From positions 434,001 through 498,000 of the forward strand of contig NZ_KB904327.1 in assembly GCF_000379965.1 (NCBI RefSeq): DNA of 64,000 bases, read 5' to 3'. Under the pieces are notes generated by a model. It searched no databases, had not been told where the DNA came from, and was given only the letters and a program-made list of their open reading frames with translations. Source of the DNA: Hoylesella nanceiensis DSM 19126 = JCM 15639. GTDB taxonomy: Bacteria > Bacteroidota > Bacteroidia > Bacteroidales > Bacteroidaceae. Positions 1 through 64,000 of this stretch are shown piece after piece (the stretch's first letter is position 1; the number at the start of each line of letters is the position of its first letter). A program made the translations under genes and the position numbers.

Positions 1-128
1 TAAAGAACTCACGTTTCAACGATATGGATAAAGAAATTACCTACGCATACGTAGATAATTCAAATTATATCACTAACTTTTCGTTAGATACAGACTGGGT
101 TAAAGCATTGGCAGAGGTTAAGAAATAG
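1..128 (+). CDS. 3' end of an unrecognised protein (partial)
   Basis: An open frame runs in from the left edge (first whole codon at base 3) and ends at the TAG at 126-128, giving about 41 C-terminal residues that finish WVKALAEVKK. The piece is mixed polar and aromatic, with no motif I recognise, so no function is offered. It converges on the membrane-protein gene at 118-1245 and overlaps its last 11 bases. A perfect hairpin directly after the stop (129-152) supports this being the true end of a transcribed gene. The reading frame is clear; the identity is unknown. Confidence 0.6.
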   Translation, partial: KNSRFNDMDKEITYAYVDNSNYITNFSLDTDWVKALAEVKK

Positions 129-1245
129 CATATTGGTAGTAGTACCAATATGTATTTCCAAATACTTCTTTTAACTTATTCTTACGGGTTATGCCATTAG
201 AATATTGTTTTTCTAACTTCGCATAATCTTGGTAATCGGCTTCCATAACATTGTCATGATACTCAATTACAGGTGTAGTATGAGTATGAGTGTATAACAA
301 TAATGCCTCACGATAATGTTTTGGAAGCTTATTATCTATAGTATAATACCGTGAAATTGTTCTCACAAAATCATCTAAACGCTTATCTAACAAATAAGCA
401 CACAACAAATAATCCACGTATTGCTTATTCTTTACCTGCAATTCATCAAGCCTTTGGAAATATTTTAAAGCCGACATTTTATGCTTTGCACGCACTTTCA
501 TATCGTCTTCTACAAATGTTTGTGGTAAAAGTAAACACGAATTAGAATCCGTTGGTAACAAAGCTGAAGAACCACCGACTATATTATAGGTGAATAATTT
601 CTCGCCTAATAGATGTTTTTTGTTGAGTGTAAAGGCACGAAGTATTGTTAATGAGGAATCGGCAACCGATGACTTCTCCCCTACTTTTATTGCTAAATCA
701 TAGTTTTTATCAAGTATATATCTCTCAGTTCTTAATCTATAATGAAATTTTTCATCATTATTTCCTATCATAGAAATCGAAAAGAACAATACGATAAGAT
801 ACATAAGATGGAAAAGTAGTGTATCTACAAAGTTCGATGTATAGCGATCATTCGATTGTTTTACAATGCCTTTTAGCCAATAAATCACCAAACCATATAG
901 TATCAAGCCAATAATTAAAAGATAAAAGTTAAACGACACATGCTCATCTACATCGCATAAGAATGCAATAAACAATGATGGTAGATAAAAAGCGATGAAT
1001 CGAAACCGTCTAATAACTTTAGAAAATGATTGTTGCAACAATACTATTATATAAGAAATCACAGTAATGATAATCCCACCAACCAGCGAATTGTAGTGGG
1101 TTTTACCATTAGAAAGGACATGCTGCACATAAGTTAATGTATCCGATTGATAATAATACAGATACAAAAAGATAAATGCAACAAAAATAAGTGTACTGAA
1201 ATGTCGGGCGAACTGCCTTGTATTGATTTTCAATAAATATGCCAT
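118..1245 (-). CDS. DUF6057-like integral membrane protein
   Basis: This 375-residue protein has about five hydrophobic segments in its first 160 residues (near 13-32, 52-71, 79-96, 103-124 and 139-160), followed by a soluble C-terminal half rich in Tyr, Leu and Lys. The layout, the LPKHYREALLLY stretch and the TYWYYY ending resemble the DUF6057 proteins of Bacteroidales, whose function is not known; I make that link from memory and it is moderate in strength. Its ATG follows the glgB stop with no gap (TAAATG), so it is translationally coupled as the last gene of the MORN-glgB operon. A role in glycogen metabolism is suggested only by that position. Confidence 0.7.
   Translation of the reverse strand: MAYLLKINTRQFARHFSTLIFVAFIFLYLYYYQSDTLTYVQHVLSNGKTHYNSLVGGIIITVISYIIVLLQQSFSKVIRRFRFIAFYLPSLFIAFLCDVDEHVSFNFYLLIIGLILYGLVIYWLKGIVKQSNDRYTSNFVDTLLFHLMYLIVLFFSISMIGNNDEKFHYRLRTERYILDKNYDLAIKVGEKSSVADSSLTILRAFTLNKKHLLGEKLFTYNIVGGSSALLPTDSNSCLLLPQTFVEDDMKVRAKHKMSALKYFQRLDELQVKNKQYVDYLLCAYLLDKRLDDFVRTISRYYTIDNKLPKHYREALLLYTHTHTTPVIEYHDNVMEADYQDYAKLEKQYSNGITRKNKLKEVFGNTYWYYYQYAIS
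129..152 (+). terminator. Hairpin after the first gene
   Basis: CATATTGGTA and TACCAATATG form a perfect 10-bp stem around a GTAG loop, starting one base after the stop codon at 126-128. Only a weak T-rich tail (TATTTCC) follows. The hairpin lies inside the 3' coding end of the opposing membrane-protein gene, so the two convergent genes share it. Confidence 0.5.
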
Positions 1246-3327
1246 TTAGTTCTTTTTTAATACCATTGCTGTTCTAGCAGGAATGTATAATTTAAGCCAT
1301 TCTTTATGTTCATTGACATAAAGAGCATCGTAATTGGTGAAATGAGTTATAGAATCGTCGTTCAATTCATTTCCTCCAAAGACCTTAGCATCGGTATTTA
1401 ACACCACATCATATGTACCTGTGGGTACTAATAATCCATAATCCACATAAGATTGAGTGGGAGAAAAATTGAAAACGAATAACAAATCACCTCTTGTAAA
1501 GGCCAATATTTGGTCGCCATCATTATGCCATATCTCTTGTATAGGTGTCTTATTAAAGTTCTTTTCACTCTTAACGACATCCAACATAGCCTTATCAAAT
1601 AAGCCAAGATATTGATAATCGAGTTCTTCATTATCTACTAAATTCCACTGACGACGTGCATATTTGTGGCTCCAACCATTTCCTTCACGTGGAAAATCAA
1701 TCCATTCTGGGTGTCCAAACTCATTTCCCATAAAATTAAGGTAGCCTCCATTTATAGTTGAAATGGTTGCTAGTCGGATCATCTTATGCAAGGCAATGCC
1801 TCTATGAGCCATGTAATTCTCATCTCCTTTCTTAAAATGCCAATACATATCAGCATCTATTAAGCGGAAAATAATAGTCTTATCGCCTACTAAAGCTTGA
1901 TCGTGACTCTCGCAATATGAAATAGTTCGTTCGTCAGCGCGTCTGTTCTTGATTTCCCAGAATATAGAACTTGGCTTCCACTCTTCATCTTTTAGCTCTT
2001 TAATTGTCTTGATCCAATAGTCTGGAATGTTCATTGCCATACGATAATCAAAGCCATATCCACCTGCAGTAAACTTACAAGCAAGACCAGGCATACCACT
2101 AACTTCCTCTGCAATAGTAATCTTTCGTGGATCAATCTCGTGAATTAAGAGATTGGCAAGAGTTAGATAACATATCGCATTGTCATCTTGATGCCCATTG
2201 AAATAATCGCCATAATTAGTAAAAGCCTCTCCTAATCCATGACTATAATAAAGCATTGATGTTACACCATCAAATCTAAAGCCATCAAAATGATATTCCT
2301 CTAGCCAATATTTGCAGTTACTTAATAAGAAATGTAGAACCTCATCTTTACCATAATCGAAACAAAGAGAATCCCAAGCAGGATGCTCTCTTCTACCTCC
2401 TTCATAAAAATATTGATTGGGATCGCCTGCAAAATTGCCCAATCCTTCTATCTCATTCTTCACAGCATGTGAATGAACGATATCCATTATCACTGCTATT
2501 CCGTTGCAATGAGCCTCATCTATTAATGCTTTTAGCTCTTCTGGGGTACCAAATCTAGATGAAGCTGCAAAGAAAGAACTAACATGATAGCCAAAAGAAC
2601 CATAATAAGGATGTTCTTGAATGGCCATTATTTGAATACAATTATAGCCTGCTTTTATGATACGAGGAAGTACTTTATCCTTGAATTCTGTATAACTTCC
2701 AACCTTTTCTTCATCTTGCGCCATTCCAATATGACACTCATAGATAAGCAAAGGATTAACAGTTGGCTTAAAATTCTTTTTCTTCCATTGGTAAGTTTCT
2801 GTAGGTTTCCATACCTGTGCACTAAATACTTTGGTGTTAACATCTTGTACTACACGTTGTGCCCAAGCAGGTATTCGCTCTCCAGAACCGCCTTCCCAAT
2901 ATATTTTTAGCTTATAATAATCACCATGACGAATTGCTTTTAGAGGTAATTTCAATACCCAATCACCTGTTTTAGGGTCTTTCTGAGCCTTAAACTCTGG
3001 TATTTCTTGCCAGTTATTAAAATCTCCAATTAAGTAGATTTCAGTGGCATTAGGTGCCCATTCTCTGAAAATCCAATTACGAGAGTTACAATGTAAACCA
3101 TAATAATTATGACCATTGGCAAAGTCTGTCAATGTTTTTTTTCCGTTATTTGTAAGTTGTTTCAACTTATCTAACGCATGTTCGTGTCTTCCTTTTATTG
3201 CTTCTGCATAATCCAAGAGGTATGGATCCTTTCTAATTAGCTCTAAAGGACGTTCCACTTCTTTGTGTATTCTAGGTTTAGAAGTCTTCTTTATAGGCTT
3301 CTTTGTTTTGCTTTCTGCTGTAGCCAT
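1246..3327 (-). CDS. glgB: 1,4-alpha-glucan branching enzyme (GH13)
   Basis: GlgB cuts alpha-1,4 glucan chains and re-attaches the piece through an alpha-1,6 bond, making the branches of glycogen in the cytoplasm. The 693-residue product has an N-terminal CBM48 sandwich (WAPNATEIYLIGDFNNW) and then the GH13 barrel with all four classical regions: MDIVHSH, GFRFDG (nucleophile Asp near 353), IAEEVSG (acid/base Glu near 405) and SHDQ (near 477). A C-terminal all-beta domain follows. The length fits the eukaryotic-type branching enzymes common in Bacteroidota. It is the middle gene of a three-gene operon: 18 bases after the MORN gene and abutting the downstream membrane-protein gene. A short Lys/Thr-rich tail precedes CBM48. 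Confidence 0.95.
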   Translation of the reverse strand: MATAESKTKKPIKKTSKPRIHKEVERPLELIRKDPYLLDYAEAIKGRHEHALDKLKQLTNNGKKTLTDFANGHNYYGLHCNSRNWIFREWAPNATEIYLIGDFNNWQEIPEFKAQKDPKTGDWVLKLPLKAIRHGDYYKLKIYWEGGSGERIPAWAQRVVQDVNTKVFSAQVWKPTETYQWKKKNFKPTVNPLLIYECHIGMAQDEEKVGSYTEFKDKVLPRIIKAGYNCIQIMAIQEHPYYGSFGYHVSSFFAASSRFGTPEELKALIDEAHCNGIAVIMDIVHSHAVKNEIEGLGNFAGDPNQYFYEGGRREHPAWDSLCFDYGKDEVLHFLLSNCKYWLEEYHFDGFRFDGVTSMLYYSHGLGEAFTNYGDYFNGHQDDNAICYLTLANLLIHEIDPRKITIAEEVSGMPGLACKFTAGGYGFDYRMAMNIPDYWIKTIKELKDEEWKPSSIFWEIKNRRADERTISYCESHDQALVGDKTIIFRLIDADMYWHFKKGDENYMAHRGIALHKMIRLATISTINGGYLNFMGNEFGHPEWIDFPREGNGWSHKYARRQWNLVDNEELDYQYLGLFDKAMLDVVKSEKNFNKTPIQEIWHNDGDQILAFTRGDLLFVFNFSPTQSYVDYGLLVPTGTYDVVLNTDAKVFGGNELNDDSITHFTNYDALYVNEHKEWLKLYIPARTAMVLKKN

Positions 3328-3345
3328 AATTCTTTATCCTTGTAA

Positions 3346-4458
3346 TTAGTTCTCGTATCGGCGTCCAGAATCATAATGACCCTGTTTTATAATACTTCCA
3401 TTTCGGTCTTTTTCAACAAACTTTCCATCTCTTCTATCTTGCGAATAAGAGCCTTCAAAACGAACTCCTTCCTTCGTTTCCTCTATTGCTTTACCATGAC
3501 GTTGTCCATTTTTAAAGGTTCCTTTAAATCTAGTTCCATTGGCATAGTGTATCACTACTTCTCCATTAAGTTTACCATTTTGGAAGATTCCTTCATAAAC
3601 ATCGCCATTTTTCTTGGTTAGTTTGCCTTTACCATTCTGCTTATCGGCTTTCCAAGAACCTGTATAAATGTCACCATTGTTCCATACTAAGGTTCCAAGT
3701 CCGTCTTTATCTCCTTCTTTAAAAGATCCAGTATATTTATCACCATTGGCATATTTAAAGATACCTTCACCCGTTCTTTCTCCTTCTAGATAAGCTCCTT
3801 CGTAAACATCTCCATTCTGAAACTTGTAAATTCCTTTACCATTCTGAATGTCGTTGAGCCATTCTCCGGTGTAAACATCACCATCTGCATATTTATTTGT
3901 GCCTTTTCCAGAGCGCTGATTGCCTACCCACATACCATCATAGGTGGTTCCATCGCCCCAATTAAAGAAGCCTTTACCATTCTTTTGATCGTTATTCCAC
4001 TGTCCATCATAATAAGCTCCATTCGAAAAAGTATACTTTCCTTTCCCTTGTCGCTTATCTTGATACCAGCTTCCTTCATATTTATCACCATTATAGTAAT
4101 ACATTGTGCCTAGACCTTGCTGACAATCACGGAACCATAAACCTACATATTTATTGTTATTCATAAAATAATAGGTTCCTTTTCCATGTTGTTGATCTTG
4201 AAACCACTGTCCGTCATACTTCTCACCATCAGCAAAAGTATAAACACCATGGCCCTCTCTTTTACCCTTTACGTATTCTCCTTCGTAGACATCGCCATTC
4301 TTAAAGGTTGTAACTCCTTTGCCATGAGGCTTATTTGCTACAATTTCTCCTTTATAAAGTCCACCATCTTTCGTGGTACAAGAGCCTAAAACAATTCTTT
4401 GTGCACAACAAATTAGAGGCACACTAATCAATAATATGGTTAAGATTCCTTTTCTCAC
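3346..4458 (-). CDS. Secreted MORN-repeat protein
   Basis: The 370-residue product starts with a signal peptide (MRKGILTILLISVPLICCAQ, probable cleavage near residue 19). The rest is 14 consecutive MORN repeats, each exactly 23 residues, plus a partial fifteenth; the typical unit reads GDxYxGxWxxDKxxGKGxYxF. MORN arrays form extended beta-hairpin scaffolds that bind lipids or proteins; no enzyme domain is present. The predicted place is the periplasm or outer membrane. It is the first gene of the operon with glgB and has a good promoter upstream (4506-4536). Why a secreted scaffold is co-transcribed with a cytoplasmic glycogen enzyme is not evident. Confidence 0.88.
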   Translation of the reverse strand: MRKGILTILLISVPLICCAQRIVLGSCTTKDGGLYKGEIVANKPHGKGVTTFKNGDVYEGEYVKGKREGHGVYTFADGEKYDGQWFQDQQHGKGTYYFMNNNKYVGLWFRDCQQGLGTMYYYNGDKYEGSWYQDKRQGKGKYTFSNGAYYDGQWNNDQKNGKGFFNWGDGTTYDGMWVGNQRSGKGTNKYADGDVYTGEWLNDIQNGKGIYKFQNGDVYEGAYLEGERTGEGIFKYANGDKYTGSFKEGDKDGLGTLVWNNGDIYTGSWKADKQNGKGKLTKKNGDVYEGIFQNGKLNGEVVIHYANGTRFKGTFKNGQRHGKAIEETKEGVRFEGSYSQDRRDGKFVEKDRNGSIIKQGHYDSGRRYEN

Positions 4459-4505
4459 TGTAATTAATTTACTAGAATTAATATCATTACTAATAGTTTG
4501 ATACT

Positions 4506-4536
4506 CAAAAATAGCCTTTTTTATTGAGACCTCAAA
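4506..4536 (-). promoter_or_regulatory. Promoter for the MORN-glgB operon
   Basis: On the minus strand a TTTG (4536-4533) is followed after exactly 19 bases by TATTTTTG (4513-4506), matching the Bacteroidota pattern TTTG-N19-TAnnTTTG. The start codon lies about 48 bases downstream of the -7 box. Confidence 0.6.
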
Positions 4537-4555
4537 AATAATTAGTAAAAATTAG

Positions 4556-4564
4556 TATCTTTGC
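4556..4564 (+). promoter_or_regulatory. -7 box for kdsB
   Basis: TATCTTTGC matches TAnnTTTGC and lies 62 bases before the kdsB ATG. No well-spaced TTTG box is visible upstream. It is back to back with the MORN-operon promoter. Confidence 0.55.
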
Positions 4565-4626
4565 ATTCGTTCCAACACAAGATGTGTTTGAAATACTAAT
4601 TGAATATTCACTAAAAGTTATATCGA

Positions 4627-5388
4627 ATGAAATTCATTTGCATTATACCTGCTCGTTATGGTTCTTCACGCTTTCCTGGAAAGCCACTTGCTGTGATTAA
4701 AGGTAAGACAGTCATACAGAGAGTTTACGAAAAGGCATCATCTGTTTTAGAAGATGTATATGTTGCTACTGACGATGAACGTATTTTTAAAGAGGTAGAG
4801 AGCTTTGGAGGAAAGGTTATTATGACTCGTTCCGACCACGAAAGCGGAACAGATAGAATTGAAGAAGCTGTATCTAAAATTAGTGTTCCATGCGATGTGG
4901 TTATTAATATTCAAGGAGATGAGCCATTTATCGACCCTTCTCAAATTCAAACTTTATGCAATTCGTTTAATGACGAACAAACACAAATAGCCACATTAGG
5001 TAAACCTTTCACCACAACAAAAGACGTGTTAAATCCCAACTCGCCTAAAATTGTGATGGATAACAATAACTATGCACTCTATTTTTCACGTAATATGATT
5101 CCTTTTATTAAAGGAGTTGAGGTTAATAAACTTGGTGAAGATACTAATATTACTGACACTTTCCCATATTTAAAACACATCGGAATTTACGCATATAGAC
5201 GTTCGGTACTTAGCGAAATCACTCGTTTGGAACCATCATCGTTAGAAAAAACAGAAGGATTAGAACAACTTAGATGGCTTCAAAACGGCTATAAAATAAA
5301 GGTAGGACTAACAAATATCGAGACAATTGGCATCGATACTCCTGAAGATCTCACTAAAGCAACTTTATTTTTAGAACAGTCTTTGTAG
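4627..5388 (+). CDS. kdsB: 3-deoxy-manno-octulosonate cytidylyltransferase (CMP-KDO synthetase)
   Basis: KdsB activates KDO with CTP to CMP-KDO, the donor for the inner core of lipopolysaccharide. The 253-residue length is normal for the family. The nucleotide-binding N-terminus IPARYGSSRFPGKPL (residues 7-21) is intact, as are the DDER stretch and the NIQGDEPFI motif typical of KdsB. It is transcribed alone from a -7 box at 4556-4564. Its last 35 bases overlap the 3' end of tilS on the opposite strand, with the termini facing each other. Confidence 0.95.
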   Translation: MKFICIIPARYGSSRFPGKPLAVIKGKTVIQRVYEKASSVLEDVYVATDDERIFKEVESFGGKVIMTRSDHESGTDRIEEAVSKISVPCDVVINIQGDEPFIDPSQIQTLCNSFNDEQTQIATLGKPFTTTKDVLNPNSPKIVMDNNNYALYFSRNMIPFIKGVEVNKLGEDTNITDTFPYLKHIGIYAYRRSVLSEITRLEPSSLEKTEGLEQLRWLQNGYKIKVGLTNIETIGIDTPEDLTKATLFLEQSL

Positions 5389-6709
5389 ACGATGTAAGCT
5401 TATATCGATCGTCAATGCGACGACCTAAAAGCCAAATTATTTGCTGGTCATTATTTAATAGCACATATTGGCGTTGGCGATCGAAATAAGATACCTTCGT
5501 ATCTGTTAGCATATCGCTAATTAACTTGCTTCCTTTCATTCCTAAAGGAATCATTCTATCTCCCTCTTTTATCAATCGAACAGATAATGGAAACTCAACC
5601 TTATCTGCATCAATCCAAATATCTTTAGGGTCTTTACTAAAGCCATTATCAATCGAATAAAGTTCTTTTTTTATTTCAATAGATAGCTTTGAATTCAAAT
5701 GGTATAAGCCTTCTTCTTCTATTAAGCGATATTCTTTAGTATCACAAGTAAATAAAGGTTCAACAATAACTTTATTATTATTAATAGTTAGAGCATGTGT
5801 AGCCGACTCCCATACCCTACCTACTGAGGTCTTTAATCCGCAAGAAATTTGCTTTATTTGGGCTGCATTAAAACCATAATTCTTTAGGATATACCACAAC
5901 AAATAGCTCGAAGATTGCTCCTTTTCTAATCTTTCTATATCGACAATCGTTTGTCCTTCGGTTTTAAGTAGAACAACTCTATCTTGCATTTGCTCTAGAA
6001 CCGTGTTCAATATAGATGTTGCTTCTTCTATATATTCGCCTGTTTGGTTAAGATGTTCTACAACTAAAGGATTGATAGTTTGCAACAATGGCATTATGTC
6101 TAAACGTATTTTATTTCGTTGAACATCATTCACAAGATTAGAACTATCTGTTACAAACGATTGGTTTTGCTGTTCAAGATAATTGATTATCTCATTTCTT
6201 CGAACGCATAAGAATGGTCTTACTATCCTATTATTCTTGCTCTTTATCCCCGTAAGTCCCTCTATTCCAGTACCCCTAATAAGGTTTAGTAAAAGTGTTT
6301 CTGCACTATCATCTTTATGATGTGCTACACAAACAGCACTAGCGTTGATATCTTTTAATAGAGCCTCAAAATAATTGTATCGCAAATTACGTGCAGCCAT
6401 TTCTATACTAATGCCATGTAGACTTGCATTAGTTTGAGTATCGAAATGAGCAAGATGCAATTTTATATCCAATTCACGACACAAGTTTTTGCAAAAATCT
6501 TCATCTCTATCAGACTCTTCACCTCTTAAATGAAAGTTACAATGGGCAGCTTCTATGTTATAGCCTAATTTTTTCAAAGCCAAAAGCAGTGCAACGCTAT
6601 CTGCTCCACCCGATAACGCAACCAAATAGAGTTGATTTTTGTTCATCAACTCTTTTTGTTCAATAAACTGTTCTATTTTTCTTAGAAACAAAGAACTGTT
6701 TTTTTGCAT
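5354..6709 (-). CDS. tilS: tRNA(Ile)-lysidine synthetase
   Basis: TilS attaches lysine to C34 of the CAU-anticodon tRNA-Ile, switching it from reading AUG to AUA; it is essential in most bacteria. The PP-loop ATPase motif SGGADS is at residues 33-38. HHKDDSAETLLLNLIRGTG, the usual second signature, follows in the N-terminal domain. The 451-residue length includes the C-terminal substrate-recognition domains. It lies 9 bases downstream of rlmI and is co-transcribed with it from the promoter at 8042-8074. The 3' end overlaps kdsB by 35 bases. Confidence 0.94.
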   Translation of the reverse strand: MQKNSSLFLRKIEQFIEQKELMNKNQLYLVALSGGADSVALLLALKKLGYNIEAAHCNFHLRGEESDRDEDFCKNLCRELDIKLHLAHFDTQTNASLHGISIEMAARNLRYNYFEALLKDINASAVCVAHHKDDSAETLLLNLIRGTGIEGLTGIKSKNNRIVRPFLCVRRNEIINYLEQQNQSFVTDSSNLVNDVQRNKIRLDIMPLLQTINPLVVEHLNQTGEYIEEATSILNTVLEQMQDRVVLLKTEGQTIVDIERLEKEQSSSYLLWYILKNYGFNAAQIKQISCGLKTSVGRVWESATHALTINNNKVIVEPLFTCDTKEYRLIEEEGLYHLNSKLSIEIKKELYSIDNGFSKDPKDIWIDADKVEFPLSVRLIKEGDRMIPLGMKGSKLISDMLTDTKVSYFDRQRQYVLLNNDQQIIWLLGRRIDDRYKLTSSTKTVLKIKLL

Positions 6710-6718
6710 TGAATTGAA

Positions 6719-7912
6719 TTAGTCCTCAACATACAACACCAATCCTTTTAAATACTCACCTTCAGGATGATAAATATTAATAGGATGGTCGGCAGGCTGA
6801 TGAAGTTGATGAAGTATACGTACTTTACGTCCTGATTGAGCAGCAGCAGTAAAGACAGCATTACGGAATTGATCTTTAGTTACAATTTGAGAGCAACTGA
6901 AAGTAAATAAAATACCACCACTCTTAATGGTTTCAAAACCCTTTGCATTTAAACGAGTGTAACCCTTTAGTGCATTTTTAAGTGCCGCTCTATGCTTTGC
7001 AAAGGCTGGTGGATCGAGGATAATAAGGTCATATTTCTTGTCATTTGCATCGAGATACTTAAATGCATCTTCGCAAAAAGCCTCGTGCTTTGTGGTATCT
7101 TCGAAGTTGGCAGCAATATTTTCGCGAGTAATGTCAATTGCTTTTGCACTACTATCTACCGAATGTACCAACTCAGCTTGCCCACGCATTGCATAAACAG
7201 AGAATCCTCCTGTGTAGCAAAACATATTCAACACACTTCTATTCTTTGAGTATTGCTCAAGCAAACTGCGGTTTTCTCTTTGGTCAATAAAGAACCCTGT
7301 CTTCTGTCCTTTCAACCAATCGACCTTGAAAGTCAACCCATTTTCAAGTGTTGTACAATCTGTTTCACCTCCAATTAAAAAGCCATTTTCTTGGTTCAAA
7401 TCGGCTTTAAAAGGCAAAGTTGTATCACTCTTATAATAAACATTTTTAATTCTACCATCTAACACCTCAACAAGTGATTTAGCAATGACATTTCTTTCAC
7501 AGTGCATACCCACACTATGAGCTTGCATAACGGCAGTTTCTCCATAGCAATCAACAATTAATCCAGGTAGATTATCACCTTCTCCATGCACCAAACGATA
7601 GGTATTGTTATTAGGATTGTCTACAACATCGAGCGCCAATCGTACTTCTAAAGCTGAATGTAAGCGTGATTTCCAAAATTCTTCATCAATAACAATGTCT
7701 TTAAAAGATAGTACTCGAACGGCTATTGATCCTATTTGATAATGTCCTACGGCTATAAATGCTCCACTTGCAGTACACACTCTCACCACATCACCTTCGT
7801 TTAAAGACTCTATTCCGCTTGCTATTGCACCAGAAAACACCCAAGGATGAAAACGTTTTAGGCTTTCTTCCTTTCCTTTCTTTAGATAAACTATTGGATA
7901 CGACTTTGTCAT
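6719..7912 (-). CDS. rlmI: Class I rRNA methyltransferase, RlmI family (23S rRNA m5C1962-type)
   Basis: The N-terminal PUA-type domain (about residues 1-75, with RFHPWVFSGAI) is followed by a Rossmann SAM domain containing NMFCYTGGFSVYA, the DPPAFAK motif and FSCSQ, which carries the family cysteine. Family members methylate C5 of cytosine 1962 in 23S rRNA or a related position; the exact target here is inferred. At 397 residues it has the usual length. It is the first gene of an operon with tilS, so both genes serve RNA modification. Confidence 0.88.
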   Translation of the reverse strand: MTKSYPIVYLKKGKEESLKRFHPWVFSGAIASGIESLNEGDVVRVCTASGAFIAVGHYQIGSIAVRVLSFKDIVIDEEFWKSRLHSALEVRLALDVVDNPNNNTYRLVHGEGDNLPGLIVDCYGETAVMQAHSVGMHCERNVIAKSLVEVLDGRIKNVYYKSDTTLPFKADLNQENGFLIGGETDCTTLENGLTFKVDWLKGQKTGFFIDQRENRSLLEQYSKNRSVLNMFCYTGGFSVYAMRGQAELVHSVDSSAKAIDITRENIAANFEDTTKHEAFCEDAFKYLDANDKKYDLIILDPPAFAKHRAALKNALKGYTRLNAKGFETIKSGGILFTFSCSQIVTKDQFRNAVFTAAAQSGRKVRILHQLHQPADHPINIYHPEGEYLKGLVLYVED

Positions 7913-8041
7913 TGAAAAGTATTTATTTTGAATTTCTTTACTAAATCAGCTTTGTCTTACTTTTATTGCTTACTTTCTACTCTTGTTTTGAACTACAAAT
8001 AAGTAGGAAAAGTATTTATATACTGATGTTTATTATATCTT

Positions 8042-8074
8042 GCAAAGTTAAAAAAAATCATCTAACTATGCAAA
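8042..8074 (-). promoter_or_regulatory. Promoter for rlmI-tilS
   Basis: On the minus strand TTTG (8074-8071), 20 bases, then TAACTTTGC (8050-8042) fit the Bacteroidota promoter pattern. The leader to the rlmI ATG would be about 125 bases. Confidence 0.6.
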
Positions 8075-8270
8075 ACATCTACCAACTCTTATCCTTTAAC
8101 AAAGAAGTTTACTCTAAAAGACGAACGTATCCTCTCTTTCATTCAATCTCATATCATCAATTATTACACCTCTATTAGCTCTATAAACAACCACCATATT
8201 ATACTGATATATAAACAGTTACATCATAATATGATTTAAATTAGAAAGTATTTAAATCTAATTACAATTA

Positions 8271-8358
8271 AAAAGCAATACTTTTATAGTTCAATTGCAT
8301 TGCTTTTGAGATGCAATAGCTATGTTTTTACCTATAAAGAGCATAGCTTTTACAATAA
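8271..8358. repeat. Four-unit 22-bp intergenic array, copy A
   Basis: Four abutting 22-bp units start at 8271, 8293, 8315 and 8337. Each opens with AA, has GC at unit positions 5-6 and TTTT at 12-15. The 15-bp core of a unit is an imperfect dyad of the form AANNGCAWTGCTTTT. The array lies in the divergent gap between rlmI and the TIGR02757 gene, 42 bases before the latter's ATG. The rest of the gap 7913-8400 holds the rlmI promoter and AT-rich sequence with no gene I can support. Confidence 0.85.
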
Positions 8359-8400
8359 TAGAAGAATTTCTTCGTTATATACAATAATAATACATATACT

Positions 8401-9147
8401 ATGACAAAAGCAGAAAAGTATCATCTATTACACTCTTTAGCAGAGAAATATGAGACACATGATTTTCTTAAAGACGATCCATCGTACTTTATGCACCAAG
8501 TTATTGGCAAAGAAAATCAGGAAACAATGGCTTTTATTGCAGCCTGTTTAAGTTATGGTTCACGTACACAATTCTTTCCAAAGATACAGTTTATACTCGA
8601 TAAAAGTAATAAAGAACCATATAACTGGATTAAAAATGGGGAATATAAAGAACATTTCCCAAATGATAAATCTTGCTTTTATCGTCTTTATTCTAATGCG
8701 ATGATGTTGCAATTTTTCACCGCTTTAGAAACTTTATTTGAAGAATTCCATTCGTTAGAAAACTTTATTAGAACTACATCTGTAGACACTCTAACCGCAA
8801 TAGATAGTATATGTACTTATTTTTCACAGCAAAATGTGATTGGAATTATCCCAAAGAATGCTCGTTCTGCATGCAAACGCCTTTGTATGTTCTTACGTTG
8901 GATGGTTCGAAATGAATCTCCTGTGGACCTAGGTATATGGGAACACTTCATAGATAAGCGTAATCTTATTATGCCATTAGATACTCATGTTATGCAACAA
9001 GCACAGAAACTGGGATTCATTAGCACAAACACTGCAAAAATGAAGACAGCAATTGAGCTCACAAAACAAATGCGAAAGATATTTCCAAACGATCCTTTAA
9101 AAGGCGACTTTGCATTGTTTGGACATGGAGTGAATAACAAATTATAA
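8401..9147 (+). CDS. TIGR02757 (DUF2400) family protein
   Basis: The 248-residue protein has the features I associate with TIGR02757: the early segment FIAACLSYGSRTQFFPKI, the central RLCMFLRWMVR and the MPLDTHVMQQAQKLG stretch, followed by a C-terminal DFALFGHGV. The family is widespread in Bacteroidota and loosely resembles helix-hairpin-helix DNA glycosylases, but no activity is established. No signal peptide or membrane segment is present. It seems to be transcribed alone. The expected promoter is hard to see, because a 22-bp-unit array ends 42 bases upstream. Confidence 0.85.
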   Translation: MTKAEKYHLLHSLAEKYETHDFLKDDPSYFMHQVIGKENQETMAFIAACLSYGSRTQFFPKIQFILDKSNKEPYNWIKNGEYKEHFPNDKSCFYRLYSNAMMLQFFTALETLFEEFHSLENFIRTTSVDTLTAIDSICTYFSQQNVIGIIPKNARSACKRLCMFLRWMVRNESPVDLGIWEHFIDKRNLIMPLDTHVMQQAQKLGFISTNTAKMKTAIELTKQMRKIFPNDPLKGDFALFGHGVNNKL

Positions 9148-9211
9148 AGTGATATTGCATAAGAAACACGTCTGTTTGGTTGAATAAGTATCATTAGTGC
9201 ATTTTTATTTG

Positions 9212-9220
9212 TATCTTTGC
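9212..9220 (+). promoter_or_regulatory. -7 box for engB-ABC-F
   Basis: TATCTTTGC lies 88 bases before the engB ATG and matches TAnnTTTGC. No TTTG box is found at the usual spacing. Confidence 0.5.
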
Positions 9221-9308
9221 AAATAAATATTGGTATCCAAAAGGAATGTAATTAGAATATCATCTCTATCCTTTTAAGATACAATACTCATTCTTTAAAA
9301 CAACAAAC

Positions 9309-9920
9309 ATGGAAATAAAGAAGTCTGAATTCGTGGTTTCTTCACCCACAGTGAGCAAGTGTCCCACTGATAATAAATACGAATATGCCTTTATTGGCAG
9401 ATCAAATGTAGGCAAATCGAGCCTCATCAATATGCTTTGCGCACATAAAGGACTAGCAAAAACTTCATCAAAACCGGGTAAAACGCTACTTATTAACCAC
9501 TTTATTATTAATAATGAATGGTATTTAGTAGACCTTCCTGGCTATGGATATGCCAAACAATCAAAAGCAGTTCAAAAGAAATTGCAACAAATGATATCAC
9601 AATATATATTGCAAAGAGAGCAACTTATCAACCTATTTGTATTGATTGATATCCGCCATCCACAACAAAAAATAGACCGAGAGTTTATCGATTGGCTCGG
9701 AGCAAGTCAAGTTCCGTTTACTATTATCTTTACAAAAGCTGATAAACTAGGTCCCGTTGCGGCTCAAAAGAATGCTAGTGCGTGGATGAAAGCATTACAA
9801 GACGCTTGGGAAGAACTTCCTCCTTACTTTATAACAAGTGCAGAAAAGAAGATAGGAAGAGACGACGTATTGAATTATATCGACCAAATTAACGAATCAC
9901 TCGACACCAATGGCAAGTAA
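9309..9920 (+). CDS. engB: Ribosome-biogenesis GTPase EngB (YihA/YsxC)
   Basis: EngB is a small GTPase needed for maturation of the 50S ribosomal subunit. The 203-residue product carries the G motifs in order: GRSNVGKS (residues 30-37), DLPGYGYA (G3), FTKADKL (G4) and a late TSA (G5). The length is typical. It overlaps the next gene by 11 bases, so the two are translated together, and the pair ends at a strong hairpin at 11726-11769. Confidence 0.95.
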
Positions 9921-11697
9921 TATCCCTTATCTTGATATTCAGAATTTATCGAAATCGTTTGGCACACAAACGCTATTTCACAACATTTCGTTTTCTATTT
10001 CTGAAGGACAAAGAGTGGGATTAATAGCCAAGAATGGTACTGGTAAGAGCACCCTATTATCTATTCTCACAGGAAAAGAAAGTCAAGACGAAGGTAATAT
10101 CATCTTTAAAAGAGACTTAAGTGTGGGCTTTTTAGAACAAAGCCCACACTTTAATCCTGATGATACGGTACTAGAAGCATGCTTTAACCACAATGGTAAC
10201 GAAGAAAAGATACTAAAAGCAAAGCAAATTCTAACTCAATTAAAGATAACAGACCTTGCTCAACCCATCAAAGAGCTAAGCGGTGGACAGCAAAAACGAG
10301 TGGCTTTAGCTAATGTATTGATTACCAATCCAGATTTATTGATATTAGATGAGCCTACAAACCATTTGGATCTTGACATGATTATATGGCTTGAGGGTTT
10401 CTTATCACGTGGAAATAAAACCTTATTAATGGTTACTCACGATCGATATTTCTTAGATAGAGTGTGCAATAGCATCATAGAGCTAGACAATTCTATGATT
10501 TTCACCTACAAAGGTAACTATGCTTACTTCTTAGATAAACGACAAGAACGTATCAATAACGCTAAGGCTGAAATACAACATGCCAATAACTTATATAGAA
10601 GAGAGTTGGAATGGATGCGCAGACAGCCTCAAGCTAGAGGACATAAAGCAAGATATCGTGAAGAGGCTTTCTATGAATTAGAGAAGATTGCTAAACAAAG
10701 AATAGAAGAAAGGCAGATTCGTTTAAAGTCGAAAAATGTCTATATTGGTTCTAAAATATTTGAATGTCAATATGTTTCAAAGGCTTGGAGTCCTGAAAAG
10801 ATTATCTTAAAAGACTTCTATTACAACTTTTCTCGATTTGAAAAGATGGGTATCGTGGGCGATAATGGCACAGGAAAGTCTACATTTATAAAGATGTTAC
10901 TAGGCGAAGTTGCCCCTGATAGCGGTAAATTTGATATCGGAGAGACTGTAAAGTTTGGCTATTTCTCTCAAGAAGGGTTGAAGTTTAACGAGCAACAAAA
11001 GGTGATTGACATTATAAAAGACATCGCCGAATATATTGATTTGGGTGGTGGAAAGCACATGACAGCATCGCAATTCTTGCAGCATTTCATGTTTACTCCC
11101 GAACAACAACACAACTATGTATATAAACTTAGCGGTGGAGAGAAACGCAAACTCTATCTCTGTACTGTTTTAATGCATAACCCAAATTTCTTAGTTCTCG
11201 ACGAACCCACTAATGATTTGGATATTCAAACGCTTCAAGTATTAGAAGAATACCTACAAGATTTTCCTGGTTGCGTTATAATTATTAGCCACGACCGTTA
11301 TTTTATGGATAAAATCATAGACCATTTATTGGTTTTTGAAGGTCAAGGACGTATTAAAGACTTCCCCGGGAACTACACCCAATATCGTGAATGGGCTAAT
11401 CTACAGCCTCAAGAAAAAGCTCCAACAACTAGCAATTCAAAAGAGGATAGCGATCCAAAGAAAAACTATCGCAATGATACTAAGCGTAAATTAAGTTATA
11501 AAGAGAAGCGAGAATTTGAACAACTTGAAGAAGAAATAATTCAACTTGAAAAAGAACAAAAGGCTTTGGAAGATGCTCTTTCGGGCTCAGAGCTATCGGT
11601 TGAAGAAATAACAGAAAAGAGTAAACGATTGGCTAGCTTAAAAAATGAGTTAGACGAGAAGTCGTTTAGATGGCTAGAGTTAAGCGAATTGAACTAA
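9910..11697 (+). CDS. ABC-F family ATPase (Uup-like)
   Basis: Two ABC ATPase domains lie in tandem with no membrane segment, as in ABC-F translation factors. The first has Walker [10 protein letters not shown], signature LSGGQQKR and Walker [14 protein letters not shown]; the second has [17 protein letters not shown] and [14 protein letters not shown] charged linker separates them, and a C-terminal coiled coil (about residues 515-585, rich in Glu and Lys) matches the Uup subgroup. ABC-F proteins act on the ribosome; whether this one gives antibiotic protection cannot be told from sequence. It overlaps engB by 11 bases, which fits a ribosome-related pair. Confidence 0.9.
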
Positions 11698-11725
11698 TAC
11701 TCTCCCACTCTTTTAATACAACAAG

Positions 11726-11769
11726 AAAGCAATAGATGTTTAAATAAACATTTGTTGCTTTTTATTTTT
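11726..11769 (+). terminator. Terminator of the engB-ABC-F operon
   Basis: Two nested stems, AAAGCAA/TTGCTTT and ATGTTTA/TAAACAT, are separated by 3-nt internal loops, followed by TTTTATTTTT. It lies 29 bases after the ABC-F stop. Confidence 0.75.
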
Positions 11770-11938
11770 ACACAAATAGATGTTTCTTATCTTATTTATA
11801 GCTCTCCCATTTATCTCTATGTCTCTCAATAAATAGAAGTCTTCTCGCTTTCTTGGCAAGCTTTTAACTATTTAATATCAACAGGATTATTTCCTTACAA
11901 AATCAATAACTTTACTTTATTGCACATCTATCTTTAAA

Positions 11939-12026
11939 AAAAAAATAGCTTTTACAATGTAATATCAATGCTTTTATATTGCAATAGCAATGTAATTAGG
12001 ATACAAAAGCATAGCTTTTGTAATTG
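11939..12026. repeat. Four-unit 22-bp intergenic array, copy B
   Basis: Units start at 11939, 11961, 11983 and 12005. The first two and the fourth carry TTTT at unit positions 12-15; the third has AATT there. All keep AA at positions 1-2 and a CAATG or CATAG-like core. The array lies in the convergent gap 11698-12105 between the ABC-F and AraC genes, between their two terminator hairpins, so a role in initiating either gene is unlikely. Confidence 0.85.
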
Positions 12027-12058
12027 ATGAATAAAAGAATTTGCTCTTGAAAGAAATA

Positions 12059-12096
12059 CAAATAAAAAGAGATAGATTGCTTTTATCTATCTCTTT
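12059..12096 (-). terminator. Terminator of the AraC-family gene
   Basis: AAAGAGATAGAT and ATCTATCTCTTT form a perfect 12-bp stem with a 7-nt loop (12066-12096). On the minus strand it is followed by a T-rich run. It begins 10 bases after the stop codon. Confidence 0.75.
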
Positions 12097-12105
12097 CTAT
12101 AACAA

Positions 12106-12954
12106 TTATAGTGTTCCTTGAACCTTATGGGCACTTCGATAACGCAAAGGTGAAACGCCAACATAATGCTTAAAATAGCGTCCGAATGATGATTGATCTT
12201 GGAAATTGAACTCATTCGCAATATCTTTCATACTTAATTGAGAACCTGTTAGCAACTGCTTTGCTCGCATAATGGTTACATCTACAATCCATTGCATCAC
12301 ACTTTTTCCTGAAACTTCTTTAATAACCACAGAGAAATAGGCTGGTGAAAGATGCTGTTCATCGGCATAAAAAGCCACAGTTCGTTTACTAGGATAATTT
12401 AAAAGCAATGAACTGATAAATCTATCATAGATCGTTTCGTTATGAGTTCGAGGCAAAGAGTCTATTGGTTTCGACTCAAAAAAGACATTCAAGACATCGA
12501 AACATCCGAAAGTTACAATAGAGATAAGGGCTTCTTGAATAAACTTTCTATTGCTATCGATCGCTATTTCCTTATAAAAGCCTGCTCGGTCTGTAATCAA
12601 TCTCACCACCTCATCAATACGTGTACGTTGTTCTTCTCCTAAACGTACACATGGATTCTGTCTTAATCGTATTCTGTATTCAAGAGGAAGGGCCGCAATT
12701 GGACGGTAAAATATATCTTGAGTCTCTTCTATTATGATTGCAAGAAAATCGTCACTTGCCTCATGAATTGTTAATTCTCCATACGGAATATAAAGACAAA
12801 GATCGTTTACTGTAATATGATATTGTTTCTTTCCTAATGAAACATGCGCTCTACCTCGTACACAAAGAAAGAAACCATACACGTTTTTTGACGTAAAATC
12901 CTGAGCTGTTCTGACGTTTTTTAAATTAAAACTCTTAATTAGACTATTTGTCAT
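12106..12954 (-). CDS. AraC-family transcriptional regulator
   Basis: The 282-residue product has an N-terminal cupin-like effector domain (about 1-150) and a C-terminal double helix-turn-helix. The second helix region reads MKDIANEFNFQDQSSFGRYF and ends with HYVGVSPLRYR, the AraC signature. The effector is unknown. It is monocistronic, bounded by its own terminator. The nearest operons are nhaD (upstream, same strand) and the ABC-F gene; no target can be assigned. A 17-bp dyad (13177-13193) and a larger inverted repeat lie in its upstream gap. Confidence 0.9.
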   Translation of the reverse strand: MTNSLIKSFNLKNVRTAQDFTSKNVYGFFLCVRGRAHVSLGKKQYHITVNDLCLYIPYGELTIHEASDDFLAIIIEETQDIFYRPIAALPLEYRIRLRQNPCVRLGEEQRTRIDEVVRLITDRAGFYKEIAIDSNRKFIQEALISIVTFGCFDVLNVFFESKPIDSLPRTHNETIYDRFISSLLLNYPSKRTVAFYADEQHLSPAYFSVVIKEVSGKSVMQWIVDVTIMRAKQLLTGSQLSMKDIANEFNFQDQSSFGRYFKHYVGVSPLRYRSAHKVQGTL

Positions 12955-12976
12955 AGGATAAAAATATTCTGTGAAA

Positions 12977-12984
12977 CAAAGGTA
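12977..12984 (-). promoter_or_regulatory. -7 box for the AraC gene
   Basis: On the minus strand TACCTTTG lies 22 bases before the ATG, implying a short leader. No well-spaced -33 box is visible. Confidence 0.45.
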
Positions 12985-13176
12985 ATTATTTAATCAAGGA
13001 AATGTTTGTTAGTCCTAACTTTTCTGTAAAAAAAACATTTATATCGCATATTTCTTATACAAAGTTCTATTAATTTATTATATAATAAGACGCTATAAAA
13101 CGAAATATTGTATATTTTTAGACTGCAAAAGATGCATATCTTAAAATATAAGAAAGTATAATGTTTTTATAAAAGC

Positions 13177-13193
13177 ACTTACATTCTGTAAGT
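13177..13193. promoter_or_regulatory. 17-bp dyad, operator-like
   Basis: ACTTACA-TTC-TGTAAGT is a perfect 7-bp inverted repeat with a 3-bp centre in non-coding DNA, about 220 bases upstream of the AraC gene. It has the size of a dimeric regulator site, but no function is shown. Confidence 0.3.
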
Positions 13194-13230
13194 ATAGACT
13201 TGTTATCGTTTACTTGAAGTTATTTAATGT

Positions 13231-13292
13231 AAGGAATAAACTTTGGTGTTACTTGAAAATATAACATCTTATAACCTCAAAGTCCATTCCTT
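13231..13292. terminator. Inverted repeat downstream of nhaD
   Basis: AAGGAAT pairs with ATTCCTT and ACTTTG pairs with CAAAGT, with matched 2-nt internal loops and a loop of about 32 nt. It starts 72 bases past the nhaD stop. It may end the nhaD transcript, although neither side has a long T run. Confidence 0.45.
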
Positions 13293-13364
13293 TTATCTTA
13301 AGACTACTAACTTGTTTTGCCTAATAAACAACGAAGTTAATATTCTATTGAGTAGTTATTGAGT

Positions 13365-14705
13365 TTACCACAAATAAGTTCTGATCACCCAATAGCAGAA
13401 AATTCCAGCTAAATAGCCAACGAATGCTACTCCAGCTACACGCTTTAAATACCATCCAAAGCTAATTTTTTCGAGTCCCATAACAACAACTCCAGCCGCA
13501 CTTCCAATGATAAGGATAGATCCACCCACTCCTGCACAGTACGCTAAGAGCTGCCAAAAGATTCCATCTACAGCCATATCACCTGTAGGAGTCACTGTAT
13601 ACATACCCATACAGCCTGCAACTAGAGGCACATTGTCTACAATACTTGATAAAACTCCAATGAGTCCTGTTACAATAAAGTGGTTTCCTGCAGATACATC
13701 GTTAAGCCAAATACCAAGATTTTCTAGTACTTTAATTTCTTCTAGACATGCAACTGCCATCAAAATACCTAAGAAGAACAGGATAGTTGACATTTCAATA
13801 TGAGCAATTAGATTAGCAACTCTGTGCTTTATACCCTCATTATCGCCATGTTCTGCACGATAGAATATTTCAGTTGCAGTCCAAAGAACGCCTAATACCA
13901 ATAATATTCCAACGAAAGGAGGCAAATGTGTGATTGATTTAAATATCGGAACAAAGATTAAACCACCCACTCCAAGTACAAAGATGATTTTTCTTTGAGT
14001 CTTAGAAAAATCTAATACTTCATAATCCGTAGCCATATTAGAATCTACAAGGGCGAGTTCTCCTTTCAAAGAACGTTGAAGTAGAAGCGTAGGGATAATC
14101 ATTGACACCAAAGAAGGGATGAAAATCTCTTCCATTACGCCTGCAGCTGTAATCACACCTTTATTCCAAAGCATAATAGTTGTTACGTCTCCAATAGGTG
14201 AAAAGGCACCTCCTGAGTTTGCTGCAATAATCACTAACGATGCATATATCATGCGATCCTTATGATTTGGCACAAGTTTTCGAAGAACCATGATCATTAC
14301 TATACTCGTAGTTAGATTGTCGAGAATAGCTGAAAGGAAGAAAGTTATAAATACAATACGCCACAATAAGGTTCTTTTTCCACGTGTTTGAAGGATATCT
14401 CTCACAAAGTTAAAGCCACCATTCTTATCTACTACCTCTACAATTGTCATGGCTCCCATAAGGAAGAACAATGTTTCTGCAGTTCCACCGAGATGATGAT
14501 CGATTATACCTGCAATGGTTGAAGCGGTCGTTTCTGGTGTTAATCCGGCGATATATTCACCTGGATTAATCATAAACAATGTCCAACAGCCTACAAACAT
14601 CAATAAAGCTATAGCCGCTTTATTTATCTTTGTGAATCCTTCTAACGCTATACAGAGATAGCCAATCACAAAAACTACTACGATTAATAATGTTAAACTT
14701 ACCAT
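13365..14705 (-). CDS. nhaD: NhaD-type Na+/H+ antiporter
   Basis: This 446-residue polytopic protein of the ArsB/NhaD superfamily has about eleven to twelve hydrophobic segments. Recognisable stretches are FFLMGAMTIVEVVDKNGGF, ILDNLTTSIVMIMVLRKLVP, NSGGAFSPIGDVTTIMLWNKG and SSIVDNVPLVAGCMGMY; the paired D-N-x-T and D-N-x-P motifs are typical of NhaD. The protein would export Na+ in exchange for protons at the inner membrane. This fits a cell that also carries Na+-NQR and uses a sodium circuit. It is transcribed alone from the promoter at 14739-14774. Confidence 0.92.
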   Translation of the reverse strand: MVSLTLLIVVVFVIGYLCIALEGFTKINKAAIALLMFVGCWTLFMINPGEYIAGLTPETTASTIAGIIDHHLGGTAETLFFLMGAMTIVEVVDKNGGFNFVRDILQTRGKRTLLWRIVFITFFLSAILDNLTTSIVMIMVLRKLVPNHKDRMIYASLVIIAANSGGAFSPIGDVTTIMLWNKGVITAAGVMEEIFIPSLVSMIIPTLLLQRSLKGELALVDSNMATDYEVLDFSKTQRKIIFVLGVGGLIFVPIFKSITHLPPFVGILLVLGVLWTATEIFYRAEHGDNEGIKHRVANLIAHIEMSTILFFLGILMAVACLEEIKVLENLGIWLNDVSAGNHFIVTGLIGVLSSIVDNVPLVAGCMGMYTVTPTGDMAVDGIFWQLLAYCAGVGGSILIIGSAAGVVVMGLEKISFGWYLKRVAGVAFVGYLAGIFCYWVIRTYLW

Positions 14706-14738
14706 TTATTTATATATATTACTTGTTTTATTTTCGCT

Positions 14739-14774
14739 GCAAAGGTAAGAAATATATTTTATTTTCTTTGCAAA
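14739..14774 (-). promoter_or_regulatory. Promoter for nhaD
   Basis: The minus strand reads TTTG (14774-14771), 23 bases, TACCTTTGC (14747-14739). The spacing is at the long end for this promoter class. Confidence 0.5.
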
Positions 14775-14829
14775 TATTTATTTTTCGCATTATAACTCTC
14801 CACATATTTATATTTAAGAGATATTTTCT

Positions 14830-16878
14830 TCATTTTCGATGACGAGGATTATAGATGATATCCGACAATGTTTCTTTGCCCGAAAGGTCTGTAATTACGA
14901 ATGTAAACATCCACTTATTGAGTCTTATTCCTTTCGTTTCTTTATAGGGAAGCTTAATAAGTACCTTGTTCCAACCCTTTTCTAATGTTATACAAACAGG
15001 TTTTCTACCAGTAAAGTTGGCATCTAACAAATTCGTTTCATTATCGACTTCTATTCCACACTGTATCCAGTTAGGTGGCATAATCTCTTTATTATTTATC
15101 CAAATCTTACTTCCTTTATAGTCCCAAGCACCTTTAGGAGGAGCCAAATCATGCTCAGATCTACTATAATTCTGTAGCTCAATCAAGGCACCTACAGTTC
15201 TTTTAGTTGGAGAATAAATGCAAGTAGATGCAAATACCGTATTTCCATACTTCGCATCGCTATAAAGTGATGGAACAATTTTACCCCAAGTGTGTCTTAA
15301 ATAAATTCCTCCTCCAACACATTCACGCACAGAATAAACGCTATCTGCTATCTTTATCGCTTTAGAAGGATTGTAATTCTGTAGCAAGAACATAGAAAGA
15401 GTGTCGTATTTAGATGGAATAGGGTCTGTAATCAGCCATTTTATATTAGTTTGTTTCACATAAGGAATAGGCTCTTTAGATAGAGATTGTTTTTTATGAA
15501 AGATGAATCTTCGTTCCCAATCACGAAAAGATTCAAACTCATCTCCTTGTATTGGCAACATAGTTCCACCCTTTTCAATATATTCTTTGCCCCCTCCTAT
15601 CCACGAACGCTCTGCAGTTGCCAACACACTTGCATAAAAGTTATTTTGCATAAGCATATCTTTCGTAGACGAAAGCTTATGATCATTCCACAAAGCAACC
15701 ACTGATCCAGCTAGATTTGCATTGCCTTTAGGCTGATAATAGATGTTACTTTTATATATTCCCACTATATCTGCAAAGACATCAAAATGGTTTATATAGT
15801 TATAACGACAATCAATATTAGGTATTCCCTTAACCATTTTCCCTGCAGTACTCCACAAATGAGCCATATCTACATCGTTAAACTCTCCTTGAATAGGCAT
15901 CCAAATAACACATTTTCTTCCTAACTGATGAATATAAGCTGCTATTTCTTTTATAAAATGAGGATAAACTATACGCTTTTCGTCTGCTCCTATATGTATA
16001 AAAGGAGCATTAGGAAAGGTTTGAGCCACTTCTTTTAGAATCACTTTCAACTCTTTCATTCCTTCATCTGTTTGCATATCATGCCCCATTGCCCGCACAA
16101 AAGCATCGCTATGTCCAGGCATATCTATCTCGGGAATGATGGTTATACCATGCATTTTTGCATATTTCTCCAACGAAGTACATTCTTCTTGGGTATAAAA
16201 CAAACCTTTGTGTCTTATCATTGCAGTGGCATGAGTGAGCTGTGGATAAGCTTTCACCTCAAATCTCCATGCTTGATTCTCGGTAAGATGCCAATGAAAG
16301 GTATTGATTTTGAAACGAGATAAAAGGCGAATTTGCGTCTTTAGGTCTTCAATAGAGATGTAAGAACGACCTGTATCATGCATAAATCCCCTCAATTTAA
16401 ACGCTGGATAATCCACAATCTCAACACATTCTATCAACGAGTTATTTGGAGTTCCTTCTGACAACTGCTCTAAAGTCTGCACAGCTCTTATCACTCCCAC
16501 TTGCGAAACAGCTTTTATCGTTATCTTGTTTGCCTGCACTTTCAAGGAATAACTTTCGTTTTCATAACCCGAAAGCTCATAATCAAAGGTGTTTTTGATT
16601 GAATCTACCAATAGTACTTCAATACAAACAGAAGACGAACTATCAACTTTTACTTTATAATTATTCAAAAATTGTTCTAGATACCAACACTTTACTACCG
16701 ATTTAACTTGTATCTTTCTATTCAAACTAAAGCTTTTTGTTGACGTTTCACTATGCACATATTGTGGTTTAGGCAAGAGATGAATAACCTTTGCCATTGA
16801 GTTCGAAGCATAAATAGTGAGTAAAAAGGATAATAAAAGTGTTTTATACAAAATCATTCTTTTTAAATTCTGTTTCAT
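14830..16878 (-). CDS. Secreted beta-N-acetylhexosaminidase (GH20)
   Basis: GH20 enzymes release terminal GlcNAc or GalNAc from glycans by substrate-assisted catalysis. The 682-residue product has a signal peptide ending near residue 29 (IYASNSMA), an N-terminal GH20b domain and the barrel domain, which includes RGFMHDTGRSYI and WHLTENQAWRFE. The catalytic pair is Asp299-Glu300 in HIGADE, where most relatives have HxGGDE. The C-terminal third is extra and beta-rich, possibly carbohydrate-binding. The enzyme likely acts in the periplasm or at the surface on host mucin glycans or peptidoglycan pieces. There is no SusC/SusD pair nearby, so it is not part of an obvious polysaccharide-utilisation locus. 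Confidence 0.88.
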   Translation of the reverse strand: MKQNLKRMILYKTLLLSFLLTIYASNSMAKVIHLLPKPQYVHSETSTKSFSLNRKIQVKSVVKCWYLEQFLNNYKVKVDSSSSVCIEVLLVDSIKNTFDYELSGYENESYSLKVQANKITIKAVSQVGVIRAVQTLEQLSEGTPNNSLIECVEIVDYPAFKLRGFMHDTGRSYISIEDLKTQIRLLSRFKINTFHWHLTENQAWRFEVKAYPQLTHATAMIRHKGLFYTQEECTSLEKYAKMHGITIIPEIDMPGHSDAFVRAMGHDMQTDEGMKELKVILKEVAQTFPNAPFIHIGADEKRIVYPHFIKEIAAYIHQLGRKCVIWMPIQGEFNDVDMAHLWSTAGKMVKGIPNIDCRYNYINHFDVFADIVGIYKSNIYYQPKGNANLAGSVVALWNDHKLSSTKDMLMQNNFYASVLATAERSWIGGGKEYIEKGGTMLPIQGDEFESFRDWERRFIFHKKQSLSKEPIPYVKQTNIKWLITDPIPSKYDTLSMFLLQNYNPSKAIKIADSVYSVRECVGGGIYLRHTWGKIVPSLYSDAKYGNTVFASTCIYSPTKRTVGALIELQNYSRSEHDLAPPKGAWDYKGSKIWINNKEIMPPNWIQCGIEVDNETNLLDANFTGRKPVCITLEKGWNKVLIKLPYKETKGIRLNKWMFTFVITDLSGKETLSDIIYNPRHRK

Positions 16879-16962
16879 CTTGATATGCTTTTAGTTATTA
16901 TACACTAGCAAGTTTCTATAAAATGCTTAGGTTTAGATTGTATTAAGAGAGGATATTTTTAT

Positions 16963-16971
16963 GCAAATATA
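16963..16971 (-). promoter_or_regulatory. -7 box for the GH20 gene
   Basis: On the minus strand TATATTTGC matches TAnnTTTGC, about 85 bases before the start codon. A -33 box is not clear. Confidence 0.4.
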
Positions 16972-17050
16972 ATGAAAAAGAAAGGAATTGAAGCATAAAA
17001 TCATTGCAGATATAATGCCTTTGAAAACAAGATGTTATCTACCTATTTGC

Positions 17051-17138
17051 AATAGCAATGTAATTAGGTGGTAAAAGCATTGCTATTAGGGTTTAAAAAC
17101 AATGCAATTACACATCAAAAGCAATGCTTTTACTTTTC
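17051..17138. repeat. Four-unit 22-bp intergenic array, copy C
   Basis: Units start at 17051, 17073, 17095 and 17117. Cores read GCAATGT, GCATTGC, ACAATGC and GCAATGC. Unit four has the clean 15-bp dyad AAAAGCAATGCTTTT. The array sits in the divergent gap 16879-17307 between the GH20 and addA genes, between their two -7 boxes. Apart from those boxes and the array, nothing else is seen in the gap. Confidence 0.88.
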
Positions 17139-17265
17139 ACTTCCACTTGATGTAGACATCAAGCTGAAGCATTCTCCCAATAAAGACCCTATCAAAATGC
17201 ACACTGAAAGATAGTTTTTTGAATAAAAGGCTTCATTTTTAGGCTCTTTTTTCAATGATTTTATG

Positions 17266-17273
17266 TAAGTTTG
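17266..17273 (+). promoter_or_regulatory. -7 box for addAB
   Basis: TAAGTTTG matches TAnnTTTG, 34 bases before the addA ATG. Confidence 0.4.
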
Positions 17274-17307
17274 TAATGTTTTTTAAACATCTAGACAAAT
17301 ACAAACA

Positions 17308-20300
17308 ATGAATGCTCCCTTAACAGTTTACAAGGCAAGTGCAGGTTCTGGTAAAACATTTACATTGACAATAGAATATATCAAGCTGTTAATTAAGGAC
17401 CCTTTGTCGTATAAACAAATCCTAGCTGTAACCTTTACGAACAAAGCAACAGAAGAAATGAAGATGCGAATACTAAGTCAATTATATGGACTTTCACGTC
17501 TTCTCCCCGACTCTAACGCTTATTTAGAAATCATAAAGAAAGATACTGAGCTTTCAGAAGAACAGATTAGACAACGTTCTTCGTTAGCTTTGGGCTACCT
17601 CATTCATAACTATTCGTATTTTCAAATACAAACTATTGATACTTTTTTTCAAGGTGTTTTGAACAACTTAGCCCGTGAATTGGATCTAACAGCAAGACTT
17701 CGTGTGACTCTTAACGATGAACAACTGAAAGAAAGGGCTGTAGATAGATTGATAGAAGAGCTAGACCCTAAGGATAAAGTATTGAAATGGGTGCTCGATT
17801 TACTTGAAGAAAACCAAGAAGAAAACAAGGCTTGGAATATTATATCAGAGCTTAAGTCGTTTGGAAAGAATATCTTTTCAGACTTATACAAGCAAAATGA
17901 AAAACAATTGTCTAGCTTTTTAGAAGACGAAAACAAGGTTAAGGAGTTTAGAAGCACACTTATTAAAGTAAGAGAAGAGTCTATTGAAAAGCTAGATAAA
18001 GGCGTTGCGGCTTTCTTTGACATTCTAAATGAATCTGGATTAGACATCACTGACTTCAAAAATGGAGCAAGAGGGGTACCTAGTTACTTCCTAACTTTAC
18101 AAAAACAAGAGTACACTAAGACTAATTTTCCATCTAAAACAGCCCTAAATGGCTTAACAAGTTCAGACGCATGGATTAGCAAAAGCGGTGAAGAAAAGAA
18201 GCCTTACCTACGCAGTTTGGTAGAACAACGCCTCATGCCACTATTGAATGACGTCGAAAGTATGCGTGTTCCTGTTACCAAGACTATTCTTTCTGTCACT
18301 CTAACACTGCAACATCTCAATAAACTTCGATTGCTTAGTAACATCGAAAAGAAAGTACATGAGATCAATAACGAGAACAATCAGTTCTTATTAAGCGACA
18401 CTCAAATGCTCTTAAACTCGATGATTGAGGAATCAGATTCGCCCTTTTTGTTCGAAAAAATAGGCACTCGACTAGAGCATATCATGATAGATGAGTTTCA
18501 AGATACAAGTACTACGCAATGGAAAAACTTTAAAATACTCCTTAATGAGTGCCTAAGTCATGCCGAAAGTAGTAATCTTATTGTTGGAGATGTTAAGCAA
18601 AGCATTTACAGATGGAGAAATGGTGACTGGAAATTGCTGAATAATATCAACCAAGAATTCAATCATTCTGAGGACGTTTTAGATATAAAAAACCTCACAA
18701 CTAATTATCGTTCAAGTCGGAACATCATTACTTTTAACAATGCTTTCTTTAACGCTTTGGTGGAAACTGAAGCAAGAATATTACATGATATATCTGAAAA
18801 AGAGGAAGAACAGCTAAAAAGTGCTTATAATGATGTGGCGCAATTAGTTCCAAAGAGCAAGCCCAATAAAGGCTATGTGCAAATAGAATTGCTCAAAAAA
18901 GAGGTGTATGAAGAGGAAACTCTCGCACAAACTAAAGCCATTATTCAAGACCTTTTAAACAAAGGAGCACAGCCAAAAGACATTGCTATCATTCATCGTA
19001 AGAACGATAAGCTACAAGAAATAGCTAATTATTTAATGAATGAAATGCCCCATTTGCACTTTGTTTCGTCAGAAGCATTTAAGATTTGCTCTTCAAGTGC
19101 AGTGAATATCATTATAAAGGCATTGCAATTCTTAGTGAATAATGATGATAAACTGGCATTAGCAGAATTGGTTCAGACCTATCAAACAGAGGTATTGCAA
19201 AACAAAGATATCGATTCTTTAATGGTTGAGAATAGAGATTGTCTTGAAAATCTATTACCCAAGTCCTTCTATAGCAATATAAATGAGCTTAGAGAACTTG
19301 CCTTATTGAATTTAATAGAAACCATATTCAATGCTTTTTCGTTAGATACTTTGAAAGAACAAACAAGCTATGTTTGCACATTCTACGACAAAGTGAATGA
19401 GTTTATCACTGACAATGGCTCTAACTTACCATTATTCTTAAATCAATGGGAAGATGATTTGTATAACACAACCATATCAACTGAACAACTAGATGGTATT
19501 ACTCTCATCACAATCCACAAGTGTAAGGGTCTGGAATACAAGCATGTTATCATGCCATTCTGCGACTGGAAGCTTAAACAAGATGCGACAATGCTTTTCA
19601 AAACACCAGAGGCTCCATTCTCACAGATACCTATTTTGCCTATATATAACTCAAGAAACAAAATGATGAACACCATCTTTGAGTCGCAATATATAGAAGA
19701 ATACTCACAAACGATTGTGGATAACCTCAATATGTTATATGTTGCTTTCACTCGAGCATGCGACAGTTTGTTTGTTATATCATGTGCAAAACAAAACATT
19801 TCATATCGTGCTAGCTCTATAGAAGCTGCAATTACAAATATAAAAGAGCAATTGCCAGACTGCACTATCATTGATGAACTAGACAAAGACGATTGCTATT
19901 TCAAGTTTGAATATGGCCAATTAGAGGTTGAAACGAAGCAAAAGGAAGAAGAGAAGTCGATGAATATCTTTAAAACTCCTGTTATTTCGCACCAAATAGA
20001 CATAAAGAACTATGCAGAAAAGGCATCTTTCTTACAGAGTAATAAGAGTAATGAGTATCTAAAAGGAGAAGAAACTGAGTCTAAACAACAGCAATATATA
20101 GAGTTAGGACAAATTCTTCACAAGATATTCTCACAGATAAAGACGAAAGAAGATATTGCTTATGCCATCGAAGAATTGAACTATGAAGGCGTAATTGATA
20201 ACAAAAAGATAAACAAAGAGAAATTACAAGACCTTATATATAAACGCTTTGAGAACCCAACTGTAGAGGAATGGTTTAGCGATAAGTGGACTGTTTTCAA

Positions 20301-20538
20301 CGAATGTGCCATCCTTAGCGTTGATCCTACAACCAATTCGGTTATTAAAAGACGCCCCGACAGGGTGATATACGATGGAGATCAGATGATTGTTATCGAC
20401 TTTAAGTTTGGCTCTCCCAAAGATATTTATATCCAACAGATAGAGAGTTATATGACTCTTCTTAAGGAAATGGGTTATAAAAAGATTAAAGGTTATTTGT
20501 GGTTTGTATACTCTAATAATATAAAAGAGGTGAAATGA
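17308..20538 (+). CDS. addA: AddA-like UvrD-type helicase-nuclease
   Basis: The 1076-residue protein is a superfamily-1 helicase. Walker A is ASAGSGKT (residues 10-17), Walker B is DEFQDTS (near 395), and later motifs include GDVKQSIYRWRNGD, NYRSSRNI and ITIHKCKGLEYKHVIMP. A C-terminal PD-(D/E)xK nuclease is marked by RRPDRVI (near 1015) and VIDFKFG (near 1030). With the next gene it should form an AddAB-type complex that resects double-strand breaks for RecA. It overlaps that gene by 4 bases (ATGA), as expected for stoichiometric partners. The symbol is by analogy; Bacteroidota versions are divergent. Confidence 0.85.
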   Translation: MNAPLTVYKASAGSGKTFTLTIEYIKLLIKDPLSYKQILAVTFTNKATEEMKMRILSQLYGLSRLLPDSNAYLEIIKKDTELSEEQIRQRSSLALGYLIHNYSYFQIQTIDTFFQGVLNNLARELDLTARLRVTLNDEQLKERAVDRLIEELDPKDKVLKWVLDLLEENQEENKAWNIISELKSFGKNIFSDLYKQNEKQLSSFLEDENKVKEFRSTLIKVREESIEKLDKGVAAFFDILNESGLDITDFKNGARGVPSYFLTLQKQEYTKTNFPSKTALNGLTSSDAWISKSGEEKKPYLRSLVEQRLMPLLNDVESMRVPVTKTILSVTLTLQHLNKLRLLSNIEKKVHEINNENNQFLLSDTQMLLNSMIEESDSPFLFEKIGTRLEHIMIDEFQDTSTTQWKNFKILLNECLSHAESSNLIVGDVKQSIYRWRNGDWKLLNNINQEFNHSEDVLDIKNLTTNYRSSRNIITFNNAFFNALVETEARILHDISEKEEEQLKSAYNDVAQLVPKSKPNKGYVQIELLKKEVYEEETLAQTKAIIQDLLNKGAQPKDIAIIHRKNDKLQEIANYLMNEMPHLHFVSSEAFKICSSSAVNIIIKALQFLVNNDDKLALAELVQTYQTEVLQNKDIDSLMVENRDCLENLLPKSFYSNINELRELALLNLIETIFNAFSLDTLKEQTSYVCTFYDKVNEFITDNGSNLPLFLNQWEDDLYNTTISTEQLDGITLITIHKCKGLEYKHVIMPFCDWKLKQDATMLFKTPEAPFSQIPILPIYNSRNKMMNTIFESQYIEEYSQTIVDNLNMLYVAFTRACDSLFVISCAKQNISYRASSIEAAITNIKEQLPDCTIIDELDKDDCYFKFEYGQLEVETKQKEEEKSMNIFKTPVISHQIDIKNYAEKASFLQSNKSNEYLKGEETESKQQQYIELGQILHKIFSQIKTKEDIAYAIEELNYEGVIDNKKINKEKLQDLIYKRFENPTVEEWFSDKWTVFNECAILSVDPTTNSVIKRRPDRVIYDGDQMIVIDFKFGSPKDIYIQQIESYMTLLKEMGYKKIKGYLWFVYSNNIKEVK

Positions 20539-23432
20539 TGAACTTTTTAGAAGCTGTTGCAAAAGATATTATAGCGAAATATGGAACCAATTTGGCTGAT
20601 ATTGCCATTGTGTTCCCCAACAAACGTGCAGCATTATTTATGAATGAATACCTTGCACGTATTGCTAATAAACCTATATGGAGCCCTTCGTATCTAACAA
20701 TTAGTGACCTATTCTATCGCAATACCGATTTAGTTGCAGGCGATCAGATTAAACTTGTGTGTGATCTTCATCGTTCTTTTACTGAATGTACGGGCTTAGA
20801 TGAGACCTTAGATCATTTCTTTAACTGGGGACAATTATTGCTTTCAGACTTTGATGACGTTGATAAAAACATGGCAGAAGCATCTAAAGTGTTTGCAAAC
20901 ATACAGAACTTGCACGAATTAGACGATATTTCTTACTTGTCTGAACAGCAAAAAGAGATTATAAAGAAATTCTTTATCAACTTCAAAGACAACCATAATT
21001 CTGAGCTAAAGCAACGCTTTTTGAATCTATGGAGCAAACTTGAGGATATTTATAACAACTTTAATGCACGCTTAAAGCAACAAGGTATTAGCTATGAAGG
21101 GGCTATTTATAGGGAAGTTATTGAGCAAAAGAATCTTGATTTGCCTCATAAACACTACTTATTTGTAGGCTTTAACCTACTACAAAAGGTCGAACAAGAG
21201 CTGTTTAACATCATTAAGAAAGAAGGAAAGGCTCAATTTTATTGGGACTTCGACAAGTATTATACCACAAACAACCAACAAGAAGCTGGTTATTACATCA
21301 AACAATACTTATCAATATACCCTAATGAGCTTGACAATAGCGATGATTCGATATACAATTGTTTTAAGAACGAGAAAGACATCACATACATTTCTGCCAC
21401 AACTAATAATATACAGGCCCGCAATATAGCTGATTGGCTACAACAAAATGATAGAATAAAGGCAGGAAAAGATACCGTTATTGTTCTTTGCGACGAAACT
21501 TTATTACCCACAGTGCTACACTGTTTGCCCGAAGAAGTAGACAAAGTGAACATCACAATGGGCTTTCCTTTACAACAAACTCACATCAGTTCGCTTGTAA
21601 AGAGCCTCATCACACTACAATTAATAGGTAAGATTAATAACGAAGATCGATTCCGTTTGAAATATGTTGATGAGATTCTTAATCATCCTTACTGCCATTA
21701 TATATCTGAAAAGAATAAGGAGTTGTATTCAAATCTGCACAAAAAGCATAATTACTATCCCACTTCTGAAGAACTTCAGATAGACGATTGTCTTGCTAAG
21801 GTGTTCTCTTCGCCAGCCGATATACACGAAACTCATTTTGCATCACTTGTCGATTGGATTATAGAAATTGTAGAACTCATTGGCAATAACACCAAAGAAG
21901 CAAATGATCCACTACTAAAAGAGTCGGTATTTAGAATGTTTACACTGCTCAACAGGGTAAATTCGCTTATAAAAAGCAACGACTTAGTTGTAGATCTTGT
22001 AACCTTAAAGGGCGTAATAGATCAGTTTATTCAATCTACAACCATTCCTTTCCATGGTGAACCAATCGAAGGAATACAGATAATGGGAGTGCTAGAAACC
22101 CGTAATCTCGATTTCAAACACATTCTAATGATATCGTGTAACGAGGGAAATATGCCCAAGTCGATTCACGACTCATCATTCATTCCCTATTCAATACGCA
22201 AAGCATACAACCTAACAATTATCGATCATAAGATCGCTATCTTTGCTTATTACTTCTATAGACTCATCCAAAGAGCCCAAGATATCACGATTTCATATAA
22301 CAGTGGAACTGCATTTGGACAAAATTCAGAAATGAGTCGCTTTATGATTCAGCTCATGGTAGAGAGCAAACACTCTATAAAAAGACAATCATTGCTCACC
22401 AATCAATATCTAGAACCAACTCAAAACAAATGTATTTCAAAGTCAAAAGAGATTATGAACATTCTCAATGGCATTGAAAAGATATCACCTTCAGCTATCA
22501 ACGAGTATCTAAAATGCCCGTTTAAGTTCTATTATAGTAAGATATTAGGCATTAGAGAGCCTGATATTGAGCAAGAAGGAGCCTTAGATAACAGAACTTA
22601 TGGAAATGTTTATCATAGGTCTGCCGAGCTGATTTACCAAAAGATAATGGATAAAAATAATGTCGTGTCAAAAGAAAGTATTGAAAAGATACGCAAAAGT
22701 AGAGCGACAATTGAACTTTGTGTAGATGAAGCCTTCAGCGAACTGGTATTTAAAACAACTTCTTCAAAGTATCGTCCTAAGTATAATGGTTTACAACTTG
22801 TTAACCGAGAGAGCATTATTAACTACCTAATAAAAATGCTCCAACAAGACGAAAAGTCTGCTCCTATCACCATAAAGGGACTTGAGTTGCGCATTAATTC
22901 AGAGATTTCGTTCATTAGCAACAACGAAAAGAGAAGTTTAACAATCAAGGGTTTCATTGATAGACTAGACGAAGTGCATCACGAAAGTGAAGGAAGAATG
23001 ATAAGAGTTATCGACTATAAAACAGGTAGACCTAGCTTAAAACAGCCCAAAGACATTGAAGATGTGTTTAATAGAACAAAGATTCACGAGACAAAAGCAG
23101 ACTATTATCTACAAACAATGCTCTATTCTAATGTTGTAAGAGATAATATTGAACTGAATAAAGAACAACTTCCTGTGAGTCCATGCCTTGTATATATTCA
23201 AAATATAGGTTCTGAAACAAACAAAATTCACTTGGAATTGAAGAACGAACCTATATATGATATCAAGTCATATCAAATAGATTTTATGGCAAATCTTCAA
23301 GGAGTACTTGGTGAAATCTTTAATAGTGAGATCCCATTTACCGCTACTCAAGATACATATTGGTGCAAATACTGCCCTTATAGTAAACTATGTATCGAGA
23401 AACGACAACAGCAAGAACAGCCAAGTCAATAA
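20535..23432 (+). CDS. addB: AddB-like PD-(D/E)xK nuclease with Fe-S cluster cysteines
   Basis: The 965-residue partner of AddA has a degenerate helicase-like N-terminal two-thirds and a RecB-type nuclease at the C-terminus (GFIDRLDE and VIDYKTG near 825). One cysteine in YLKCPFKFYY (near 660) and three in WCKYCPYSKLC (near 943-953) make the four-cysteine arrangement that holds a 4Fe-4S cluster in AddB. The start is ATGATG within the addA stop; either Met could serve. The operon ends at the hairpin at 23511-23550. The presence of both nuclease domains matches AddAB rather than RecBCD. Confidence 0.85.
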   Translation: MMNFLEAVAKDIIAKYGTNLADIAIVFPNKRAALFMNEYLARIANKPIWSPSYLTISDLFYRNTDLVAGDQIKLVCDLHRSFTECTGLDETLDHFFNWGQLLLSDFDDVDKNMAEASKVFANIQNLHELDDISYLSEQQKEIIKKFFINFKDNHNSELKQRFLNLWSKLEDIYNNFNARLKQQGISYEGAIYREVIEQKNLDLPHKHYLFVGFNLLQKVEQELFNIIKKEGKAQFYWDFDKYYTTNNQQEAGYYIKQYLSIYPNELDNSDDSIYNCFKNEKDITYISATTNNIQARNIADWLQQNDRIKAGKDTVIVLCDETLLPTVLHCLPEEVDKVNITMGFPLQQTHISSLVKSLITLQLIGKINNEDRFRLKYVDEILNHPYCHYISEKNKELYSNLHKKHNYYPTSEELQIDDCLAKVFSSPADIHETHFASLVDWIIEIVELIGNNTKEANDPLLKESVFRMFTLLNRVNSLIKSNDLVVDLVTLKGVIDQFIQSTTIPFHGEPIEGIQIMGVLETRNLDFKHILMISCNEGNMPKSIHDSSFIPYSIRKAYNLTIIDHKIAIFAYYFYRLIQRAQDITISYNSGTAFGQNSEMSRFMIQLMVESKHSIKRQSLLTNQYLEPTQNKCISKSKEIMNILNGIEKISPSAINEYLKCPFKFYYSKILGIREPDIEQEGALDNRTYGNVYHRSAELIYQKIMDKNNVVSKESIEKIRKSRATIELCVDEAFSELVFKTTSSKYRPKYNGLQLVNRESIINYLIKMLQQDEKSAPITIKGLELRINSEISFISNNEKRSLTIKGFIDRLDEVHHESEGRMIRVIDYKTGRPSLKQPKDIEDVFNRTKIHETKADYYLQTMLYSNVVRDNIELNKEQLPVSPCLVYIQNIGSETNKIHLELKNEPIYDIKSYQIDFMANLQGVLGEIFNSEIPFTATQDTYWCKYCPYSKLCIEKRQQQEQPSQ

Positions 23433-23510
23433 ATCTCATCTCGCATATACATATATAATAGGTATTCAACTCAGTGCTTAAATATCTATTTGCGATATAG
23501 AATCCTATTT

Positions 23511-23550
23511 AAAGGGAGCGTAAGCAAACACAAGCTACGCTCCCTTTATT
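23511..23550 (+). terminator. Terminator of addAB
   Basis: AAAGGGAGCGTA and TACGCTCCCTTT form a perfect 12-bp GC-rich stem around 13 nt, followed by ATTTAT. It lies 79 bases after the addB stop. Confidence 0.7.
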
Positions 23551-23575
23551 TATAGTTATTCTGAAACTGGATTCC

Positions 23576-23685
23576 AATTACATTGCTATTGCTTTATAAA
23601 AGCATATCTTTTACACTGTAAATGCAATGCTTTTACCACCTAATTACATTGCTTTTATTTTGCTTACACAATGCTCTTATAATAA
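23576..23685. repeat. Five-unit 22-bp intergenic array, copy D
   Basis: Units start at 23576, 23598, 23620, 23642 and 23664. It is the only array here with five units. The last begins TTAC rather than AA but keeps the ACAATGC core. The 7+4 base rhythm (core, then an A-type or T-type linker) can be followed through all 110 bases. It lies between the addAB terminator and the rho promoter in the co-directional gap 23433-23855; nothing else is seen there. Confidence 0.88.
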
Positions 23686-23755
23686 AAAGGAAAATGAGCA
23701 GCAACACACATCCTTAAAAAATACTAAATAAGAGAATTAATATCATCTTATATTC

Positions 23756-23784
23756 TTGTTTACAATGATTTTTTATAACTTTGC
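23756..23784 (+). promoter_or_regulatory. Promoter for rho-uvrA
   Basis: TTG (23756-23758), 17 bases, then TAACTTTGC (23776-23784). The TTG at 23781 that could be read as an upstream in-frame start is part of this -7 box, so translation must begin downstream, at the ATG at 23856. Confidence 0.65.
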
Positions 23785-23855
23785 ATCTACATTTTAACAA
23801 CACATGTTTCTATCCAGGAAACATTTTTTATTTCAACAACATTTTATATATACAG

Positions 23856-25862
23856 ATGTATAGTAAAGACATATTAACATCCAAAAGTATATCTCAGCTC
23901 GAGGATATAGCTAAAGAAATAGGTGCCGAAATCAAGTCGGATTTCAACCATGAAGAAATTATTTACGCTATTCTAGACCGTCAAGCAGTTGTCGAAGGTA
24001 ATAAAAATCCTTTGGGAACAACAAGAAAAAGAACAAGAATAGCAAAGAAAGAAACCGATCGAGTTTATTCTGTTAACGGAAAAGAAGGCGAAAACTTTGA
24101 TGTAAAGAAAAATAAAAAATCAGTAGAACAACCTTCTTTATTTAAAGAAAAGAAAGCAGAAAATGAATCAACAACAACCTCTACTAGCGATAAAGAAATA
24201 ACTGCCGAAGAACAACTTGCAAAGATTCCTAAGCATAGAGGACGTAAAACAAAGAAAGAACTTGAGCTTCTTGCACAAATAGAGAAGCAAGAAGAGGAGA
24301 AAAAATTAAAGGAACAAGAAGCTCAAGAACAAGAACCTGTAGCACAAGAAGCTACTCCTGAGGTTGAAACTCCTACAACAATTCAGGAAGAACCCACCGT
24401 TTCTGAAGAAAATTTTGTACCTGAAGCAGCATTCTCTGCAAATGAATTACCAAGCGATTCAGAAGCACTCAATCAAGATAATACACTTATTCAACAGCTT
24501 CAAGAGAAGATAAACTCTCATAATGAAGCACAAGAAGCACCCCAAGAGGTATTCCCTGAGGGTGTTTGGGAAGGTGATCCAGGAGACGGAACTGATTTTA
24601 TTACAGTGGTAGACATACCTATCGAAGATCAAGGTGCAATGCCTACATACGACATTTTCGATAATCCTACTACTCCACTTGCAGCAAGTTCTATTGCACC
24701 TACAGCAAACTTGATTGAAGAACCACAACAAAGTTACGACTTTTCAGATATCATTACTTCATCAGGAGTATTAGAAATAATGCCTGATGGATATGGTTTC
24801 TTGCGCTCTAGTGATTACAACTATCTTTCATCTCCTGATGATATATATGTTGCAACATCATTTATTAAGCGCTATGGACTAAAGACTGGCGATGTAGTTT
24901 ACTGCCATGTACGTCCTCCACACGATGGAGAAAAGTACTTTCCACTAACAAGTATCGATAAGATTAATGGTAGAAACCCTTCTGAAGTGCGTGATAGAAT
25001 ATCATTTGAGCACCTCACTCCACTCTTTCCAGATGAGAAATTCGATCTTTGTGGCGATAGAAGTACAACCAATTTAAGTACTAGAATAGTTGATCTTTTC
25101 TCTCCAATAGGAAAAGGACAACGTGCTCTTATAGTTGCACAACCTAAGACTGGTAAGACAATATTAATGAAAGATATTGCTAATGCCATTGCAGCTAATC
25201 ACCCAGAAGCATACTTAATGATGCTATTAATTGACGAACGCCCTGAAGAAGTTACCGATATGGCTCGCACTGTCAATGCTGAAGTAATCGCATCTACATT
25301 CGATGAACCTGCAGAAAGACATGTAAAGATTGCTGGTATCGTACTAGAAAAGGCTAAAAGAATGGTTGAATGCGGTCATGACGTAGTGATATTTCTAGAT
25401 TCTATCACTCGTTTGGCACGAGCATACAATACAGTTTCACCTGCTTCTGGAAAGGTATTAACTGGTGGTGTCGATGCAAATGCACTTCAAAAGCCTAAGC
25501 GTTTCTTCGGTGCAGCACGTAATATCGAAGGCGGAGGCTCATTAACTATCATCGCAACTGCATTGATTGACACTGGAAGTAAGATGGATGAAGTTATCTT
25601 TGAAGAGTTTAAAGGTACTGGAAATATGGAACTTCAACTTGATAGATCACTATCAAATAAACGCATATTCCCTGCAGTTAACCTTGTTGCATCAAGCACT
25701 AGACGTGATGATTTACTACAAGATAGAACAACACTTGATAGAATGTGGATTCTTCGTAAGTACATTTCTGATATGAATCCTATTGAAGCTATGAATTCAA
25801 TACATAACAGAATGACCACAACTCACGACAACGAAGAATTCTTATTGTCAATGAATTCATAA
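23856..25862 (+). CDS. rho: Transcription termination factor Rho with long N-terminal insertion
   Basis: Rho is the hexameric RNA helicase that ends transcription at factor-dependent sites. From the ATG at 23856 the product has 668 residues, against about 420 in E. coli. A short Rho-N helical domain ([18 protein letters not shown]) comes first. Then come about 230 residues of low-complexity Glu/Gln/Pro/Thr sequence predicted to be disordered. The cold-shock RNA-binding domain starts near residue 300 ([15 protein letters not shown]). The ATPase core has Walker A QPKTGKT (near 430) and [13 protein letters not shown]. Bacteroides Rho has a comparable disordered insertion that drives phase separation. 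uvrA follows 2 bases after the stop. Confidence 0.95.
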
Positions 25863-25864
25863 GA

Positions 25865-28699
25865 ATGAACAACTATATCGAATTAAAAGGAGCTCGTGTT
25901 AATAACCTAAAGAACGTGAGTATTAATATACCTAGAAACAAATTCATCGTTATATCGGGTGTTTCTGGGTCAGGAAAGTCATCACTTGCCTTTGATACTT
26001 TATATGCAGAAGGACAAAGAAGATATGTAGAATCATTGTCATCTTATGCTAGACAGTTCTTAGGTAGAATGAGTAAGCCTGATATTGACTATATAAAAGG
26101 ACTCCCACCAGCTATTGCAATTGAGCAAAAAGTTAATTCAAGAAACCCAAGAAGTACTGTAGGTACATCAACAGAGATATATGAATACCTTCGACTTCTA
26201 TATGCCCGAATAGGCAAAACCTTCTCTCCTGTCAGTGGAAAGGAAGTAAAAAAGCATACAATAGATGATATTTTAAATAAGATTTCATCATTTTCTAATG
26301 GTACAAAGTTTACCATTATGGCTCCCTTTCAACAAGATAAAGGAAAAGAATTAACGAGCCAATTGGGACTATTACAGCAGGAAGGATATAGCAGAATATG
26401 GTGTAATGACGAGTTTTATCGCATAGATGATGTTCTAGAAGATACTAGTTTGCTAAACAATATCCCTGTTGATAAGATTGCACTTTTAATCGATAGACTT
26501 TCAAAAAGCGATGATCAAGAGTTCGTTTCTCGTGCAACTGATTCAATAGAAACAGCATTATACGAAGGAAACGGAACTTGCTTGGTCATGATGTTACCAT
26601 CAAATATCATCTATCAGTTCTCTACTGTATTTGAAGAAGATGGCATAACATTCGAAGAACCCAATAATAATATGTTCTCATTCAACTCTCCTTTGGGCGC
26701 ATGCCCTAAGTGTGAGGGGTTTGGAAACATTATAGGTATAGACGAAAAGTTGGTCATTCCCAAAACTTCTTTAAGCGTTTACGACGGATGTGTGCAGCCT
26801 TGGAGAGGCGAAAAGGTTGGAATTTGGAAAGACGAGTTTATTAGAAGAGCTCCAAAAGATAACTTTCCGATATTCGAACCCTACTATGCTCTATCACAAG
26901 AGCAAAAATATCAACTTTGGAACGGATTGCCTTCAGAACAACACTTACCATTAAAAGAACGTATATGCATCAACGCTTTATTCCTAGTTCTTAAGGAAAG
27001 CATATATAAAATGCAAAGTCGTTTTATGATAAGTCGTTTCTCTGGCAAGACAACATGCCCCGAATGCCATGGCACTCGCTTAAAGAAAGAGGCAAATTGG
27101 GTAAAGATAAATGGAATGAGTATCACAGACTTAGTCCAAATGCCCATTGCAAATCTTATCGAATGGTTTAACCATTTAGAGCTAACTGAGCAAGAACAAG
27201 CCATCGGAAGACGTCTTCTCATAGAAATAAAGAATAGACTTTCGTTCTTAAGAGATGTGGGATTAGGTTATTTAACACTCAATAGAGCATCTAATTCACT
27301 AAGTGGTGGAGAAAGTCAACGCATCAATCTCACCACATCTCTTGGCAGTTCACTCGTTGGTTCGCTATATATTCTAGACGAACCAAGTATTGGTTTGCAC
27401 ACAAGAGATACCGAAAGACTCATCAAAGTACTAAAAGAACTACAATCATTAGGCAATACTGTGATTGTTGTTGAGCACGATTCTGATATGATTAACGCTG
27501 CTGATCATCTTATTGACGTTGGTCCTAACGCAGGAAGACTAGGTGGTGAGATCGTATTTAACGATGAGTTAAAGGTTATTCTCGATGGAAATACCAATGA
27601 ATTAGTTCAGAAATACCCTCATTCTCATACCCTTAAGTATTTAAAAGGTGTAGAAAAGATTTCAACTCCCGCATCAAGAAGAGCATGGAATCAATCTATT
27701 TTACTTACAGGAGCACGAATGAACAACTTGAAAGGAGTTGATATTGAAATTCCACTAAATACCTTTACTGTTGTAACAGGTGTGAGTGGTTCGGGTAAAT
27801 CGTCGTTAATTAAAGGAACATTATATCCTGCTTTGAAGCGTCATTTAGATGAAACTGCAGACCTACCAGGCGAGTATAACGAGCTAAAAGGAGATTGGGA
27901 AAGTATTAAACACGTTGAGTTTGTAGACCAAAACCCTATTGGAAAGAGTTCAAGATCTAACCCTGCAACCTACGTCAAGGCTTATGATGCCATTCGACAG
28001 CTATTTGCAGAACAACCATTGGCAAAGCAAATGGGCTTCTCTCCACAATATTTCTCATTCAATGCAGATGGTGGAAGATGTGAAGAATGTAAAGGAGCGG
28101 GTGTTATTACCGTTGAAATGCAGTTTATGGCAGACCTTGTTTTAGAGTGTGATGCATGTCATGGACAACGCTTTAAGCAAGATATTCTATCAGTTATGGT
28201 AGATGGAAAGAATATAAATGATATTCTAAATTTAACTGTTTCTGAAGCGATTGAATTCTTTACACAACACAAACAAAAGTCAGTTGTAAATAAATTAAAG
28301 CCTTTAGAAGATGTTGGACTAGGATATATCAAGCTAGGTCAAAGCTCATCTACATTGTCTGGAGGTGAAAGTCAGCGTGTAAAATTAGCTTATTTCATAG
28401 GACTCGAGAAACAAGAACCTACGATGTTTATCTTCGATGAGCCCACAACAGGACTTCATATCAATGATATTAAAAAGCTTTTGGCTGCTTTTGATGCACT
28501 AATAGCACGTGGTCACAGTATACTTGTAATTGAACACAACCTAGAAGTAGCGAAATGTGCAGACTATATCATCGATTTGGGACCTGAAGGAGGCGATAAA
28601 GGCGGTAAACTTGTATTCCAAGGAACTCCAGAAAACCTTGTAAAATCAAAAGAAAGTATCACAGGAAAATACTTAAAAGACCTACTTTCTAAGAAATAA
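25865..28699 (+). CDS. uvrA: Excinuclease ABC subunit A
   Basis: UvrA finds bulky DNA lesions and loads UvrB in nucleotide excision repair. The 944-residue product has two ABC ATPase halves: Walker [10 protein letters not shown] near residue 33 and again near 640, and signatures LSGGESQR in both halves. Zinc-binding CxxC pairs are visible: [24 protein letters not shown] and CDACHGQR. Length and order are normal. It is the second gene of the rho operon, 2 bases from the rho stop, and is followed by a 16-bp stem terminator. Coupling a repair gene to rho is a positional observation only. Confidence 0.96.
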
Positions 28700-28734
28700 C
28701 TCAAATATAATAGATGATAAAACATCATCAAATA

Positions 28735-28795
28735 CGAGCAATATAAAATACAAATATCTAGCAATGGATAAACTATTTTATATTGCTCGTTTCTT
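28735..28795 (+). terminator. Terminator of rho-uvrA
   Basis: A perfect 16-bp stem is formed by bases 28735-28750 and 28774-28789 (CGAGCAATATAAAATA and its complement), with a 23-nt loop and TTTCTT after it. It lies 36 bases past the uvrA stop. Confidence 0.7.
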
Positions 28796-29025
28796 GTTAC
28801 ACTCTTCCCACTCTCCTATCCGCTTTTAGATCAACATACTTTATCCTTAGAATTCAATTCCTTTACCCCCTATCTAAGTCACAACTCACACCCTTTTTAG
28901 AATACTTTTACCCCGCAAAGGATATAATATATCTTCTACTTTTATTAACTTCATACACCTAAAAAACTTTTCTAGTATTCTAGAATAAGATTTATTGCTT
29001 AATAAAAAACTATATCTTCTACTCT

Positions 29026-29113
29026 AAAAGCAATTCTTTTACATGCTAATAGCATTGAGATTACATTGTAAAAGCATTTTTATTACATCACAAAAGCATA
29101 GCTTTTAAAATAG
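29026..29113. repeat. Four-unit 22-bp intergenic array, copy E
   Basis: Units start at 29026, 29048, 29070 and 29092. Cores are GCAATTC, GCATTGA, GCATTTT and GCATAGC, and the second linkers are TTTT, GATT, TATT and TTTT. It lies 326 bases after uvrA and 775 bases before glnS, far from either gene. Confidence 0.85.
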
Positions 29114-29465
29114 GACAGCTGTTCCTTTATCAAATAACTTCAAATCTACTACATTTAAGATCTAAAGAACTTTCACTCAACATATTATATATTAAGAACT
29201 TACAGAGTTATAAATTTAAGTAGAATAATCAAATTTTGGAATATAATCTCTTAGAAACTCCATTTCATTAAGATACCTATTTAGTATAATCTTTCAGACA
29301 AATTAATCCTCTTAACATTGAATAATGCAGCCAAAATGTTTGTCGATAATTTGTGTTTTATTTACATCTAATTTGTAATCAAACGTTAATATGTTTTATA
29401 TTTTAACAGTAAAGCGAAGAATAGTTTAAAACTTTGCAATGCAAACTCAACCTATATATACTAAG

Positions 29466-29495
29466 AATGCCCAACTCTTCACAGAGCTAGGCATT
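29466..29495. ncRNA. Possible small-RNA hairpin
   Basis: AATGCC and GGCATT form the outer stem and CTCT/AGAG the inner stem, with 3-nt internal loops and a TCAC tetraloop. A near-match to a -7 box (AAACTTTGC, one base off TAnnTTTGC) lies about 30 bases upstream on the + strand. No RNA family is recognised; this is a structural candidate only. Confidence 0.25.
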
Positions 29496-29832
29496 TAAAC
29501 CAATAGGTATTAGTCTTTTAAAGGTAAAAAGATTGTATTCAGGATAACGTGTACAAAGATAATCTTTTTAGTGTAAAAGACCAAATATTTCAGAAAGATA
29601 ATTATCTTTTTACATTAAAAAGAAATATTAAAATCACGCTTATCAAACGTAAAGGCAAGCCATAGTTATATATAATTATTGCTAAAAAGAAAAGCCTTTA
29701 ATAGGCATTTAGAAAAGAACAAAAAATAAAATATATTTAATTGGATCAGTATCTAAATGTGATGAAAACTACAATAGCATAAAACAAATTAAATAAAGTG
29801 CATTAATAATGTAATAAAACCTCTTTTATTGC

Positions 29833-29864
29833 TTTGTTCTTCACCCTATTTTAAGTATCTTTGC
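29833..29864 (+). promoter_or_regulatory. Promoter for glnS-dedA
   Basis: TTTG (29833-29836), exactly 19 bases, TATCTTTGC (29856-29864): a full consensus Bacteroidota promoter 25 bases before the glnS ATG. Confidence 0.75.
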
Positions 29865-29888
29865 ACGCATAATTAACATCATAAAGTT

Positions 29889-31607
29889 ATGACAACATTA
29901 GAAGGTAACAATACAGAAGAAAAGAAAACTTTAAGTTTTGTAGAGCAATTGATTGAACAAGACCTTGCAGAAGGTAAGAACGGAGGTAGAATTCAAACAC
30001 GTTTTCCACCCGAACCAAATGGTTATCTTCACATAGGACACGCCAAAGCGATTTGTATGGACTTTGGTGCTGCAGAGAAATATAAAGGTATTTGTAACCT
30101 AAGATTCGATGATACCAACCCAAGTAAAGAGAATAATGAATATGTAGACAATATTCTTAACGACATTAAATGGTTGGGCTTTAAATGGGAAAACATTTAT
30201 TATGCATCGGATTATTTTGAAAAATTATGGGATTTTGCAGAATGGCTCATCAATAAAGGACTTGCTTATATCGATGAACAAAGCGCAGAAGAAATAGCAA
30301 AACAAAAGGGAACTCCAACAACTCCAGGTGTTAATTCTCCTTATAGAGATCGCCCTATCGAAGAGAGTTTGGCACTTTTTAGAGCAATGAACACTCCTGA
30401 AGCAGTTGAAGGTAGCATGGTATTGCGTGCTAAACTAGATATGGCTAACTCTAATATGCACTTCCGTGATCCTATTATTTATCGTATAATACATACTCCA
30501 CACCATAGAACTGGAACCAAATGGAATGCATATCCAATGTATGATTTCGCACATGGACAAAGCGATTACTTTGAAGGTGTAACTCATTCTATATGTACTC
30601 TTGAGTTTGTTCCTCATCGTCCATTATACGATAAGTTTGTTGATTTCTTGAAAGAAAAAGACAATCAAATGGACAACCTACATGATAATCGTCCTCGACA
30701 GATTGAGTTTAACCGCTTGAACCTCACCTATACAATGATGAGTAAGCGCAAACTCCTTGCTTTAGTCGAAGAAAATCTAGTGTCAGGATGGGACGATCCA
30801 CGTATGCCTACATTGTGTGGAATGCGCAGAAGAGGCTATTCTCCTGAAAGTATACGTAACTTTATCGATTCTATTGGATACACTAAGTTCGACGCTCTCA
30901 ATGACATGGCACTATTAGAGGCTGCTGTTAGAGATGATTTGAACAAGAAAGCAATTCGTGTTTCTGCTGTACTTAACCCTGTAAAGCTAGTTATCACTAA
31001 CTATCCTGAAGGTGAAATAGAGCAATTAGAGGCAGTAGATAATCCTGAAGACAAAAACAGTAAGACTCATACTATTGCCTTCTCAAAGAACTTATGGATT
31101 GAAAGAGAAGACTTTATGGAAGACGCACCAAAGAAATTCTTCCGTATGTCACCAGGCAAAGAGGTACGCTTAAAGAATGCTTATATCGTTAAATGTACTG
31201 GATGTACAAAAGATGCTGAAGGCAATATCGTTGAAATTCAAGCTGAATATGACCCAACAAGCAAGAGTGGACTTGAGGGAGCGAACCGTAAAGTCAAAGG
31301 AACTCTACACTGGGTGTCAGCAGATCAATGCAAGAAAGCAGAGGTTAGAATATACGATAGATTATTTAATGTAGAAAACCCATCGGCAGATGAGAGAGAT
31401 TTCAGAGAGCTATTGAATCCTGAAAGCAAGACTGTTCTAACCGATTGTTATATCGAAGATTATGCAGCAGATATGCAACCAGGACAATATTTGCAGTTCC
31501 AAAGAATTGGATACTTTATGAAAGACCTCGATTCTACAAATGAACAACCAATCTTTAACAAAACTGTTGGTTTGAAAGATACATGGGCTAAACAAAATAA
31601 AGGATAG
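29889..31607 (+). CDS. glnS: Glutaminyl-tRNA synthetase
   Basis: GlnRS charges tRNA-Gln directly with glutamine. The 572-residue class I synthetase has the HIGH motif in PPEPNGYLHIGHAKAI (near residue 40) and the KMSKS-type loop as MSKRKL (near 281). FDDTNPSKE and HRTGTKWNAYPMYDFAHG are typical of the family. Two C-terminal beta-barrel domains complete it. The direct route implies the organism need not rely on GatCAB for Gln-tRNA. The dedA-like gene follows 6 bases after the stop and is probably co-transcribed. Confidence 0.96.
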   Translation: MTTLEGNNTEEKKTLSFVEQLIEQDLAEGKNGGRIQTRFPPEPNGYLHIGHAKAICMDFGAAEKYKGICNLRFDDTNPSKENNEYVDNILNDIKWLGFKWENIYYASDYFEKLWDFAEWLINKGLAYIDEQSAEEIAKQKGTPTTPGVNSPYRDRPIEESLALFRAMNTPEAVEGSMVLRAKLDMANSNMHFRDPIIYRIIHTPHHRTGTKWNAYPMYDFAHGQSDYFEGVTHSICTLEFVPHRPLYDKFVDFLKEKDNQMDNLHDNRPRQIEFNRLNLTYTMMSKRKLLALVEENLVSGWDDPRMPTLCGMRRRGYSPESIRNFIDSIGYTKFDALNDMALLEAAVRDDLNKKAIRVSAVLNPVKLVITNYPEGEIEQLEAVDNPEDKNSKTHTIAFSKNLWIEREDFMEDAPKKFFRMSPGKEVRLKNAYIVKCTGCTKDAEGNIVEIQAEYDPTSKSGLEGANRKVKGTLHWVSADQCKKAEVRIYDRLFNVENPSADERDFRELLNPESKTVLTDCYIEDYAADMQPGQYLQFQRIGYFMKDLDSTNEQPIFNKTVGLKDTWAKQNKG

Positions 31608-31613
31608 GAAATA

Positions 31614-32288
31614 ATGGATTGGTTCACAAGTATAATAGACCAAATAAGAAACTTTCCGGAACTGCTTAACACGCTTTTAGAGCATTTAAATTATGGAACT
31701 ATCTTCTTTTTAATGCTTCTTGAAAGTACAGTTATTCCTGTTCCGTCTGAGTTTGTAGTGTCTCCTGCAGCCTATAAAGCTGCTTCTGGAGAGCTAAACG
31801 TATGGCTTGTTATCTTATTCGCAACACTTGGAGCAAATGTTGGTGCATCAATTAACTACATTGCAGGCTACTATTTAGGAAGACCTGTTATCTATCGCTT
31901 TGCTAATAGCAAGTGGGGCAAGATGTGTTTGCTTAACCAAGAGAAGGTAGAAAAGAGTGAAAAATACTTTGATAAGAATGGAAAAGCAGCTACAATAACA
32001 GGTCGTTTAATTCCAGGTATTAGACACTTGATATCTATTCCTGCAGGACTCACACGAATGAACTATTGGAAATTCTTTCTTTACACAACCATTGGAGCAA
32101 CTGTTTGGCACTCTATTCTAGCTGCAATGGGTTGGTATCTTCATTCAATAGTACCTCAAGAGCAACTTCATGAGAAGATAATGGAATACGGAGAATATAT
32201 CAAATTCATCATTCTTGGTATCGCTGTTATTGCCATTCTCTTCTTCTTAGTAAAGAGAATAGTAAAGAATAAGAAGAAAGAAGTTTAG
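31614..32288 (+). CDS. DedA-family membrane protein
   Basis: The 224-residue protein has about five hydrophobic segments and the DedA/SNARE-associated signature: an early E-x-x-x-x-P in ESTVIPVPSEF, then GANVGASINYIAGYYLGRP and the conserved TGRLIPGIRHLISIPAG with its Arg and Pro. DedA proteins are linked to lipid (undecaprenyl phosphate or phospholipid) translocation and membrane homeostasis; the substrate here is not known. It is second in the glnS operon and ends at a shared terminator. Confidence 0.9.
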   Translation: MDWFTSIIDQIRNFPELLNTLLEHLNYGTIFFLMLLESTVIPVPSEFVVSPAAYKAASGELNVWLVILFATLGANVGASINYIAGYYLGRPVIYRFANSKWGKMCLLNQEKVEKSEKYFDKNGKAATITGRLIPGIRHLISIPAGLTRMNYWKFFLYTTIGATVWHSILAAMGWYLHSIVPQEQLHEKIMEYGEYIKFIILGIAVIAILFFLVKRIVKNKKKEV

Positions 32289-32363
32289 TTGAAAGAAAAC
32301 AGAACGATTGATATTTGAATTCAAGCTATTTAATCATTAATCGTCCTTTACAAAGAAATAAGA

Positions 32364-32405
32364 AAGAAGTCGCTCATATTTGAATTTCAAAATGAGCGAC
32401 TTCTT
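32364..32405. terminator. Bidirectional terminator between dedA and fcl
   Basis: A perfect 14-bp stem (AAGAAGTCGCTCAT and its complement) encloses a 14-nt loop that is itself self-complementary (TTTGAA/TTCAAA). It lies between two convergent genes, with A-rich and T-rich flanks that could serve both strands. Confidence 0.75.
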
Positions 32406-32465
32406 ACTTTAATATATTCGGAATCGAAATATAATCTATTGAGAACTAAGATGCTAATAAAGCTT

Positions 32466-33641
32466 CTATACTTTGTTTAAGCTTTCCTTATACCAATCGA
32501 ATAAACGTTGAACACCTTCTTCAATCTCTACACTATGGCGCCAACCAAGTGCATTTAGCTTTTCAACACTAATCAACTTGCGTGGTGTACCATCAGGTTT
32601 TGAAGCGTCAAAGCAAATCTCTCCACTAAAATCAATAACTTTCTTAACCAAGAAAGCTAAGTCTTTTATTGTTATTTCTTTACCTGTTCCGATATTAATA
32701 TGGCAGTTTCTAATTTCTCCTAGAGATGGTATTGCTCCTCCTCTACCCACACTTTCGTTTCTATCTACAGCACCATCAGTCTTTGAACCATAACAAACAG
32801 AAGAATATTTGTCTATCCCTATTATATCTTTAAAGTCGACATTCAATAGCAAATGCACACAAGCATCGGCCATATCTTCGCTCCATAAGAACTCACGCAA
32901 AGGTGTTCCAGTACCCCAAAGCTCAACTTTATTATCAGAAATGCCATACTTTTCTAATGTAGATAAAATCACATTTTTATCACATTCACCATTAACTCCA
33001 ACTACAGGGCGTAGATTTAAGTCTTGTTTTATCGAGTTCCAATCATTTTCATGAACAAGTTTTGCAAGATAAATCTTACGCATCATTGCAGGCATAACAT
33101 GACTATTCTCTAAATGAAAGTTATCGTTTGGACCATAAAGATTCGTTGGCATCACTGCAATATAATTGGTTCCATATTGCAAGTTATAGCTTTCGCACAT
33201 CTTTAAGCCCGCAATTTTTGCAATAGCATACTCCTCATTAGTATATTCAAGCGGTCCTGTTAATAACGATTCTTCAGTTATTGGCTGTGGAGCTGCTTTG
33301 GGATAGATACATGTTGAGCCCAAAAACAAGAGTTTTTTCACGCCATGTTTATAGGCCTGCCCTATTACATTGCACTGCATTTGCATATTTTGCATAATGA
33401 AATCAGCACGATATATAGAGTTAGCCATAATGCCTCCAACAAATGCAGCGGCAAGAACTACCACCTCGGGACGTTCCTTTTCAAAGAAAGAAGCAACGCT
33501 ATTTTGGTCTGTTAAGTCGAGTTCAGAGTGTGTTTTACCAATAAGATTATGATAACCTCTATTCTTTAGGTTCTTCCAAATAGCCGAACCAACCAGTCCT
33601 CTGTGTCCTGCAACATATATTTTGGTATCTTTCGATAGCAT
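32466..33641 (-). CDS. fcl: GDP-L-fucose synthase
   Basis: This epimerase-reductase converts GDP-4-keto-6-deoxy-mannose to GDP-L-fucose. The 391-residue short-chain dehydrogenase begins with the Rossmann motif GHRGLVGSAI and has the serine of GSTCIYP and the catalytic YxxxK as YAIAK. It is about 60-70 residues longer than the E. coli enzyme. The extra sequence lies around residues 195-235 (DWNSIKQDLNLRPVV) and near 280-300, which I recall as usual for Bacteroidales. It is the last gene of manC-gmd-fcl, 20 bases after gmd. Confidence 0.93.
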   Translation of the reverse strand: MLSKDTKIYVAGHRGLVGSAIWKNLKNRGYHNLIGKTHSELDLTDQNSVASFFEKERPEVVVLAAAFVGGIMANSIYRADFIMQNMQMQCNVIGQAYKHGVKKLLFLGSTCIYPKAAPQPITEESLLTGPLEYTNEEYAIAKIAGLKMCESYNLQYGTNYIAVMPTNLYGPNDNFHLENSHVMPAMMRKIYLAKLVHENDWNSIKQDLNLRPVVGVNGECDKNVILSTLEKYGISDNKVELWGTGTPLREFLWSEDMADACVHLLLNVDFKDIIGIDKYSSVCYGSKTDGAVDRNESVGRGGAIPSLGEIRNCHINIGTGKEITIKDLAFLVKKVIDFSGEICFDASKPDGTPRKLISVEKLNALGWRHSVEIEEGVQRLFDWYKESLNKV

Positions 33642-33661
33642 ACTTACGATATTATTAGAGT

Positions 33662-34735
33662 TTAATCTTTATGGTGTAATTTATCAACATACTCCAAATC
33701 GTGTTGCACCATCAATCGAACTAACTCTTTAAATGATGTCTTTGTTGGATTCCAACCAAGCTTTTCTTTTGCTTTAGAAGGGTCTCCTAAGAGCTGTTCT
33801 ACCTCACATGGACGGAAATATTTAGGGTCTACTTCAACCAACACACGATTAGTTGCGACATCAATACCACGTTCTTCTACTCCACTTCCTTCCCAACGAA
33901 GTTCTATTCCTGCTTCTTTAAAAGCTAAATCGCAGAACTCTCGCACGGTATGCATCTCTCCTGTTGCAATCACAAAGTCGTCTGCTTCAGGCTGTTGGAG
34001 CATCAACCACATACATTCCACATAGTCTTTAGCATATCCCCAGTCACGTCTTGCATCTAAATTACCTAAATATAGTTTATCTTGATAGCCCTTTGCGATG
34101 CGTGAAGCAGCAAGAGTTATCTTTCGAGTTACGAAAGTTTCACCTCTACGTTCACCTTCATGATTGAATAATATACCATTACAACAGTACATTCCATAGC
34201 TTTCTCTATAATTTTTTACAATCCAATAGCCATATAATTTAGCTACTGCATAAGGAGAACGAGGATAGAATGGAGTTGTTTCTCTTTGTGGAATTTCTTG
34301 TACTTTACCATATAATTCAGATGTAGAAGCCTGATATATACGGCAAGTTTTATCAAGTTGACAGATACGTACAGCCTCTAACAAGCGTAAAACACCAATA
34401 GCATCGGTATCCGCAGTGTATTCTGGCACATCAAAAGACACCTTTACATGGCTTTGTGCTGCAAGATTATAGATTTCAGTAGGACGGATTTCGCCAATAA
34501 TTCTAATCAAAGAAGAAGAGTCTGTCATATCTGCCCAATGCAAATTAACGAGTCTTTTCTGCTTCATATCTCTCACCCATTCGTCTAAATACAAGTGTTC
34601 TATACGACCAGTGTTAAAAGATGACGATCTTCTTAATAGTCCATGAACTTCATATCCTTTATCTATTAGGAACTCTGCAAGATGAGAACCATCTTGACCA
34701 GTAATGCCTGTAATAAGTGCTATCTTCTGATTCAT
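33662..34735 (-). CDS. gmd: GDP-mannose 4,6-dehydratase
   Basis: Gmd makes GDP-4-keto-6-deoxy-mannose from GDP-mannose, the first committed step to GDP-fucose. The Rossmann motif is [14 protein letters not shown]; the active site has STSELYGK and the YxxxK in [11 protein letters not shown] place the start at the ATG at 34735 ([16 protein letters not shown]), which aligns with the family N-terminus. An ATG 27 bases further upstream would overlap manC. The spacing to manC from the chosen start is 13 bases. The length of 357 residues is normal. Confidence 0.94.
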
Positions 34736-34748
34736 TGCTTTCTTTCTA

Positions 34749-35816
34749 TCAATTTTCATCACGAAACTGTCTGATTCGTTGCTCTTCAGACATCTTACAT
34801 ATTAATAATTTACCATCTTGTTCTGCCACAATATATCCATCTAAGCCTTGAATAATTACTTGCTTAGCTTGTGTTGTGTGAATGATACAGTTACGAGATT
34901 CAAATAACTTAATATTATTTCCTATGCAACTATTTCCATATAGGTCATTCTTTGTGTGCATAAGTAGTGATCCCCATGTACCAAGGTCACTCCAACCAAA
35001 GTCTGATGGGAAGACAAATATTTCGTCAACTTTCTCCATAATAGCATAATCCACAGATATATTCTCACATTCAGGATAACGTCTGTCGATCTCTTCTTGC
35101 TCTTTTTCAGTTCCATAGATGGGTAACATTCCTTCAAAAATCTTGCTCATCGCAGGCTGATAAATACGGAATGCATTGACAATTGTACTTACATTCCAAA
35201 TAAATATACCTGAATTCCAAAAATAGTTATTATGTTGAATATACTCTGTAGCTGTTTCTAAATCGGGTTTTTCACGAAAAGAATCAACTCTAAAGATTTC
35301 ATTATTAAGTGGGGAACCTAGGCGTAAATCTGCTTGAATGTATCCATATCCAGTTTCAGGACGAGTTGGTTTCATTCCAAGAGTTACAATAGAGTCGGTT
35401 TCGCTCGTAAATTTTAGAGATGCTGTGATAACTCTTCTAAACTCATCTACATCGGTTACAATAGCATCACTTGGTGCAACAACAATGTTTGCTTTAGGAT
35501 CTTGCGACTTAATTCGCCAACTTACATAAGCAATACATGGTGCGGTGTTACGACGACAAGGTTCTAACAAAATATTAGACTCGTTGAGTTCAGGAAGTTG
35601 TTCCTTTACTAATGACAAATATTTACGATTGGTTACAACCCAAATATTTTCTTTTGGGCATATTCCACTAAATCTATCGATTGTCAATTGTATTAAAGTA
35701 CGTCCAACTCCTAATACATCTATAAATTGTTTAGGTACATCTGCAGTGCTCATAGGCCAAAACCTACTGCCTACGCCACCTGCCATTATCACCAAATGAT
35801 TATTATTGTGACTCAT
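34749..35816 (-). CDS. manC: Mannose-1-phosphate guanylyltransferase
   Basis: ManC makes GDP-mannose from mannose-1-phosphate and GTP. The nucleotidyltransferase signature [13 protein letters not shown] lies at residues 11-23, followed by PKQF; the 355-residue length shows that the phosphomannose-isomerase domain of bifunctional enzymes is absent. With gmd and fcl it forms a complete route from mannose-1-phosphate to GDP-L-fucose. In Bacteroidales fucose is placed on capsule, O-antigen and O-glycosylated proteins; no glycosyltransferase lies alongside to say which. A -7 box is at 35840-35847. Confidence 0.93.
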
Positions 35817-35839
35817 AGGTATCTCTTTTTTATAATCTA

Positions 35840-35847
35840 CAAATATA
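35840..35847 (-). promoter_or_regulatory. -7 box for manC-gmd-fcl
   Basis: On the minus strand TATATTTG lies 24 bases before the manC ATG. No -33 box is clear. Confidence 0.4.
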
Positions 35848-35992
35848 GTATAAATAATCTGATTATAGAAATTTTAAACGCTGTTTTTATTCTATAACTA
35901 CGATAAACAAAGGTTCTTTAGGCTTATCTATCATTGATGATGACAATGTTTTATTTATAACATAAATACTTCTTTCTATTTGACTAGGTTTC

Positions 35993-36080
35993 AAAAACAA
36001 TGCTTTCACGATGTAAAAGCTATCTTTTTAGTGTACAATTACACTGCTTTTACAATGTAACAACAATGCTTTTATGATGA
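35993..36080. repeat. Four-unit 22-bp intergenic array, copy F
   Basis: Units start at 35993, 36015, 36037 and 36059. The cores of units one and four are ACAATGC, that of unit three is ACACTGC, and the second half of unit three reads ACAATGT. This copy shows both kinds of dyad centre well. It lies in the gap 35817-36278 between the manC promoter and the nqr terminator; nothing else is seen there. Confidence 0.88.
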
Positions 36081-36162
36081 GAAAATAAACCTCTATTTAT
36101 CAAAATATATTATGTAATAAGGTAAGAAAAGATTTATTAGAAAATTGTTAAGATAGAAATAG

Positions 36163-36226
36163 ACAAAAAAAAGAAAAGTACAGCATTCATTGTAGTAAGA
36201 AATTACTCAACAAAAACTGTACCTTT
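36163..36226 (-). terminator. Terminator of the nqr operon
   Basis: On the minus strand AAAGGTACAG pairs with CTGTACTTTT (one G-T pair) and is followed by a run of eight T. A second small hairpin (CTCGTTT/AAACGAG, 36241-36261) lies between it and the nqrF stop. Confidence 0.75.
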
Positions 36227-36278
36227 CGTTATCTGTGACTCTCGTTTATCTTGCAAACGAGATCTTTCTCATTTTCAA

Positions 36279-37550
36279 TTAACCGAAGTTATCGAACATA
36301 ATGCTCTCAGGTTCAACACCAATACTATACAACATATCTTGTACTGCCTTAGACATTGGACCAGGACCACACATGTAATATTCAATATCTTCAGGTGCAT
36401 CGTGATCTTTAAGATATGTTTCATACATCACTTGGTGTACAAATCCTGCTGTATAAGGAACTCCTGCTTCATCTGCTTTAGGGTCTGGACGGTCTAAAGC
36501 TAAATGGAAATGGAAGTTAGGATATTCTTTTTCTAGAGCATGGAAGTCCTCTAAGAAGAATGCTTCACTTAGTGAACGAGCACCATAGAAGTAGTGCATT
36601 TCACGGTCACGAGTGTGCAATGTCTTAAGCATATGCATGATTTGGGCACGCAAAGGAGCCATACCTGCTCCACCACCAACCCATATCATCTCTTTCTTTG
36701 AGTTGAAAATAGGATGGAAATCACCATAAGGTCCACTCATAAGAACTTTATCCCCTGGCTTACGAGAGAAGATATAAGAACTTGCAATACCTGTTGGCAC
36801 ATCTTGGAAGCCTACTTCTGGACGTGGTTTAAATGGTGTTGTTGCAATACGAACTGTTAGAGTTATGCGATCACCTTCTGCAGGATAGTTCGCCATTGAG
36901 TATGCTCTTACAGTATCTTCTGGATTATGTGCTTTCAAAGAGAATATGTTAAAGTTCTCCCAAACTGGTACATACTCTTCCCCGATATCATTCTTATCGA
37001 AATCTTTATCGTAATCAATGCAATCGTAAGCAGGAATCTTTATCTGTGCATAAGAACCTGGAATAAAGTCCATGTGCTCTCCTGGTGGAAGCTCAACAAT
37101 AAACTCTTTAATGAAAGAACTTACGTTCTTATTCGAAATAACGGTGCATTCCCACTCTTTTACACCCATAACACTTTCGGGAACTTTAACCTTTAAGTCG
37201 CTCTTTACTTTACATTGACAACCTAAGCGCCAATTATCTTTAATTTCTTTACGTGTGAAATGAGAACGTTCAGAATCGAGAATCTCTCCTCCACCCTCAA
37301 CAACTTGAAGCTTACATTGTCCACAACTAGCTTTACCTCCACACGCAGAAGGAAGGAATATACCATTCTCATTCAGTGTATTCATTACTGAATTTCCCTG
37401 TTCCACAGATAATTCCTTTTCTCCATTAATGTTTATTTTAACATTACCACTTGGTGATAAGAACTTCTTTGCTATCAATAAGACAACAACTAATAGAAGA
37501 ATAATAACCAAAAAGACAATAATGCTAACAATAATAAAACTTTGATTCAT
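36279..37550 (-). CDS. nqrF: Na+-NQR subunit F (NADH-oxidising)
   Basis: NqrF accepts electrons from NADH and passes them through FAD and a 2Fe-2S centre into the sodium-pumping quinone reductase. The 423-residue product has one N-terminal membrane helix (about 5-28). The ferredoxin domain has cysteines in LPSACGGKASCGQCK and LGCQC. The FAD motif is RAYSMANYP and the NADH-binding motif is GGGAGMAPLRAQ. The C-terminal MFDNFG is typical. It is the last gene of the operon and lies just before the strong terminator. Confidence 0.96.
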   Translation of the reverse strand: MNQSFIIVSIIVFLVIILLLVVVLLIAKKFLSPSGNVKININGEKELSVEQGNSVMNTLNENGIFLPSACGGKASCGQCKLQVVEGGGEILDSERSHFTRKEIKDNWRLGCQCKVKSDLKVKVPESVMGVKEWECTVISNKNVSSFIKEFIVELPPGEHMDFIPGSYAQIKIPAYDCIDYDKDFDKNDIGEEYVPVWENFNIFSLKAHNPEDTVRAYSMANYPAEGDRITLTVRIATTPFKPRPEVGFQDVPTGIASSYIFSRKPGDKVLMSGPYGDFHPIFNSKKEMIWVGGGAGMAPLRAQIMHMLKTLHTRDREMHYFYGARSLSEAFFLEDFHALEKEYPNFHFHLALDRPDPKADEAGVPYTAGFVHQVMYETYLKDHDAPEDIEYYMCGPGPMSKAVQDMLYSIGVEPESIMFDNFG

Positions 37551-37577
37551 AACTTATTAGTTTTCTTCTTCTTTTAA

Positions 37578-38204
37578 TTAAATCTTAATTCCACTAAAAC
37601 ACATCATTGCTAATGCCATCAAACCAACGGTAATGAAAGTAATTCCAAGTCCTTGTAATGGTTTAGGAACATCGCTATATTGCATCTTTTCACGAATAGC
37701 TCCCATAGAAGTAATAGCAAGTGTCCAACCAAGTCCACTACCAATAGCATACACAATACTATCTGCTACACTCTTAATTGCCTGAGTATTTGATGCATCC
37801 ATATTCACTCTTTGTTGCATAAACAATGAAGCTCCCATGATTGCACAGTTTACAGCAATCAAAGGAAGGAAGATTCCAAGAGCTGCATACAATGAAGGTG
37901 AATACTTTTCTACTGCCATTTCAACTAATTGAGTGATACCTGCAATAACTGCAATGAATAGAATAAAACTTAAATAGCTTAAGTCTGCGCCTTCGATAAG
38001 CAAGTCGGGACCTAATACTTTTGTTTGCAATAAATAGTTAATTGGCAATGTTACAAACAATACGAATGTAACTGCAAGACCTAATCCCAATGAGGTTTTT
38101 ACGTTCTTCGATACCGCTAAGAATGAACACATTCCTAAAAAGAATGCGAAGATCATATTATCTACGAAGATAGATCTAAAGAATAAACTTATTAAATGTT
38201 CCAT
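37578..38204 (-). CDS. nqrE: Na+-NQR subunit E
   Basis: NqrE is an integral membrane subunit that helps hold the intramembrane iron centre and the sodium path. The 208-residue product has six hydrophobic segments and the family start [21 protein letters not shown] use the ATG at 38204; an in-frame upstream start at 38234 would add ten residues not seen in relatives and overlap nqrD. The chosen start is one base from the nqrD stop, so the two are coupled. Conserved cysteines are present in GMCSFLAVS and VNCAIMGAS. Confidence 0.94.
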
Positions 38205-38205
38205 T

Positions 38206-38832
38206 TTACTTTCTTCCTTTATCAAAATAAGCACGATGAACCCAAATAACTACTCCTAAAAGTATCAACGCCATTGCTGGCATTGTCATCATACCATTAT
38301 TTAAATAACCTGCATCATACACTCCTTGTGGAATTATTTGGAGACCTAATAAAGAGCCTCTTCCAAAGAATTCACGGAAAGCTCCAACGATAACTAATAT
38401 CAAAGCATAACCTAATCCGTTTCCTATTCCATCTAGGAAGCTAGGCCAAGGCTTGTTCATCATTGCGAAAGCTTCGAGTCGTCCCATAAGAATACAGTTG
38501 GTAATAATCAATCCAACATATACTGAAAGGGCAACACTCACGTCGTAAACAAATGCTTTTAATACTTGACTTACAATTGTAACAAGTGCAGCAACTACCA
38601 CCAATTGAACAATAATTCTTATTCGTGTTGGAATGGTATTGCGCATTATTGAAATAATTACATTTGAGAATGCAGTGATGATTGTAACAGCTAATCCCAT
38701 AACAATTGCGGGTTTTAACTGTGATGTTACAGCCAAAGCACTACAAATACCCAACACCTGAACCAAGATAGGATTATCTAGGTTAAGCGGTGTGAATAAA
38801 ACTTCTTTGTTTTGTTTTGAAAATAATGACAT
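38206..38832 (-). CDS. nqrD: Na+-NQR subunit D
   Basis: NqrD is the pseudo-symmetric partner of NqrE in the membrane. It has 208 residues and six hydrophobic segments, with cysteines in [10 protein letters not shown] and [14 protein letters not shown], which supply iron ligands with those of NqrE. It lies 6 bases after nqrC and one base ahead of nqrE. No length anomaly is seen. Confidence 0.94.
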
Positions 38833-38838
38833 GATCTA

Positions 38839-39570
38839 TTATTTTTTATCATTAAAGAACTTAATATACGCTCCTAAACCTTCATGAAGCATTTCTGTAA
38901 CACCATTCATTGTTAAGGTTGCTCCTGTAACAGCATCAACCTGATTAGCTTGCTTTTCTGGATCTATCTTCTTTGAAATAGATAACGCTACAGTATTTCT
39001 ATCATTCGCAAAGATGTGCTTATTCTTAAATAAAGCCTGCCAATTAGCGTTATCTTTGATTTCAGCTCCAAGTCCAGCGGTCTCACTTGCGTGATTAAAA
39101 TATACGCCATAAATGGTTGACTTATCATCGTTTACAGCAATATAACCATTGATTGGTCCCCAAAGTCCCATTCCATATACTGGAATAACATAAACTTTCT
39201 TACCATTTACATTACAATCGAAAAGAGCAAGCTTACCATTTTTGAAATCATCGCCAGTGAGTTTAAAACCGTCTTTTACTCCTCCTTGTTCGCCATTGCT
39301 AATCACTTTAGCATTTGTATCAATCACCTTATCTCCCAACACAATATCATGATACGCCTTGTTGGTTTCTTCGTCTGAAAGATCACGTATATTTAACGAG
39401 TTAAGAATCTGCTTTTTCTTATCTAATGCCTCATTAGCATCTTGTCGAGATTTAAATACTTGGAAGACAAGAGCCAACAAGAAAGCTACTACAACTACAA
39501 GAACTGTAGAATATATAATAATGTATGAGTTTGAATTGGTATCAAATCTCTTTTTATTTCCTTCTGCCAT
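38839..39570 (-). CDS. nqrC: Na+-NQR subunit C
   Basis: NqrC carries covalently bound FMN on its periplasmic face. The 243-residue product has one N-terminal membrane helix (about 15-38) and the flavinylation motif as TGATLT near residue 218, where the last threonine takes FMN. The periplasmic domain includes AETAGLGAEI. It is preceded by nqrB with a 4-base gap and followed by nqrD. Attachment would need the flavin transferase ApbE, which is not in this window. Confidence 0.95.
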   Translation of the reverse strand: MAEGNKKRFDTNSNSYIIIYSTVLVVVVAFLLALVFQVFKSRQDANEALDKKKQILNSLNIRDLSDEETNKAYHDIVLGDKVIDTNAKVISNGEQGGVKDGFKLTGDDFKNGKLALFDCNVNGKKVYVIPVYGMGLWGPINGYIAVNDDKSTIYGVYFNHASETAGLGAEIKDNANWQALFKNKHIFANDRNTVALSISKKIDPEKQANQVDAVTGATLTMNGVTEMLHEGLGAYIKFFNDKK

Positions 39571-39574
39571 GTCT

Positions 39575-40735
39575 TTATTTCTTTGTTTTTAAACGTTTCA
39601 TTCTCTTATCAATATTACGTTGAACTACGCAATAGTCAATTAGAGGAGCAAACATATTTCCGAATAATATAGAAAGCATCATTCCTTCAGGGTAACCTGG
39701 ATTCATAACACGAATAATGATTGTCATTGCTCCAATCATAAAACCAAAGATGTATTTTCCTGTCTCTGTTCGTGCAGATGTAACAGGATCAGTTGCCATA
39801 AATACAGCTCCGAAGCAGAATCCACCTAAGATTAGGTGCTCATACCACTCTATTGAAGTCATACCTAAAGACTTGAAAAGAAGTGACATCACAATACCTC
39901 CGAAGAAAACACTAAACATTGTTTTCCAACTTGCGATACCTGTCCACAACAATATAATAGCACCTATTGCAATTGCAATAACACTTGTCTCTCCAATAGA
40001 GCCAGGAATGAATCCTACTATCATATCAGAAATAGAATAAGTAATAGGTGTATGTTGTGCTAACTCGCCTAAAGGAGTTGCAGCAGTGAACGAATCAGGA
40101 AGGTTATTACCTACTCCTAAAATTGAATTGGTAGATACCCAAACGCTATCTCCTGTCATTGTTGAAGGATAAGAGAAGAATAAGAACGCACGAATACATA
40201 ACGCTACGTTGAAAATATTCATTCCTGTTCCTCCAAATATCTCTTTACAAATGATTACAGAGAATGCCGTTGCAATTGCAAGAGTCCACAAAGGACAGTT
40301 AACTGGAACAATTAAAGGAACCAATATACCTGTAACTAGGAATCCTTCTTGTATCTCTTCGTTCTTCCATTGTGCCCAAGCAAACTCTATTCCCAAACCA
40401 ACTGCATAACTTACAACTAGCTTTGGCATTACAGCAAGGAAACCATAGAGAAATACTTCGAAGAAACTTGCATCATTATAAGTATTTGATAATGTATAAT
40501 TGAAATAACCAACGTTATACATTCCAAATAATAATGCAGGCAGAAGTGCAATCACTACAAAACTCATGATTCGCTTTGAATCAATCGAATCATGAATATG
40601 AACGCCTGTTTTTGAAGTCTCATTGGGAACATATAGGAATGTTTCCAATCCTTCAAACACACTTTTGAAAGCATGAAGTTTACCTTCTTTCTCAAAAGAT
40701 GGCTTTATCTTATCTAGATAATTTCTTAAAGACAT
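39575..40735 (-). CDS. nqrB: Na+-NQR subunit B
   Basis: NqrB is the main membrane subunit, carries a second covalent FMN and forms the sodium channel. The 386-residue product has about ten hydrophobic segments. The FMN-acceptor region reads SFTAATPLGEL (near residue 217). The motif in well-studied relatives is SGAT, so here it is T-A-A-T, with the acceptor threonine kept. The N-terminus (LRNYLDKIKPSFEKEGKL) is standard. It lies 47 bases after nqrA. Confidence 0.95.
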   Translation of the reverse strand: MSLRNYLDKIKPSFEKEGKLHAFKSVFEGLETFLYVPNETSKTGVHIHDSIDSKRIMSFVVIALLPALLFGMYNVGYFNYTLSNTYNDASFFEVFLYGFLAVMPKLVVSYAVGLGIEFAWAQWKNEEIQEGFLVTGILVPLIVPVNCPLWTLAIATAFSVIICKEIFGGTGMNIFNVALCIRAFLFFSYPSTMTGDSVWVSTNSILGVGNNLPDSFTAATPLGELAQHTPITYSISDMIVGFIPGSIGETSVIAIAIGAIILLWTGIASWKTMFSVFFGGIVMSLLFKSLGMTSIEWYEHLILGGFCFGAVFMATDPVTSARTETGKYIFGFMIGAMTIIIRVMNPGYPEGMMLSILFGNMFAPLIDYCVVQRNIDKRMKRLKTKK

Positions 40736-40782
40736 AAGAATATATTAATTATAAAACAATCTAAATTTATTAACAATAAGGT

Positions 40783-42132
40783 TTAAGCATTTTCCTTTCG
40801 GAGCATATCTAAACCCTTACGAACAATTGATTGAAGCTCTAGTTTCGATGAATCAACAAACTCTGCAAGCGCAAAATCTTGTGGAGTTACTTCGTATATA
40901 CCAAGTTGTTCCATCTTATCTATATCTTCTGCAATGATAGCTTTTATGAGATACTCTCCAAAAATATCCATAGGAAGAACCTTATCATACTCTCCACTCA
41001 TGATCATATGACGCTCTCCGCCCTTTATTCTACTATCTAAATCATACTCTTTCTTGCCTAATAGCCAAGAAAAATAGCTTCTATTAGCAGAATATTGATT
41101 AAAACGAGGAAGTATCCAGCCAAACATTTCATTACTATCATCGCCTTCTGGGATTACAGTTACTTCAGAAGAGAATGCTCCAAGATAACCTTCTTCACAG
41201 CTCTTTACACCAGTTAGAGGATTACCATCAATAATTCTAACATGTTGTTCTTTAACTATTCTGTCCTTTAAAATAACTGACAAAGGAGTTCCTGTTATGG
41301 TTTCAACATAAGAAGGTTCGTTTATCATACTACCTGCAACTGCAACTAAGCGAGTAAAGTCAAGTGTTCCTTTATTCAATAAACGACCAATAAAAACAAC
41401 AACCATTGGATCTACCATCCAAACAACTTCTCCTTTATTTACAGGATCAAGATGATTTACTTGAACAGAAGCATTACCTGCAGGACAAGACCCATCAAAT
41501 ATATTTACTTCTACATCTTTTGCACCAAGTAAAGCTTCACTCTTCTGATGACGTCCAACGCCCAAGTAGGTTTTAGCTACACGTGAAAGAGCAGTCAATC
41601 CTGTTTGAAACTCATTCTCATTACCTTTTAATTCAAATTCGAAGTCTGCAGAAAGAGGCATATCTCTGAATGCAGAAACAAAAATAGATTTTGGCTTTAC
41701 TGATGCATTTGTTGACACGCCATAAGGTAATTGGGTAATATAACCCAACAATCCTGCTGAAGATAAAAGTGTAAGTAACTCGTCATCTGAGAAGTTCGAA
41801 TGTCCTTTCACCTCAAATTCTTTATACTCCTGCGCTTCAGAAGCAAGAACTTTAACGTAAAGAACCTTACGTCTGTCTCCTCGAACGATTTCTTTTACAG
41901 TTCCACTTACTGGAGAAGTAAATACAACATCTTCAAAATCTTTGTTCACAAATAAAGGATCTCCAACCTTAACATTATCACCTTCGCGCACAACTACTTT
42001 TGGACGTACTCCAATAAAACTGCTTGGAGCAAGTGCATACTCGCCTTTTATCCCCAAAACATCTTTTCTTTCCTTCGCTTTGCCTTTTAGGTTTATGTCT
42101 AAGCCCTTACGTAACTTAATTACATTTGCCAT
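40783..42132 (-). CDS. nqrA: Na+-NQR subunit A
   Basis: NqrA is the cytoplasmic, cofactor-free subunit that binds the quinone side of the complex. The 449-residue product starts MANVIKLRKGLDINLKGKA, typical of the family, and has normal length. It is the first gene of nqrABCDEF, all six in the usual order, giving a complete NADH-driven sodium pump. With NhaD (13365-14705) it points to a sodium-based energy economy. A -7 box is at 42237-42245. Confidence 0.95.
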   Translation of the reverse strand: MANVIKLRKGLDINLKGKAKERKDVLGIKGEYALAPSSFIGVRPKVVVREGDNVKVGDPLFVNKDFEDVVFTSPVSGTVKEIVRGDRRKVLYVKVLASEAQEYKEFEVKGHSNFSDDELLTLLSSAGLLGYITQLPYGVSTNASVKPKSIFVSAFRDMPLSADFEFELKGNENEFQTGLTALSRVAKTYLGVGRHQKSEALLGAKDVEVNIFDGSCPAGNASVQVNHLDPVNKGEVVWMVDPMVVVFIGRLLNKGTLDFTRLVAVAGSMINEPSYVETITGTPLSVILKDRIVKEQHVRIIDGNPLTGVKSCEEGYLGAFSSEVTVIPEGDDSNEMFGWILPRFNQYSANRSYFSWLLGKKEYDLDSRIKGGERHMIMSGEYDKVLPMDIFGEYLIKAIIAEDIDKMEQLGIYEVTPQDFALAEFVDSSKLELQSIVRKGLDMLRKENA

Positions 42133-42236
42133 AAATTTTTATATAACTAATAGACTAAAAAGTTTATCAAATCGATTCTTCCTTTAGAAAAGAGAATATC
42201 AAATATACAATATTTAATAACTCTTTTATAGGCTGT

Positions 42237-42245
42237 GCAAATTTA
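42237..42245 (-). promoter_or_regulatory. -7 box for nqrABCDEF
   Basis: On the minus strand TAAATTTGC matches TAnnTTTGC, about 105 bases before the nqrA ATG. It is back to back with the -7 box of the TamB-like gene. Confidence 0.5.
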
Positions 42246-42308
42246 CTAAAAAAGAAATAGAAATGAAAGAAAACAGCCCTTTTATTCCTCTTTCCTGTAT
42301 AAATATTG

Positions 42309-42316
42309 TAATTTTG
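42309..42316 (+). promoter_or_regulatory. -7 box for the TamB-like gene
   Basis: TAATTTTG matches TAnnTTTG and lies 28 bases before the TTG start codon. Confidence 0.5.
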
Positions 42317-42343
42317 TGCAGGTTTTTAGTTCTTTAGGGGTAT

Positions 42344-45300
42344 TTGAGACGACTTAGAAAGATAATAAACACTGTAATTTGGTCGCTAGTTGGACTATAT
42401 TTACTTTCTGTAATACTATTGCACATACCAATAGTACAATCTTTCATTGGCTCAACTGTAGCTCAAGCTGTTAGCAAAAAATTAGGGACCGAAGTTGTTG
42501 TAACAAGAGTTGACCTTGGATTCTTCAACAGAATCATCATTGATAACTTTTACATTAAAGACCACAAACAACAAAACCTTCTAAAAGCATCACGTCTTTC
42601 TGTAAAGATCAACCCTATTTCGATCTTCAAAGGAAAGATTATTATATCATCAATACAGCTTTTTGGTTCTAAATTTAATCTCTATAAAGAAAGCAATACT
42701 GCAAAAGCTAACTTTCAATTCGTTTTAGATAGCCTTGCGTCAAAAGATACTTTAAATCAAACTCCATTAGACTTAAAGATCAATTCTATCATTATTCGAA
42801 ATGGAAAAGTTTACTATAACATTCTCAACACCCCTCATACTCCAAAGAGATTTAATACAAATCACATTGACATTAGCAATCTAAGTGGACATATTATACT
42901 TAATACTCTCACCAATGACTCGATAAATGTCAATATAAAACGACTCGCATTAAAAGAAAAAAGCGGTATTGATCTCAAGAATATTCAACTGAGTTTGGAT
43001 GCAGGAAAACAAAGTGCAAAACTTAAAAAATTACAAGTTCAACTACTCAACTCTACCCTTCAATCCGATAGTATAATGGCCTTCTATCGCATTAAGGATA
43101 AAACTATTGAGCTACCTTCTCTCACTTTCAATGGAAAATTTAACAAGATTGATATAAACCCTTATGATTTAAGCACTTTTGAGAATACCTTAAATAAGAT
43201 AAATCATCATTACATTGGCGCCTTTTCTTTTGAGGGAACCTCTACATCTCTCAACATTAAAGACTTTACCCTACACTCTTCTGATGGTGGTTTGAAGCTT
43301 AAAGCAGGCATATTTGTGAAAGGTGGATTCAAAAAACCAAAATGGTTCATCAGTATTCCTCAATTAATAGCCACTCAAACACACATCAGCTACATTCATA
43401 AACTTATAACATCGCAAAAAGAACAGCCTCATTGGCTCACTCAATTAGGTACAGTTTCTTATACAGGAGAGCTGGGTGGATATGGAAAAGAGTTATCCAC
43501 TCGAGCAAATATCAAGACAAATGTAGGTAATGTTCTACTAGACTTAGGTATCCATGGAAAAGATATTAACGGACACATCAACTCTAGTAATATTAACATT
43601 AAAGAACTTACAGATAATCAAACATTTGGAAATATATCTTTAAAGTTAGACTTTAATGGAATAATCAACAACAATAAGCTCAGCAAGATAAGTCTAAAAG
43701 GCGTTGTTCCCCTATTCGATTACAACAATTATTCTTATAAAAACATCACCGTTAATGGCTCTTATGAAAAGGACATCATTAATGGAAAACTTGCATTGAA
43801 CGACCCCAATGGAAATATAGATATTGATGGTAGAATGAATATTAGTCCTAAAAACTTTATGGCTAATATCGAAGCAAAGGCCAATCAAGTAAATATCAAT
43901 GCGCTAAAGATAACCAATAAGTATCCACAAACAAACTTTAGCTTTGTTCTTTCTACCAATTTCACTGGAAAAGACATTAATTCTCTCAATGGTAGAATTG
44001 ACCTTAAAGACTTTAAAATGGTATCTGATAAGTTGAATTATGCACTCGAAGAATTCAATATCACTGCCCAAAACAAAGGTAACACCCATGTGGTAAATCT
44101 ACACTCAGACTTTGCAGATGCTCAAATTGAAGGTTTTTATCAATATCAGACATTATATATTAGTGTTCTAAACCTCATTAATAGTCGCCTTTCTACTATA
44201 CCGGGACTACCAAAATCTAAAGGAATTACAAAGAATAACTTCACCATTAATGCCACATTATATAAGGCAGACTGGCTCAATCACTTCTTTAATATACCTT
44301 TAGATGTAACCCACCCTATAACTATTGCAGCAAAGGTAAACGACAAAGAGCAAGATATTGATCTTACACTTACAGCCAATAACTTTGTTTATGCAGGCAA
44401 AGAATATCAAGAAGGCTGGCTAAACATCACCTCTCCAGGCGATTCTTTATGCGTAAAAACAAATATCTCAAGTGTCAACTCTCAAGGAACTAAATTAGAC
44501 TTGGGCTTAAATGCTATTGCAATACACAACCAACTAAGCACCCAACTCTCTTTTAATAATAATCAAGATAAGAGACTTAAAGGTGAAATCAATGCCGACA
44601 CACGCTTTTTAAAGAATAGTAATGGCATTTCAACTGCTGCAATTAACATCAAGCCGTCAACGATTATGATTGGCGATAGCACTTGGACCGTTGAACCTTC
44701 TACAGTTAATTATAGTAAAGATTTGCTCGCTATCAACAACTTTAAAATAAGTCATAAGGAGCAATACCTTAACATCAACGGAAATGCTACAAAGAGCTTA
44801 AACGAGTCTTTGCAAGTTGATTTTAACGATATTGATGTTGATTATATTTTGAACTTTGTCAACTTCACTGCTGTAAGCTTTGGAGGTCAAGCTACAGGAC
44901 ACGCATTTATAAGCGGTGCTCTATCGTCAAAACCTGAAGGTTTCGCCACATGTGATGTCAAACAGTTTACTTTCGAGAACGGTCCAATGGGAACTTTAGC
45001 AGCTAATGTTCTATGGAATTCAAAAGAAGAACAAATTGAAATCGACGCTATTGCAAACGAAGCAGATAACAAGAACACGCTTATTGAAGGCTATGTGTCG
45101 CCTAGGCGCAATTATATCGATTTAGATATCAATGCTCAAAACAGCAATTTGGCATTTGTTGAGAGCTTTACTAAGTCGTTTATGAAGAACGTTAACGCCA
45201 CAGGAAAAGGCTCAGTAAAGCTTTCTGGGCCTTTAAACATGTTGAATTTAACTGGAAAGATTGAGGCAAATGGTAGTTTAGATATCACAAGTTTAAATAC

Positions 45301-46804
45301 AACTTATTATCTAAAGAACGACATTGTAACCTTTATTCCTAATGAAATTAGATTCGAAAACGACTCTATTTACGACCGAAACGGCAATATCGGCATCGTA
45401 AATGGAACTCTTCATCATAAAAACCTTACCAATCTTACTTATGATATTGGTATAAAGGCAAAGAAACTACTTGCATACGACACACATACTTTTGGTGAAA
45501 ATACATTCTATGGAACTGCTTTCGTAACAGGAGATTGTAACATAAAGGGAAAAAGTGGTGAGGTTGTGATTGACGTAAACGGCACAACAGAAAAAGGCTC
45601 TACCCTTGTTTACGACGTATCAAACAAGAACTCACTCAGTGATAACAGCTTTATTCACTGGAATACTTATAAAGATAGTCTTGCATTTGAAGACGATTCT
45701 ATTGTTGTAGAGAATAGAACTATCTACAAAAAGGAAATCTTTAAGCCCAAAGACATACCCACCAATATCCATATAAACTTTGCAGTTAACTGCACAACTG
45801 ATGCCTCTGTAAAACTCATTATGGATAGTAATAGTGGCGATCATATTATTCTTAAGGGTGAAGGTGGATTGAGAGCATCTTATTATAACAAAGGAGGTTT
45901 TGAGCTATTTGGTAACTATCTTGTTCAAGAAGGTGTGTACAAGCTTACTATTCAGAATGTAATTAAAAGAGATTTCACATTCCAACCAGGTGGAGTTATC
46001 AGCTTCGGAGGCGATCCTTTTGCTGCTGCTCTCAACCTAAAGGCAGTCTATACGCTCAATAGTGTTAGCTTGTCTGAGCTTAAATTAGGCCGTTCTTTCT
46101 CATCAAACAATATCAAGGTAAATTGTTTGATGAACATTTCGGGTACTCCAGAGAGTCCTAAAATCGACTTTGGACTCGATATGCCAACTATTAATAGCGA
46201 CATAAAGCAAATGGTATTCAGCCTTATCAATGGAGAAGAGGAAATGAATCAGCAAGTATTATATTTGCTTGCAGTAGGCAGATTCTACACGAAAACAGCA
46301 AATGCACCCGATAATAGCAACATAGAACAACAGAGTCAGGCTTCTCTTGCTATGCAAAGTATTCTAAGTGGAACTATTAGTCAGCAGATAAATTCGGTAT
46401 TAAATTCGGTAATCAATAGTTCTAATTGGAGCTTTGGAGCGAATATTTCAACTGGAAATAATGGTTGGAATAATGCTGAATATGAAGGTTTATTAAGCGG
46501 AAGACTATTAAACGACCGCCTACTCATTAATGGTCAGTTTGGATATAGAGACAACATCAATAGCACAACCAACTTTATCGGCGACTTTAGTATTCGTTAT
46601 TTACTAACTCCTAAAGGCGGATTCTCGGTAAATATCTATAATCAAACCAACGATAGATACTTCACTAAGAATAGCTTAACAACACAAGGCATTGGTATTT
46701 TGATAAAGAAAGAGTTCAGTAGCTGGCGTGATTTATTTGGCAGAAAACGTAAAAAGAAGGCTAATGATTCTATTGATGTCAACAAGAAGGATGTTGCTCA
46801 ATAG
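42344..46804 (+). CDS. tamB: TamB-like AsmA-family envelope protein
   Basis: The 1486-residue protein has one N-terminal membrane helix (about 10-30, VIWSLVGLYLLSVILL), a long repetitive beta-rich middle and a C-terminal TamB (DUF490) domain (about 1090-1460, including SFGGDPFAAALNLKAVYTL). Such proteins bridge the periplasm and are thought to move phospholipid to the outer membrane or assist protein assembly. The start is TTG at 42344, with AGGGG just upstream. The next in-frame ATG is over 200 codons on and would lose the membrane helix, so TTG is well supported. The gene stands alone. Confidence 0.88.
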   Translation: MRRLRKIINTVIWSLVGLYLLSVILLHIPIVQSFIGSTVAQAVSKKLGTEVVVTRVDLGFFNRIIIDNFYIKDHKQQNLLKASRLSVKINPISIFKGKIIISSIQLFGSKFNLYKESNTAKANFQFVLDSLASKDTLNQTPLDLKINSIIIRNGKVYYNILNTPHTPKRFNTNHIDISNLSGHIILNTLTNDSINVNIKRLALKEKSGIDLKNIQLSLDAGKQSAKLKKLQVQLLNSTLQSDSIMAFYRIKDKTIELPSLTFNGKFNKIDINPYDLSTFENTLNKINHHYIGAFSFEGTSTSLNIKDFTLHSSDGGLKLKAGIFVKGGFKKPKWFISIPQLIATQTHISYIHKLITSQKEQPHWLTQLGTVSYTGELGGYGKELSTRANIKTNVGNVLLDLGIHGKDINGHINSSNINIKELTDNQTFGNISLKLDFNGIINNNKLSKISLKGVVPLFDYNNYSYKNITVNGSYEKDIINGKLALNDPNGNIDIDGRMNISPKNFMANIEAKANQVNINALKITNKYPQTNFSFVLSTNFTGKDINSLNGRIDLKDFKMVSDKLNYALEEFNITAQNKGNTHVVNLHSDFADAQIEGFYQYQTLYISVLNLINSRLSTIPGLPKSKGITKNNFTINATLYKADWLNHFFNIPLDVTHPITIAAKVNDKEQDIDLTLTANNFVYAGKEYQEGWLNITSPGDSLCVKTNISSVNSQGTKLDLGLNAIAIHNQLSTQLSFNNNQDKRLKGEINADTRFLKNSNGISTAAINIKPSTIMIGDSTWTVEPSTVNYSKDLLAINNFKISHKEQYLNINGNATKSLNESLQVDFNDIDVDYILNFVNFTAVSFGGQATGHAFISGALSSKPEGFATCDVKQFTFENGPMGTLAANVLWNSKEEQIEIDAIANEADNKNTLIEGYVSPRRNYIDLDINAQNSNLAFVESFTKSFMKNVNATGKGSVKLSGPLNMLNLTGKIEANGSLDITSLNTTYYLKNDIVTFIPNEIRFENDSIYDRNGNIGIVNGTLHHKNLTNLTYDIGIKAKKLLAYDTHTFGENTFYGTAFVTGDCNIKGKSGEVVIDVNGTTEKGSTLVYDVSNKNSLSDNSFIHWNTYKDSLAFEDDSIVVENRTIYKKEIFKPKDIPTNIHINFAVNCTTDASVKLIMDSNSGDHIILKGEGGLRASYYNKGGFELFGNYLVQEGVYKLTIQNVIKRDFTFQPGGVISFGGDPFAAALNLKAVYTLNSVSLSELKLGRSFSSNNIKVNCLMNISGTPESPKIDFGLDMPTINSDIKQMVFSLINGEEEMNQQVLYLLAVGRFYTKTANAPDNSNIEQQSQASLAMQSILSGTISQQINSVLNSVINSSNWSFGANISTGNNGWNNAEYEGLLSGRLLNDRLLINGQFGYRDNINSTTNFIGDFSIRYLLTPKGGFSVNIYNQTNDRYFTKNSLTTQGIGILIKKEFSSWRDLFGRKRKKKANDSIDVNKKDVAQ

Positions 46805-46871
46805 CAATAAACACAGCTATCTCTCCCCTTTTATTCTTTATTCAACTCTTTCTCTCTTATTCTTTTCTCTG

Positions 46872-46959
46872 AAAAGGATAACTTTTACTCTATAAAAGCA
46901 TTGACTTTGCCTTCTAATTACATTGCTTTTTAACGACAAACTCAATGCTTTTACAATAC
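46872..46959. repeat. Four-unit 22-bp intergenic array, copy G
   Basis: Units start at 46872, 46894, 46916 and 46938. The first is the most diverged (GGATAAC core) but keeps AAAA and TTTT at the set places. The third has ACATTGC-TTTT. It starts 68 bases after the TamB-like stop and ends 49 bases before the -33 box of the next gene. Confidence 0.82.
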
Positions 46960-47008
46960 TACTATTAATGAGTAGTATCCTCAAGCGTTGAAAACTTGTC
47001 CCGTATAA

Positions 47009-47039
47009 TTGTTTAATTCATTATTATTCAATACCTTTG
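47009..47039 (+). promoter_or_regulatory. Promoter for the MutS-like gene
   Basis: TTG (47009-47011), 20 bases, TACCTTTG (47032-47039), 41 bases before the ATG. Confidence 0.55.
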
Positions 47040-47079
47040 TATCATCTAAACAATTATAATCACCTTATAAAAGACATAA

Positions 47080-48891
47080 ATGATTGACCCTAAACAGTAT
47101 TATAAAGCACAACAGCTTGAACATAGAAACATTTTAAAAGCATTACAAAAGAAAGAGCTCTACCTTTTTATTGCTAGATTACTTTCGGGCTTTTCCTCTT
47201 TATCTCTACTGATATGGGGATTTTATACCAAATCAATAGAACTTGGTTTAGGTGGCGTTATCTCATTATTACTATTTATTGTTTGTGTATATTGGTATAA
47301 AAGCAATATCAATAAAATTAAACAATGCAAGCAAATTCTCAAAGCTGTTAATAATGAGCTAGTCTATTTCAAAGGAGAATTTACGACATACAATGGCAAA
47401 GACTATGTTTCTGCCCAACATCCATTTACATACGATATCGATATTTTTGGCGAATCATCTTTATTTCATCGCATCAACAGAACTATAACTCAAAGTGGCT
47501 CTAAGCAATTAGCCTCTTTCTTATCGAATGTAGGATGCGGAAAGCATGCTATTTTACAACGACAAGCAACCCTAGATGAGCTAGAAAAACAGCACAACTA
47601 CTTAATTCATCACAAATCAATTGCTGAAATAGAAAGTAAAAAGATTCGTTTTAGTATAGAAAGTTACTCTTCTATATTTAATATAAAGACACTAAGCATC
47701 ATCATGTCTTTATCTCTTTTCATTCTAATAAGCTGTTGGGGAAATCTTTTCACATGCTTGTTTTTAGAAAAATCACTCATTCTACCTATTTATATTCTTG
47801 CAAGTATCATCTTCATTAATGGCCTAATTAGTACATTTTACTTTCAAAAGGGAAATAAAATCATACTAAAACTCAAGCAGTTAATATCTTTATCTGAAAG
47901 TTATGCCCCTATTATATCTTTAAATACAGCCATAACATTTAAAAGTAATACTTTAAAAGAAATTCAATCAGCCTTACTACTGCATAAAAAGAGTGTGAAA
48001 GAACTCAGTACGATGAATGAATTTCTTGGCTTTAGGAATAATGTTATTTTGTGGATGGTTAGCAATACACTTTTCCTTCTTGATGTATTTATCTTTATCA
48101 AGTTCATAAAATGGGAAAAGAAAAACTTGTCAAAGCTTCATGATTTAGAGGACACTATAGGACATTTAGATGCTTTAATAAGTTTAGCAACATATAATTT
48201 TAATCATCCTAATGCTGTAACTCCTCAGATTGTAACAAGTGGTTGCATATCAGGAAAGAACATCTATCACCCATTTATGGCCTTTAAAGAAGCCATAGGA
48301 AATGATTTCACTCAAGAAGAAAGTATAATTACAATTATTACTGGTGCAAATATGTCTGGAAAGAGTACTTTTTTACGCACCATTGCTCTCAACATTGTAC
48401 TTGCAAATACTGGTTGTAAAGTGTGTGCAGAGTCCTTTCTGCTTAATCCTTCAATCAAATTGTTTACAAGTATGCGTACTCAAGATAATATAGTTGCAGG
48501 CAAATCCTATTTCAATGCAGAGATAGACAGGTTAGAAAGTGCTATAGATTATGGAATGGAGCACCCTTCTACGTTGTTTATCTTCGACGAAGTTTTAAAA
48601 GGAACTAACTCGGAAGATAAACTATTGGGCTCTATTAACCTTTTAAAATTCTTCTCTCAAAAGCAATTTATGGTAATTATTGCTACGCATGACCTAGGAG
48701 TTACACACCTAGAAGAAGAGTTTGGCAGTAATAAGTATATCAATTATTGCTTTGAAATAGAATTAACAACTCCTATTTTGTACTCCTATATAATCAATAA
48801 AGGTGTTTGTAAAAATAAGAATGCATCTTTTATTGTCAATAAGATGTTGGAGTCAAAAATAAAGATGAATAATAATATAGAAGAAAAATAA
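47080..48891 (+). CDS. Membrane-anchored MutS-like ATPase
   Basis: The 603-residue protein ends in a MutS-type ATPase: Walker A TGANMSGKST (near residue 421), MRTQDNIVAGKSYFNAEIDRL, Walker B FIFDEVLKGTN (near 503) and ATHDLG. It lacks the mismatch-recognition and connector domains of MutS. Instead it has about five hydrophobic stretches: two near 30-75, two near 207-260 and one near 325-345. This MutS-like type is common in Bacteroidota and is often labelled mismatch repair, but the membrane segments argue against a plain repair role. It is monocistronic, with a promoter at 47009-47039 and a strong terminator. Confidence 0.85.
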   Translation: MIDPKQYYKAQQLEHRNILKALQKKELYLFIARLLSGFSSLSLLIWGFYTKSIELGLGGVISLLLFIVCVYWYKSNINKIKQCKQILKAVNNELVYFKGEFTTYNGKDYVSAQHPFTYDIDIFGESSLFHRINRTITQSGSKQLASFLSNVGCGKHAILQRQATLDELEKQHNYLIHHKSIAEIESKKIRFSIESYSSIFNIKTLSIIMSLSLFILISCWGNLFTCLFLEKSLILPIYILASIIFINGLISTFYFQKGNKIILKLKQLISLSESYAPIISLNTAITFKSNTLKEIQSALLLHKKSVKELSTMNEFLGFRNNVILWMVSNTLFLLDVFIFIKFIKWEKKNLSKLHDLEDTIGHLDALISLATYNFNHPNAVTPQIVTSGCISGKNIYHPFMAFKEAIGNDFTQEESIITIITGANMSGKSTFLRTIALNIVLANTGCKVCAESFLLNPSIKLFTSMRTQDNIVAGKSYFNAEIDRLESAIDYGMEHPSTLFIFDEVLKGTNSEDKLLGSINLLKFFSQKQFMVIIATHDLGVTHLEEEFGSNKYINYCFEIELTTPILYSYIINKGVCKNKNASFIVNKMLESKIKMNNNIEEK

Positions 48892-48920
48892 ACATTTCTT
48901 TCAAGAAACATCCTTCCATT

Positions 48921-48953
48921 GAGTTATTGAATTCACTTCAATAACTCTTTTTT
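48921..48953. terminator. Terminator after the MutS-like gene
   Basis: GAGTTATTGAA and TTCAATAACTC form a perfect 11-bp stem with a 5-nt loop, followed by TTTTTT on the + strand. It lies 30 bases after the stop, in the convergent gap before btuC. Confidence 0.85.
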
Positions 48954-48999
48954 ATACTGGAGTTTCACACTAAATTCATTTTTCTTGCACCATCAACAA

Positions 49000-50028
49000 C
49001 TACGAAAATCGTTTTAGTTTAAACACAATTACATATAAAACGATAGGTGCACCAACTAGAGATGTAACTGCATTAAGTGGTAATGCCCCCCTCTCTCCTG
49101 GCAAAACACACAAAAGATTGCAAAATAAAGCCATTGCTACTCCTGTAAAGAGCGTTAAAGGCAAAAGCCATTTATTATCTTCTGAGCTAATAACCAAGCG
49201 TACAAGGTGCGGAACTGCAAGCCCAATAAAAGATATAGGACCACAAAAAGAAGTAACACTAGCAACAAGTAGACCTGTAATGATTAATAAAATACTGCGC
49301 AAGGTTTGCACTTTTATACCTAAATTACGGGCATATAACTCTCCTAGAGAAAAGGCATTTAAAGGCTTTATCAAGAAAAACGTACTGATCAAAACGGGTA
49401 TAATAAGCAGCGAAAAGAGTGGTATTTGCTCTAAAGTAACGCTATTAAAGCTACCCATTCCCCACAATAAATACGACCGAACGCCATCGGCTGTAGCATA
49501 AAAATTAAGGAGTGTGATGGCTGAAGACGTTAAATAGCCTATCATTATACCGATAATCAATAGTACAATGGCATTGCGAACAATATTCGAAAAGAATAAA
49601 ACTATCAATGCAATAGTTATTGAACCCACAAAAGCAGCTATCAAAACAGCAGCATAACCACTTGCAGTTAAACCGCCAAGTGTGATGTTTCCTCCCATCA
49701 TTAACAGCACTAAAGCAACCCCAAGTGCTGCTCCTGCATCAATACCAAACAGAGATGGCCCTGCCAAAGGATTCTTAAAGGTTGTTTGAAGCAACAGACC
49801 TGATATTGCAAGAGATGCTCCACACAATATTGCGGTGATGACTTGAGGAAGTCGAAGACCATAAATGATATAACTACCAGCTTGTAATTCGTTAGAAGTA
49901 TCACCACCTAAAATAGCCATTACATCACTAAAAGGAATGTAAACACTACCTACAAGAATGTTCAACACTATCAATAAAGGAATAAAGATAGCAAGAACGA
50001 TGCAATATGTATAAAGCTTTGTTTTCAA
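49000..50028 (-). CDS. btuC: FecCD-family ABC permease, likely cobalamin (BtuC)
   Basis: The 342-residue polytopic protein has about ten membrane helices and the FecCD signatures LAGPSLFGIDAGAALGVA and SFCGPISFIGLAVPHLVR. The family moves vitamin B12, heme or siderophores across the inner membrane. B12 is inferred here from the riboswitch that leads the operon. It overlaps btuF by 4 bases (ATGA). It is the last gene: a + strand gene and a terminator follow, so the ATPase BtuD that must power it is not encoded next to it. Confidence 0.88.
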   Translation of the reverse strand: MKTKLYTYCIVLAIFIPLLIVLNILVGSVYIPFSDVMAILGGDTSNELQAGSYIIYGLRLPQVITAILCGASLAISGLLLQTTFKNPLAGPSLFGIDAGAALGVALVLLMMGGNITLGGLTASGYAAVLIAAFVGSITIALIVLFFSNIVRNAIVLLIIGIMIGYLTSSAITLLNFYATADGVRSYLLWGMGSFNSVTLEQIPLFSLLIIPVLISTFFLIKPLNAFSLGELYARNLGIKVQTLRSILLIITGLLVASVTSFCGPISFIGLAVPHLVRLVISSEDNKWLLPLTLFTGVAMALFCNLLCVLPGERGALPLNAVTSLVGAPIVLYVIVFKLKRFS

Positions 50029-51152
50029 AGTTTCTTGTAATATTTTAATTGATTTGCCTGAAAATGATTAGGATGAAGCATGATGATAAAGTCGTGAAGA
50101 AGCCAATCTGGACGGAAAGGAGTTTCTTCAAAGAATGGAACTTTAGACGCATTACAAGCATAAACACTTCCATTTGACACCACTTTAAGAGCCTTATATC
50201 GATCATTTTCTTTCAGTAAATCACCCATTGTCATATCTTTCTCACCATTATAAGTAAACGCCCACACCTTTGCTTGCTGTGTTTTAGCAAATACTTGTTC
50301 GAAAGTTAAGGGAATAGAACCTGCCTTTTCATTTTCGGCAAACGAATAAATACCATTTGCATCCTTAATTAATTGCGCAATAGTACTTGTTCCTCCAGGG
50401 CAATACCACGTGCCAGACATCAATCGTTCAGTAAATATTTCGTTCTTAGAATTCAACTGATGAGCCATATCTGTTTGTGCTTTATAGTTTCTTTCCACCT
50501 CTTCAAACAGCTTTTCTGCTAATTCTTCGCAATTAAAGAACAAGCCATAGACCTTCATCCACTCTGCTCTTGCTAATGAAGAAGATTCCATATAGTCGGC
50601 ACAAAAAATGATAGGAACACCTAATTTATCTAAGTTTTGGTAGCTTCCAGCCTGCTCATAGGGAGAAAGGAACAAGGCATCGGGCTTTATCAATATAAGT
50701 TTCTCGATATTAGGTTGAAACTCTTCGCCTGCATCAGCAATCTTTCCTCTTTTAATTTCATTTTCTATTACAGGTATATGAATATACTTTCGTCCTAAGA
50801 CAGCAGCCATATTGGTTGTTTGTTTTAATTGATCTAAAAGATAACAATGGGCTGCAGTAGACATTACACATCGCTCTAAAGGAATAGAAACCTTTGTTCC
50901 TTGGAGTGAAGAAGGTAGCTTTTGAACATTATCTCGAGTGCAAAGAATGTATCGTTGCAATAGTTCTTTACTCTTCCAGGGATTCTTTATATTAACAATG
51001 GTATAGTCCTGATAACGAATAATATCAACTCCATGAGCATATTTCAAATGAAGTGTATCGCCCACTTCTGTAAAATCTCGTTGCTTTGAGAAATTACATG
51101 AAGTGAACAACACACTCAATATAACTATAATAGAATAAATAACAGAATGCAT
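50025..51152 (-). CDS. btuF: Periplasmic substrate-binding lipoprotein, likely cobalamin (BtuF-like)
   Basis: The 375-residue protein has a lipoprotein signal (LSVLFTSC, Cys19) and a TroA/BtuF-type fold. It contains AAVLGRKYIHIPVIENEIKRG, KLILIKPDALFLSPYE and LGVPIIFCADYME, matching the class III binding-protein layout. It should hand ligand from the periplasm to BtuC. The start codon overlaps the stop of the upstream beta-propeller gene (TAATG), so translation is coupled. The family also includes siderophore binders; the B12 riboswitch upstream decides the call. Confidence 0.86.
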   Translation of the reverse strand: MHSVIYSIIVILSVLFTSCNFSKQRDFTEVGDTLHLKYAHGVDIIRYQDYTIVNIKNPWKSKELLQRYILCTRDNVQKLPSSLQGTKVSIPLERCVMSTAAHCYLLDQLKQTTNMAAVLGRKYIHIPVIENEIKRGKIADAGEEFQPNIEKLILIKPDALFLSPYEQAGSYQNLDKLGVPIIFCADYMESSSLARAEWMKVYGLFFNCEELAEKLFEEVERNYKAQTDMAHQLNSKNEIFTERLMSGTWYCPGGTSTIAQLIKDANGIYSFAENEKAGSIPLTFEQVFAKTQQAKVWAFTYNGEKDMTMGDLLKENDRYKALKVVSNGSVYACNASKVPFFEETPFRPDWLLHDFIIMLHPNHFQANQLKYYKKL

Positions 51153-52246
51153 TATTTCAAGAATACTATTGCATTAGGATTGATTCCGCCTGCACTAAAC
51201 TTATTAATGTAAGTACCATTCTTATCAAAATGATAAACAACACCATTACTAACGTAGTCTGTTGTACCAATATAAAAGCTTCCATCCAATGAATTTCTTG
51301 TAACCATATACACAGTATTAGAATACAACTCTGTAGGAACATTCTTCAAATTCCATGTACTTGTTTGTTTGGTATCGCTATTATATATCGCGAAACTGTT
51401 GACATCTTGAGAGATTGCAGCAGACTTATTCTTCACCATATAAAGCAAATTATCTACTGCAAGCACCTTATCTACTTGTGCAATAAGCTGATATTCAAAC
51501 TTATTTAGGTCGTAAGAATAAACTTGTCCGTAATAACTTGACCAGTCTGCAGTGTGATATAACGCTGTGATATAAGTGTAGTTACCAGCTGCAACAATAC
51601 TTGTTGGGTTGTAAGGAGCTTTATGTGTTGTTGAAGTTTTAAACTCTTGGATATCAATTGCAGATAAAGTGTTTCCTTCTCCATATCCCGAGTTAACACA
51701 ATAGAGCTTTCCTTTCGCTTCAATTATCTGCTCAGGGTTAGCTCCAACCTTTACACTATCTTCAAGAGTTAGTGTCTTTGCATCGAAACGAGCAACGTAT
51801 CCGCCATAACATGTCACATAAAGTTTATTATTAACTGCCACTACTTTACGTGGAGCACCAATGGTGTTAAACTTCTCGAATGCTGCCAATTGAAGTCCAG
51901 CACCACTCAAACGCAAAAGTCTTTTTGAGTTATTCACCACAACATAGATATCGCCATCATAAGTAATCATATCATTTGCAGTGTCACCTAACTTCTGTTT
52001 GTTTTGGGTTTCGTAGATGTCTGCATTAAAGATTGTATCGGTTTGAGGATTAAAGAAATAGAGATGAGAGTTATTTCCACCAAAACTTCCTTCGCTAAGA
52101 ACAAAACCTCTGTACGAAGGTAAATCCACTTTAGAATCTTTTCTCCATTCTTCCATTCCGTTGTTATCATCAGAACATGATGAGAAAAGAGACAAAGAAC
52201 TTACAATACACAAGGCAAAAAGCCATAAACTAGTTAATTTTTTCAT
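51152..52246 (-). CDS. btuG: Surface beta-propeller lipoprotein, BtuG-like
   Basis: The 364-residue lipoprotein has its signal ending at Cys24 (LSLFSSC), followed by SDDNN, the acidic tract that marks surface export in Bacteroidota. The body is a YncE/DUF5074-type propeller with repeated strands such as GDIYVVVNNSKRLLRL, NKLYVTCYGGYVARFD and GKLYCVNSGYG. In Bacteroides the lipoprotein BtuG lies beside BtuB and binds cobalamin with extreme affinity before passing it on. Position between btuB and btuF under a B12 riboswitch supports that role. The assignment rests on fold and context, not on residue-level comparison. Confidence 0.75.
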   Translation of the reverse strand: MKKLTSLWLFALCIVSSLSLFSSCSDDNNGMEEWRKDSKVDLPSYRGFVLSEGSFGGNNSHLYFFNPQTDTIFNADIYETQNKQKLGDTANDMITYDGDIYVVVNNSKRLLRLSGAGLQLAAFEKFNTIGAPRKVVAVNNKLYVTCYGGYVARFDAKTLTLEDSVKVGANPEQIIEAKGKLYCVNSGYGEGNTLSAIDIQEFKTSTTHKAPYNPTSIVAAGNYTYITALYHTADWSSYYGQVYSYDLNKFEYQLIAQVDKVLAVDNLLYMVKNKSAAISQDVNSFAIYNSDTKQTSTWNLKNVPTELYSNTVYMVTRNSLDGSFYIGTTDYVSNGVVYHFDKNGTYINKFSAGGINPNAIVFLK

Positions 52247-52260
52247 CTATTAAATTGTTT

Positions 52261-54255
52261 TTATAAAGTTAGAGATGCCGTGAATCGCACTTGACGACCA
52301 GGCATCGGATAATATTTTATGATATCATATTGCTGATTAGTGATATTCTGTAATGTGAGTGAACACACCATTTGGGCTTGCTTTAGCATAAAATCTTTAC
52401 TCAATGTGACGCTATGCTCTGCGAAAGGAGCAAGTCGGTATTCACTTGTTTGCTGCATCATACTATAACGTTCGCTATTGGTAGACATACTATAACCAAC
52501 ACTTAGCCAAGGTAATTGAGCAACAAGCGTGCAATGAGCACTATGCTTTGGAGTGTAAGGCAATTGCTTATTGAAAGAATAAGTAGTGCGATCACTTCTA
52601 TCTAATGCTTGTTGTAGCGAATAAGAAAGGGTTCCTTGTAGGGAAAAGTCTTTAGAAAGAGGCCAAGAAACATTTGTAGTAAGATCTAATCCATAGATAT
52701 TTACTTTTCCAAAATTCACCATCTTCCATACATATAGTGATGGGAATGCTACCAATTTATCTTTCACCTTATTATAATATGCATCTACTGTGGTTTCTAT
52801 TTTCGCCTTATTGAAAAGCGATCCCTTATAGGTTAATCCACAATTCGCCATTATTGCTTGCTCTGGTCGAAGCTTCGTGTTGCCAAACTTTAAATAATAG
52901 AGTTCATTAAACGATGGCATTCGATAGCAACCCTTCAACATTAAGCGCATCAACAAGCCTTTATTAGGAAGCAAAGCATAAGACATTGCAATTGAAGGAG
53001 ATAGATTAAACCTTGTAAGAGCAGATGAATTATTCCTTGTTTTCTCGCTACTAAAAGACGAAACAAGCGTCCCTTCGCCTTTAAAACGCTTATAATGATA
53101 TTTTAAATTGAGTGCAGTTAAACTTGTAAAGCGAACTGGCTGCGCTGTTATTGCAGCACCTTCAAGAAGTTTATTCAAAGAGAAATCTTGCGAAAGAGAT
53201 AACGTTAAAGCTGAAGAAAACGTGTAAGCAAAGGCAGAAGAAAGATAGAATTCGTTCTGACTGTTGATTTCTTTCAGCATACCTGTTGGGTATTGACTAC
53301 CTACATCTATATATTTATTTCGGGCATAACTATAATTTAAGATTGCTTTCATTTGCATTCTTTGATCTAAGAGAGGCATTTGAAGAGTTGTCTGGAAAGC
53401 AAAATTATCATCCCATAATCGTTCTTTAGCATCGTGGTTATACAGAATCACTCCTCCAGGAAGTCCTCTTTCTGAATGATAATAATTGACCTTAGACTGT
53501 AATAGCACTCCTTCTTTAACCAAATGAAAAAGGTTCAACTCTGAATTCAGAGAAGAAATATCATCATTTTGACGTTTTTCTTTGGTTGTTAAACTTCCAT
53601 TTTTCAAGGTAAAAGGATAATCACCCTTACTCTTTATATATGTAACATTAGCTCCAATAGATGTTGTTGGGTTTATTTTCTGCCACAAACGGAAAGCTGG
53701 TTGATAGTAATTAAACGAGCCCAAAGTGAGACTTCCATTTACACTTGTATGCTTATTCGAATAGAAAAAAGCTTTTCCATCAGTCTCTATCATTAGTACT
53801 CCTGCCGAAGCATAATGTCTTGCCGTTTGTAATAAAGCACTGCTATGTCCCAAAGCCACACTTGTTTGAGTCACTCCGTCTGTGGTAAAGCGTCCAATAT
53901 CAATCTGTCCTGCTTGCAAATTACTAAGAACTAATCCATCATAGCTAACAGCTGTGTGGTGAGAAGATAGTCCTCTAAGACTAATTGTCTTCAATCCTCC
54001 CTGTCCACCATAATCTTTTACAGCTACACCAGCAAAGTATTTCACCGCATCTGATATACGATGGAAACCCAATTGCTGCATTTGCAGGTTATCAAAGGAT
54101 TGTATGGGTTGTAAAGAAAGGGCATTAACGGGTTGCTTACTACCATATATCTTCACTCCTTCGAGTTGATATGTGGCAGTAATACTATCGTTCTGTGCAT
54201 CAATAGGCAATACACACAAGAATAGAAAGAAGAGAATTAGATTCTTTCTTAACAT
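52261..54255 (-). CDS. btuB: TonB-dependent receptor, likely cobalamin (BtuB)
   Basis: The mature protein is an outer-membrane barrel with an N-terminal plug (YGGQGGLKTISLRGLSSHHTAVSYDG) and ends in an aromatic-poor VRFTASLTL strand. I use the ATG at 54255 (MLRKNLILFFLFLCVLPIDAQ), which begins a proper signal peptide; an in-frame TTG at 54270 adds five residues and has no support. The length is 664 residues. The gene is the first after the cobalamin riboswitch, 61 bases downstream of its P1 stem, so expression should fall when B12 is plentiful. It has no carboxypeptidase-like N-terminal domain of the SusC type. Confidence 0.88.
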   Translation of the reverse strand: MLRKNLILFFLFLCVLPIDAQNDSITATYQLEGVKIYGSKQPVNALSLQPIQSFDNLQMQQLGFHRISDAVKYFAGVAVKDYGGQGGLKTISLRGLSSHHTAVSYDGLVLSNLQAGQIDIGRFTTDGVTQTSVALGHSSALLQTARHYASAGVLMIETDGKAFFYSNKHTSVNGSLTLGSFNYYQPAFRLWQKINPTTSIGANVTYIKSKGDYPFTLKNGSLTTKEKRQNDDISSLNSELNLFHLVKEGVLLQSKVNYYHSERGLPGGVILYNHDAKERLWDDNFAFQTTLQMPLLDQRMQMKAILNYSYARNKYIDVGSQYPTGMLKEINSQNEFYLSSAFAYTFSSALTLSLSQDFSLNKLLEGAAITAQPVRFTSLTALNLKYHYKRFKGEGTLVSSFSSEKTRNNSSALTRFNLSPSIAMSYALLPNKGLLMRLMLKGCYRMPSFNELYYLKFGNTKLRPEQAIMANCGLTYKGSLFNKAKIETTVDAYYNKVKDKLVAFPSLYVWKMVNFGKVNIYGLDLTTNVSWPLSKDFSLQGTLSYSLQQALDRSDRTTYSFNKQLPYTPKHSAHCTLVAQLPWLSVGYSMSTNSERYSMMQQTSEYRLAPFAEHSVTLSKDFMLKQAQMVCSLTLQNITNQQYDIIKYYPMPGRQVRFTASLTL

Positions 54256-54316
54256 ATTGTATTTCCACAAAAAGACGTTTTTGACAGTCTTCCTCGAGAC
54301 GAATCAAAACTTAAAA

Positions 54317-54477
54317 AGCATAATGGCAGGTCTTCTGACTTTGCAAAACGAAGATAAACGTCTTCCCAATTACATCAGTGACATCGTGTTTATTTCGTAA
54401 TAATTATTGCTTACAGCAGCGGGACTGTTCAAGACTTTCACTTGATTCCCTTTTAATTCGTCTATCCATATCATGCT
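54317..54477 (-). promoter_or_regulatory. Cobalamin (adenosylcobalamin-class) riboswitch
   Basis: On the minus strand the conserved blocks appear in order: GGGAATCAAGTGAAAGTC (54450-54433), AGTCCCGCTGCTGT (54426-54413), CACTGATGT (54380-54372), GGGAAG (54367-54362) and AGTCAGAAGACCTGCC (54340-54325). An 8-bp P1 stem pairs AGCATGAT (54477-54470) with ATTATGCT (54324-54317). It lies in the leader of btuB. Binding of cobalamin should shut the operon off. Confidence 0.92.
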
Positions 54478-54530
54478 GAATATCTCACAATTCTTTACAT
54501 GTTATCAAAAGAATGAAACCATTTGCATTT

Positions 54531-54539
54531 GCAAAAATA
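54531..54539 (-). promoter_or_regulatory. -7 box for the btu operon
   Basis: On the minus strand TATTTTTGC fits TAnnTTTGC, about 55 bases upstream of the riboswitch. The -33 region would fall inside the end of the phosphatase gene; no clear TTTG is seen there. Confidence 0.45.
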
Positions 54540-54545
54540 CAATAT

Positions 54546-55292
54546 TTATTTTGAAAGACGTGTAAATTCGTCCTTAGCTTTTTGCAGTTGTTTCATAAAA
54601 GACTTGTCTGCATGCAAACGAGCAACGGCTGCACTACCTGCAAGACGAGCATTATCGACATCGCTTTGATAATGAAATCCAGCAATAACCCTACTCTCTC
54701 CTATCTCATATCCACGTTTAAGAATTTCCTCTTGTCGTGCAGGATTGATCTCAGAGAGCACCAATGCAATTCCCCAACCAGTGGCAGAATGTCCTGAAGG
54801 ATAAGAACCTGTATTGCGATAATGTGGTTCCTTGGCAGGAATAGAGGTCGTTTCATGAAATTGAACGAATGGACGCTTGCGCATATAGTGATGCTTTGCA
54901 GTTTGAGTTGCATATCCACAATCTGAGTTTAGCAAGGAAAGTAGATAAAATATCTGCGGAGTTGCGGTCTGAGAGATTTCTAATCCAAAAGCTTCAGAGA
55001 ACTGTCTTGCTAACGATTCAGCTGTTTGTGTTGCATCATCAATAGCTTGTTCGCCTCTTTTTGAATTTCTTATAGACTTTCCCCATTGATATCTTGAGAA
55101 GTCATTGAAGAATGCAACGCTCGAAGTATCAGGTGGAGCGGGTAGATATTTCACACCATCTGGAAGGTCTTTTACACTTAAAAAAGAAGGATACTTATTG
55201 TTCTTTGCTTGTGAAAAAGCGATATTCGGACTACTAGCAATAAAACAAACTGCCAATATTCCCACCATTTTATTTTTCAATATCAATTTCAT
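54546..55292 (-). CDS. Class A acid phosphatase (PAP2 superfamily)
   Basis: The 248-residue secreted phosphatase has a signal peptide (cleavage near SPNIAFSQA, residue 29). All three parts of the class A motif are present: KHHYMRKRP (K-x6-R-P), YPSGHS (P-S-G-H) and SRVIAGFHYQSDV (S-R-x5-H-x3-D). These enzymes act in the periplasm and release phosphate from varied monoesters. It follows the thioesterase gene by 35 bases and is probably co-transcribed with it. No phosphate-regulation site is visible. Confidence 0.92.
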   Translation of the reverse strand: MKLILKNKMVGILAVCFIASSPNIAFSQAKNNKYPSFLSVKDLPDGVKYLPAPPDTSSVAFFNDFSRYQWGKSIRNSKRGEQAIDDATQTAESLARQFSEAFGLEISQTATPQIFYLLSLLNSDCGYATQTAKHHYMRKRPFVQFHETTSIPAKEPHYRNTGSYPSGHSATGWGIALVLSEINPARQEEILKRGYEIGESRVIAGFHYQSDVDNARLAGSAAVARLHADKSFMKQLQKAKDEFTRLSK

Positions 55293-55327
55293 CTTTATAT
55301 TATTAATAAGGTATAAATAAGGATTTA

Positions 55328-55798
55328 TTATTCGTCTTCAACTTCACATTCTGTGAATCCCATTGCAGTTGCACGTTTCTTATCAAATGTGAAATAAGTG
55401 GCAACACCATGAACACACACTTCGTGGTTTTCATTTTCGATGGTTGCTTCTATATTTACGATATTTCTAAAAGTCGAAGAAATATGCGAACGCACGACAA
55501 TTACTTTTGAAGAAGAAAGTATTGGCTTACGATAATTCACCTCTAACTTACTTGTTACACCTGTTGTTTGCATCTTTCTCAAAACAACCCAGCCTGCAAT
55601 TTCGTCTATTATCGTACTTAATATTCCTCCATGCATCACGCCTACCCAACCTTGATAATGCTCACTGGGGTGCCAATATGATATAATTTCATCACCTTCT
55701 TCATAAAATTCCATCTTCAAACCTAATGGATTATCAGGACAACAACCAAAGCAATGGTATTCTTCTTTATGCAACCAAGGGTTCTTTATTTTCTTCAT
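55328..55798 (-). CDS. PaaI-type hotdog-fold thioesterase
   Basis: The 156-residue protein has the hotdog pattern: an early CFGCCPDNPLGLKMEF, then WVGVMHGGILSTIIDEIAGWV, which carries the conserved HGG and Asp/Glu of the PaaI group, and LEVNYRKPI. It likely cleaves acyl-CoA or acyl-ACP thioesters in the cytoplasm; the substrate is not clear. The cysteines in the first 25 residues (YHCFGCC) are a common extra in this Bacteroidota subgroup. A -7 box (TAATTTTGC) is at 55880-55888. Confidence 0.85.
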   Translation of the reverse strand: MKKIKNPWLHKEEYHCFGCCPDNPLGLKMEFYEEGDEIISYWHPSEHYQGWVGVMHGGILSTIIDEIAGWVVLRKMQTTGVTSKLEVNYRKPILSSSKVIVVRSHISSTFRNIVNIEATIENENHEVCVHGVATYFTFDKKRATAMGFTECEVEDE

Positions 55799-55879
55799 CT
55801 TAAATTATTGTTTAACATCTTATTTTTTACAATTGTTAATTCTTAACAGAAATACACAAACTTCACTCCATTAAGCAAA

Positions 55880-55888
55880 GCAAAATTA
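55880..55888 (-). promoter_or_regulatory. -7 box for the thioesterase-phosphatase pair
   Basis: On the minus strand TAATTTTGC lies about 82 bases before the thioesterase ATG. Confidence 0.4.
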
Positions 55889-55951
55889 CTTATTTCTGTT
55901 GAAATAAAAGTTTTTTATACATTTTATTCTACAACGTATAAGTTATTTTTG

Positions 55952-55960
55952 TAAATTTGC
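55952..55960 (+). promoter_or_regulatory. -7 box for the DUF190 gene
   Basis: TAAATTTGC matches TAnnTTTGC and lies 35 bases before the ATG. Confidence 0.5.
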
Positions 55961-55994
55961 AATAACCACTATAAACCTACAAACAAGTCAAGTT

Positions 55995-56339
55995 ATGAAC
56001 GACAAAGCAAAAATGATTAAGATTTATATAAGTAATACAGACTTATATGAAGACGAGCCTTTATATCATTTTCTAGCTCGAATGGCCAAAGAATTCAATA
56101 TGGCAGGTGCTACAATCTATAAAGGTATTATGGGATATGGATGCAGTTCTTCAACGATATTGCATTCACATTGGGAATTTACAGACAAGGTTCCTATCAC
56201 TGTTGAGATTGTCGATAATGAAGAAAAGATTCACGACTTTCTTGATAAGATTAAGCCTTTGCTTCAAAAGGAGCCTGATGGTTGCATCATAACAACACAA
56301 GATGTTGAAGTTGCACTCATTACTTTAGACTCAAAGTAA
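55995..56339 (+). CDS. DUF190 family PII-like protein
   Basis: The 114-residue protein matches DUF190, a family with a PII-like ferredoxin fold: KIYISNTDLYEDEPLYHFL at the start, GATIYKGIMGYG in the middle and VPITVEIVDNEEKI near the end. Relatives often sit beside crcB fluoride channels and may bind nucleotides, but here no crcB is adjacent and the gene is alone. The start ATG at 55995 gives MNDKAKMIKIY; the second Met (residue 7) is an alternative that matches the core of the family. Confidence 0.85.
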   Translation: MNDKAKMIKIYISNTDLYEDEPLYHFLARMAKEFNMAGATIYKGIMGYGCSSSTILHSHWEFTDKVPITVEIVDNEEKIHDFLDKIKPLLQKEPDGCIITTQDVEVALITLDSK

Positions 56340-56669
56340 TAAGCTCTTACTTTTACTTTAAGTATCTTTTACACATAGCCTTGTAACAAAAGCATAATAG
56401 GATATGTGCGGTTCTGTAACAACAATTAAATTAAAACAAGATAAGAAGATTACCCCTTTCGTACTTTTTATTAGCTAAACTGAAATAATACCATAAATAC
56501 CACCCTTTTGTAGGAATGGCATTATCGATATATTGGTTACAATTAATGCAAGAAACAGATTGCAAGTTTAAAGGATACTACATTCTAAAAGAACTCAACA
56601 CACAAGTGATTCCTAATATTATCCTTAATATTCCTATCTTTATTACTATAAAATAATAGATTGACAGCT
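56340..56669. other. 330-bp convergent gap with no gene
   Basis: AT-rich DNA between the DUF190 and dapA stops. It holds loose TTTTAC and AAAAGCATAA pieces that recall the 22-bp units but are not in register. No clear terminator hairpin and no coding frame are seen. Confidence 0.5.
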
Positions 56670-57557
56670 TTACATTTGAAGACCTTTCAAAATGTTTGCC
56701 ATCTTTTGTTTTGTAGTAATACGGGTTGGAACTAATGGTAATCGAAGTACATTCTCAATGAAACCCATTTCGCTTAATAATGCTTTCACGCCCGCAGGAT
56801 TACCATCTACAAATAATAAATCATACAACTCTGCAAAACGATGATGAATAGTTCTAGCAGGTTCGTATTCTCCATTAAACTCTAAACGTATCATTTTAGA
56901 GAATTCTCTAGGCAAAGCATTACCTATTACCGATATTGCTCCAGCTGCTCCACTAGCAACCATTGAGAATGTTAAGGCATCATCACCACTTAATACATCA
57001 AAACGATTAGGTTTATTTTGAATAATCTTATCCACTTGTTCTAAGTTTCCGCTTGCTTCTTTAATTGCAATAATATTCTCACAATCATTTGCAAGGCGCA
57101 CAGTTGTATCCCATTGCAAATTCACTCCAGTTCTACCTGGAACATTATAAAGCACCACTGGCAACGGACTTTCTTTAGAAATAAGTTTAAAATGCTGATA
57201 TAAACCTTCTTGGGAAGGTTTGTTATAATATGGACAAACACTCAAAATGGCATCTACCCCTTTAAAATCTGTAGTTTTCAGCTCATGTACTACGGCTTGA
57301 GTATTATTTCCTCCACATCCAATTAAGATGGGAACTTTACCTCTACATTGGTCTACAACAATATTTTTTATAGTCTGTTTCTCTTCAATCGACAAACAAG
57401 GAGTTTCTCCTGTTGTTGCTAATATGCACAAAAAGTCGGCTCCATTCTGCAATTGATAATCGATAATACGTTGCAATGCATCATAATCAACACTTCCATC
57501 TAACTTAAATGGAGTAACAAGAGCTGTTCCTAGACCTTTAAATATATTACAAGCCAT
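56670..57557 (-). CDS. dapA: 4-hydroxy-tetrahydrodipicolinate synthase
   Basis: DapA condenses pyruvate with aspartate semialdehyde, the first step specific to lysine and diaminopimelate synthesis. The 295-residue barrel has LATTGETPCLS, the tyrosine in VLYNVPGRTG and the Schiff-base lysine in IIAIKEASG (near residue 165). The length is normal. It is transcribed alone, with a -7 box at 57690-57698 and a leader near 130 bases. No lysine riboswitch is evident in that leader. Confidence 0.95.
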   Translation of the reverse strand: MACNIFKGLGTALVTPFKLDGSVDYDALQRIIDYQLQNGADFLCILATTGETPCLSIEEKQTIKNIVVDQCRGKVPILIGCGGNNTQAVVHELKTTDFKGVDAILSVCPYYNKPSQEGLYQHFKLISKESPLPVVLYNVPGRTGVNLQWDTTVRLANDCENIIAIKEASGNLEQVDKIIQNKPNRFDVLSGDDALTFSMVASGAAGAISVIGNALPREFSKMIRLEFNGEYEPARTIHHRFAELYDLLFVDGNPAGVKALLSEMGFIENVLRLPLVPTRITTKQKMANILKGLQM

Positions 57558-57689
57558 AATTTTATTGAGATAAAGTTATGATATCACAGTATTCTTTCTC
57601 GTAAAAAAAACTCCTTGGTTATCTACTTTCAACGCTTTTAACACAATCTATCTCCTTCATTTCAACGAGTAGAAACGCCGTGAATCTAT

Positions 57690-57698
57690 GCAAAGATA
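57690..57698 (-). promoter_or_regulatory. -7 box for dapA
   Basis: On the minus strand TATCTTTGC matches TAnnTTTGC, about 133 bases before the dapA ATG. Confidence 0.45.
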
Positions 57699-57821
57699 AT
57701 AAATTTATTTGAAGAAATAATTGGAAACATACAAAATAAAAGAAATAAATACGCAACCATATAACAGGGGATACAGAAAACCATTCAAAAGATAATTATG
57801 AAAAGAAAAATAAGGATAAAC

Positions 57822-57852
57822 TTGCAATGGGTTTCATATTTTTGTAATTTTG
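57822..57852 (+). promoter_or_regulatory. Promoter for the DUF6359-like lipoprotein
   Basis: TTG (57822-57824), 20 bases, TAATTTTG (57845-57852), 29 bases before the ATG. Confidence 0.6.
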
Positions 57853-57881
57853 TAAAACGATATTAACCAAAAACAACAATA

Positions 57882-58526
57882 ATGAAAGCATTTATTTATT
57901 CTATTATTACAGCACTATTTATCAATCTGTGTGCTTGTGAAAAACCTTATTCTCCAGAAAAAGAGAAAAATAAGAAAGAAACTACTATCGATTCTGAAGA
58001 TGAAAAGGAAGAAGAAAAGCCTTCGGATGATGAAAAGAAGAGCCCTTCTGAAGATAAAAAAGAATCTGAGAACAACCCTCCCACTCCAGAAAAACCTAAT
58101 CCTGACAAAGAAAAGGAAGGTACTACACCTGACAATCCATCAAACGACAAGCCCGATAACGGCAATACAGTTCCTAAAGAAGACCACATTTCAATATCTG
58201 ATTTCTTAACTAAAGACTATCTATATCAAATATGGGTACAAGGTTATATTGTGGGTTCATGCTCAGGAAACATAAAGAATGCTACTCTAGAAGCACCTTT
58301 TAGCGGTCTATCTGCCATACTATTAGCAGATAATCCAAACGAGAAAGACATCAAAAAAATGATTGCCATTGAATTAAAGAGTAGATCTCAAGCAAGAAAA
58401 GAACTCAATCTTGTAGATAATCCTAATAACTTTGGACGAAAAATAAAGGTCTTTGGGTATCAAGAAGATTATCTAAATATTCCAGGAATTAAATCATGGG
58501 GCAACTCATACGAATGGGTTAAATAA
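57882..58526 (+). CDS. Lipoprotein with charged linker and DUF6359-like domain
   Basis: The 214-residue protein has a lipoprotein signal ending in INLCAC (Cys19). Residues about 20-100 are a low-complexity linker of Lys, Glu, Asp, Pro and Ser. A small C-terminal domain (about 105-214) has VQGYIVGSCSGN and IPGIKSWGNSYEW, which resembles the OB-fold DUF6359 found in Bacteroidales surface proteins. The linker would hold the domain away from the membrane. Function is unknown. It has its own promoter, and a weak stem at 58553-58569 follows the stop. Confidence 0.75.
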   Translation: MKAFIYSIITALFINLCACEKPYSPEKEKNKKETTIDSEDEKEEEKPSDDEKKSPSEDKKESENNPPTPEKPNPDKEKEGTTPDNPSNDKPDNGNTVPKEDHISISDFLTKDYLYQIWVQGYIVGSCSGNIKNATLEAPFSGLSAILLADNPNEKDIKKMIAIELKSRSQARKELNLVDNPNNFGRKIKVFGYQEDYLNIPGIKSWGNSYEWVK

Positions 58527-58552
58527 TTATATCATCATTCCTTATCCTTATA

Positions 58553-58569
58553 ATTGCCTCAAAGGCAAT
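58553..58569. terminator. Small stem between convergent genes
   Basis: ATTGCC-TCAAA-GGCAAT, a 6-bp stem between the lipoprotein and transporter stops. There is no T run on the + side, so it is weak as a terminator. Confidence 0.3.
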
Positions 58570-58597
58570 CAAATTGTAACGCAGAAGTCTCTTCAAA

Positions 58598-59536
58598 TCA
58601 GCGAGAAGAAGACATATCTCGCTTTGATTTTGAACGCACAACAAGCCAAACTCCTATAAAAATAAGGACTACAGCAATAAAATGGTTGAATGTTAACGCT
58701 GCTAATCCCAAAGAAACACTCACTATGGTAGCCACAACTGGTTGCATATAGTTATACATGCTCACTACAGTAGGACGTAAGACACGTTGTCCTGAGATCA
58801 TCAATAAATAGCAAATAAAGGTTCCAAACACTACAACATACCCTACTTCTAAGTAGGTTTTTAGCGATATTTGTGAAAAAGATATCGCTTGAATGCTGGG
58901 AAAGGCGAACGGGAACAACAGCAGTGTAGCCCAAAGAAACATCCATTTATTAATGGTAAAGACAGAATAACGCTTTACAAGTTTATTAAAAATGGTAAGA
59001 TAGAGCGTATAAGACAATTGAGCTCCTAGACATAGGAGGTCTCCTTTGATACTTCCTACCCCATTAACTCCAGCCATTCGCAAACTTGTTGAGATCAATA
59101 ACACAGCCCCTGAAAATCCAAGAGCTACCCCTATTGCCTTTTTAGGAGTGATCGGCTCTTTCAAAATCAAAGCTGAAAGTATCAAAGCAAAGATAGGCAT
59201 TGTGGTAGTTATGATGCCAGCATTAATGGGAGAGGTAAGACTTAAGCCTATGGTATAGCAACATTGATTACAAATTAAGCCCAAGATAGCAGCTAACATA
59301 AAAAGGAAAATGTCTTTTCGGCATACATTCTCTTTCTGAACAAATAAAGAAGCAAGCCAAAAGAGTGTAGCTCCTCCTAGAATACGGAACATCACTAATG
59401 CTACTCCATTTATACCATTATTCATTGCATCTTTACCTAAAGGGGCCATTAACCCCCAAAATGTTGCAGCACCTAACAAACTAAAGTGCGCAAAAAGAGG
59501 TTGCTTTGTATTTTGATTCATATTTGTTCTGTTCAT
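58598..59536 (-). CDS. EamA/DMT-family transporter
   Basis: The 312-residue protein has ten hydrophobic segments arranged as two five-helix EamA repeats, each with the usual glycine-rich ends (LLGAATFWGLMAPLGKDAMN at the start of the first, GDLLCLGAQLSYTLYLTIFNKLVKR at the start of the second). Such exporters move amino acids, nucleosides or other metabolites; the substrate cannot be read from sequence. A second in-frame ATG lies at residue 6. The gene is monocistronic. Array H begins 65 bases upstream, and no -7 box is clear between them. Confidence 0.9.
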   Translation of the reverse strand: MNRTNMNQNTKQPLFAHFSLLGAATFWGLMAPLGKDAMNNGINGVALVMFRILGGATLFWLASLFVQKENVCRKDIFLFMLAAILGLICNQCCYTIGLSLTSPINAGIITTTMPIFALILSALILKEPITPKKAIGVALGFSGAVLLISTSLRMAGVNGVGSIKGDLLCLGAQLSYTLYLTIFNKLVKRYSVFTINKWMFLWATLLLFPFAFPSIQAISFSQISLKTYLEVGYVVVFGTFICYLLMISGQRVLRPTVVSMYNYMQPVVATIVSVSLGLAALTFNHFIAVVLIFIGVWLVVRSKSKRDMSSSR

Positions 59537-59600
59537 TATATATTAACCTCGGAAGATGAACTTTTTACTTCTAAATACTTACTTCATTCACATTAAATAT

Positions 59601-59688
59601 AATAGTATAGCTTCTCGCCTACAATAGCATTGCTATTAAGATGTAATTCTACTTCTTTTAGAATGCAATATCACAGCATTTTACTTTC
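59601..59688. repeat. Four-unit 22-bp intergenic array, copy H
   Basis: Units start at 59601, 59623, 59645 and 59667. This is the most diverged copy: only unit two has the full GCATTGC core, and units three and four read CTACTTC and TCACAGC. The AA at positions 1-2 and the 22-bp register hold in all four. It lies between the transporter gene and tRNA-His. Confidence 0.72.
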
Positions 59689-59765
59689 ACTATCATTTTA
59701 TTTAAACTATGCCTACTATGATTGAAAGTCAGAATTTCAAGTAAATCAGCTCACAATTCACATCA

Positions 59766-59806
59766 ATAAAAAAAGGAATTATGCCTTTTCGTGACACAAT
59801 TCCTTT
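59766..59806 (-). terminator. Terminator of tRNA-His
   Basis: AAAGGAATT pairs with AATTCCTTT around a 17-nt loop and is followed on the minus strand by a T-rich run. It lies 12 bases past the tRNA 3' end. Confidence 0.75.
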
Positions 59807-59817
59807 CTAATTTGTTG

Positions 59818-59892
59818 GGTGGTAGATGGGACTCGAACCCACGACATTCAGAACCACAATCTGACGCTCTAACCAACTGAACTACAACCACC
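59818..59892 (-). tRNA. tRNA-His (GTG anticodon)
   Basis: The minus strand folds as a cloverleaf. The D arm is GTTC/GAGC. The anticodon stem TCAGA/TCTGA encloses TTGTGGT, giving anticodon GTG. The T arm GTGGG/CCCAT encloses TTCGAGT. The encoded extra G at position -1 opposite C73 is the identity mark of histidine tRNA. CCA is not encoded (CAA follows). The acceptor stem GTGGTTG/CTACCAC has one T-T mismatch at 6:67. A promoter lies 30 bases upstream. Confidence 0.96.
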
Positions 59893-59921
59893 GTGTAAAT
59901 ACTTCCCTGTTGAAAGCGAGT

Positions 59922-59954
59922 GCAAAGTTAAGGGATTTACTTGAAACTACCAAA
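59922..59954 (-). promoter_or_regulatory. Promoter for tRNA-His
   Basis: On the minus strand TTTG (59954-59951), 20 bases, TAACTTTGC (59930-59922), 30 bases before the tRNA. Confidence 0.65.
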
Positions 59955-59981
59955 TAAATCCCTATATTTTTTATAAAATTT

Positions 59982-60371
59982 CTATTTTGCAGGTGTTTTA
60001 GGTGCCTGTTGAGTTGCTTGAGGAGCAACATCACCGGTTGCAGGCGCTGTAGTTGGTGTTGAAGTTGCACCAAATCCTGGAGTTGTATTTGGATTTGTTG
60101 CAGGCGCTTCAGTAGACATTCTTTCCACAGCACTCTCTTCTGTTGCAGCTTTAGGTGCTACATAAGCACATACTACGCTAAGAACTACCATCGAAACAGC
60201 TAAAATCCAAGTTGTTTTTTCTACTACATCTGTTGTTTTACGCACTCCCATAATAGAGTTGCTAGATGAGAAGTTAGAAGCTAGACCTCCACCTTTAGAT
60301 TCTTGTATCAATACAATAGCAATCATAAAGAAAGAAGCTAACAGGATTAGGATAATAAATAATGTGTACAT
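59982..60371 (-). CDS. secG: Preprotein translocase subunit SecG
   Basis: SecG is the small membrane subunit of SecYEG. The 129-residue product has two hydrophobic segments (about 1-22 and 53-72) flanking the conserved cytoplasmic loop IQESKGGGLASNFSSSN. After the second segment comes a tail of about 55 residues rich in Ala, Pro and Thr, common in Bacteroidota SecG and absent in E. coli. It is the last gene of the sigma-54 activator-lptE-TPR-secG operon, 11 bases after the TPR gene. Confidence 0.93.
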   Translation of the reverse strand: MYTLFIILILLASFFMIAIVLIQESKGGGLASNFSSSNSIMGVRKTTDVVEKTTWILAVSMVVLSVVCAYVAPKAATEESAVERMSTEAPATNPNTTPGFGATSTPTTAPATGDVAPQATQQAPKTPAK

Positions 60372-60382
60372 CTTTTGTTTGT

Positions 60383-61132
60383 TTATTTATTTTTATTATT
60401 AAGTATCAATTTCTCTAAGAAACGTAATTGATCTGCAAAGTAAACATTTTTTTTTGGATAATTCAAATATAAACGCTTAATTATTTCAATTGCACGTTCA
60501 TATTGTCCTTGTTTTATATATATTTTTGCAAGAGTTTCAGTGAGATAACCTTCTTCAGAGAGCGTTTTATTTTCGTCATTACCCTCTAATTGAGGGATAT
60601 ATTCAGGCTCATCTTTCAGTTGAATGCGTCCAGGTTCTTTGTTGATAAAGTTATCTATCAAGCTTTGTCCCTTCATAATCGACTCGCCTTCTTTCTTATT
60701 CTTTTCCTCTTCGCTTTCTATTTCTAAAAGATATGAAACATAATCAACCGCTGCATCTGCAGGAGTTGGTTTTCTTTGAGGTTCTTTTTTCTCCTCTTCT
60801 TCTGGAATAGACTCTAAGAAAGTGTCGATAAGACTAATCGTTCTGTTGCCGTCTTGAATAGCCTCTTCTTGATTGCTTACCAACTTTGACTCTTTCTTTA
60901 AACGATAATGAACAGCCTCTACCAATTCAAAAAGAACTTTTTTATCTGTTAAATAGATGGCAGAACGACGCAATTCCTCATCAAAAGAAGAATCATGAAG
61001 AATATAAAGGTTTTTCAACATCAACAAACGAGCAGGTTGGTAATAAGGATAGATGGCAAGAAAACTGCGTAAATCATACAGCGTTTCCCTACTCATTGTT
61101 TCCGGATGCTCTATTAAATAACTAATATCCAT
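60383..61132 (-). CDS. TPR-like protein upstream of secG
   Basis: The 249-residue soluble protein begins with MDISYLIEHPETMSRETLYDLRSFLAIYPYYQPARLL. It has a charged middle (EEEEKKEPQRK) and ends in a tetratricopeptide-like helix pair (LTETLAKIYIKQGQYERAIEIIKRLYLNYPKKN). Genes of this kind regularly precede secG in Bacteroidales, which suggests a role tied to the envelope or secretion, but no activity is known. There is no signal peptide. It lies 22 bases after lptE. Confidence 0.78.
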   Translation of the reverse strand: MDISYLIEHPETMSRETLYDLRSFLAIYPYYQPARLLMLKNLYILHDSSFDEELRRSAIYLTDKKVLFELVEAVHYRLKKESKLVSNQEEAIQDGNRTISLIDTFLESIPEEEEKKEPQRKPTPADAAVDYVSYLLEIESEEEKNKKEGESIMKGQSLIDNFINKEPGRIQLKDEPEYIPQLEGNDENKTLSEEGYLTETLAKIYIKQGQYERAIEIIKRLYLNYPKKNVYFADQLRFLEKLILNNKNK

Positions 61133-61154
61133 TATTCAACTTCTTCTTTCTTTA

Positions 61155-61709
61155 TTACCAATTAGCCACTGTGGCATTGAAAATTTGCTCGGTTAAGTCT
61201 TTCACCATCTGTGTAACTAGCTCTTCTTGAACAGAACTTAGGTTACGAGTTGTTTCGTAAGACTGTGACGCAGTGAATTGACGTTCGAAGTCTTCGCTGT
61301 GATTTTTATTATTGATAAAGCGAACATTCACAGTGATAGAAAGTTCAGTTTGAGCCGAATAACCTTCACTTGAAACCGATTTATTACGTTGCGAATATTG
61401 CGTAATCTCTCCCTCTATCTTTAAATCTCCATTTCTTTTCACTTGAACAAGGCGTGTATGGTTAGCATAAATATCTTTTAATTCATTATTAAAGATAGAC
61501 GCCATTGGTCCCCACACATAGGTTGAGCGAATGGGGAAGTCGTTAATTTGAATGGTCTTTGTCTTTGTATAATCTATACTCGCACCATTAAACTTATAAG
61601 AAACAGAACATGCGAACAATAAGACACAAGTTAATAACAAGGGAAGCAGAGCAAAAACTACTCCTCTTAAACCTTTAGTTCTGTTTATATTATTCTTCAT
61701 CAAGTCCAT
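61155..61709 (-). CDS. lptE: LPS-assembly lipoprotein LptE
   Basis: LptE plugs the LptD barrel and helps insert lipopolysaccharide into the outer membrane. The 184-residue product has a long signal with lipobox LLFAC (Cys34), then SVSYKFNGASIDYTKTKTIQI and the middle YSQRNKSVSSEGYSAQTELSI, which match the Bacteroidota LptE form. The start may be the ATG at 61709 or the one at 61700; either overlaps the sigma-54 activator gene (by 20 or 11 bases), so the genes are coupled. LptD is not in the window. Confidence 0.87.
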   Translation of the reverse strand: MDLMKNNINRTKGLRGVVFALLPLLLTCVLLFACSVSYKFNGASIDYTKTKTIQINDFPIRSTYVWGPMASIFNNELKDIYANHTRLVQVKRNGDLKIEGEITQYSQRNKSVSSEGYSAQTELSITVNVRFINNKNHSEDFERQFTASQSYETTRNLSSVQEELVTQMVKDLTEQIFNATVANW

Positions 61710-62952
61710 ATTGTCTTATTCTTCTATATAAAGTTCTATCAGAAATGCCCAAATCTCTTGCTGCTTTCTTTCTATTTCCTCCATTCTTTTCAAGGGCCTC
61801 TACTACCATTTTACGCTCAAAATCGTTCAGATTTAAGCTTTTAGGTTCCGCAATTTCTTCTGCTTCAGCATCTACGATTGGCAAAGGATTCAATGTAACG
61901 GCATGGTGTCTTACCACTGGATGCACCTCAGACGCAGGAAGATGTTCTTCTTCATTAGCAACACTTGAAAGCTTTGCGTTAAACCCTCCAACACTATTTA
62001 GGTGTTGTGTTTCGTCTAATTGCTTACGCAAATTAGCCATTTCTTGGCGCAAATCACTCACATTTCCACGTAGTTCGTAAAGAATTTTATACAGAATCTC
62101 ACGTTCACTTTCATACGAGTGAGATCCATTTTTTGATATTGGAGCTAGCTCTGTGCTTTCAGGGTCCTCTGGAATGAATTGAGTTAAAGCCTTTGCATCA
62201 ATTTCTCTTTCAGTACTAAGCACCGACATTTGTTCCGTTATGTTTTTAAGCTGTCTTACATTTCCTGGCCACTTATAACGCAACATCATTGCCTTTGCAT
62301 CTTCTGTCAATGTTATTTTAGGCAAATGATAGGTTTCTGCCATCTGCATAGCAAACAAACGGAAGAGTAAAAGTATATCATTTCCTCGATCTCTTAATGG
62401 TGGAATTTGAATAGGAATGGTGTTTAAGCGATAATAAAGGTCTTCTCTGAATCGTCCTTCACTAATTGCTTTACGCATATTTACATTAGTTGCAGCAACT
62501 ATGCGCACATCGGTTTTTAATATTTTTTGCCCTCCTACTTTTATATACTCACCTGTTTCAAGAACTCTCAACAATCGAGCTTGAGTAGCAATGGGCAACT
62601 CTCCCACTTCATCTAAGAAGATTGTACCCTTATTTGCGATACCAAAATAGCCTTCACTTTCGCCAATTGCGCCTGTAAAAGAGCCCTTTTCGTGTCCAAA
62701 AAGCTCACTATCTATTGTACCTTCAGGTATCGAACCACAGTTTATTGCAAAGTATTTCTCCCTGCGTCGTGTTGAGTTATCATGAATAATGCGTGGAATA
62801 ATTTCTTTACCCACACCACTTTCACCAATAATAAGCACAGAAAGATCGGTAGATGCAACCTGCAAAGCCACATCTAAAGCCCTATTTAAGCCATCACTAT
62901 TACCAACAACATTATAGCGTTGTTTTATATTTTGCAAATCTGAAGTGTTCAT
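61690..62952 (-). CDS. Sigma-54-dependent activator (AAA+ and Fis HTH, no receiver)
   Basis: The 420-residue enhancer-binding protein starts almost directly with the AAA+ domain: Walker A GESGVGKE (near residue 43), GSFTGA as the sigma-54 contact loop (the usual form is GAFTGA), FLDEVGELP and LLRVLETGEY. A coiled-coil stretch (about 280-320) and a Fis-type helix-turn-helix (KKAARDLGISDRTLYRRIRQ) follow. No receiver or GAF domain is present, so input must come by other means. It heads the operon with lptE, the TPR gene and secG. A -7 box only 8 bases upstream suggests a nearly leaderless mRNA. Confidence 0.92.
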   Translation of the reverse strand: MNTSDLQNIKQRYNVVGNSDGLNRALDVALQVASTDLSVLIIGESGVGKEIIPRIIHDNSTRRREKYFAINCGSIPEGTIDSELFGHEKGSFTGAIGESEGYFGIANKGTIFLDEVGELPIATQARLLRVLETGEYIKVGGQKILKTDVRIVAATNVNMRKAISEGRFREDLYYRLNTIPIQIPPLRDRGNDILLLFRLFAMQMAETYHLPKITLTEDAKAMMLRYKWPGNVRQLKNITEQMSVLSTEREIDAKALTQFIPEDPESTELAPISKNGSHSYESEREILYKILYELRGNVSDLRQEMANLRKQLDETQHLNSVGGFNAKLSSVANEEEHLPASEVHPVVRHHAVTLNPLPIVDAEAEEIAEPKSLNLNDFERKMVVEALEKNGGNRKKAARDLGISDRTLYRRIRQYGLDEE

Positions 62953-62959
62953 TTTGTTA

Positions 62960-62967
62960 CAAAATTA
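62960..62967 (-). promoter_or_regulatory. -7 box for the sigma-54 activator operon
   Basis: On the minus strand TAATTTTG ends 7 bases before the ATG at 62952. A -33 box is not clear. Confidence 0.4.
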
Positions 62968-63007
62968 CGCATTTTATTTGAATTAGAGATTTAGAATATA
63001 GGTCTTT

Positions 63008-63025
63008 TTCTCTTTTTTAAGAGAA
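63008..63025 (-). terminator. Short hairpin after menA
   Basis: TTCTCTT and AAGAGAA form a 7-bp stem around TTTT, about 87 bases past the menA stop. It is followed by short T-poor sequence, so it is weak. Confidence 0.3.
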
Positions 63026-63111
63026 GAAATTTTAGCTATGTTCACATATACAAATGTAAACACTCTCCTATATTTCGCTAAGAAACCAAATCTAAATCTC
63101 TGCGGAAAGCT

Positions 63112-64000
63112 CTACCCTAACAATATTCCAAGAGAGAGTAACAAGCCATAAATAAAGATGTTTCGAGCCGTTTTCCCCAAGACTTTATTTAATTCTTTTC
63201 CTTTATCAATGGTCTTCATTTCGATAAAGGTAGATATATGAAAAGGTAAAAACAATAGTGGTAAAAGACAAGCCATGAGGTTTGAATGAATAAGGAACAA
63301 ACCTCCAAGTAATAAGACTGCTACTCCTATTCCACAATACAAAACCAATGTATTTTTCTTACCAATGTAAACCACCAGTGTTTTCTTTCCTGCAGCCTTG
63401 TCATTATCTATATCTCTGAAGTTATTTACAATCAAAAGTAAATCTATTACCAATCCACAATTAATAGCAGAAACAACTACATCTAGATTAAATATCGTAG
63501 AGCCAGGTAGGGCAACTAGATAATATGTAGCTAAAACTGGAACCAATCCAAAGAATACTAAAACAAGAACATCACCTAATCCCCAGTAAGATAAATGTGT
63601 TGTATATAGGAAACAGAAGACAACACATGCTAATCCTAGAAGAATAAGCTGATAACCTCCGAAGAAAATAAGGGGAAATCCAATTGCACTCGCTATAATT
63701 GTGGTTAGAATTATTGCATGAAACATACTTCTAGGTTTTATCCAACCTTGGGCACAAGCACGCTTAGGGCCTAATCGAGTTTCGTTATCATTACCTCGTT
63801 TAAAATCGAAATAATCATTAATAAAATTCGCATCAATCTGCATAACAATAGCAAATGCAAAACAAAGAACCAGTGGTAGTGTATTTACATCGTGTCCTCC
63901 ATGCACAAAAGCCCATGCAGCTCCAATACAAACGGGAATTATTGCACTGATCAAAGTTTTGGGACGAGTGGCAAGTAGCCATGCTTTCCAAGAGTTCTCT
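63112..64000 (-). CDS. menA: 1,4-dihydroxy-2-naphthoate prenyltransferase MenA (5' end outside the window)
   Basis: MenA attaches the polyprenyl tail to dihydroxynaphthoate in menaquinone synthesis. The frame is open to the right edge; just inside it reads WLLATRPKTLISAIIPV, the family N-terminus, so only about the first ten residues or fewer are missing. The UbiA motif appears as NFINDYFDFKRGNDNE, and the second Asp-rich site as VNNFRDIDNDKAAGKKTL. About eight hydrophobic segments follow the usual order. A TTG at 63954 could pass for a start but would cut off this conserved N-terminus. Menaquinone is also the electron acceptor of the Na+-NQR complex encoded at 36279-42132. Confidence 0.93.
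   Translation of the reverse strand, partial: ENSWKAWLLATRPKTLISAIIPVCIGAAWAFVHGGHDVNTLPLVLCFAFAIVMQIDANFINDYFDFKRGNDNETRLGPKRACAQGWIKPRSMFHAIILTTIIASAIGFPLIFFGGYQLILLGLACVVFCFLYTTHLSYWGLGDVLVLVFFGLVPVLATYYLVALPGSTIFNLDVVVSAINCGLVIDLLLIVNNFRDIDNDKAAGKKTLVVYIGKKNTLVLYCGIGVAVLLLGGLFLIHSNLMACLLPLLFLPFHISTFIEMKTIDKGKELNKVLGKTARNIFIYGLLLSLGILLG

Follow-up and report, generated by a model that had tools for sequence, protein, structure and literature searches.

REP/BIME elements are palindromic repeats that occur between genes in high copy number. Insertion sequences have been reported to target them (PMC1525189). The BrickBuilt MITE of Porphyromonas gingivalis is a Bacteroidales element with 23-nt tandem repeats and IS5-type terminal inverted repeats (PMC4596501). 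PINSR is known from the P. intermedia/nigrescens group, where it has been described as a single 188-bp repeat restricted to one clade. It is dispersed between genes, with 177 copies in one strain and 184 in another, and is devoid of terminal inverted repeats; about three-quarters of its places are conserved between the strains, some lie at sites of rearrangement, no function was assigned to it, and the account given of the repeat mentions neither a 22-bp dyad ladder nor the insertion of elements (PMC4755523). The mobilizable elements MTnPi1, MTnPi2 and MTnPi3 ("Tyr duo") carry two tandem tyrosine recombinases, a relaxase and a primase-type gene (PMC4755523, PMC5704250), and the attachment (att) site tabulated for this type of element is 11 bp long, TTAC or TTGC followed by N5-AA (PMC5704250, Table 1), here written TTRC-N5-AA.

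The window analysed for the current report is a stretch of 64,000 nt from Hoylesella nanceiensis DSM 19126 = JCM 15639 (the source genome, G000), in which arrays of 22-bp units lie between genes. The arrays share with BrickBuilt a Bacteroidales host and short tandem repeats, but differ from its description in consensus and in having no IS5-type terminal inverted repeats. Unlike REP/BIME, they have AT-rich units in an exact 22-bp tandem register and no stem covariation, and the unit consensus does not form the tagged stable stem-loop of that family. The RAYT (Y1 transposase) family PF01797 had no match in the source genome or in the F0039 record described below and was present in 9 of the 19 genomes or records searched; a REP/RAYT identity was consequently rejected for the source genome. 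PINSR, as described, resembles the arrays as a high-copy, dispersed intergenic repeat that is largely conserved between close genomes, a likeness that extends to the two genomes compared below, and differs from them in that they measure 81-88 bp, have no conserved flanks and are built on another core. Literature searches returned no description of such 22-bp ladders. The statement in an earlier note on this DNA that no named family matches them nevertheless has to be given up, as PINSR probably has the same architecture (PMC4755523). A ~205-bp repeat of about five dyads in the related genome G017, present in at least 40 copies at no less than 86% identity (40 of 325 candidates scored), carries a 22-bp dyad ladder and matches P. 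nigrescens records (77% identity at the best place, 9 places in that record), and is probably PINSR or its sister. The closest parallel to the spacers of the arrays is the published MTnPi1-3 site, which corresponds to one array spacer plus the flanking TT and AA; it is described as a lone 11-mer, whereas here several such sites form conserved tandem ladders.

Arrays in the window and beyond it

The eight arrays that the earlier note had recognized were recovered at the same places and in exact 22-bp register (Table 1). Its unit consensus was confirmed (AA at the start of 32 of 33 units, C at position 6 in 29, TT at positions 14-15 in 31), as was their presence in 8 of the 12 gaps longer than 240 bp, counted from the ORF list. 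The units are degenerate 15-bp dyads, with half-sites starting AA, separated by 7-bp spacers, and the note's exclusion of CRISPR stands, since CRISPR repeats are nearly identical and their spacers unique and of similar length. The two terminator-like sites around the second array are weak evidence, since the scan found 10 sites in the window against 10.1 expected in shuffles. An Rfam search of the window returned only a cobalamin riboswitch and tRNA at the gathering threshold, and the single window array tried had no match in a phage collection.

Table 1. Arrays and one example spacer in the window (positions within the 64,000-nt stretch; F0039 loci are those of the close relative)
Feature	Position	Remarks
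Four-unit 22-bp dyad array	8271..8358	2 of 3 internal spacers fit TTRC-N5-AA in some orientation; F0039 ortholog L139:11562
Four-unit array, convergent gap	11939..12026	Flanked by terminator-like sites 11724-11763 (+) and 12062-12100 (-)
Four-unit array, synteny break	17051..17138	F0039 ortholog L010:42070
Four clear units and a weak fifth, synteny break	23576..23685	Chain search called four units
Four-unit array downstream of uvrA	29026..29113	All three internal spacers conform to TTRC-N5-AA
Example 7-bp spacer, putative recombinase overlap region	29041..29047	Between units 1 and 2 of the 29026 array
Four-unit array	35993..36080	Alignment with F0039 ortholog L010:22661 has two single-base gaps; synteny break just past the array
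Four-unit array	46872..46959	F0039 ortholog L010:26398, array without internal indel; synteny break on the left
Four units, most degenerate array	59601..59688	Adjoins tRNA-His; under the chain-search threshold

A model built from the window units and applied to 400 kb from elsewhere in the source genome found 160 unit pairs at a spacing of 22, and none in one Markov shuffle. Chain search with an iterated unit model, retrained on the searched sequence itself, called 65 arrays (59 of four units, 3 of three and 3 of five) in 464 kb of this genome, a density biased upward since the 20 stretches were partly picked around earlier hits; each of five shuffles yielded none. In the close relative Prevotella oral taxon 299 F0039 (record NC_022111.1), 943 kb taken by grid sampling together with the orthologous region, and searched at a slightly laxer threshold, contained 92 arrays, of which 73 have four units, 9 five, 8 three, 1 six and 1 seven. 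The arrays are thus far above chance: the genome scan proposed in the earlier note uncovered more copies, and shuffled DNA showed no comparable density. That note had listed arrays in gaps of every orientation, but orientation matters: very few divergent gaps of 120-399 bp contain an array (0 of 15 in the source genome, 2 of 36 in F0039), and convergent gaps are well populated in both. A gradient of array density over 18 stretches of F0039 (Spearman -0.73, p = 0.0006) is only noted, together with those of gap number (-0.68) and of arrays per gap (-0.63, p = 0.005), since the origin was guessed there from GC skew, dnaA being absent from the record.

Among other relatives (the genomes or records labelled G001, G003, G006, G010, G012, G014, G016, G017, G026 and G029 are cited below where needed), the period of 22 and the att-like spacer are constant and AA/TT edges are found in many, and the dyad core varies between species. 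A strict ladder search of 80 UvrA loci, which demands AAAA/TTTT edges and covers ~20 kb per genome, gave one hit at period 22 and one at period 20. The guess that genomes without hits to the model lack arrays was partly overturned by the signal in insertion flanks described below.

Conservation between the source genome and F0039

In 12 of 13 collinear gaps the array is kept in both genomes, and the thirteenth holds a decayed array, which indicates vertical inheritance in these two close genomes. The array cores differ at 29 of 535 positions (5.4%) and their flanks at 663 of 3984 (16.6%; p = 9e-14), and indel events number 3.7 per kb inside arrays versus 11.0 in flanks. This difference in substitutions indicates that the core bases are under purifying selection, and together with the indel rates it supports the earlier note in its appeal to selection, which preserves the motif and, for the most part, its spacing. 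The selection also constrains positions 6, 7, 9 and 10, which lie outside the published requirement for the att site. The further claim that no base is gained or lost holds for the window arrays, but spacing is not absolute between orthologs: single-base gaps occur at L013:10248 and L013:14398, twice in the window array at 35993 and once in the decayed L024:16989, and one ortholog pair is set apart by a deletion of exactly 22 bp. Downstream of uvrA, F0039 likewise carries an array (L009:23007), but neither it nor its flanks could be aligned with the 29026 array and its flanks as orthologs.

Synteny is broken at 15 of 26 gaps with an array and 17 of 58 without (p = 0.017), and, for gaps of 200-700 bp, at 12 of 17 and 7 of 20 (p = 0.049); the association is weak, as no single length bin is significant. 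Two neighbouring pairs of arrays in the source genome are alike only within the array. For one of them the arrays at both F0039 sites are apparently dissimilar, which favours conversion over insertion; only a few cases suggest exchange between arrays.

Mobile elements at the arrays

A spacer compatible with the att rule is present in 154 of the 156 arrays of the two genomes, and TTRC-N5-AA is enriched in arrays 12.6-fold in the source genome and 11.5-fold in F0039. Only 12.8% and 8.8%, respectively, of its matches lie inside arrays, so that insertion must be guided by more than the 11-mer. One array (C2:34573), intact in the source genome, is interrupted in F0039: a 14.2-kb segment (L279) occupies its first spacer, with the direct repeat TTACATTGC at both junctions, followed by GA or AA; the repeat fits TTRC-N5-AA. 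The segment encodes two tandem tyrosine recombinases with arm-binding domains, a relaxase, a NikA-like protein and a primase-type protein, and resembles MTnPi1-3, as far as these are described, in gene content and site (PMC4755523, PMC5704250). Its first recombinase has a relative of at least 74% identity in 9 of 9 genomes or records searched, all chosen for having matches to element ends.

The insertion census covered elements that resemble one query end. Full-length matches to this end identified two elements in the source genome and two in the F0039 record NC_022111.1, and all four lie at arrays; by eye, 7 of the 8 ends abut array units in the printed flanks, and the eighth is where the orthologous array of the source genome begins. 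A third match in the source genome, of 29 bases at C5:156073, falls outside this count. Junction flanks, 39 in all with the two ends of an element counted apart, were compared in 9 genomes or records: identity at lag 22 was 0.48 versus 0.27 in controls for 19 flanks (source genome, F0039, G010, G012 and G017) and 0.42 versus 0.28 for 20 flanks of genomes with 0-2 hits each to the window model (G003, G016, G026 and G029). The best lag was 22 in 14 of 19 and 11 of 20 flanks, as compared with 10 of 190 and 15 of 200 controls; it was another lag in 14 of the 39, as in G026 L321. By manual count, the spacer starts with RC at 19 of 21 left ends and ends with GY at 18 of 18 right ends, and TT stands at the expected place in only 21 of 39 flanks. 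Judged from these junctions, mobilizable elements of the MTnPi1-3 type, with tyrosine recombinases, insert into array spacers, a use that the earlier note had missed.

Probable attachment-site ladders and other interpretations

We consider it reasonably probable that the arrays are dispersed, conserved ladders of core-type sites for tyrosine recombinases, used as putative attB between genes. The 7-bp spacer would be the region of strand exchange, flanked by inverted half-sites starting AA, and the core-type site would be repeated every 22 bp, or two helical turns. Elements of the "Tyr duo" MTnPi1-3 kind sit in the spacers or at the edge of an array, and it is from these positions that a role as chromosomal attB is drawn. 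Such use alone does not explain the conservation, since a target role benefits the element and not obviously the host. We infer that the imperfect dyads may be bound by a resident recombinase or by some other DNA-binding host protein that the elements exploit, and that this binding might be the reason for their conservation.

A protein site on DNA, as the earlier note had proposed, is a better fit than an RNA structure. Tandem hairpins acting as terminators or processing sites might be expected from the near-palindromic units, from the well-populated convergent gaps and from the 40 arrays tested, whose folding is more stable than that of shuffles (mean z -1.5). Yet the dyad has no positive covariation; of 924 facing half-site pairs 50 are identical, versus 112 expected, so that perfect palindromes are avoided; column-permuted arrays fold more stably (-18.6 kcal/mol; sd 0.4, five permutations) than the real ones (-17.7 kcal/mol); and no window array had an Rfam match at the gathering threshold. 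The hairpin or terminator reading was rejected on covariation, absent or negative, and on folding, and we regard an RNA role as highly improbable. There is only a slim chance, too, that the arrays are functionless remnants of a mobile interspersed repeat, from a burst of a MITE, REP/BIME or PINSR. The many similar copies of the G017 repeat and the two array pairs alike only within the array would suit such an origin, but it is at odds with the constraint on the core, with the collinear gaps that keep their arrays or a decayed one, and with the one alike pair that points to conversion. The flanks of the 59 four-unit arrays of the source genome carry no conserved sequence and hence no MITE-type terminal inverted repeats, and no array-free empty site was found for a comparison of target duplications. 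PF01797 had no match in G012 and G017 either, and one or two in the array-bearing G001, G006, G010 and G014. The free-standing miniature mobile repeat that the earlier note had considered is not supported in this genome, where orthologous gaps keep arrays with unconserved flanks.

The arrays might instead be architectural or boundary elements of the host, cooperative sites of a nucleoid-type protein on curved DNA at the ends of transcription units, which mobile elements use as harmless landing places; we hold this to be possible, with some doubt. It would account for purifying selection on dyad bases beyond the att rule, the near absence from short divergent gaps, the strongest half-sites at the outer ends of arrays and the four units of most arrays. 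The predicted bend index, computed with wedge values, is 0.100 in arrays, about twice that of shuffles (0.050), and 0.060 in flanks. Against it, no candidate binding protein was found, the F0039 gradient depends on the guessed origin, and the constants across species (period 22, frequent AA/TT edges, att-like spacer) fit the needs of an element at least as well.

The reading as attachment-site ladders could be extended, in a version that we think rather unlikely, to a recombination system maintained across much of Prevotella, with hundreds of ladders of species-specific cores and fixed 22-bp geometry, which a resident recombinase serves or which are maintained as safe harbours, and by which incoming elements would be steered away from genes and gene modules swapped between ladders. 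The ladders provide a testable role for dispersed repeats (PINSR and its kin) that were described in 2015 without an assigned function, and may explain the degenerate look of the 11-bp att sites of Prevotella mobilizable elements, whose targets would be ladders. They also suggest a way for Prevotella to acquire mobile cargo with its genes left intact, and the places at which its chromosomes undergo rearrangement.

Array structure and maintenance

All eight arrays that the earlier note had claimed for intergenic gaps of the window (contig C1, 434001-498000) are present in exact 22-bp register at the coordinates given there, and its base-composition figures for their units were reproduced on recount. 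Each unit consists of a 15-bp near-palindrome (consensus AAAAGCAWTGCTTTT) and a 7-bp spacer (consensus roughly ACAATGY), and the arrays therefore form a lattice with two dyad axes, 11 bp apart. Further copies do exist elsewhere in the genome (G000; 2.65 Mb in 12 contigs): 400 kb outside the window contain 160 unit pairs at a spacing of 22, against none in a shuffle. An iterated 15-bp model called 65 arrays in 464 kb of G000 and none in each of five shuffles, in stretches chosen partly around earlier matches, by which array density is biased. Fifty-nine of these arrays have four units, three have three and three have five; no conserved sequence was found in the flanks of the four-unit arrays.

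The nearest named relative found, Prevotella sp. oral taxon 299 F0039 (UvrA protein identity 97.1%; DNA identity 91% over the best place), has 92 arrays in 19 stretches (943 kb in total), 73 of them with four units. Its record NC_022111.1 is a 1.77-Mb replicon labelled as a plasmid, with housekeeping genes such as uvrA, no match to dnaA and an uneven spread of arrays. When 66 G000 arrays (the 65 called and that at 59601) were placed against the fetched F0039 DNA, 13 fell in collinear gaps, 13 were aligned on one side, 4 had their two sides in different F0039 places and 36 were without a fetched ortholog. An F0039 array was called in 12 of the 13 collinear gaps, with unit number as called equal in 11 of the 12 pairs, the exception being an exact 22-bp deletion.

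Over 17 ortholog pairs (the 13 collinear and four adjoining synteny breaks), substitutions numbered 29/535 at core positions 1, 2, 6, 7, 9, 10, 14 and 15, 68/400 at dyad positions 3-5 and 11-13, 90/420 at position 8 and the spacers, and 663/3984 in the flanks (core versus flank, Fisher p = 9e-14). The proposal that selection maintains the spacing stands in that the spacing is strongly kept, with 5 indel events in arrays (3.7 per kb) against 44 in flanks (11.0 per kb), but it is not perfectly kept, all five in-array events being small gaps (Table). The arrays are thus conserved and, given core substitution and indel rates this low relative to the flanks, are living sites and not relics.

Among G000 gaps of 120-399 bp, arrays occupy 14 of 60 co-directional, 10 of 20 convergent and none of 15 divergent ones; the corresponding F0039 counts are 24/136, 13/46 and 2/36. 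Inside called gaps of at least 120 bp lie 52 of the 66 G000 arrays, and 8 overlap called ORFs, some of them small.

Coordinates of individual arrays, elements and neighbouring features (C, G000 contigs; L, fetched stretches)
Location	Strand	Feature	Observation
Window 23576		Array	Fifth unit weak
Window 35993		Array	Two small in-array gaps
Window 59601		Array	Most degenerate of the window arrays
L013:10248		Array	One small in-array gap
L013:14398		Array	One small in-array gap
L024:16989		Array in thirteenth collinear gap	Aligns to decayed F0039 sequence; one small in-array gap
Window 11697-12106		Convergent gap with array	Array flanked by two terminator-like sites; the scan's site total is not above its shuffles
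Window 54308-54504	-	Cobalamin riboswitch	In gap ahead of apparent TonB-type receptor and uptake gene cluster
C2:34573		Array	Interrupted in F0039 by 14.2-kb segment; uninterrupted in G000
L139:33746 to about 957 kb of NC_022111.1		Second Tyr-duo element of the F0039 record	Start coincides with that of orthologous G000 array L017:7166
C1:573988-576233		Tandem recombinase genes of one element	In-frame stops; copy looks decayed
C1:176632		Element copy	First recombinase frame open
C2:540993; C9:70213		Tyrosine recombinases	Open over 410 and 376 aa; several related genomes have frames of equal length; possibly resident enzymes acting on ladders
L027:12017; L027:16938		Arrays 5 kb apart	43 identical bases in one run, inside the array only
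C2:12005-21231 (L020:12005 to L021:1231)		9.2-kb module	Between two similar arrays in G000; single array in F0039
L122:13836		Short minisatellite of G024	Near-identical 22-bp units containing AAACGTTTC, unlike dyad ladders
L111:1666-1735		Rfam FopS sRNA match	Few hundred bases from a copy of the G017 repeat

Mobile elements at arrays

By position, the arrays are landing sites for tyrosine-recombinase elements. The F0039 segment that interrupts the counterpart of the C2:34573 array enters after the first unit; its left junction reads TTTTACATTGC and then the element, and its right junction TTACATTGC and then units 2-4. Encoded on it are a relaxase, a NikA-like protein, a primase-type protein of the Toprim/zinc-finger kind and, in tandem, two tyrosine recombinases that have arm-binding and SAM-like domains. 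Matches to the left end of the segment, several of them short, occur in 14 of 60 genomes. Elements with full-length end matches number two in G000, which also has a third end match of 29 bases, and two in the F0039 record. These four elements are all located at arrays; with flanks read by eye, seven of their eight ends directly adjoin array units, and the remaining one lies at the orthologous G000 array's start.

A model-free lag test on the 90-bp flanks of 21 left and 18 right element ends (39 flanks, from 9 genomes or records) gave a lag-22 peak that was absent from control sequences 150-600 bp from the element ends, although in 14 of the 39 flanks another lag scored best. The peak was present both in genomes richer in matches to the model built from the window's units and in G003, G016, G026 and G029, which have 0-2 such matches. 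In this second set of genomes the ladders differ in sequence; those at element ends in G003 (no match) and G026 (one match), for instance, have a quite different dyad, TTATACACGTNTGTATAATTGN (L312, L313). A P. nigrescens element end is likewise preceded by unit-like sequence and a 7-bp spacer.

The mobilizable elements MTnPi1-3, described as carrying two distantly related tandem recombinases, have integration sites given as TTAC-N5-AA, TTGC-N5-AA and TTAC-N5 followed by two purines, in the review PMC5704250 (citing Naito et al., PMC4755523). An array spacer, taken with the bases on either side of it, matches this published rule, a likeness at the level of the site. The motif TTRC-N5-AA is enriched 12.6-fold in arrays of G000 and 11.5-fold in those of F0039; a compatible sequence is present in 316 of 475 internal spacers and in 154 of 156 arrays. 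Only 13% (G000) and 9% (F0039) of all such motifs lie inside arrays, and therefore some contribution to target choice must come from the ladder as such or from a protein bound there.

Related ladders and possible exchange between arrays

The window's model matched 16 of 60 genomes at E 0.001, its own included, all of the same genus and seven with one to four matches only. Stretches from relatives contain 22-bp ladders with other cores and unit numbers: among the first three chains listed per stretch, five units occur in 7 of 12 G012 chains and six in 5 of 8 G006 chains, and G001, G014, G027 and G010 have cores of their own. No ladders were seen in 180 kb of G016 stretches and no dyad ladders, only a different minisatellite, in 200 kb from G024. 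G017 has a repeat of roughly 205 bp with about five dyads, of which 40 or more copies reach at least 86% identity; it is probably PINSR or its sister, because P. nigrescens records carry its relatives. As described in PMC4755523, PINSR is a 188-bp intergenic repeat that lacks terminal inverted repeats and whose function is given there as unknown. Two P. intermedia strains have 177 and 184 copies of it, some three-quarters of them conserved in place between the strains, and some rearrangement sites carry it. The sections consulted mention neither a 22-bp ladder in PINSR nor element insertion into it, and that paper alone, among the matches listed, used the word in a literature search that included the term.

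Two neighbouring G000 array pairs are identical at 74/81 and 73/81 positions, against a column-permuted maximum of about 63, with the likeness confined to the array. For the L027 pair the F0039 arrays are apparently dissimilar at both sites, the second aligned on one side only, which suggests conversion between arrays. The genes of the 9.2-kb module appear SusC/SusD-like when read by eye. Array gaps show a mild excess of synteny breaks. Recombination between arrays is suggested, not proven, by such observations.

Readings of the arrays

An RNA reading is rejected. Against dinucleotide shuffles the forty arrays tested had the better fold (mean z -1.5), but against column-permuted arrays the set did worse. 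Within the dyad, Watson-Crick agreement is no higher than expected (z between -4.3 and 0.8); across the spacer axis it is negative at most distances (down to -4.3), the one exception being distance 10, with a positive z of 2.6. Adjacent half-sites that face each other are identical less often than expected (50 of 924 cases, expectation 112), while for half-sites in the same direction the figure is 138 of 792 against 100.

The reading we favour, with some confidence, is that the arrays are a ladder of recombination sites. That they have a host architectural role, with the elements as users, seems to us the less probable account; arrays are predicted to be about twice as curved as shuffled sequence. 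We infer that some protein makes the arrays worth keeping. A ladder of recombination sites and a host architectural role can hold together.
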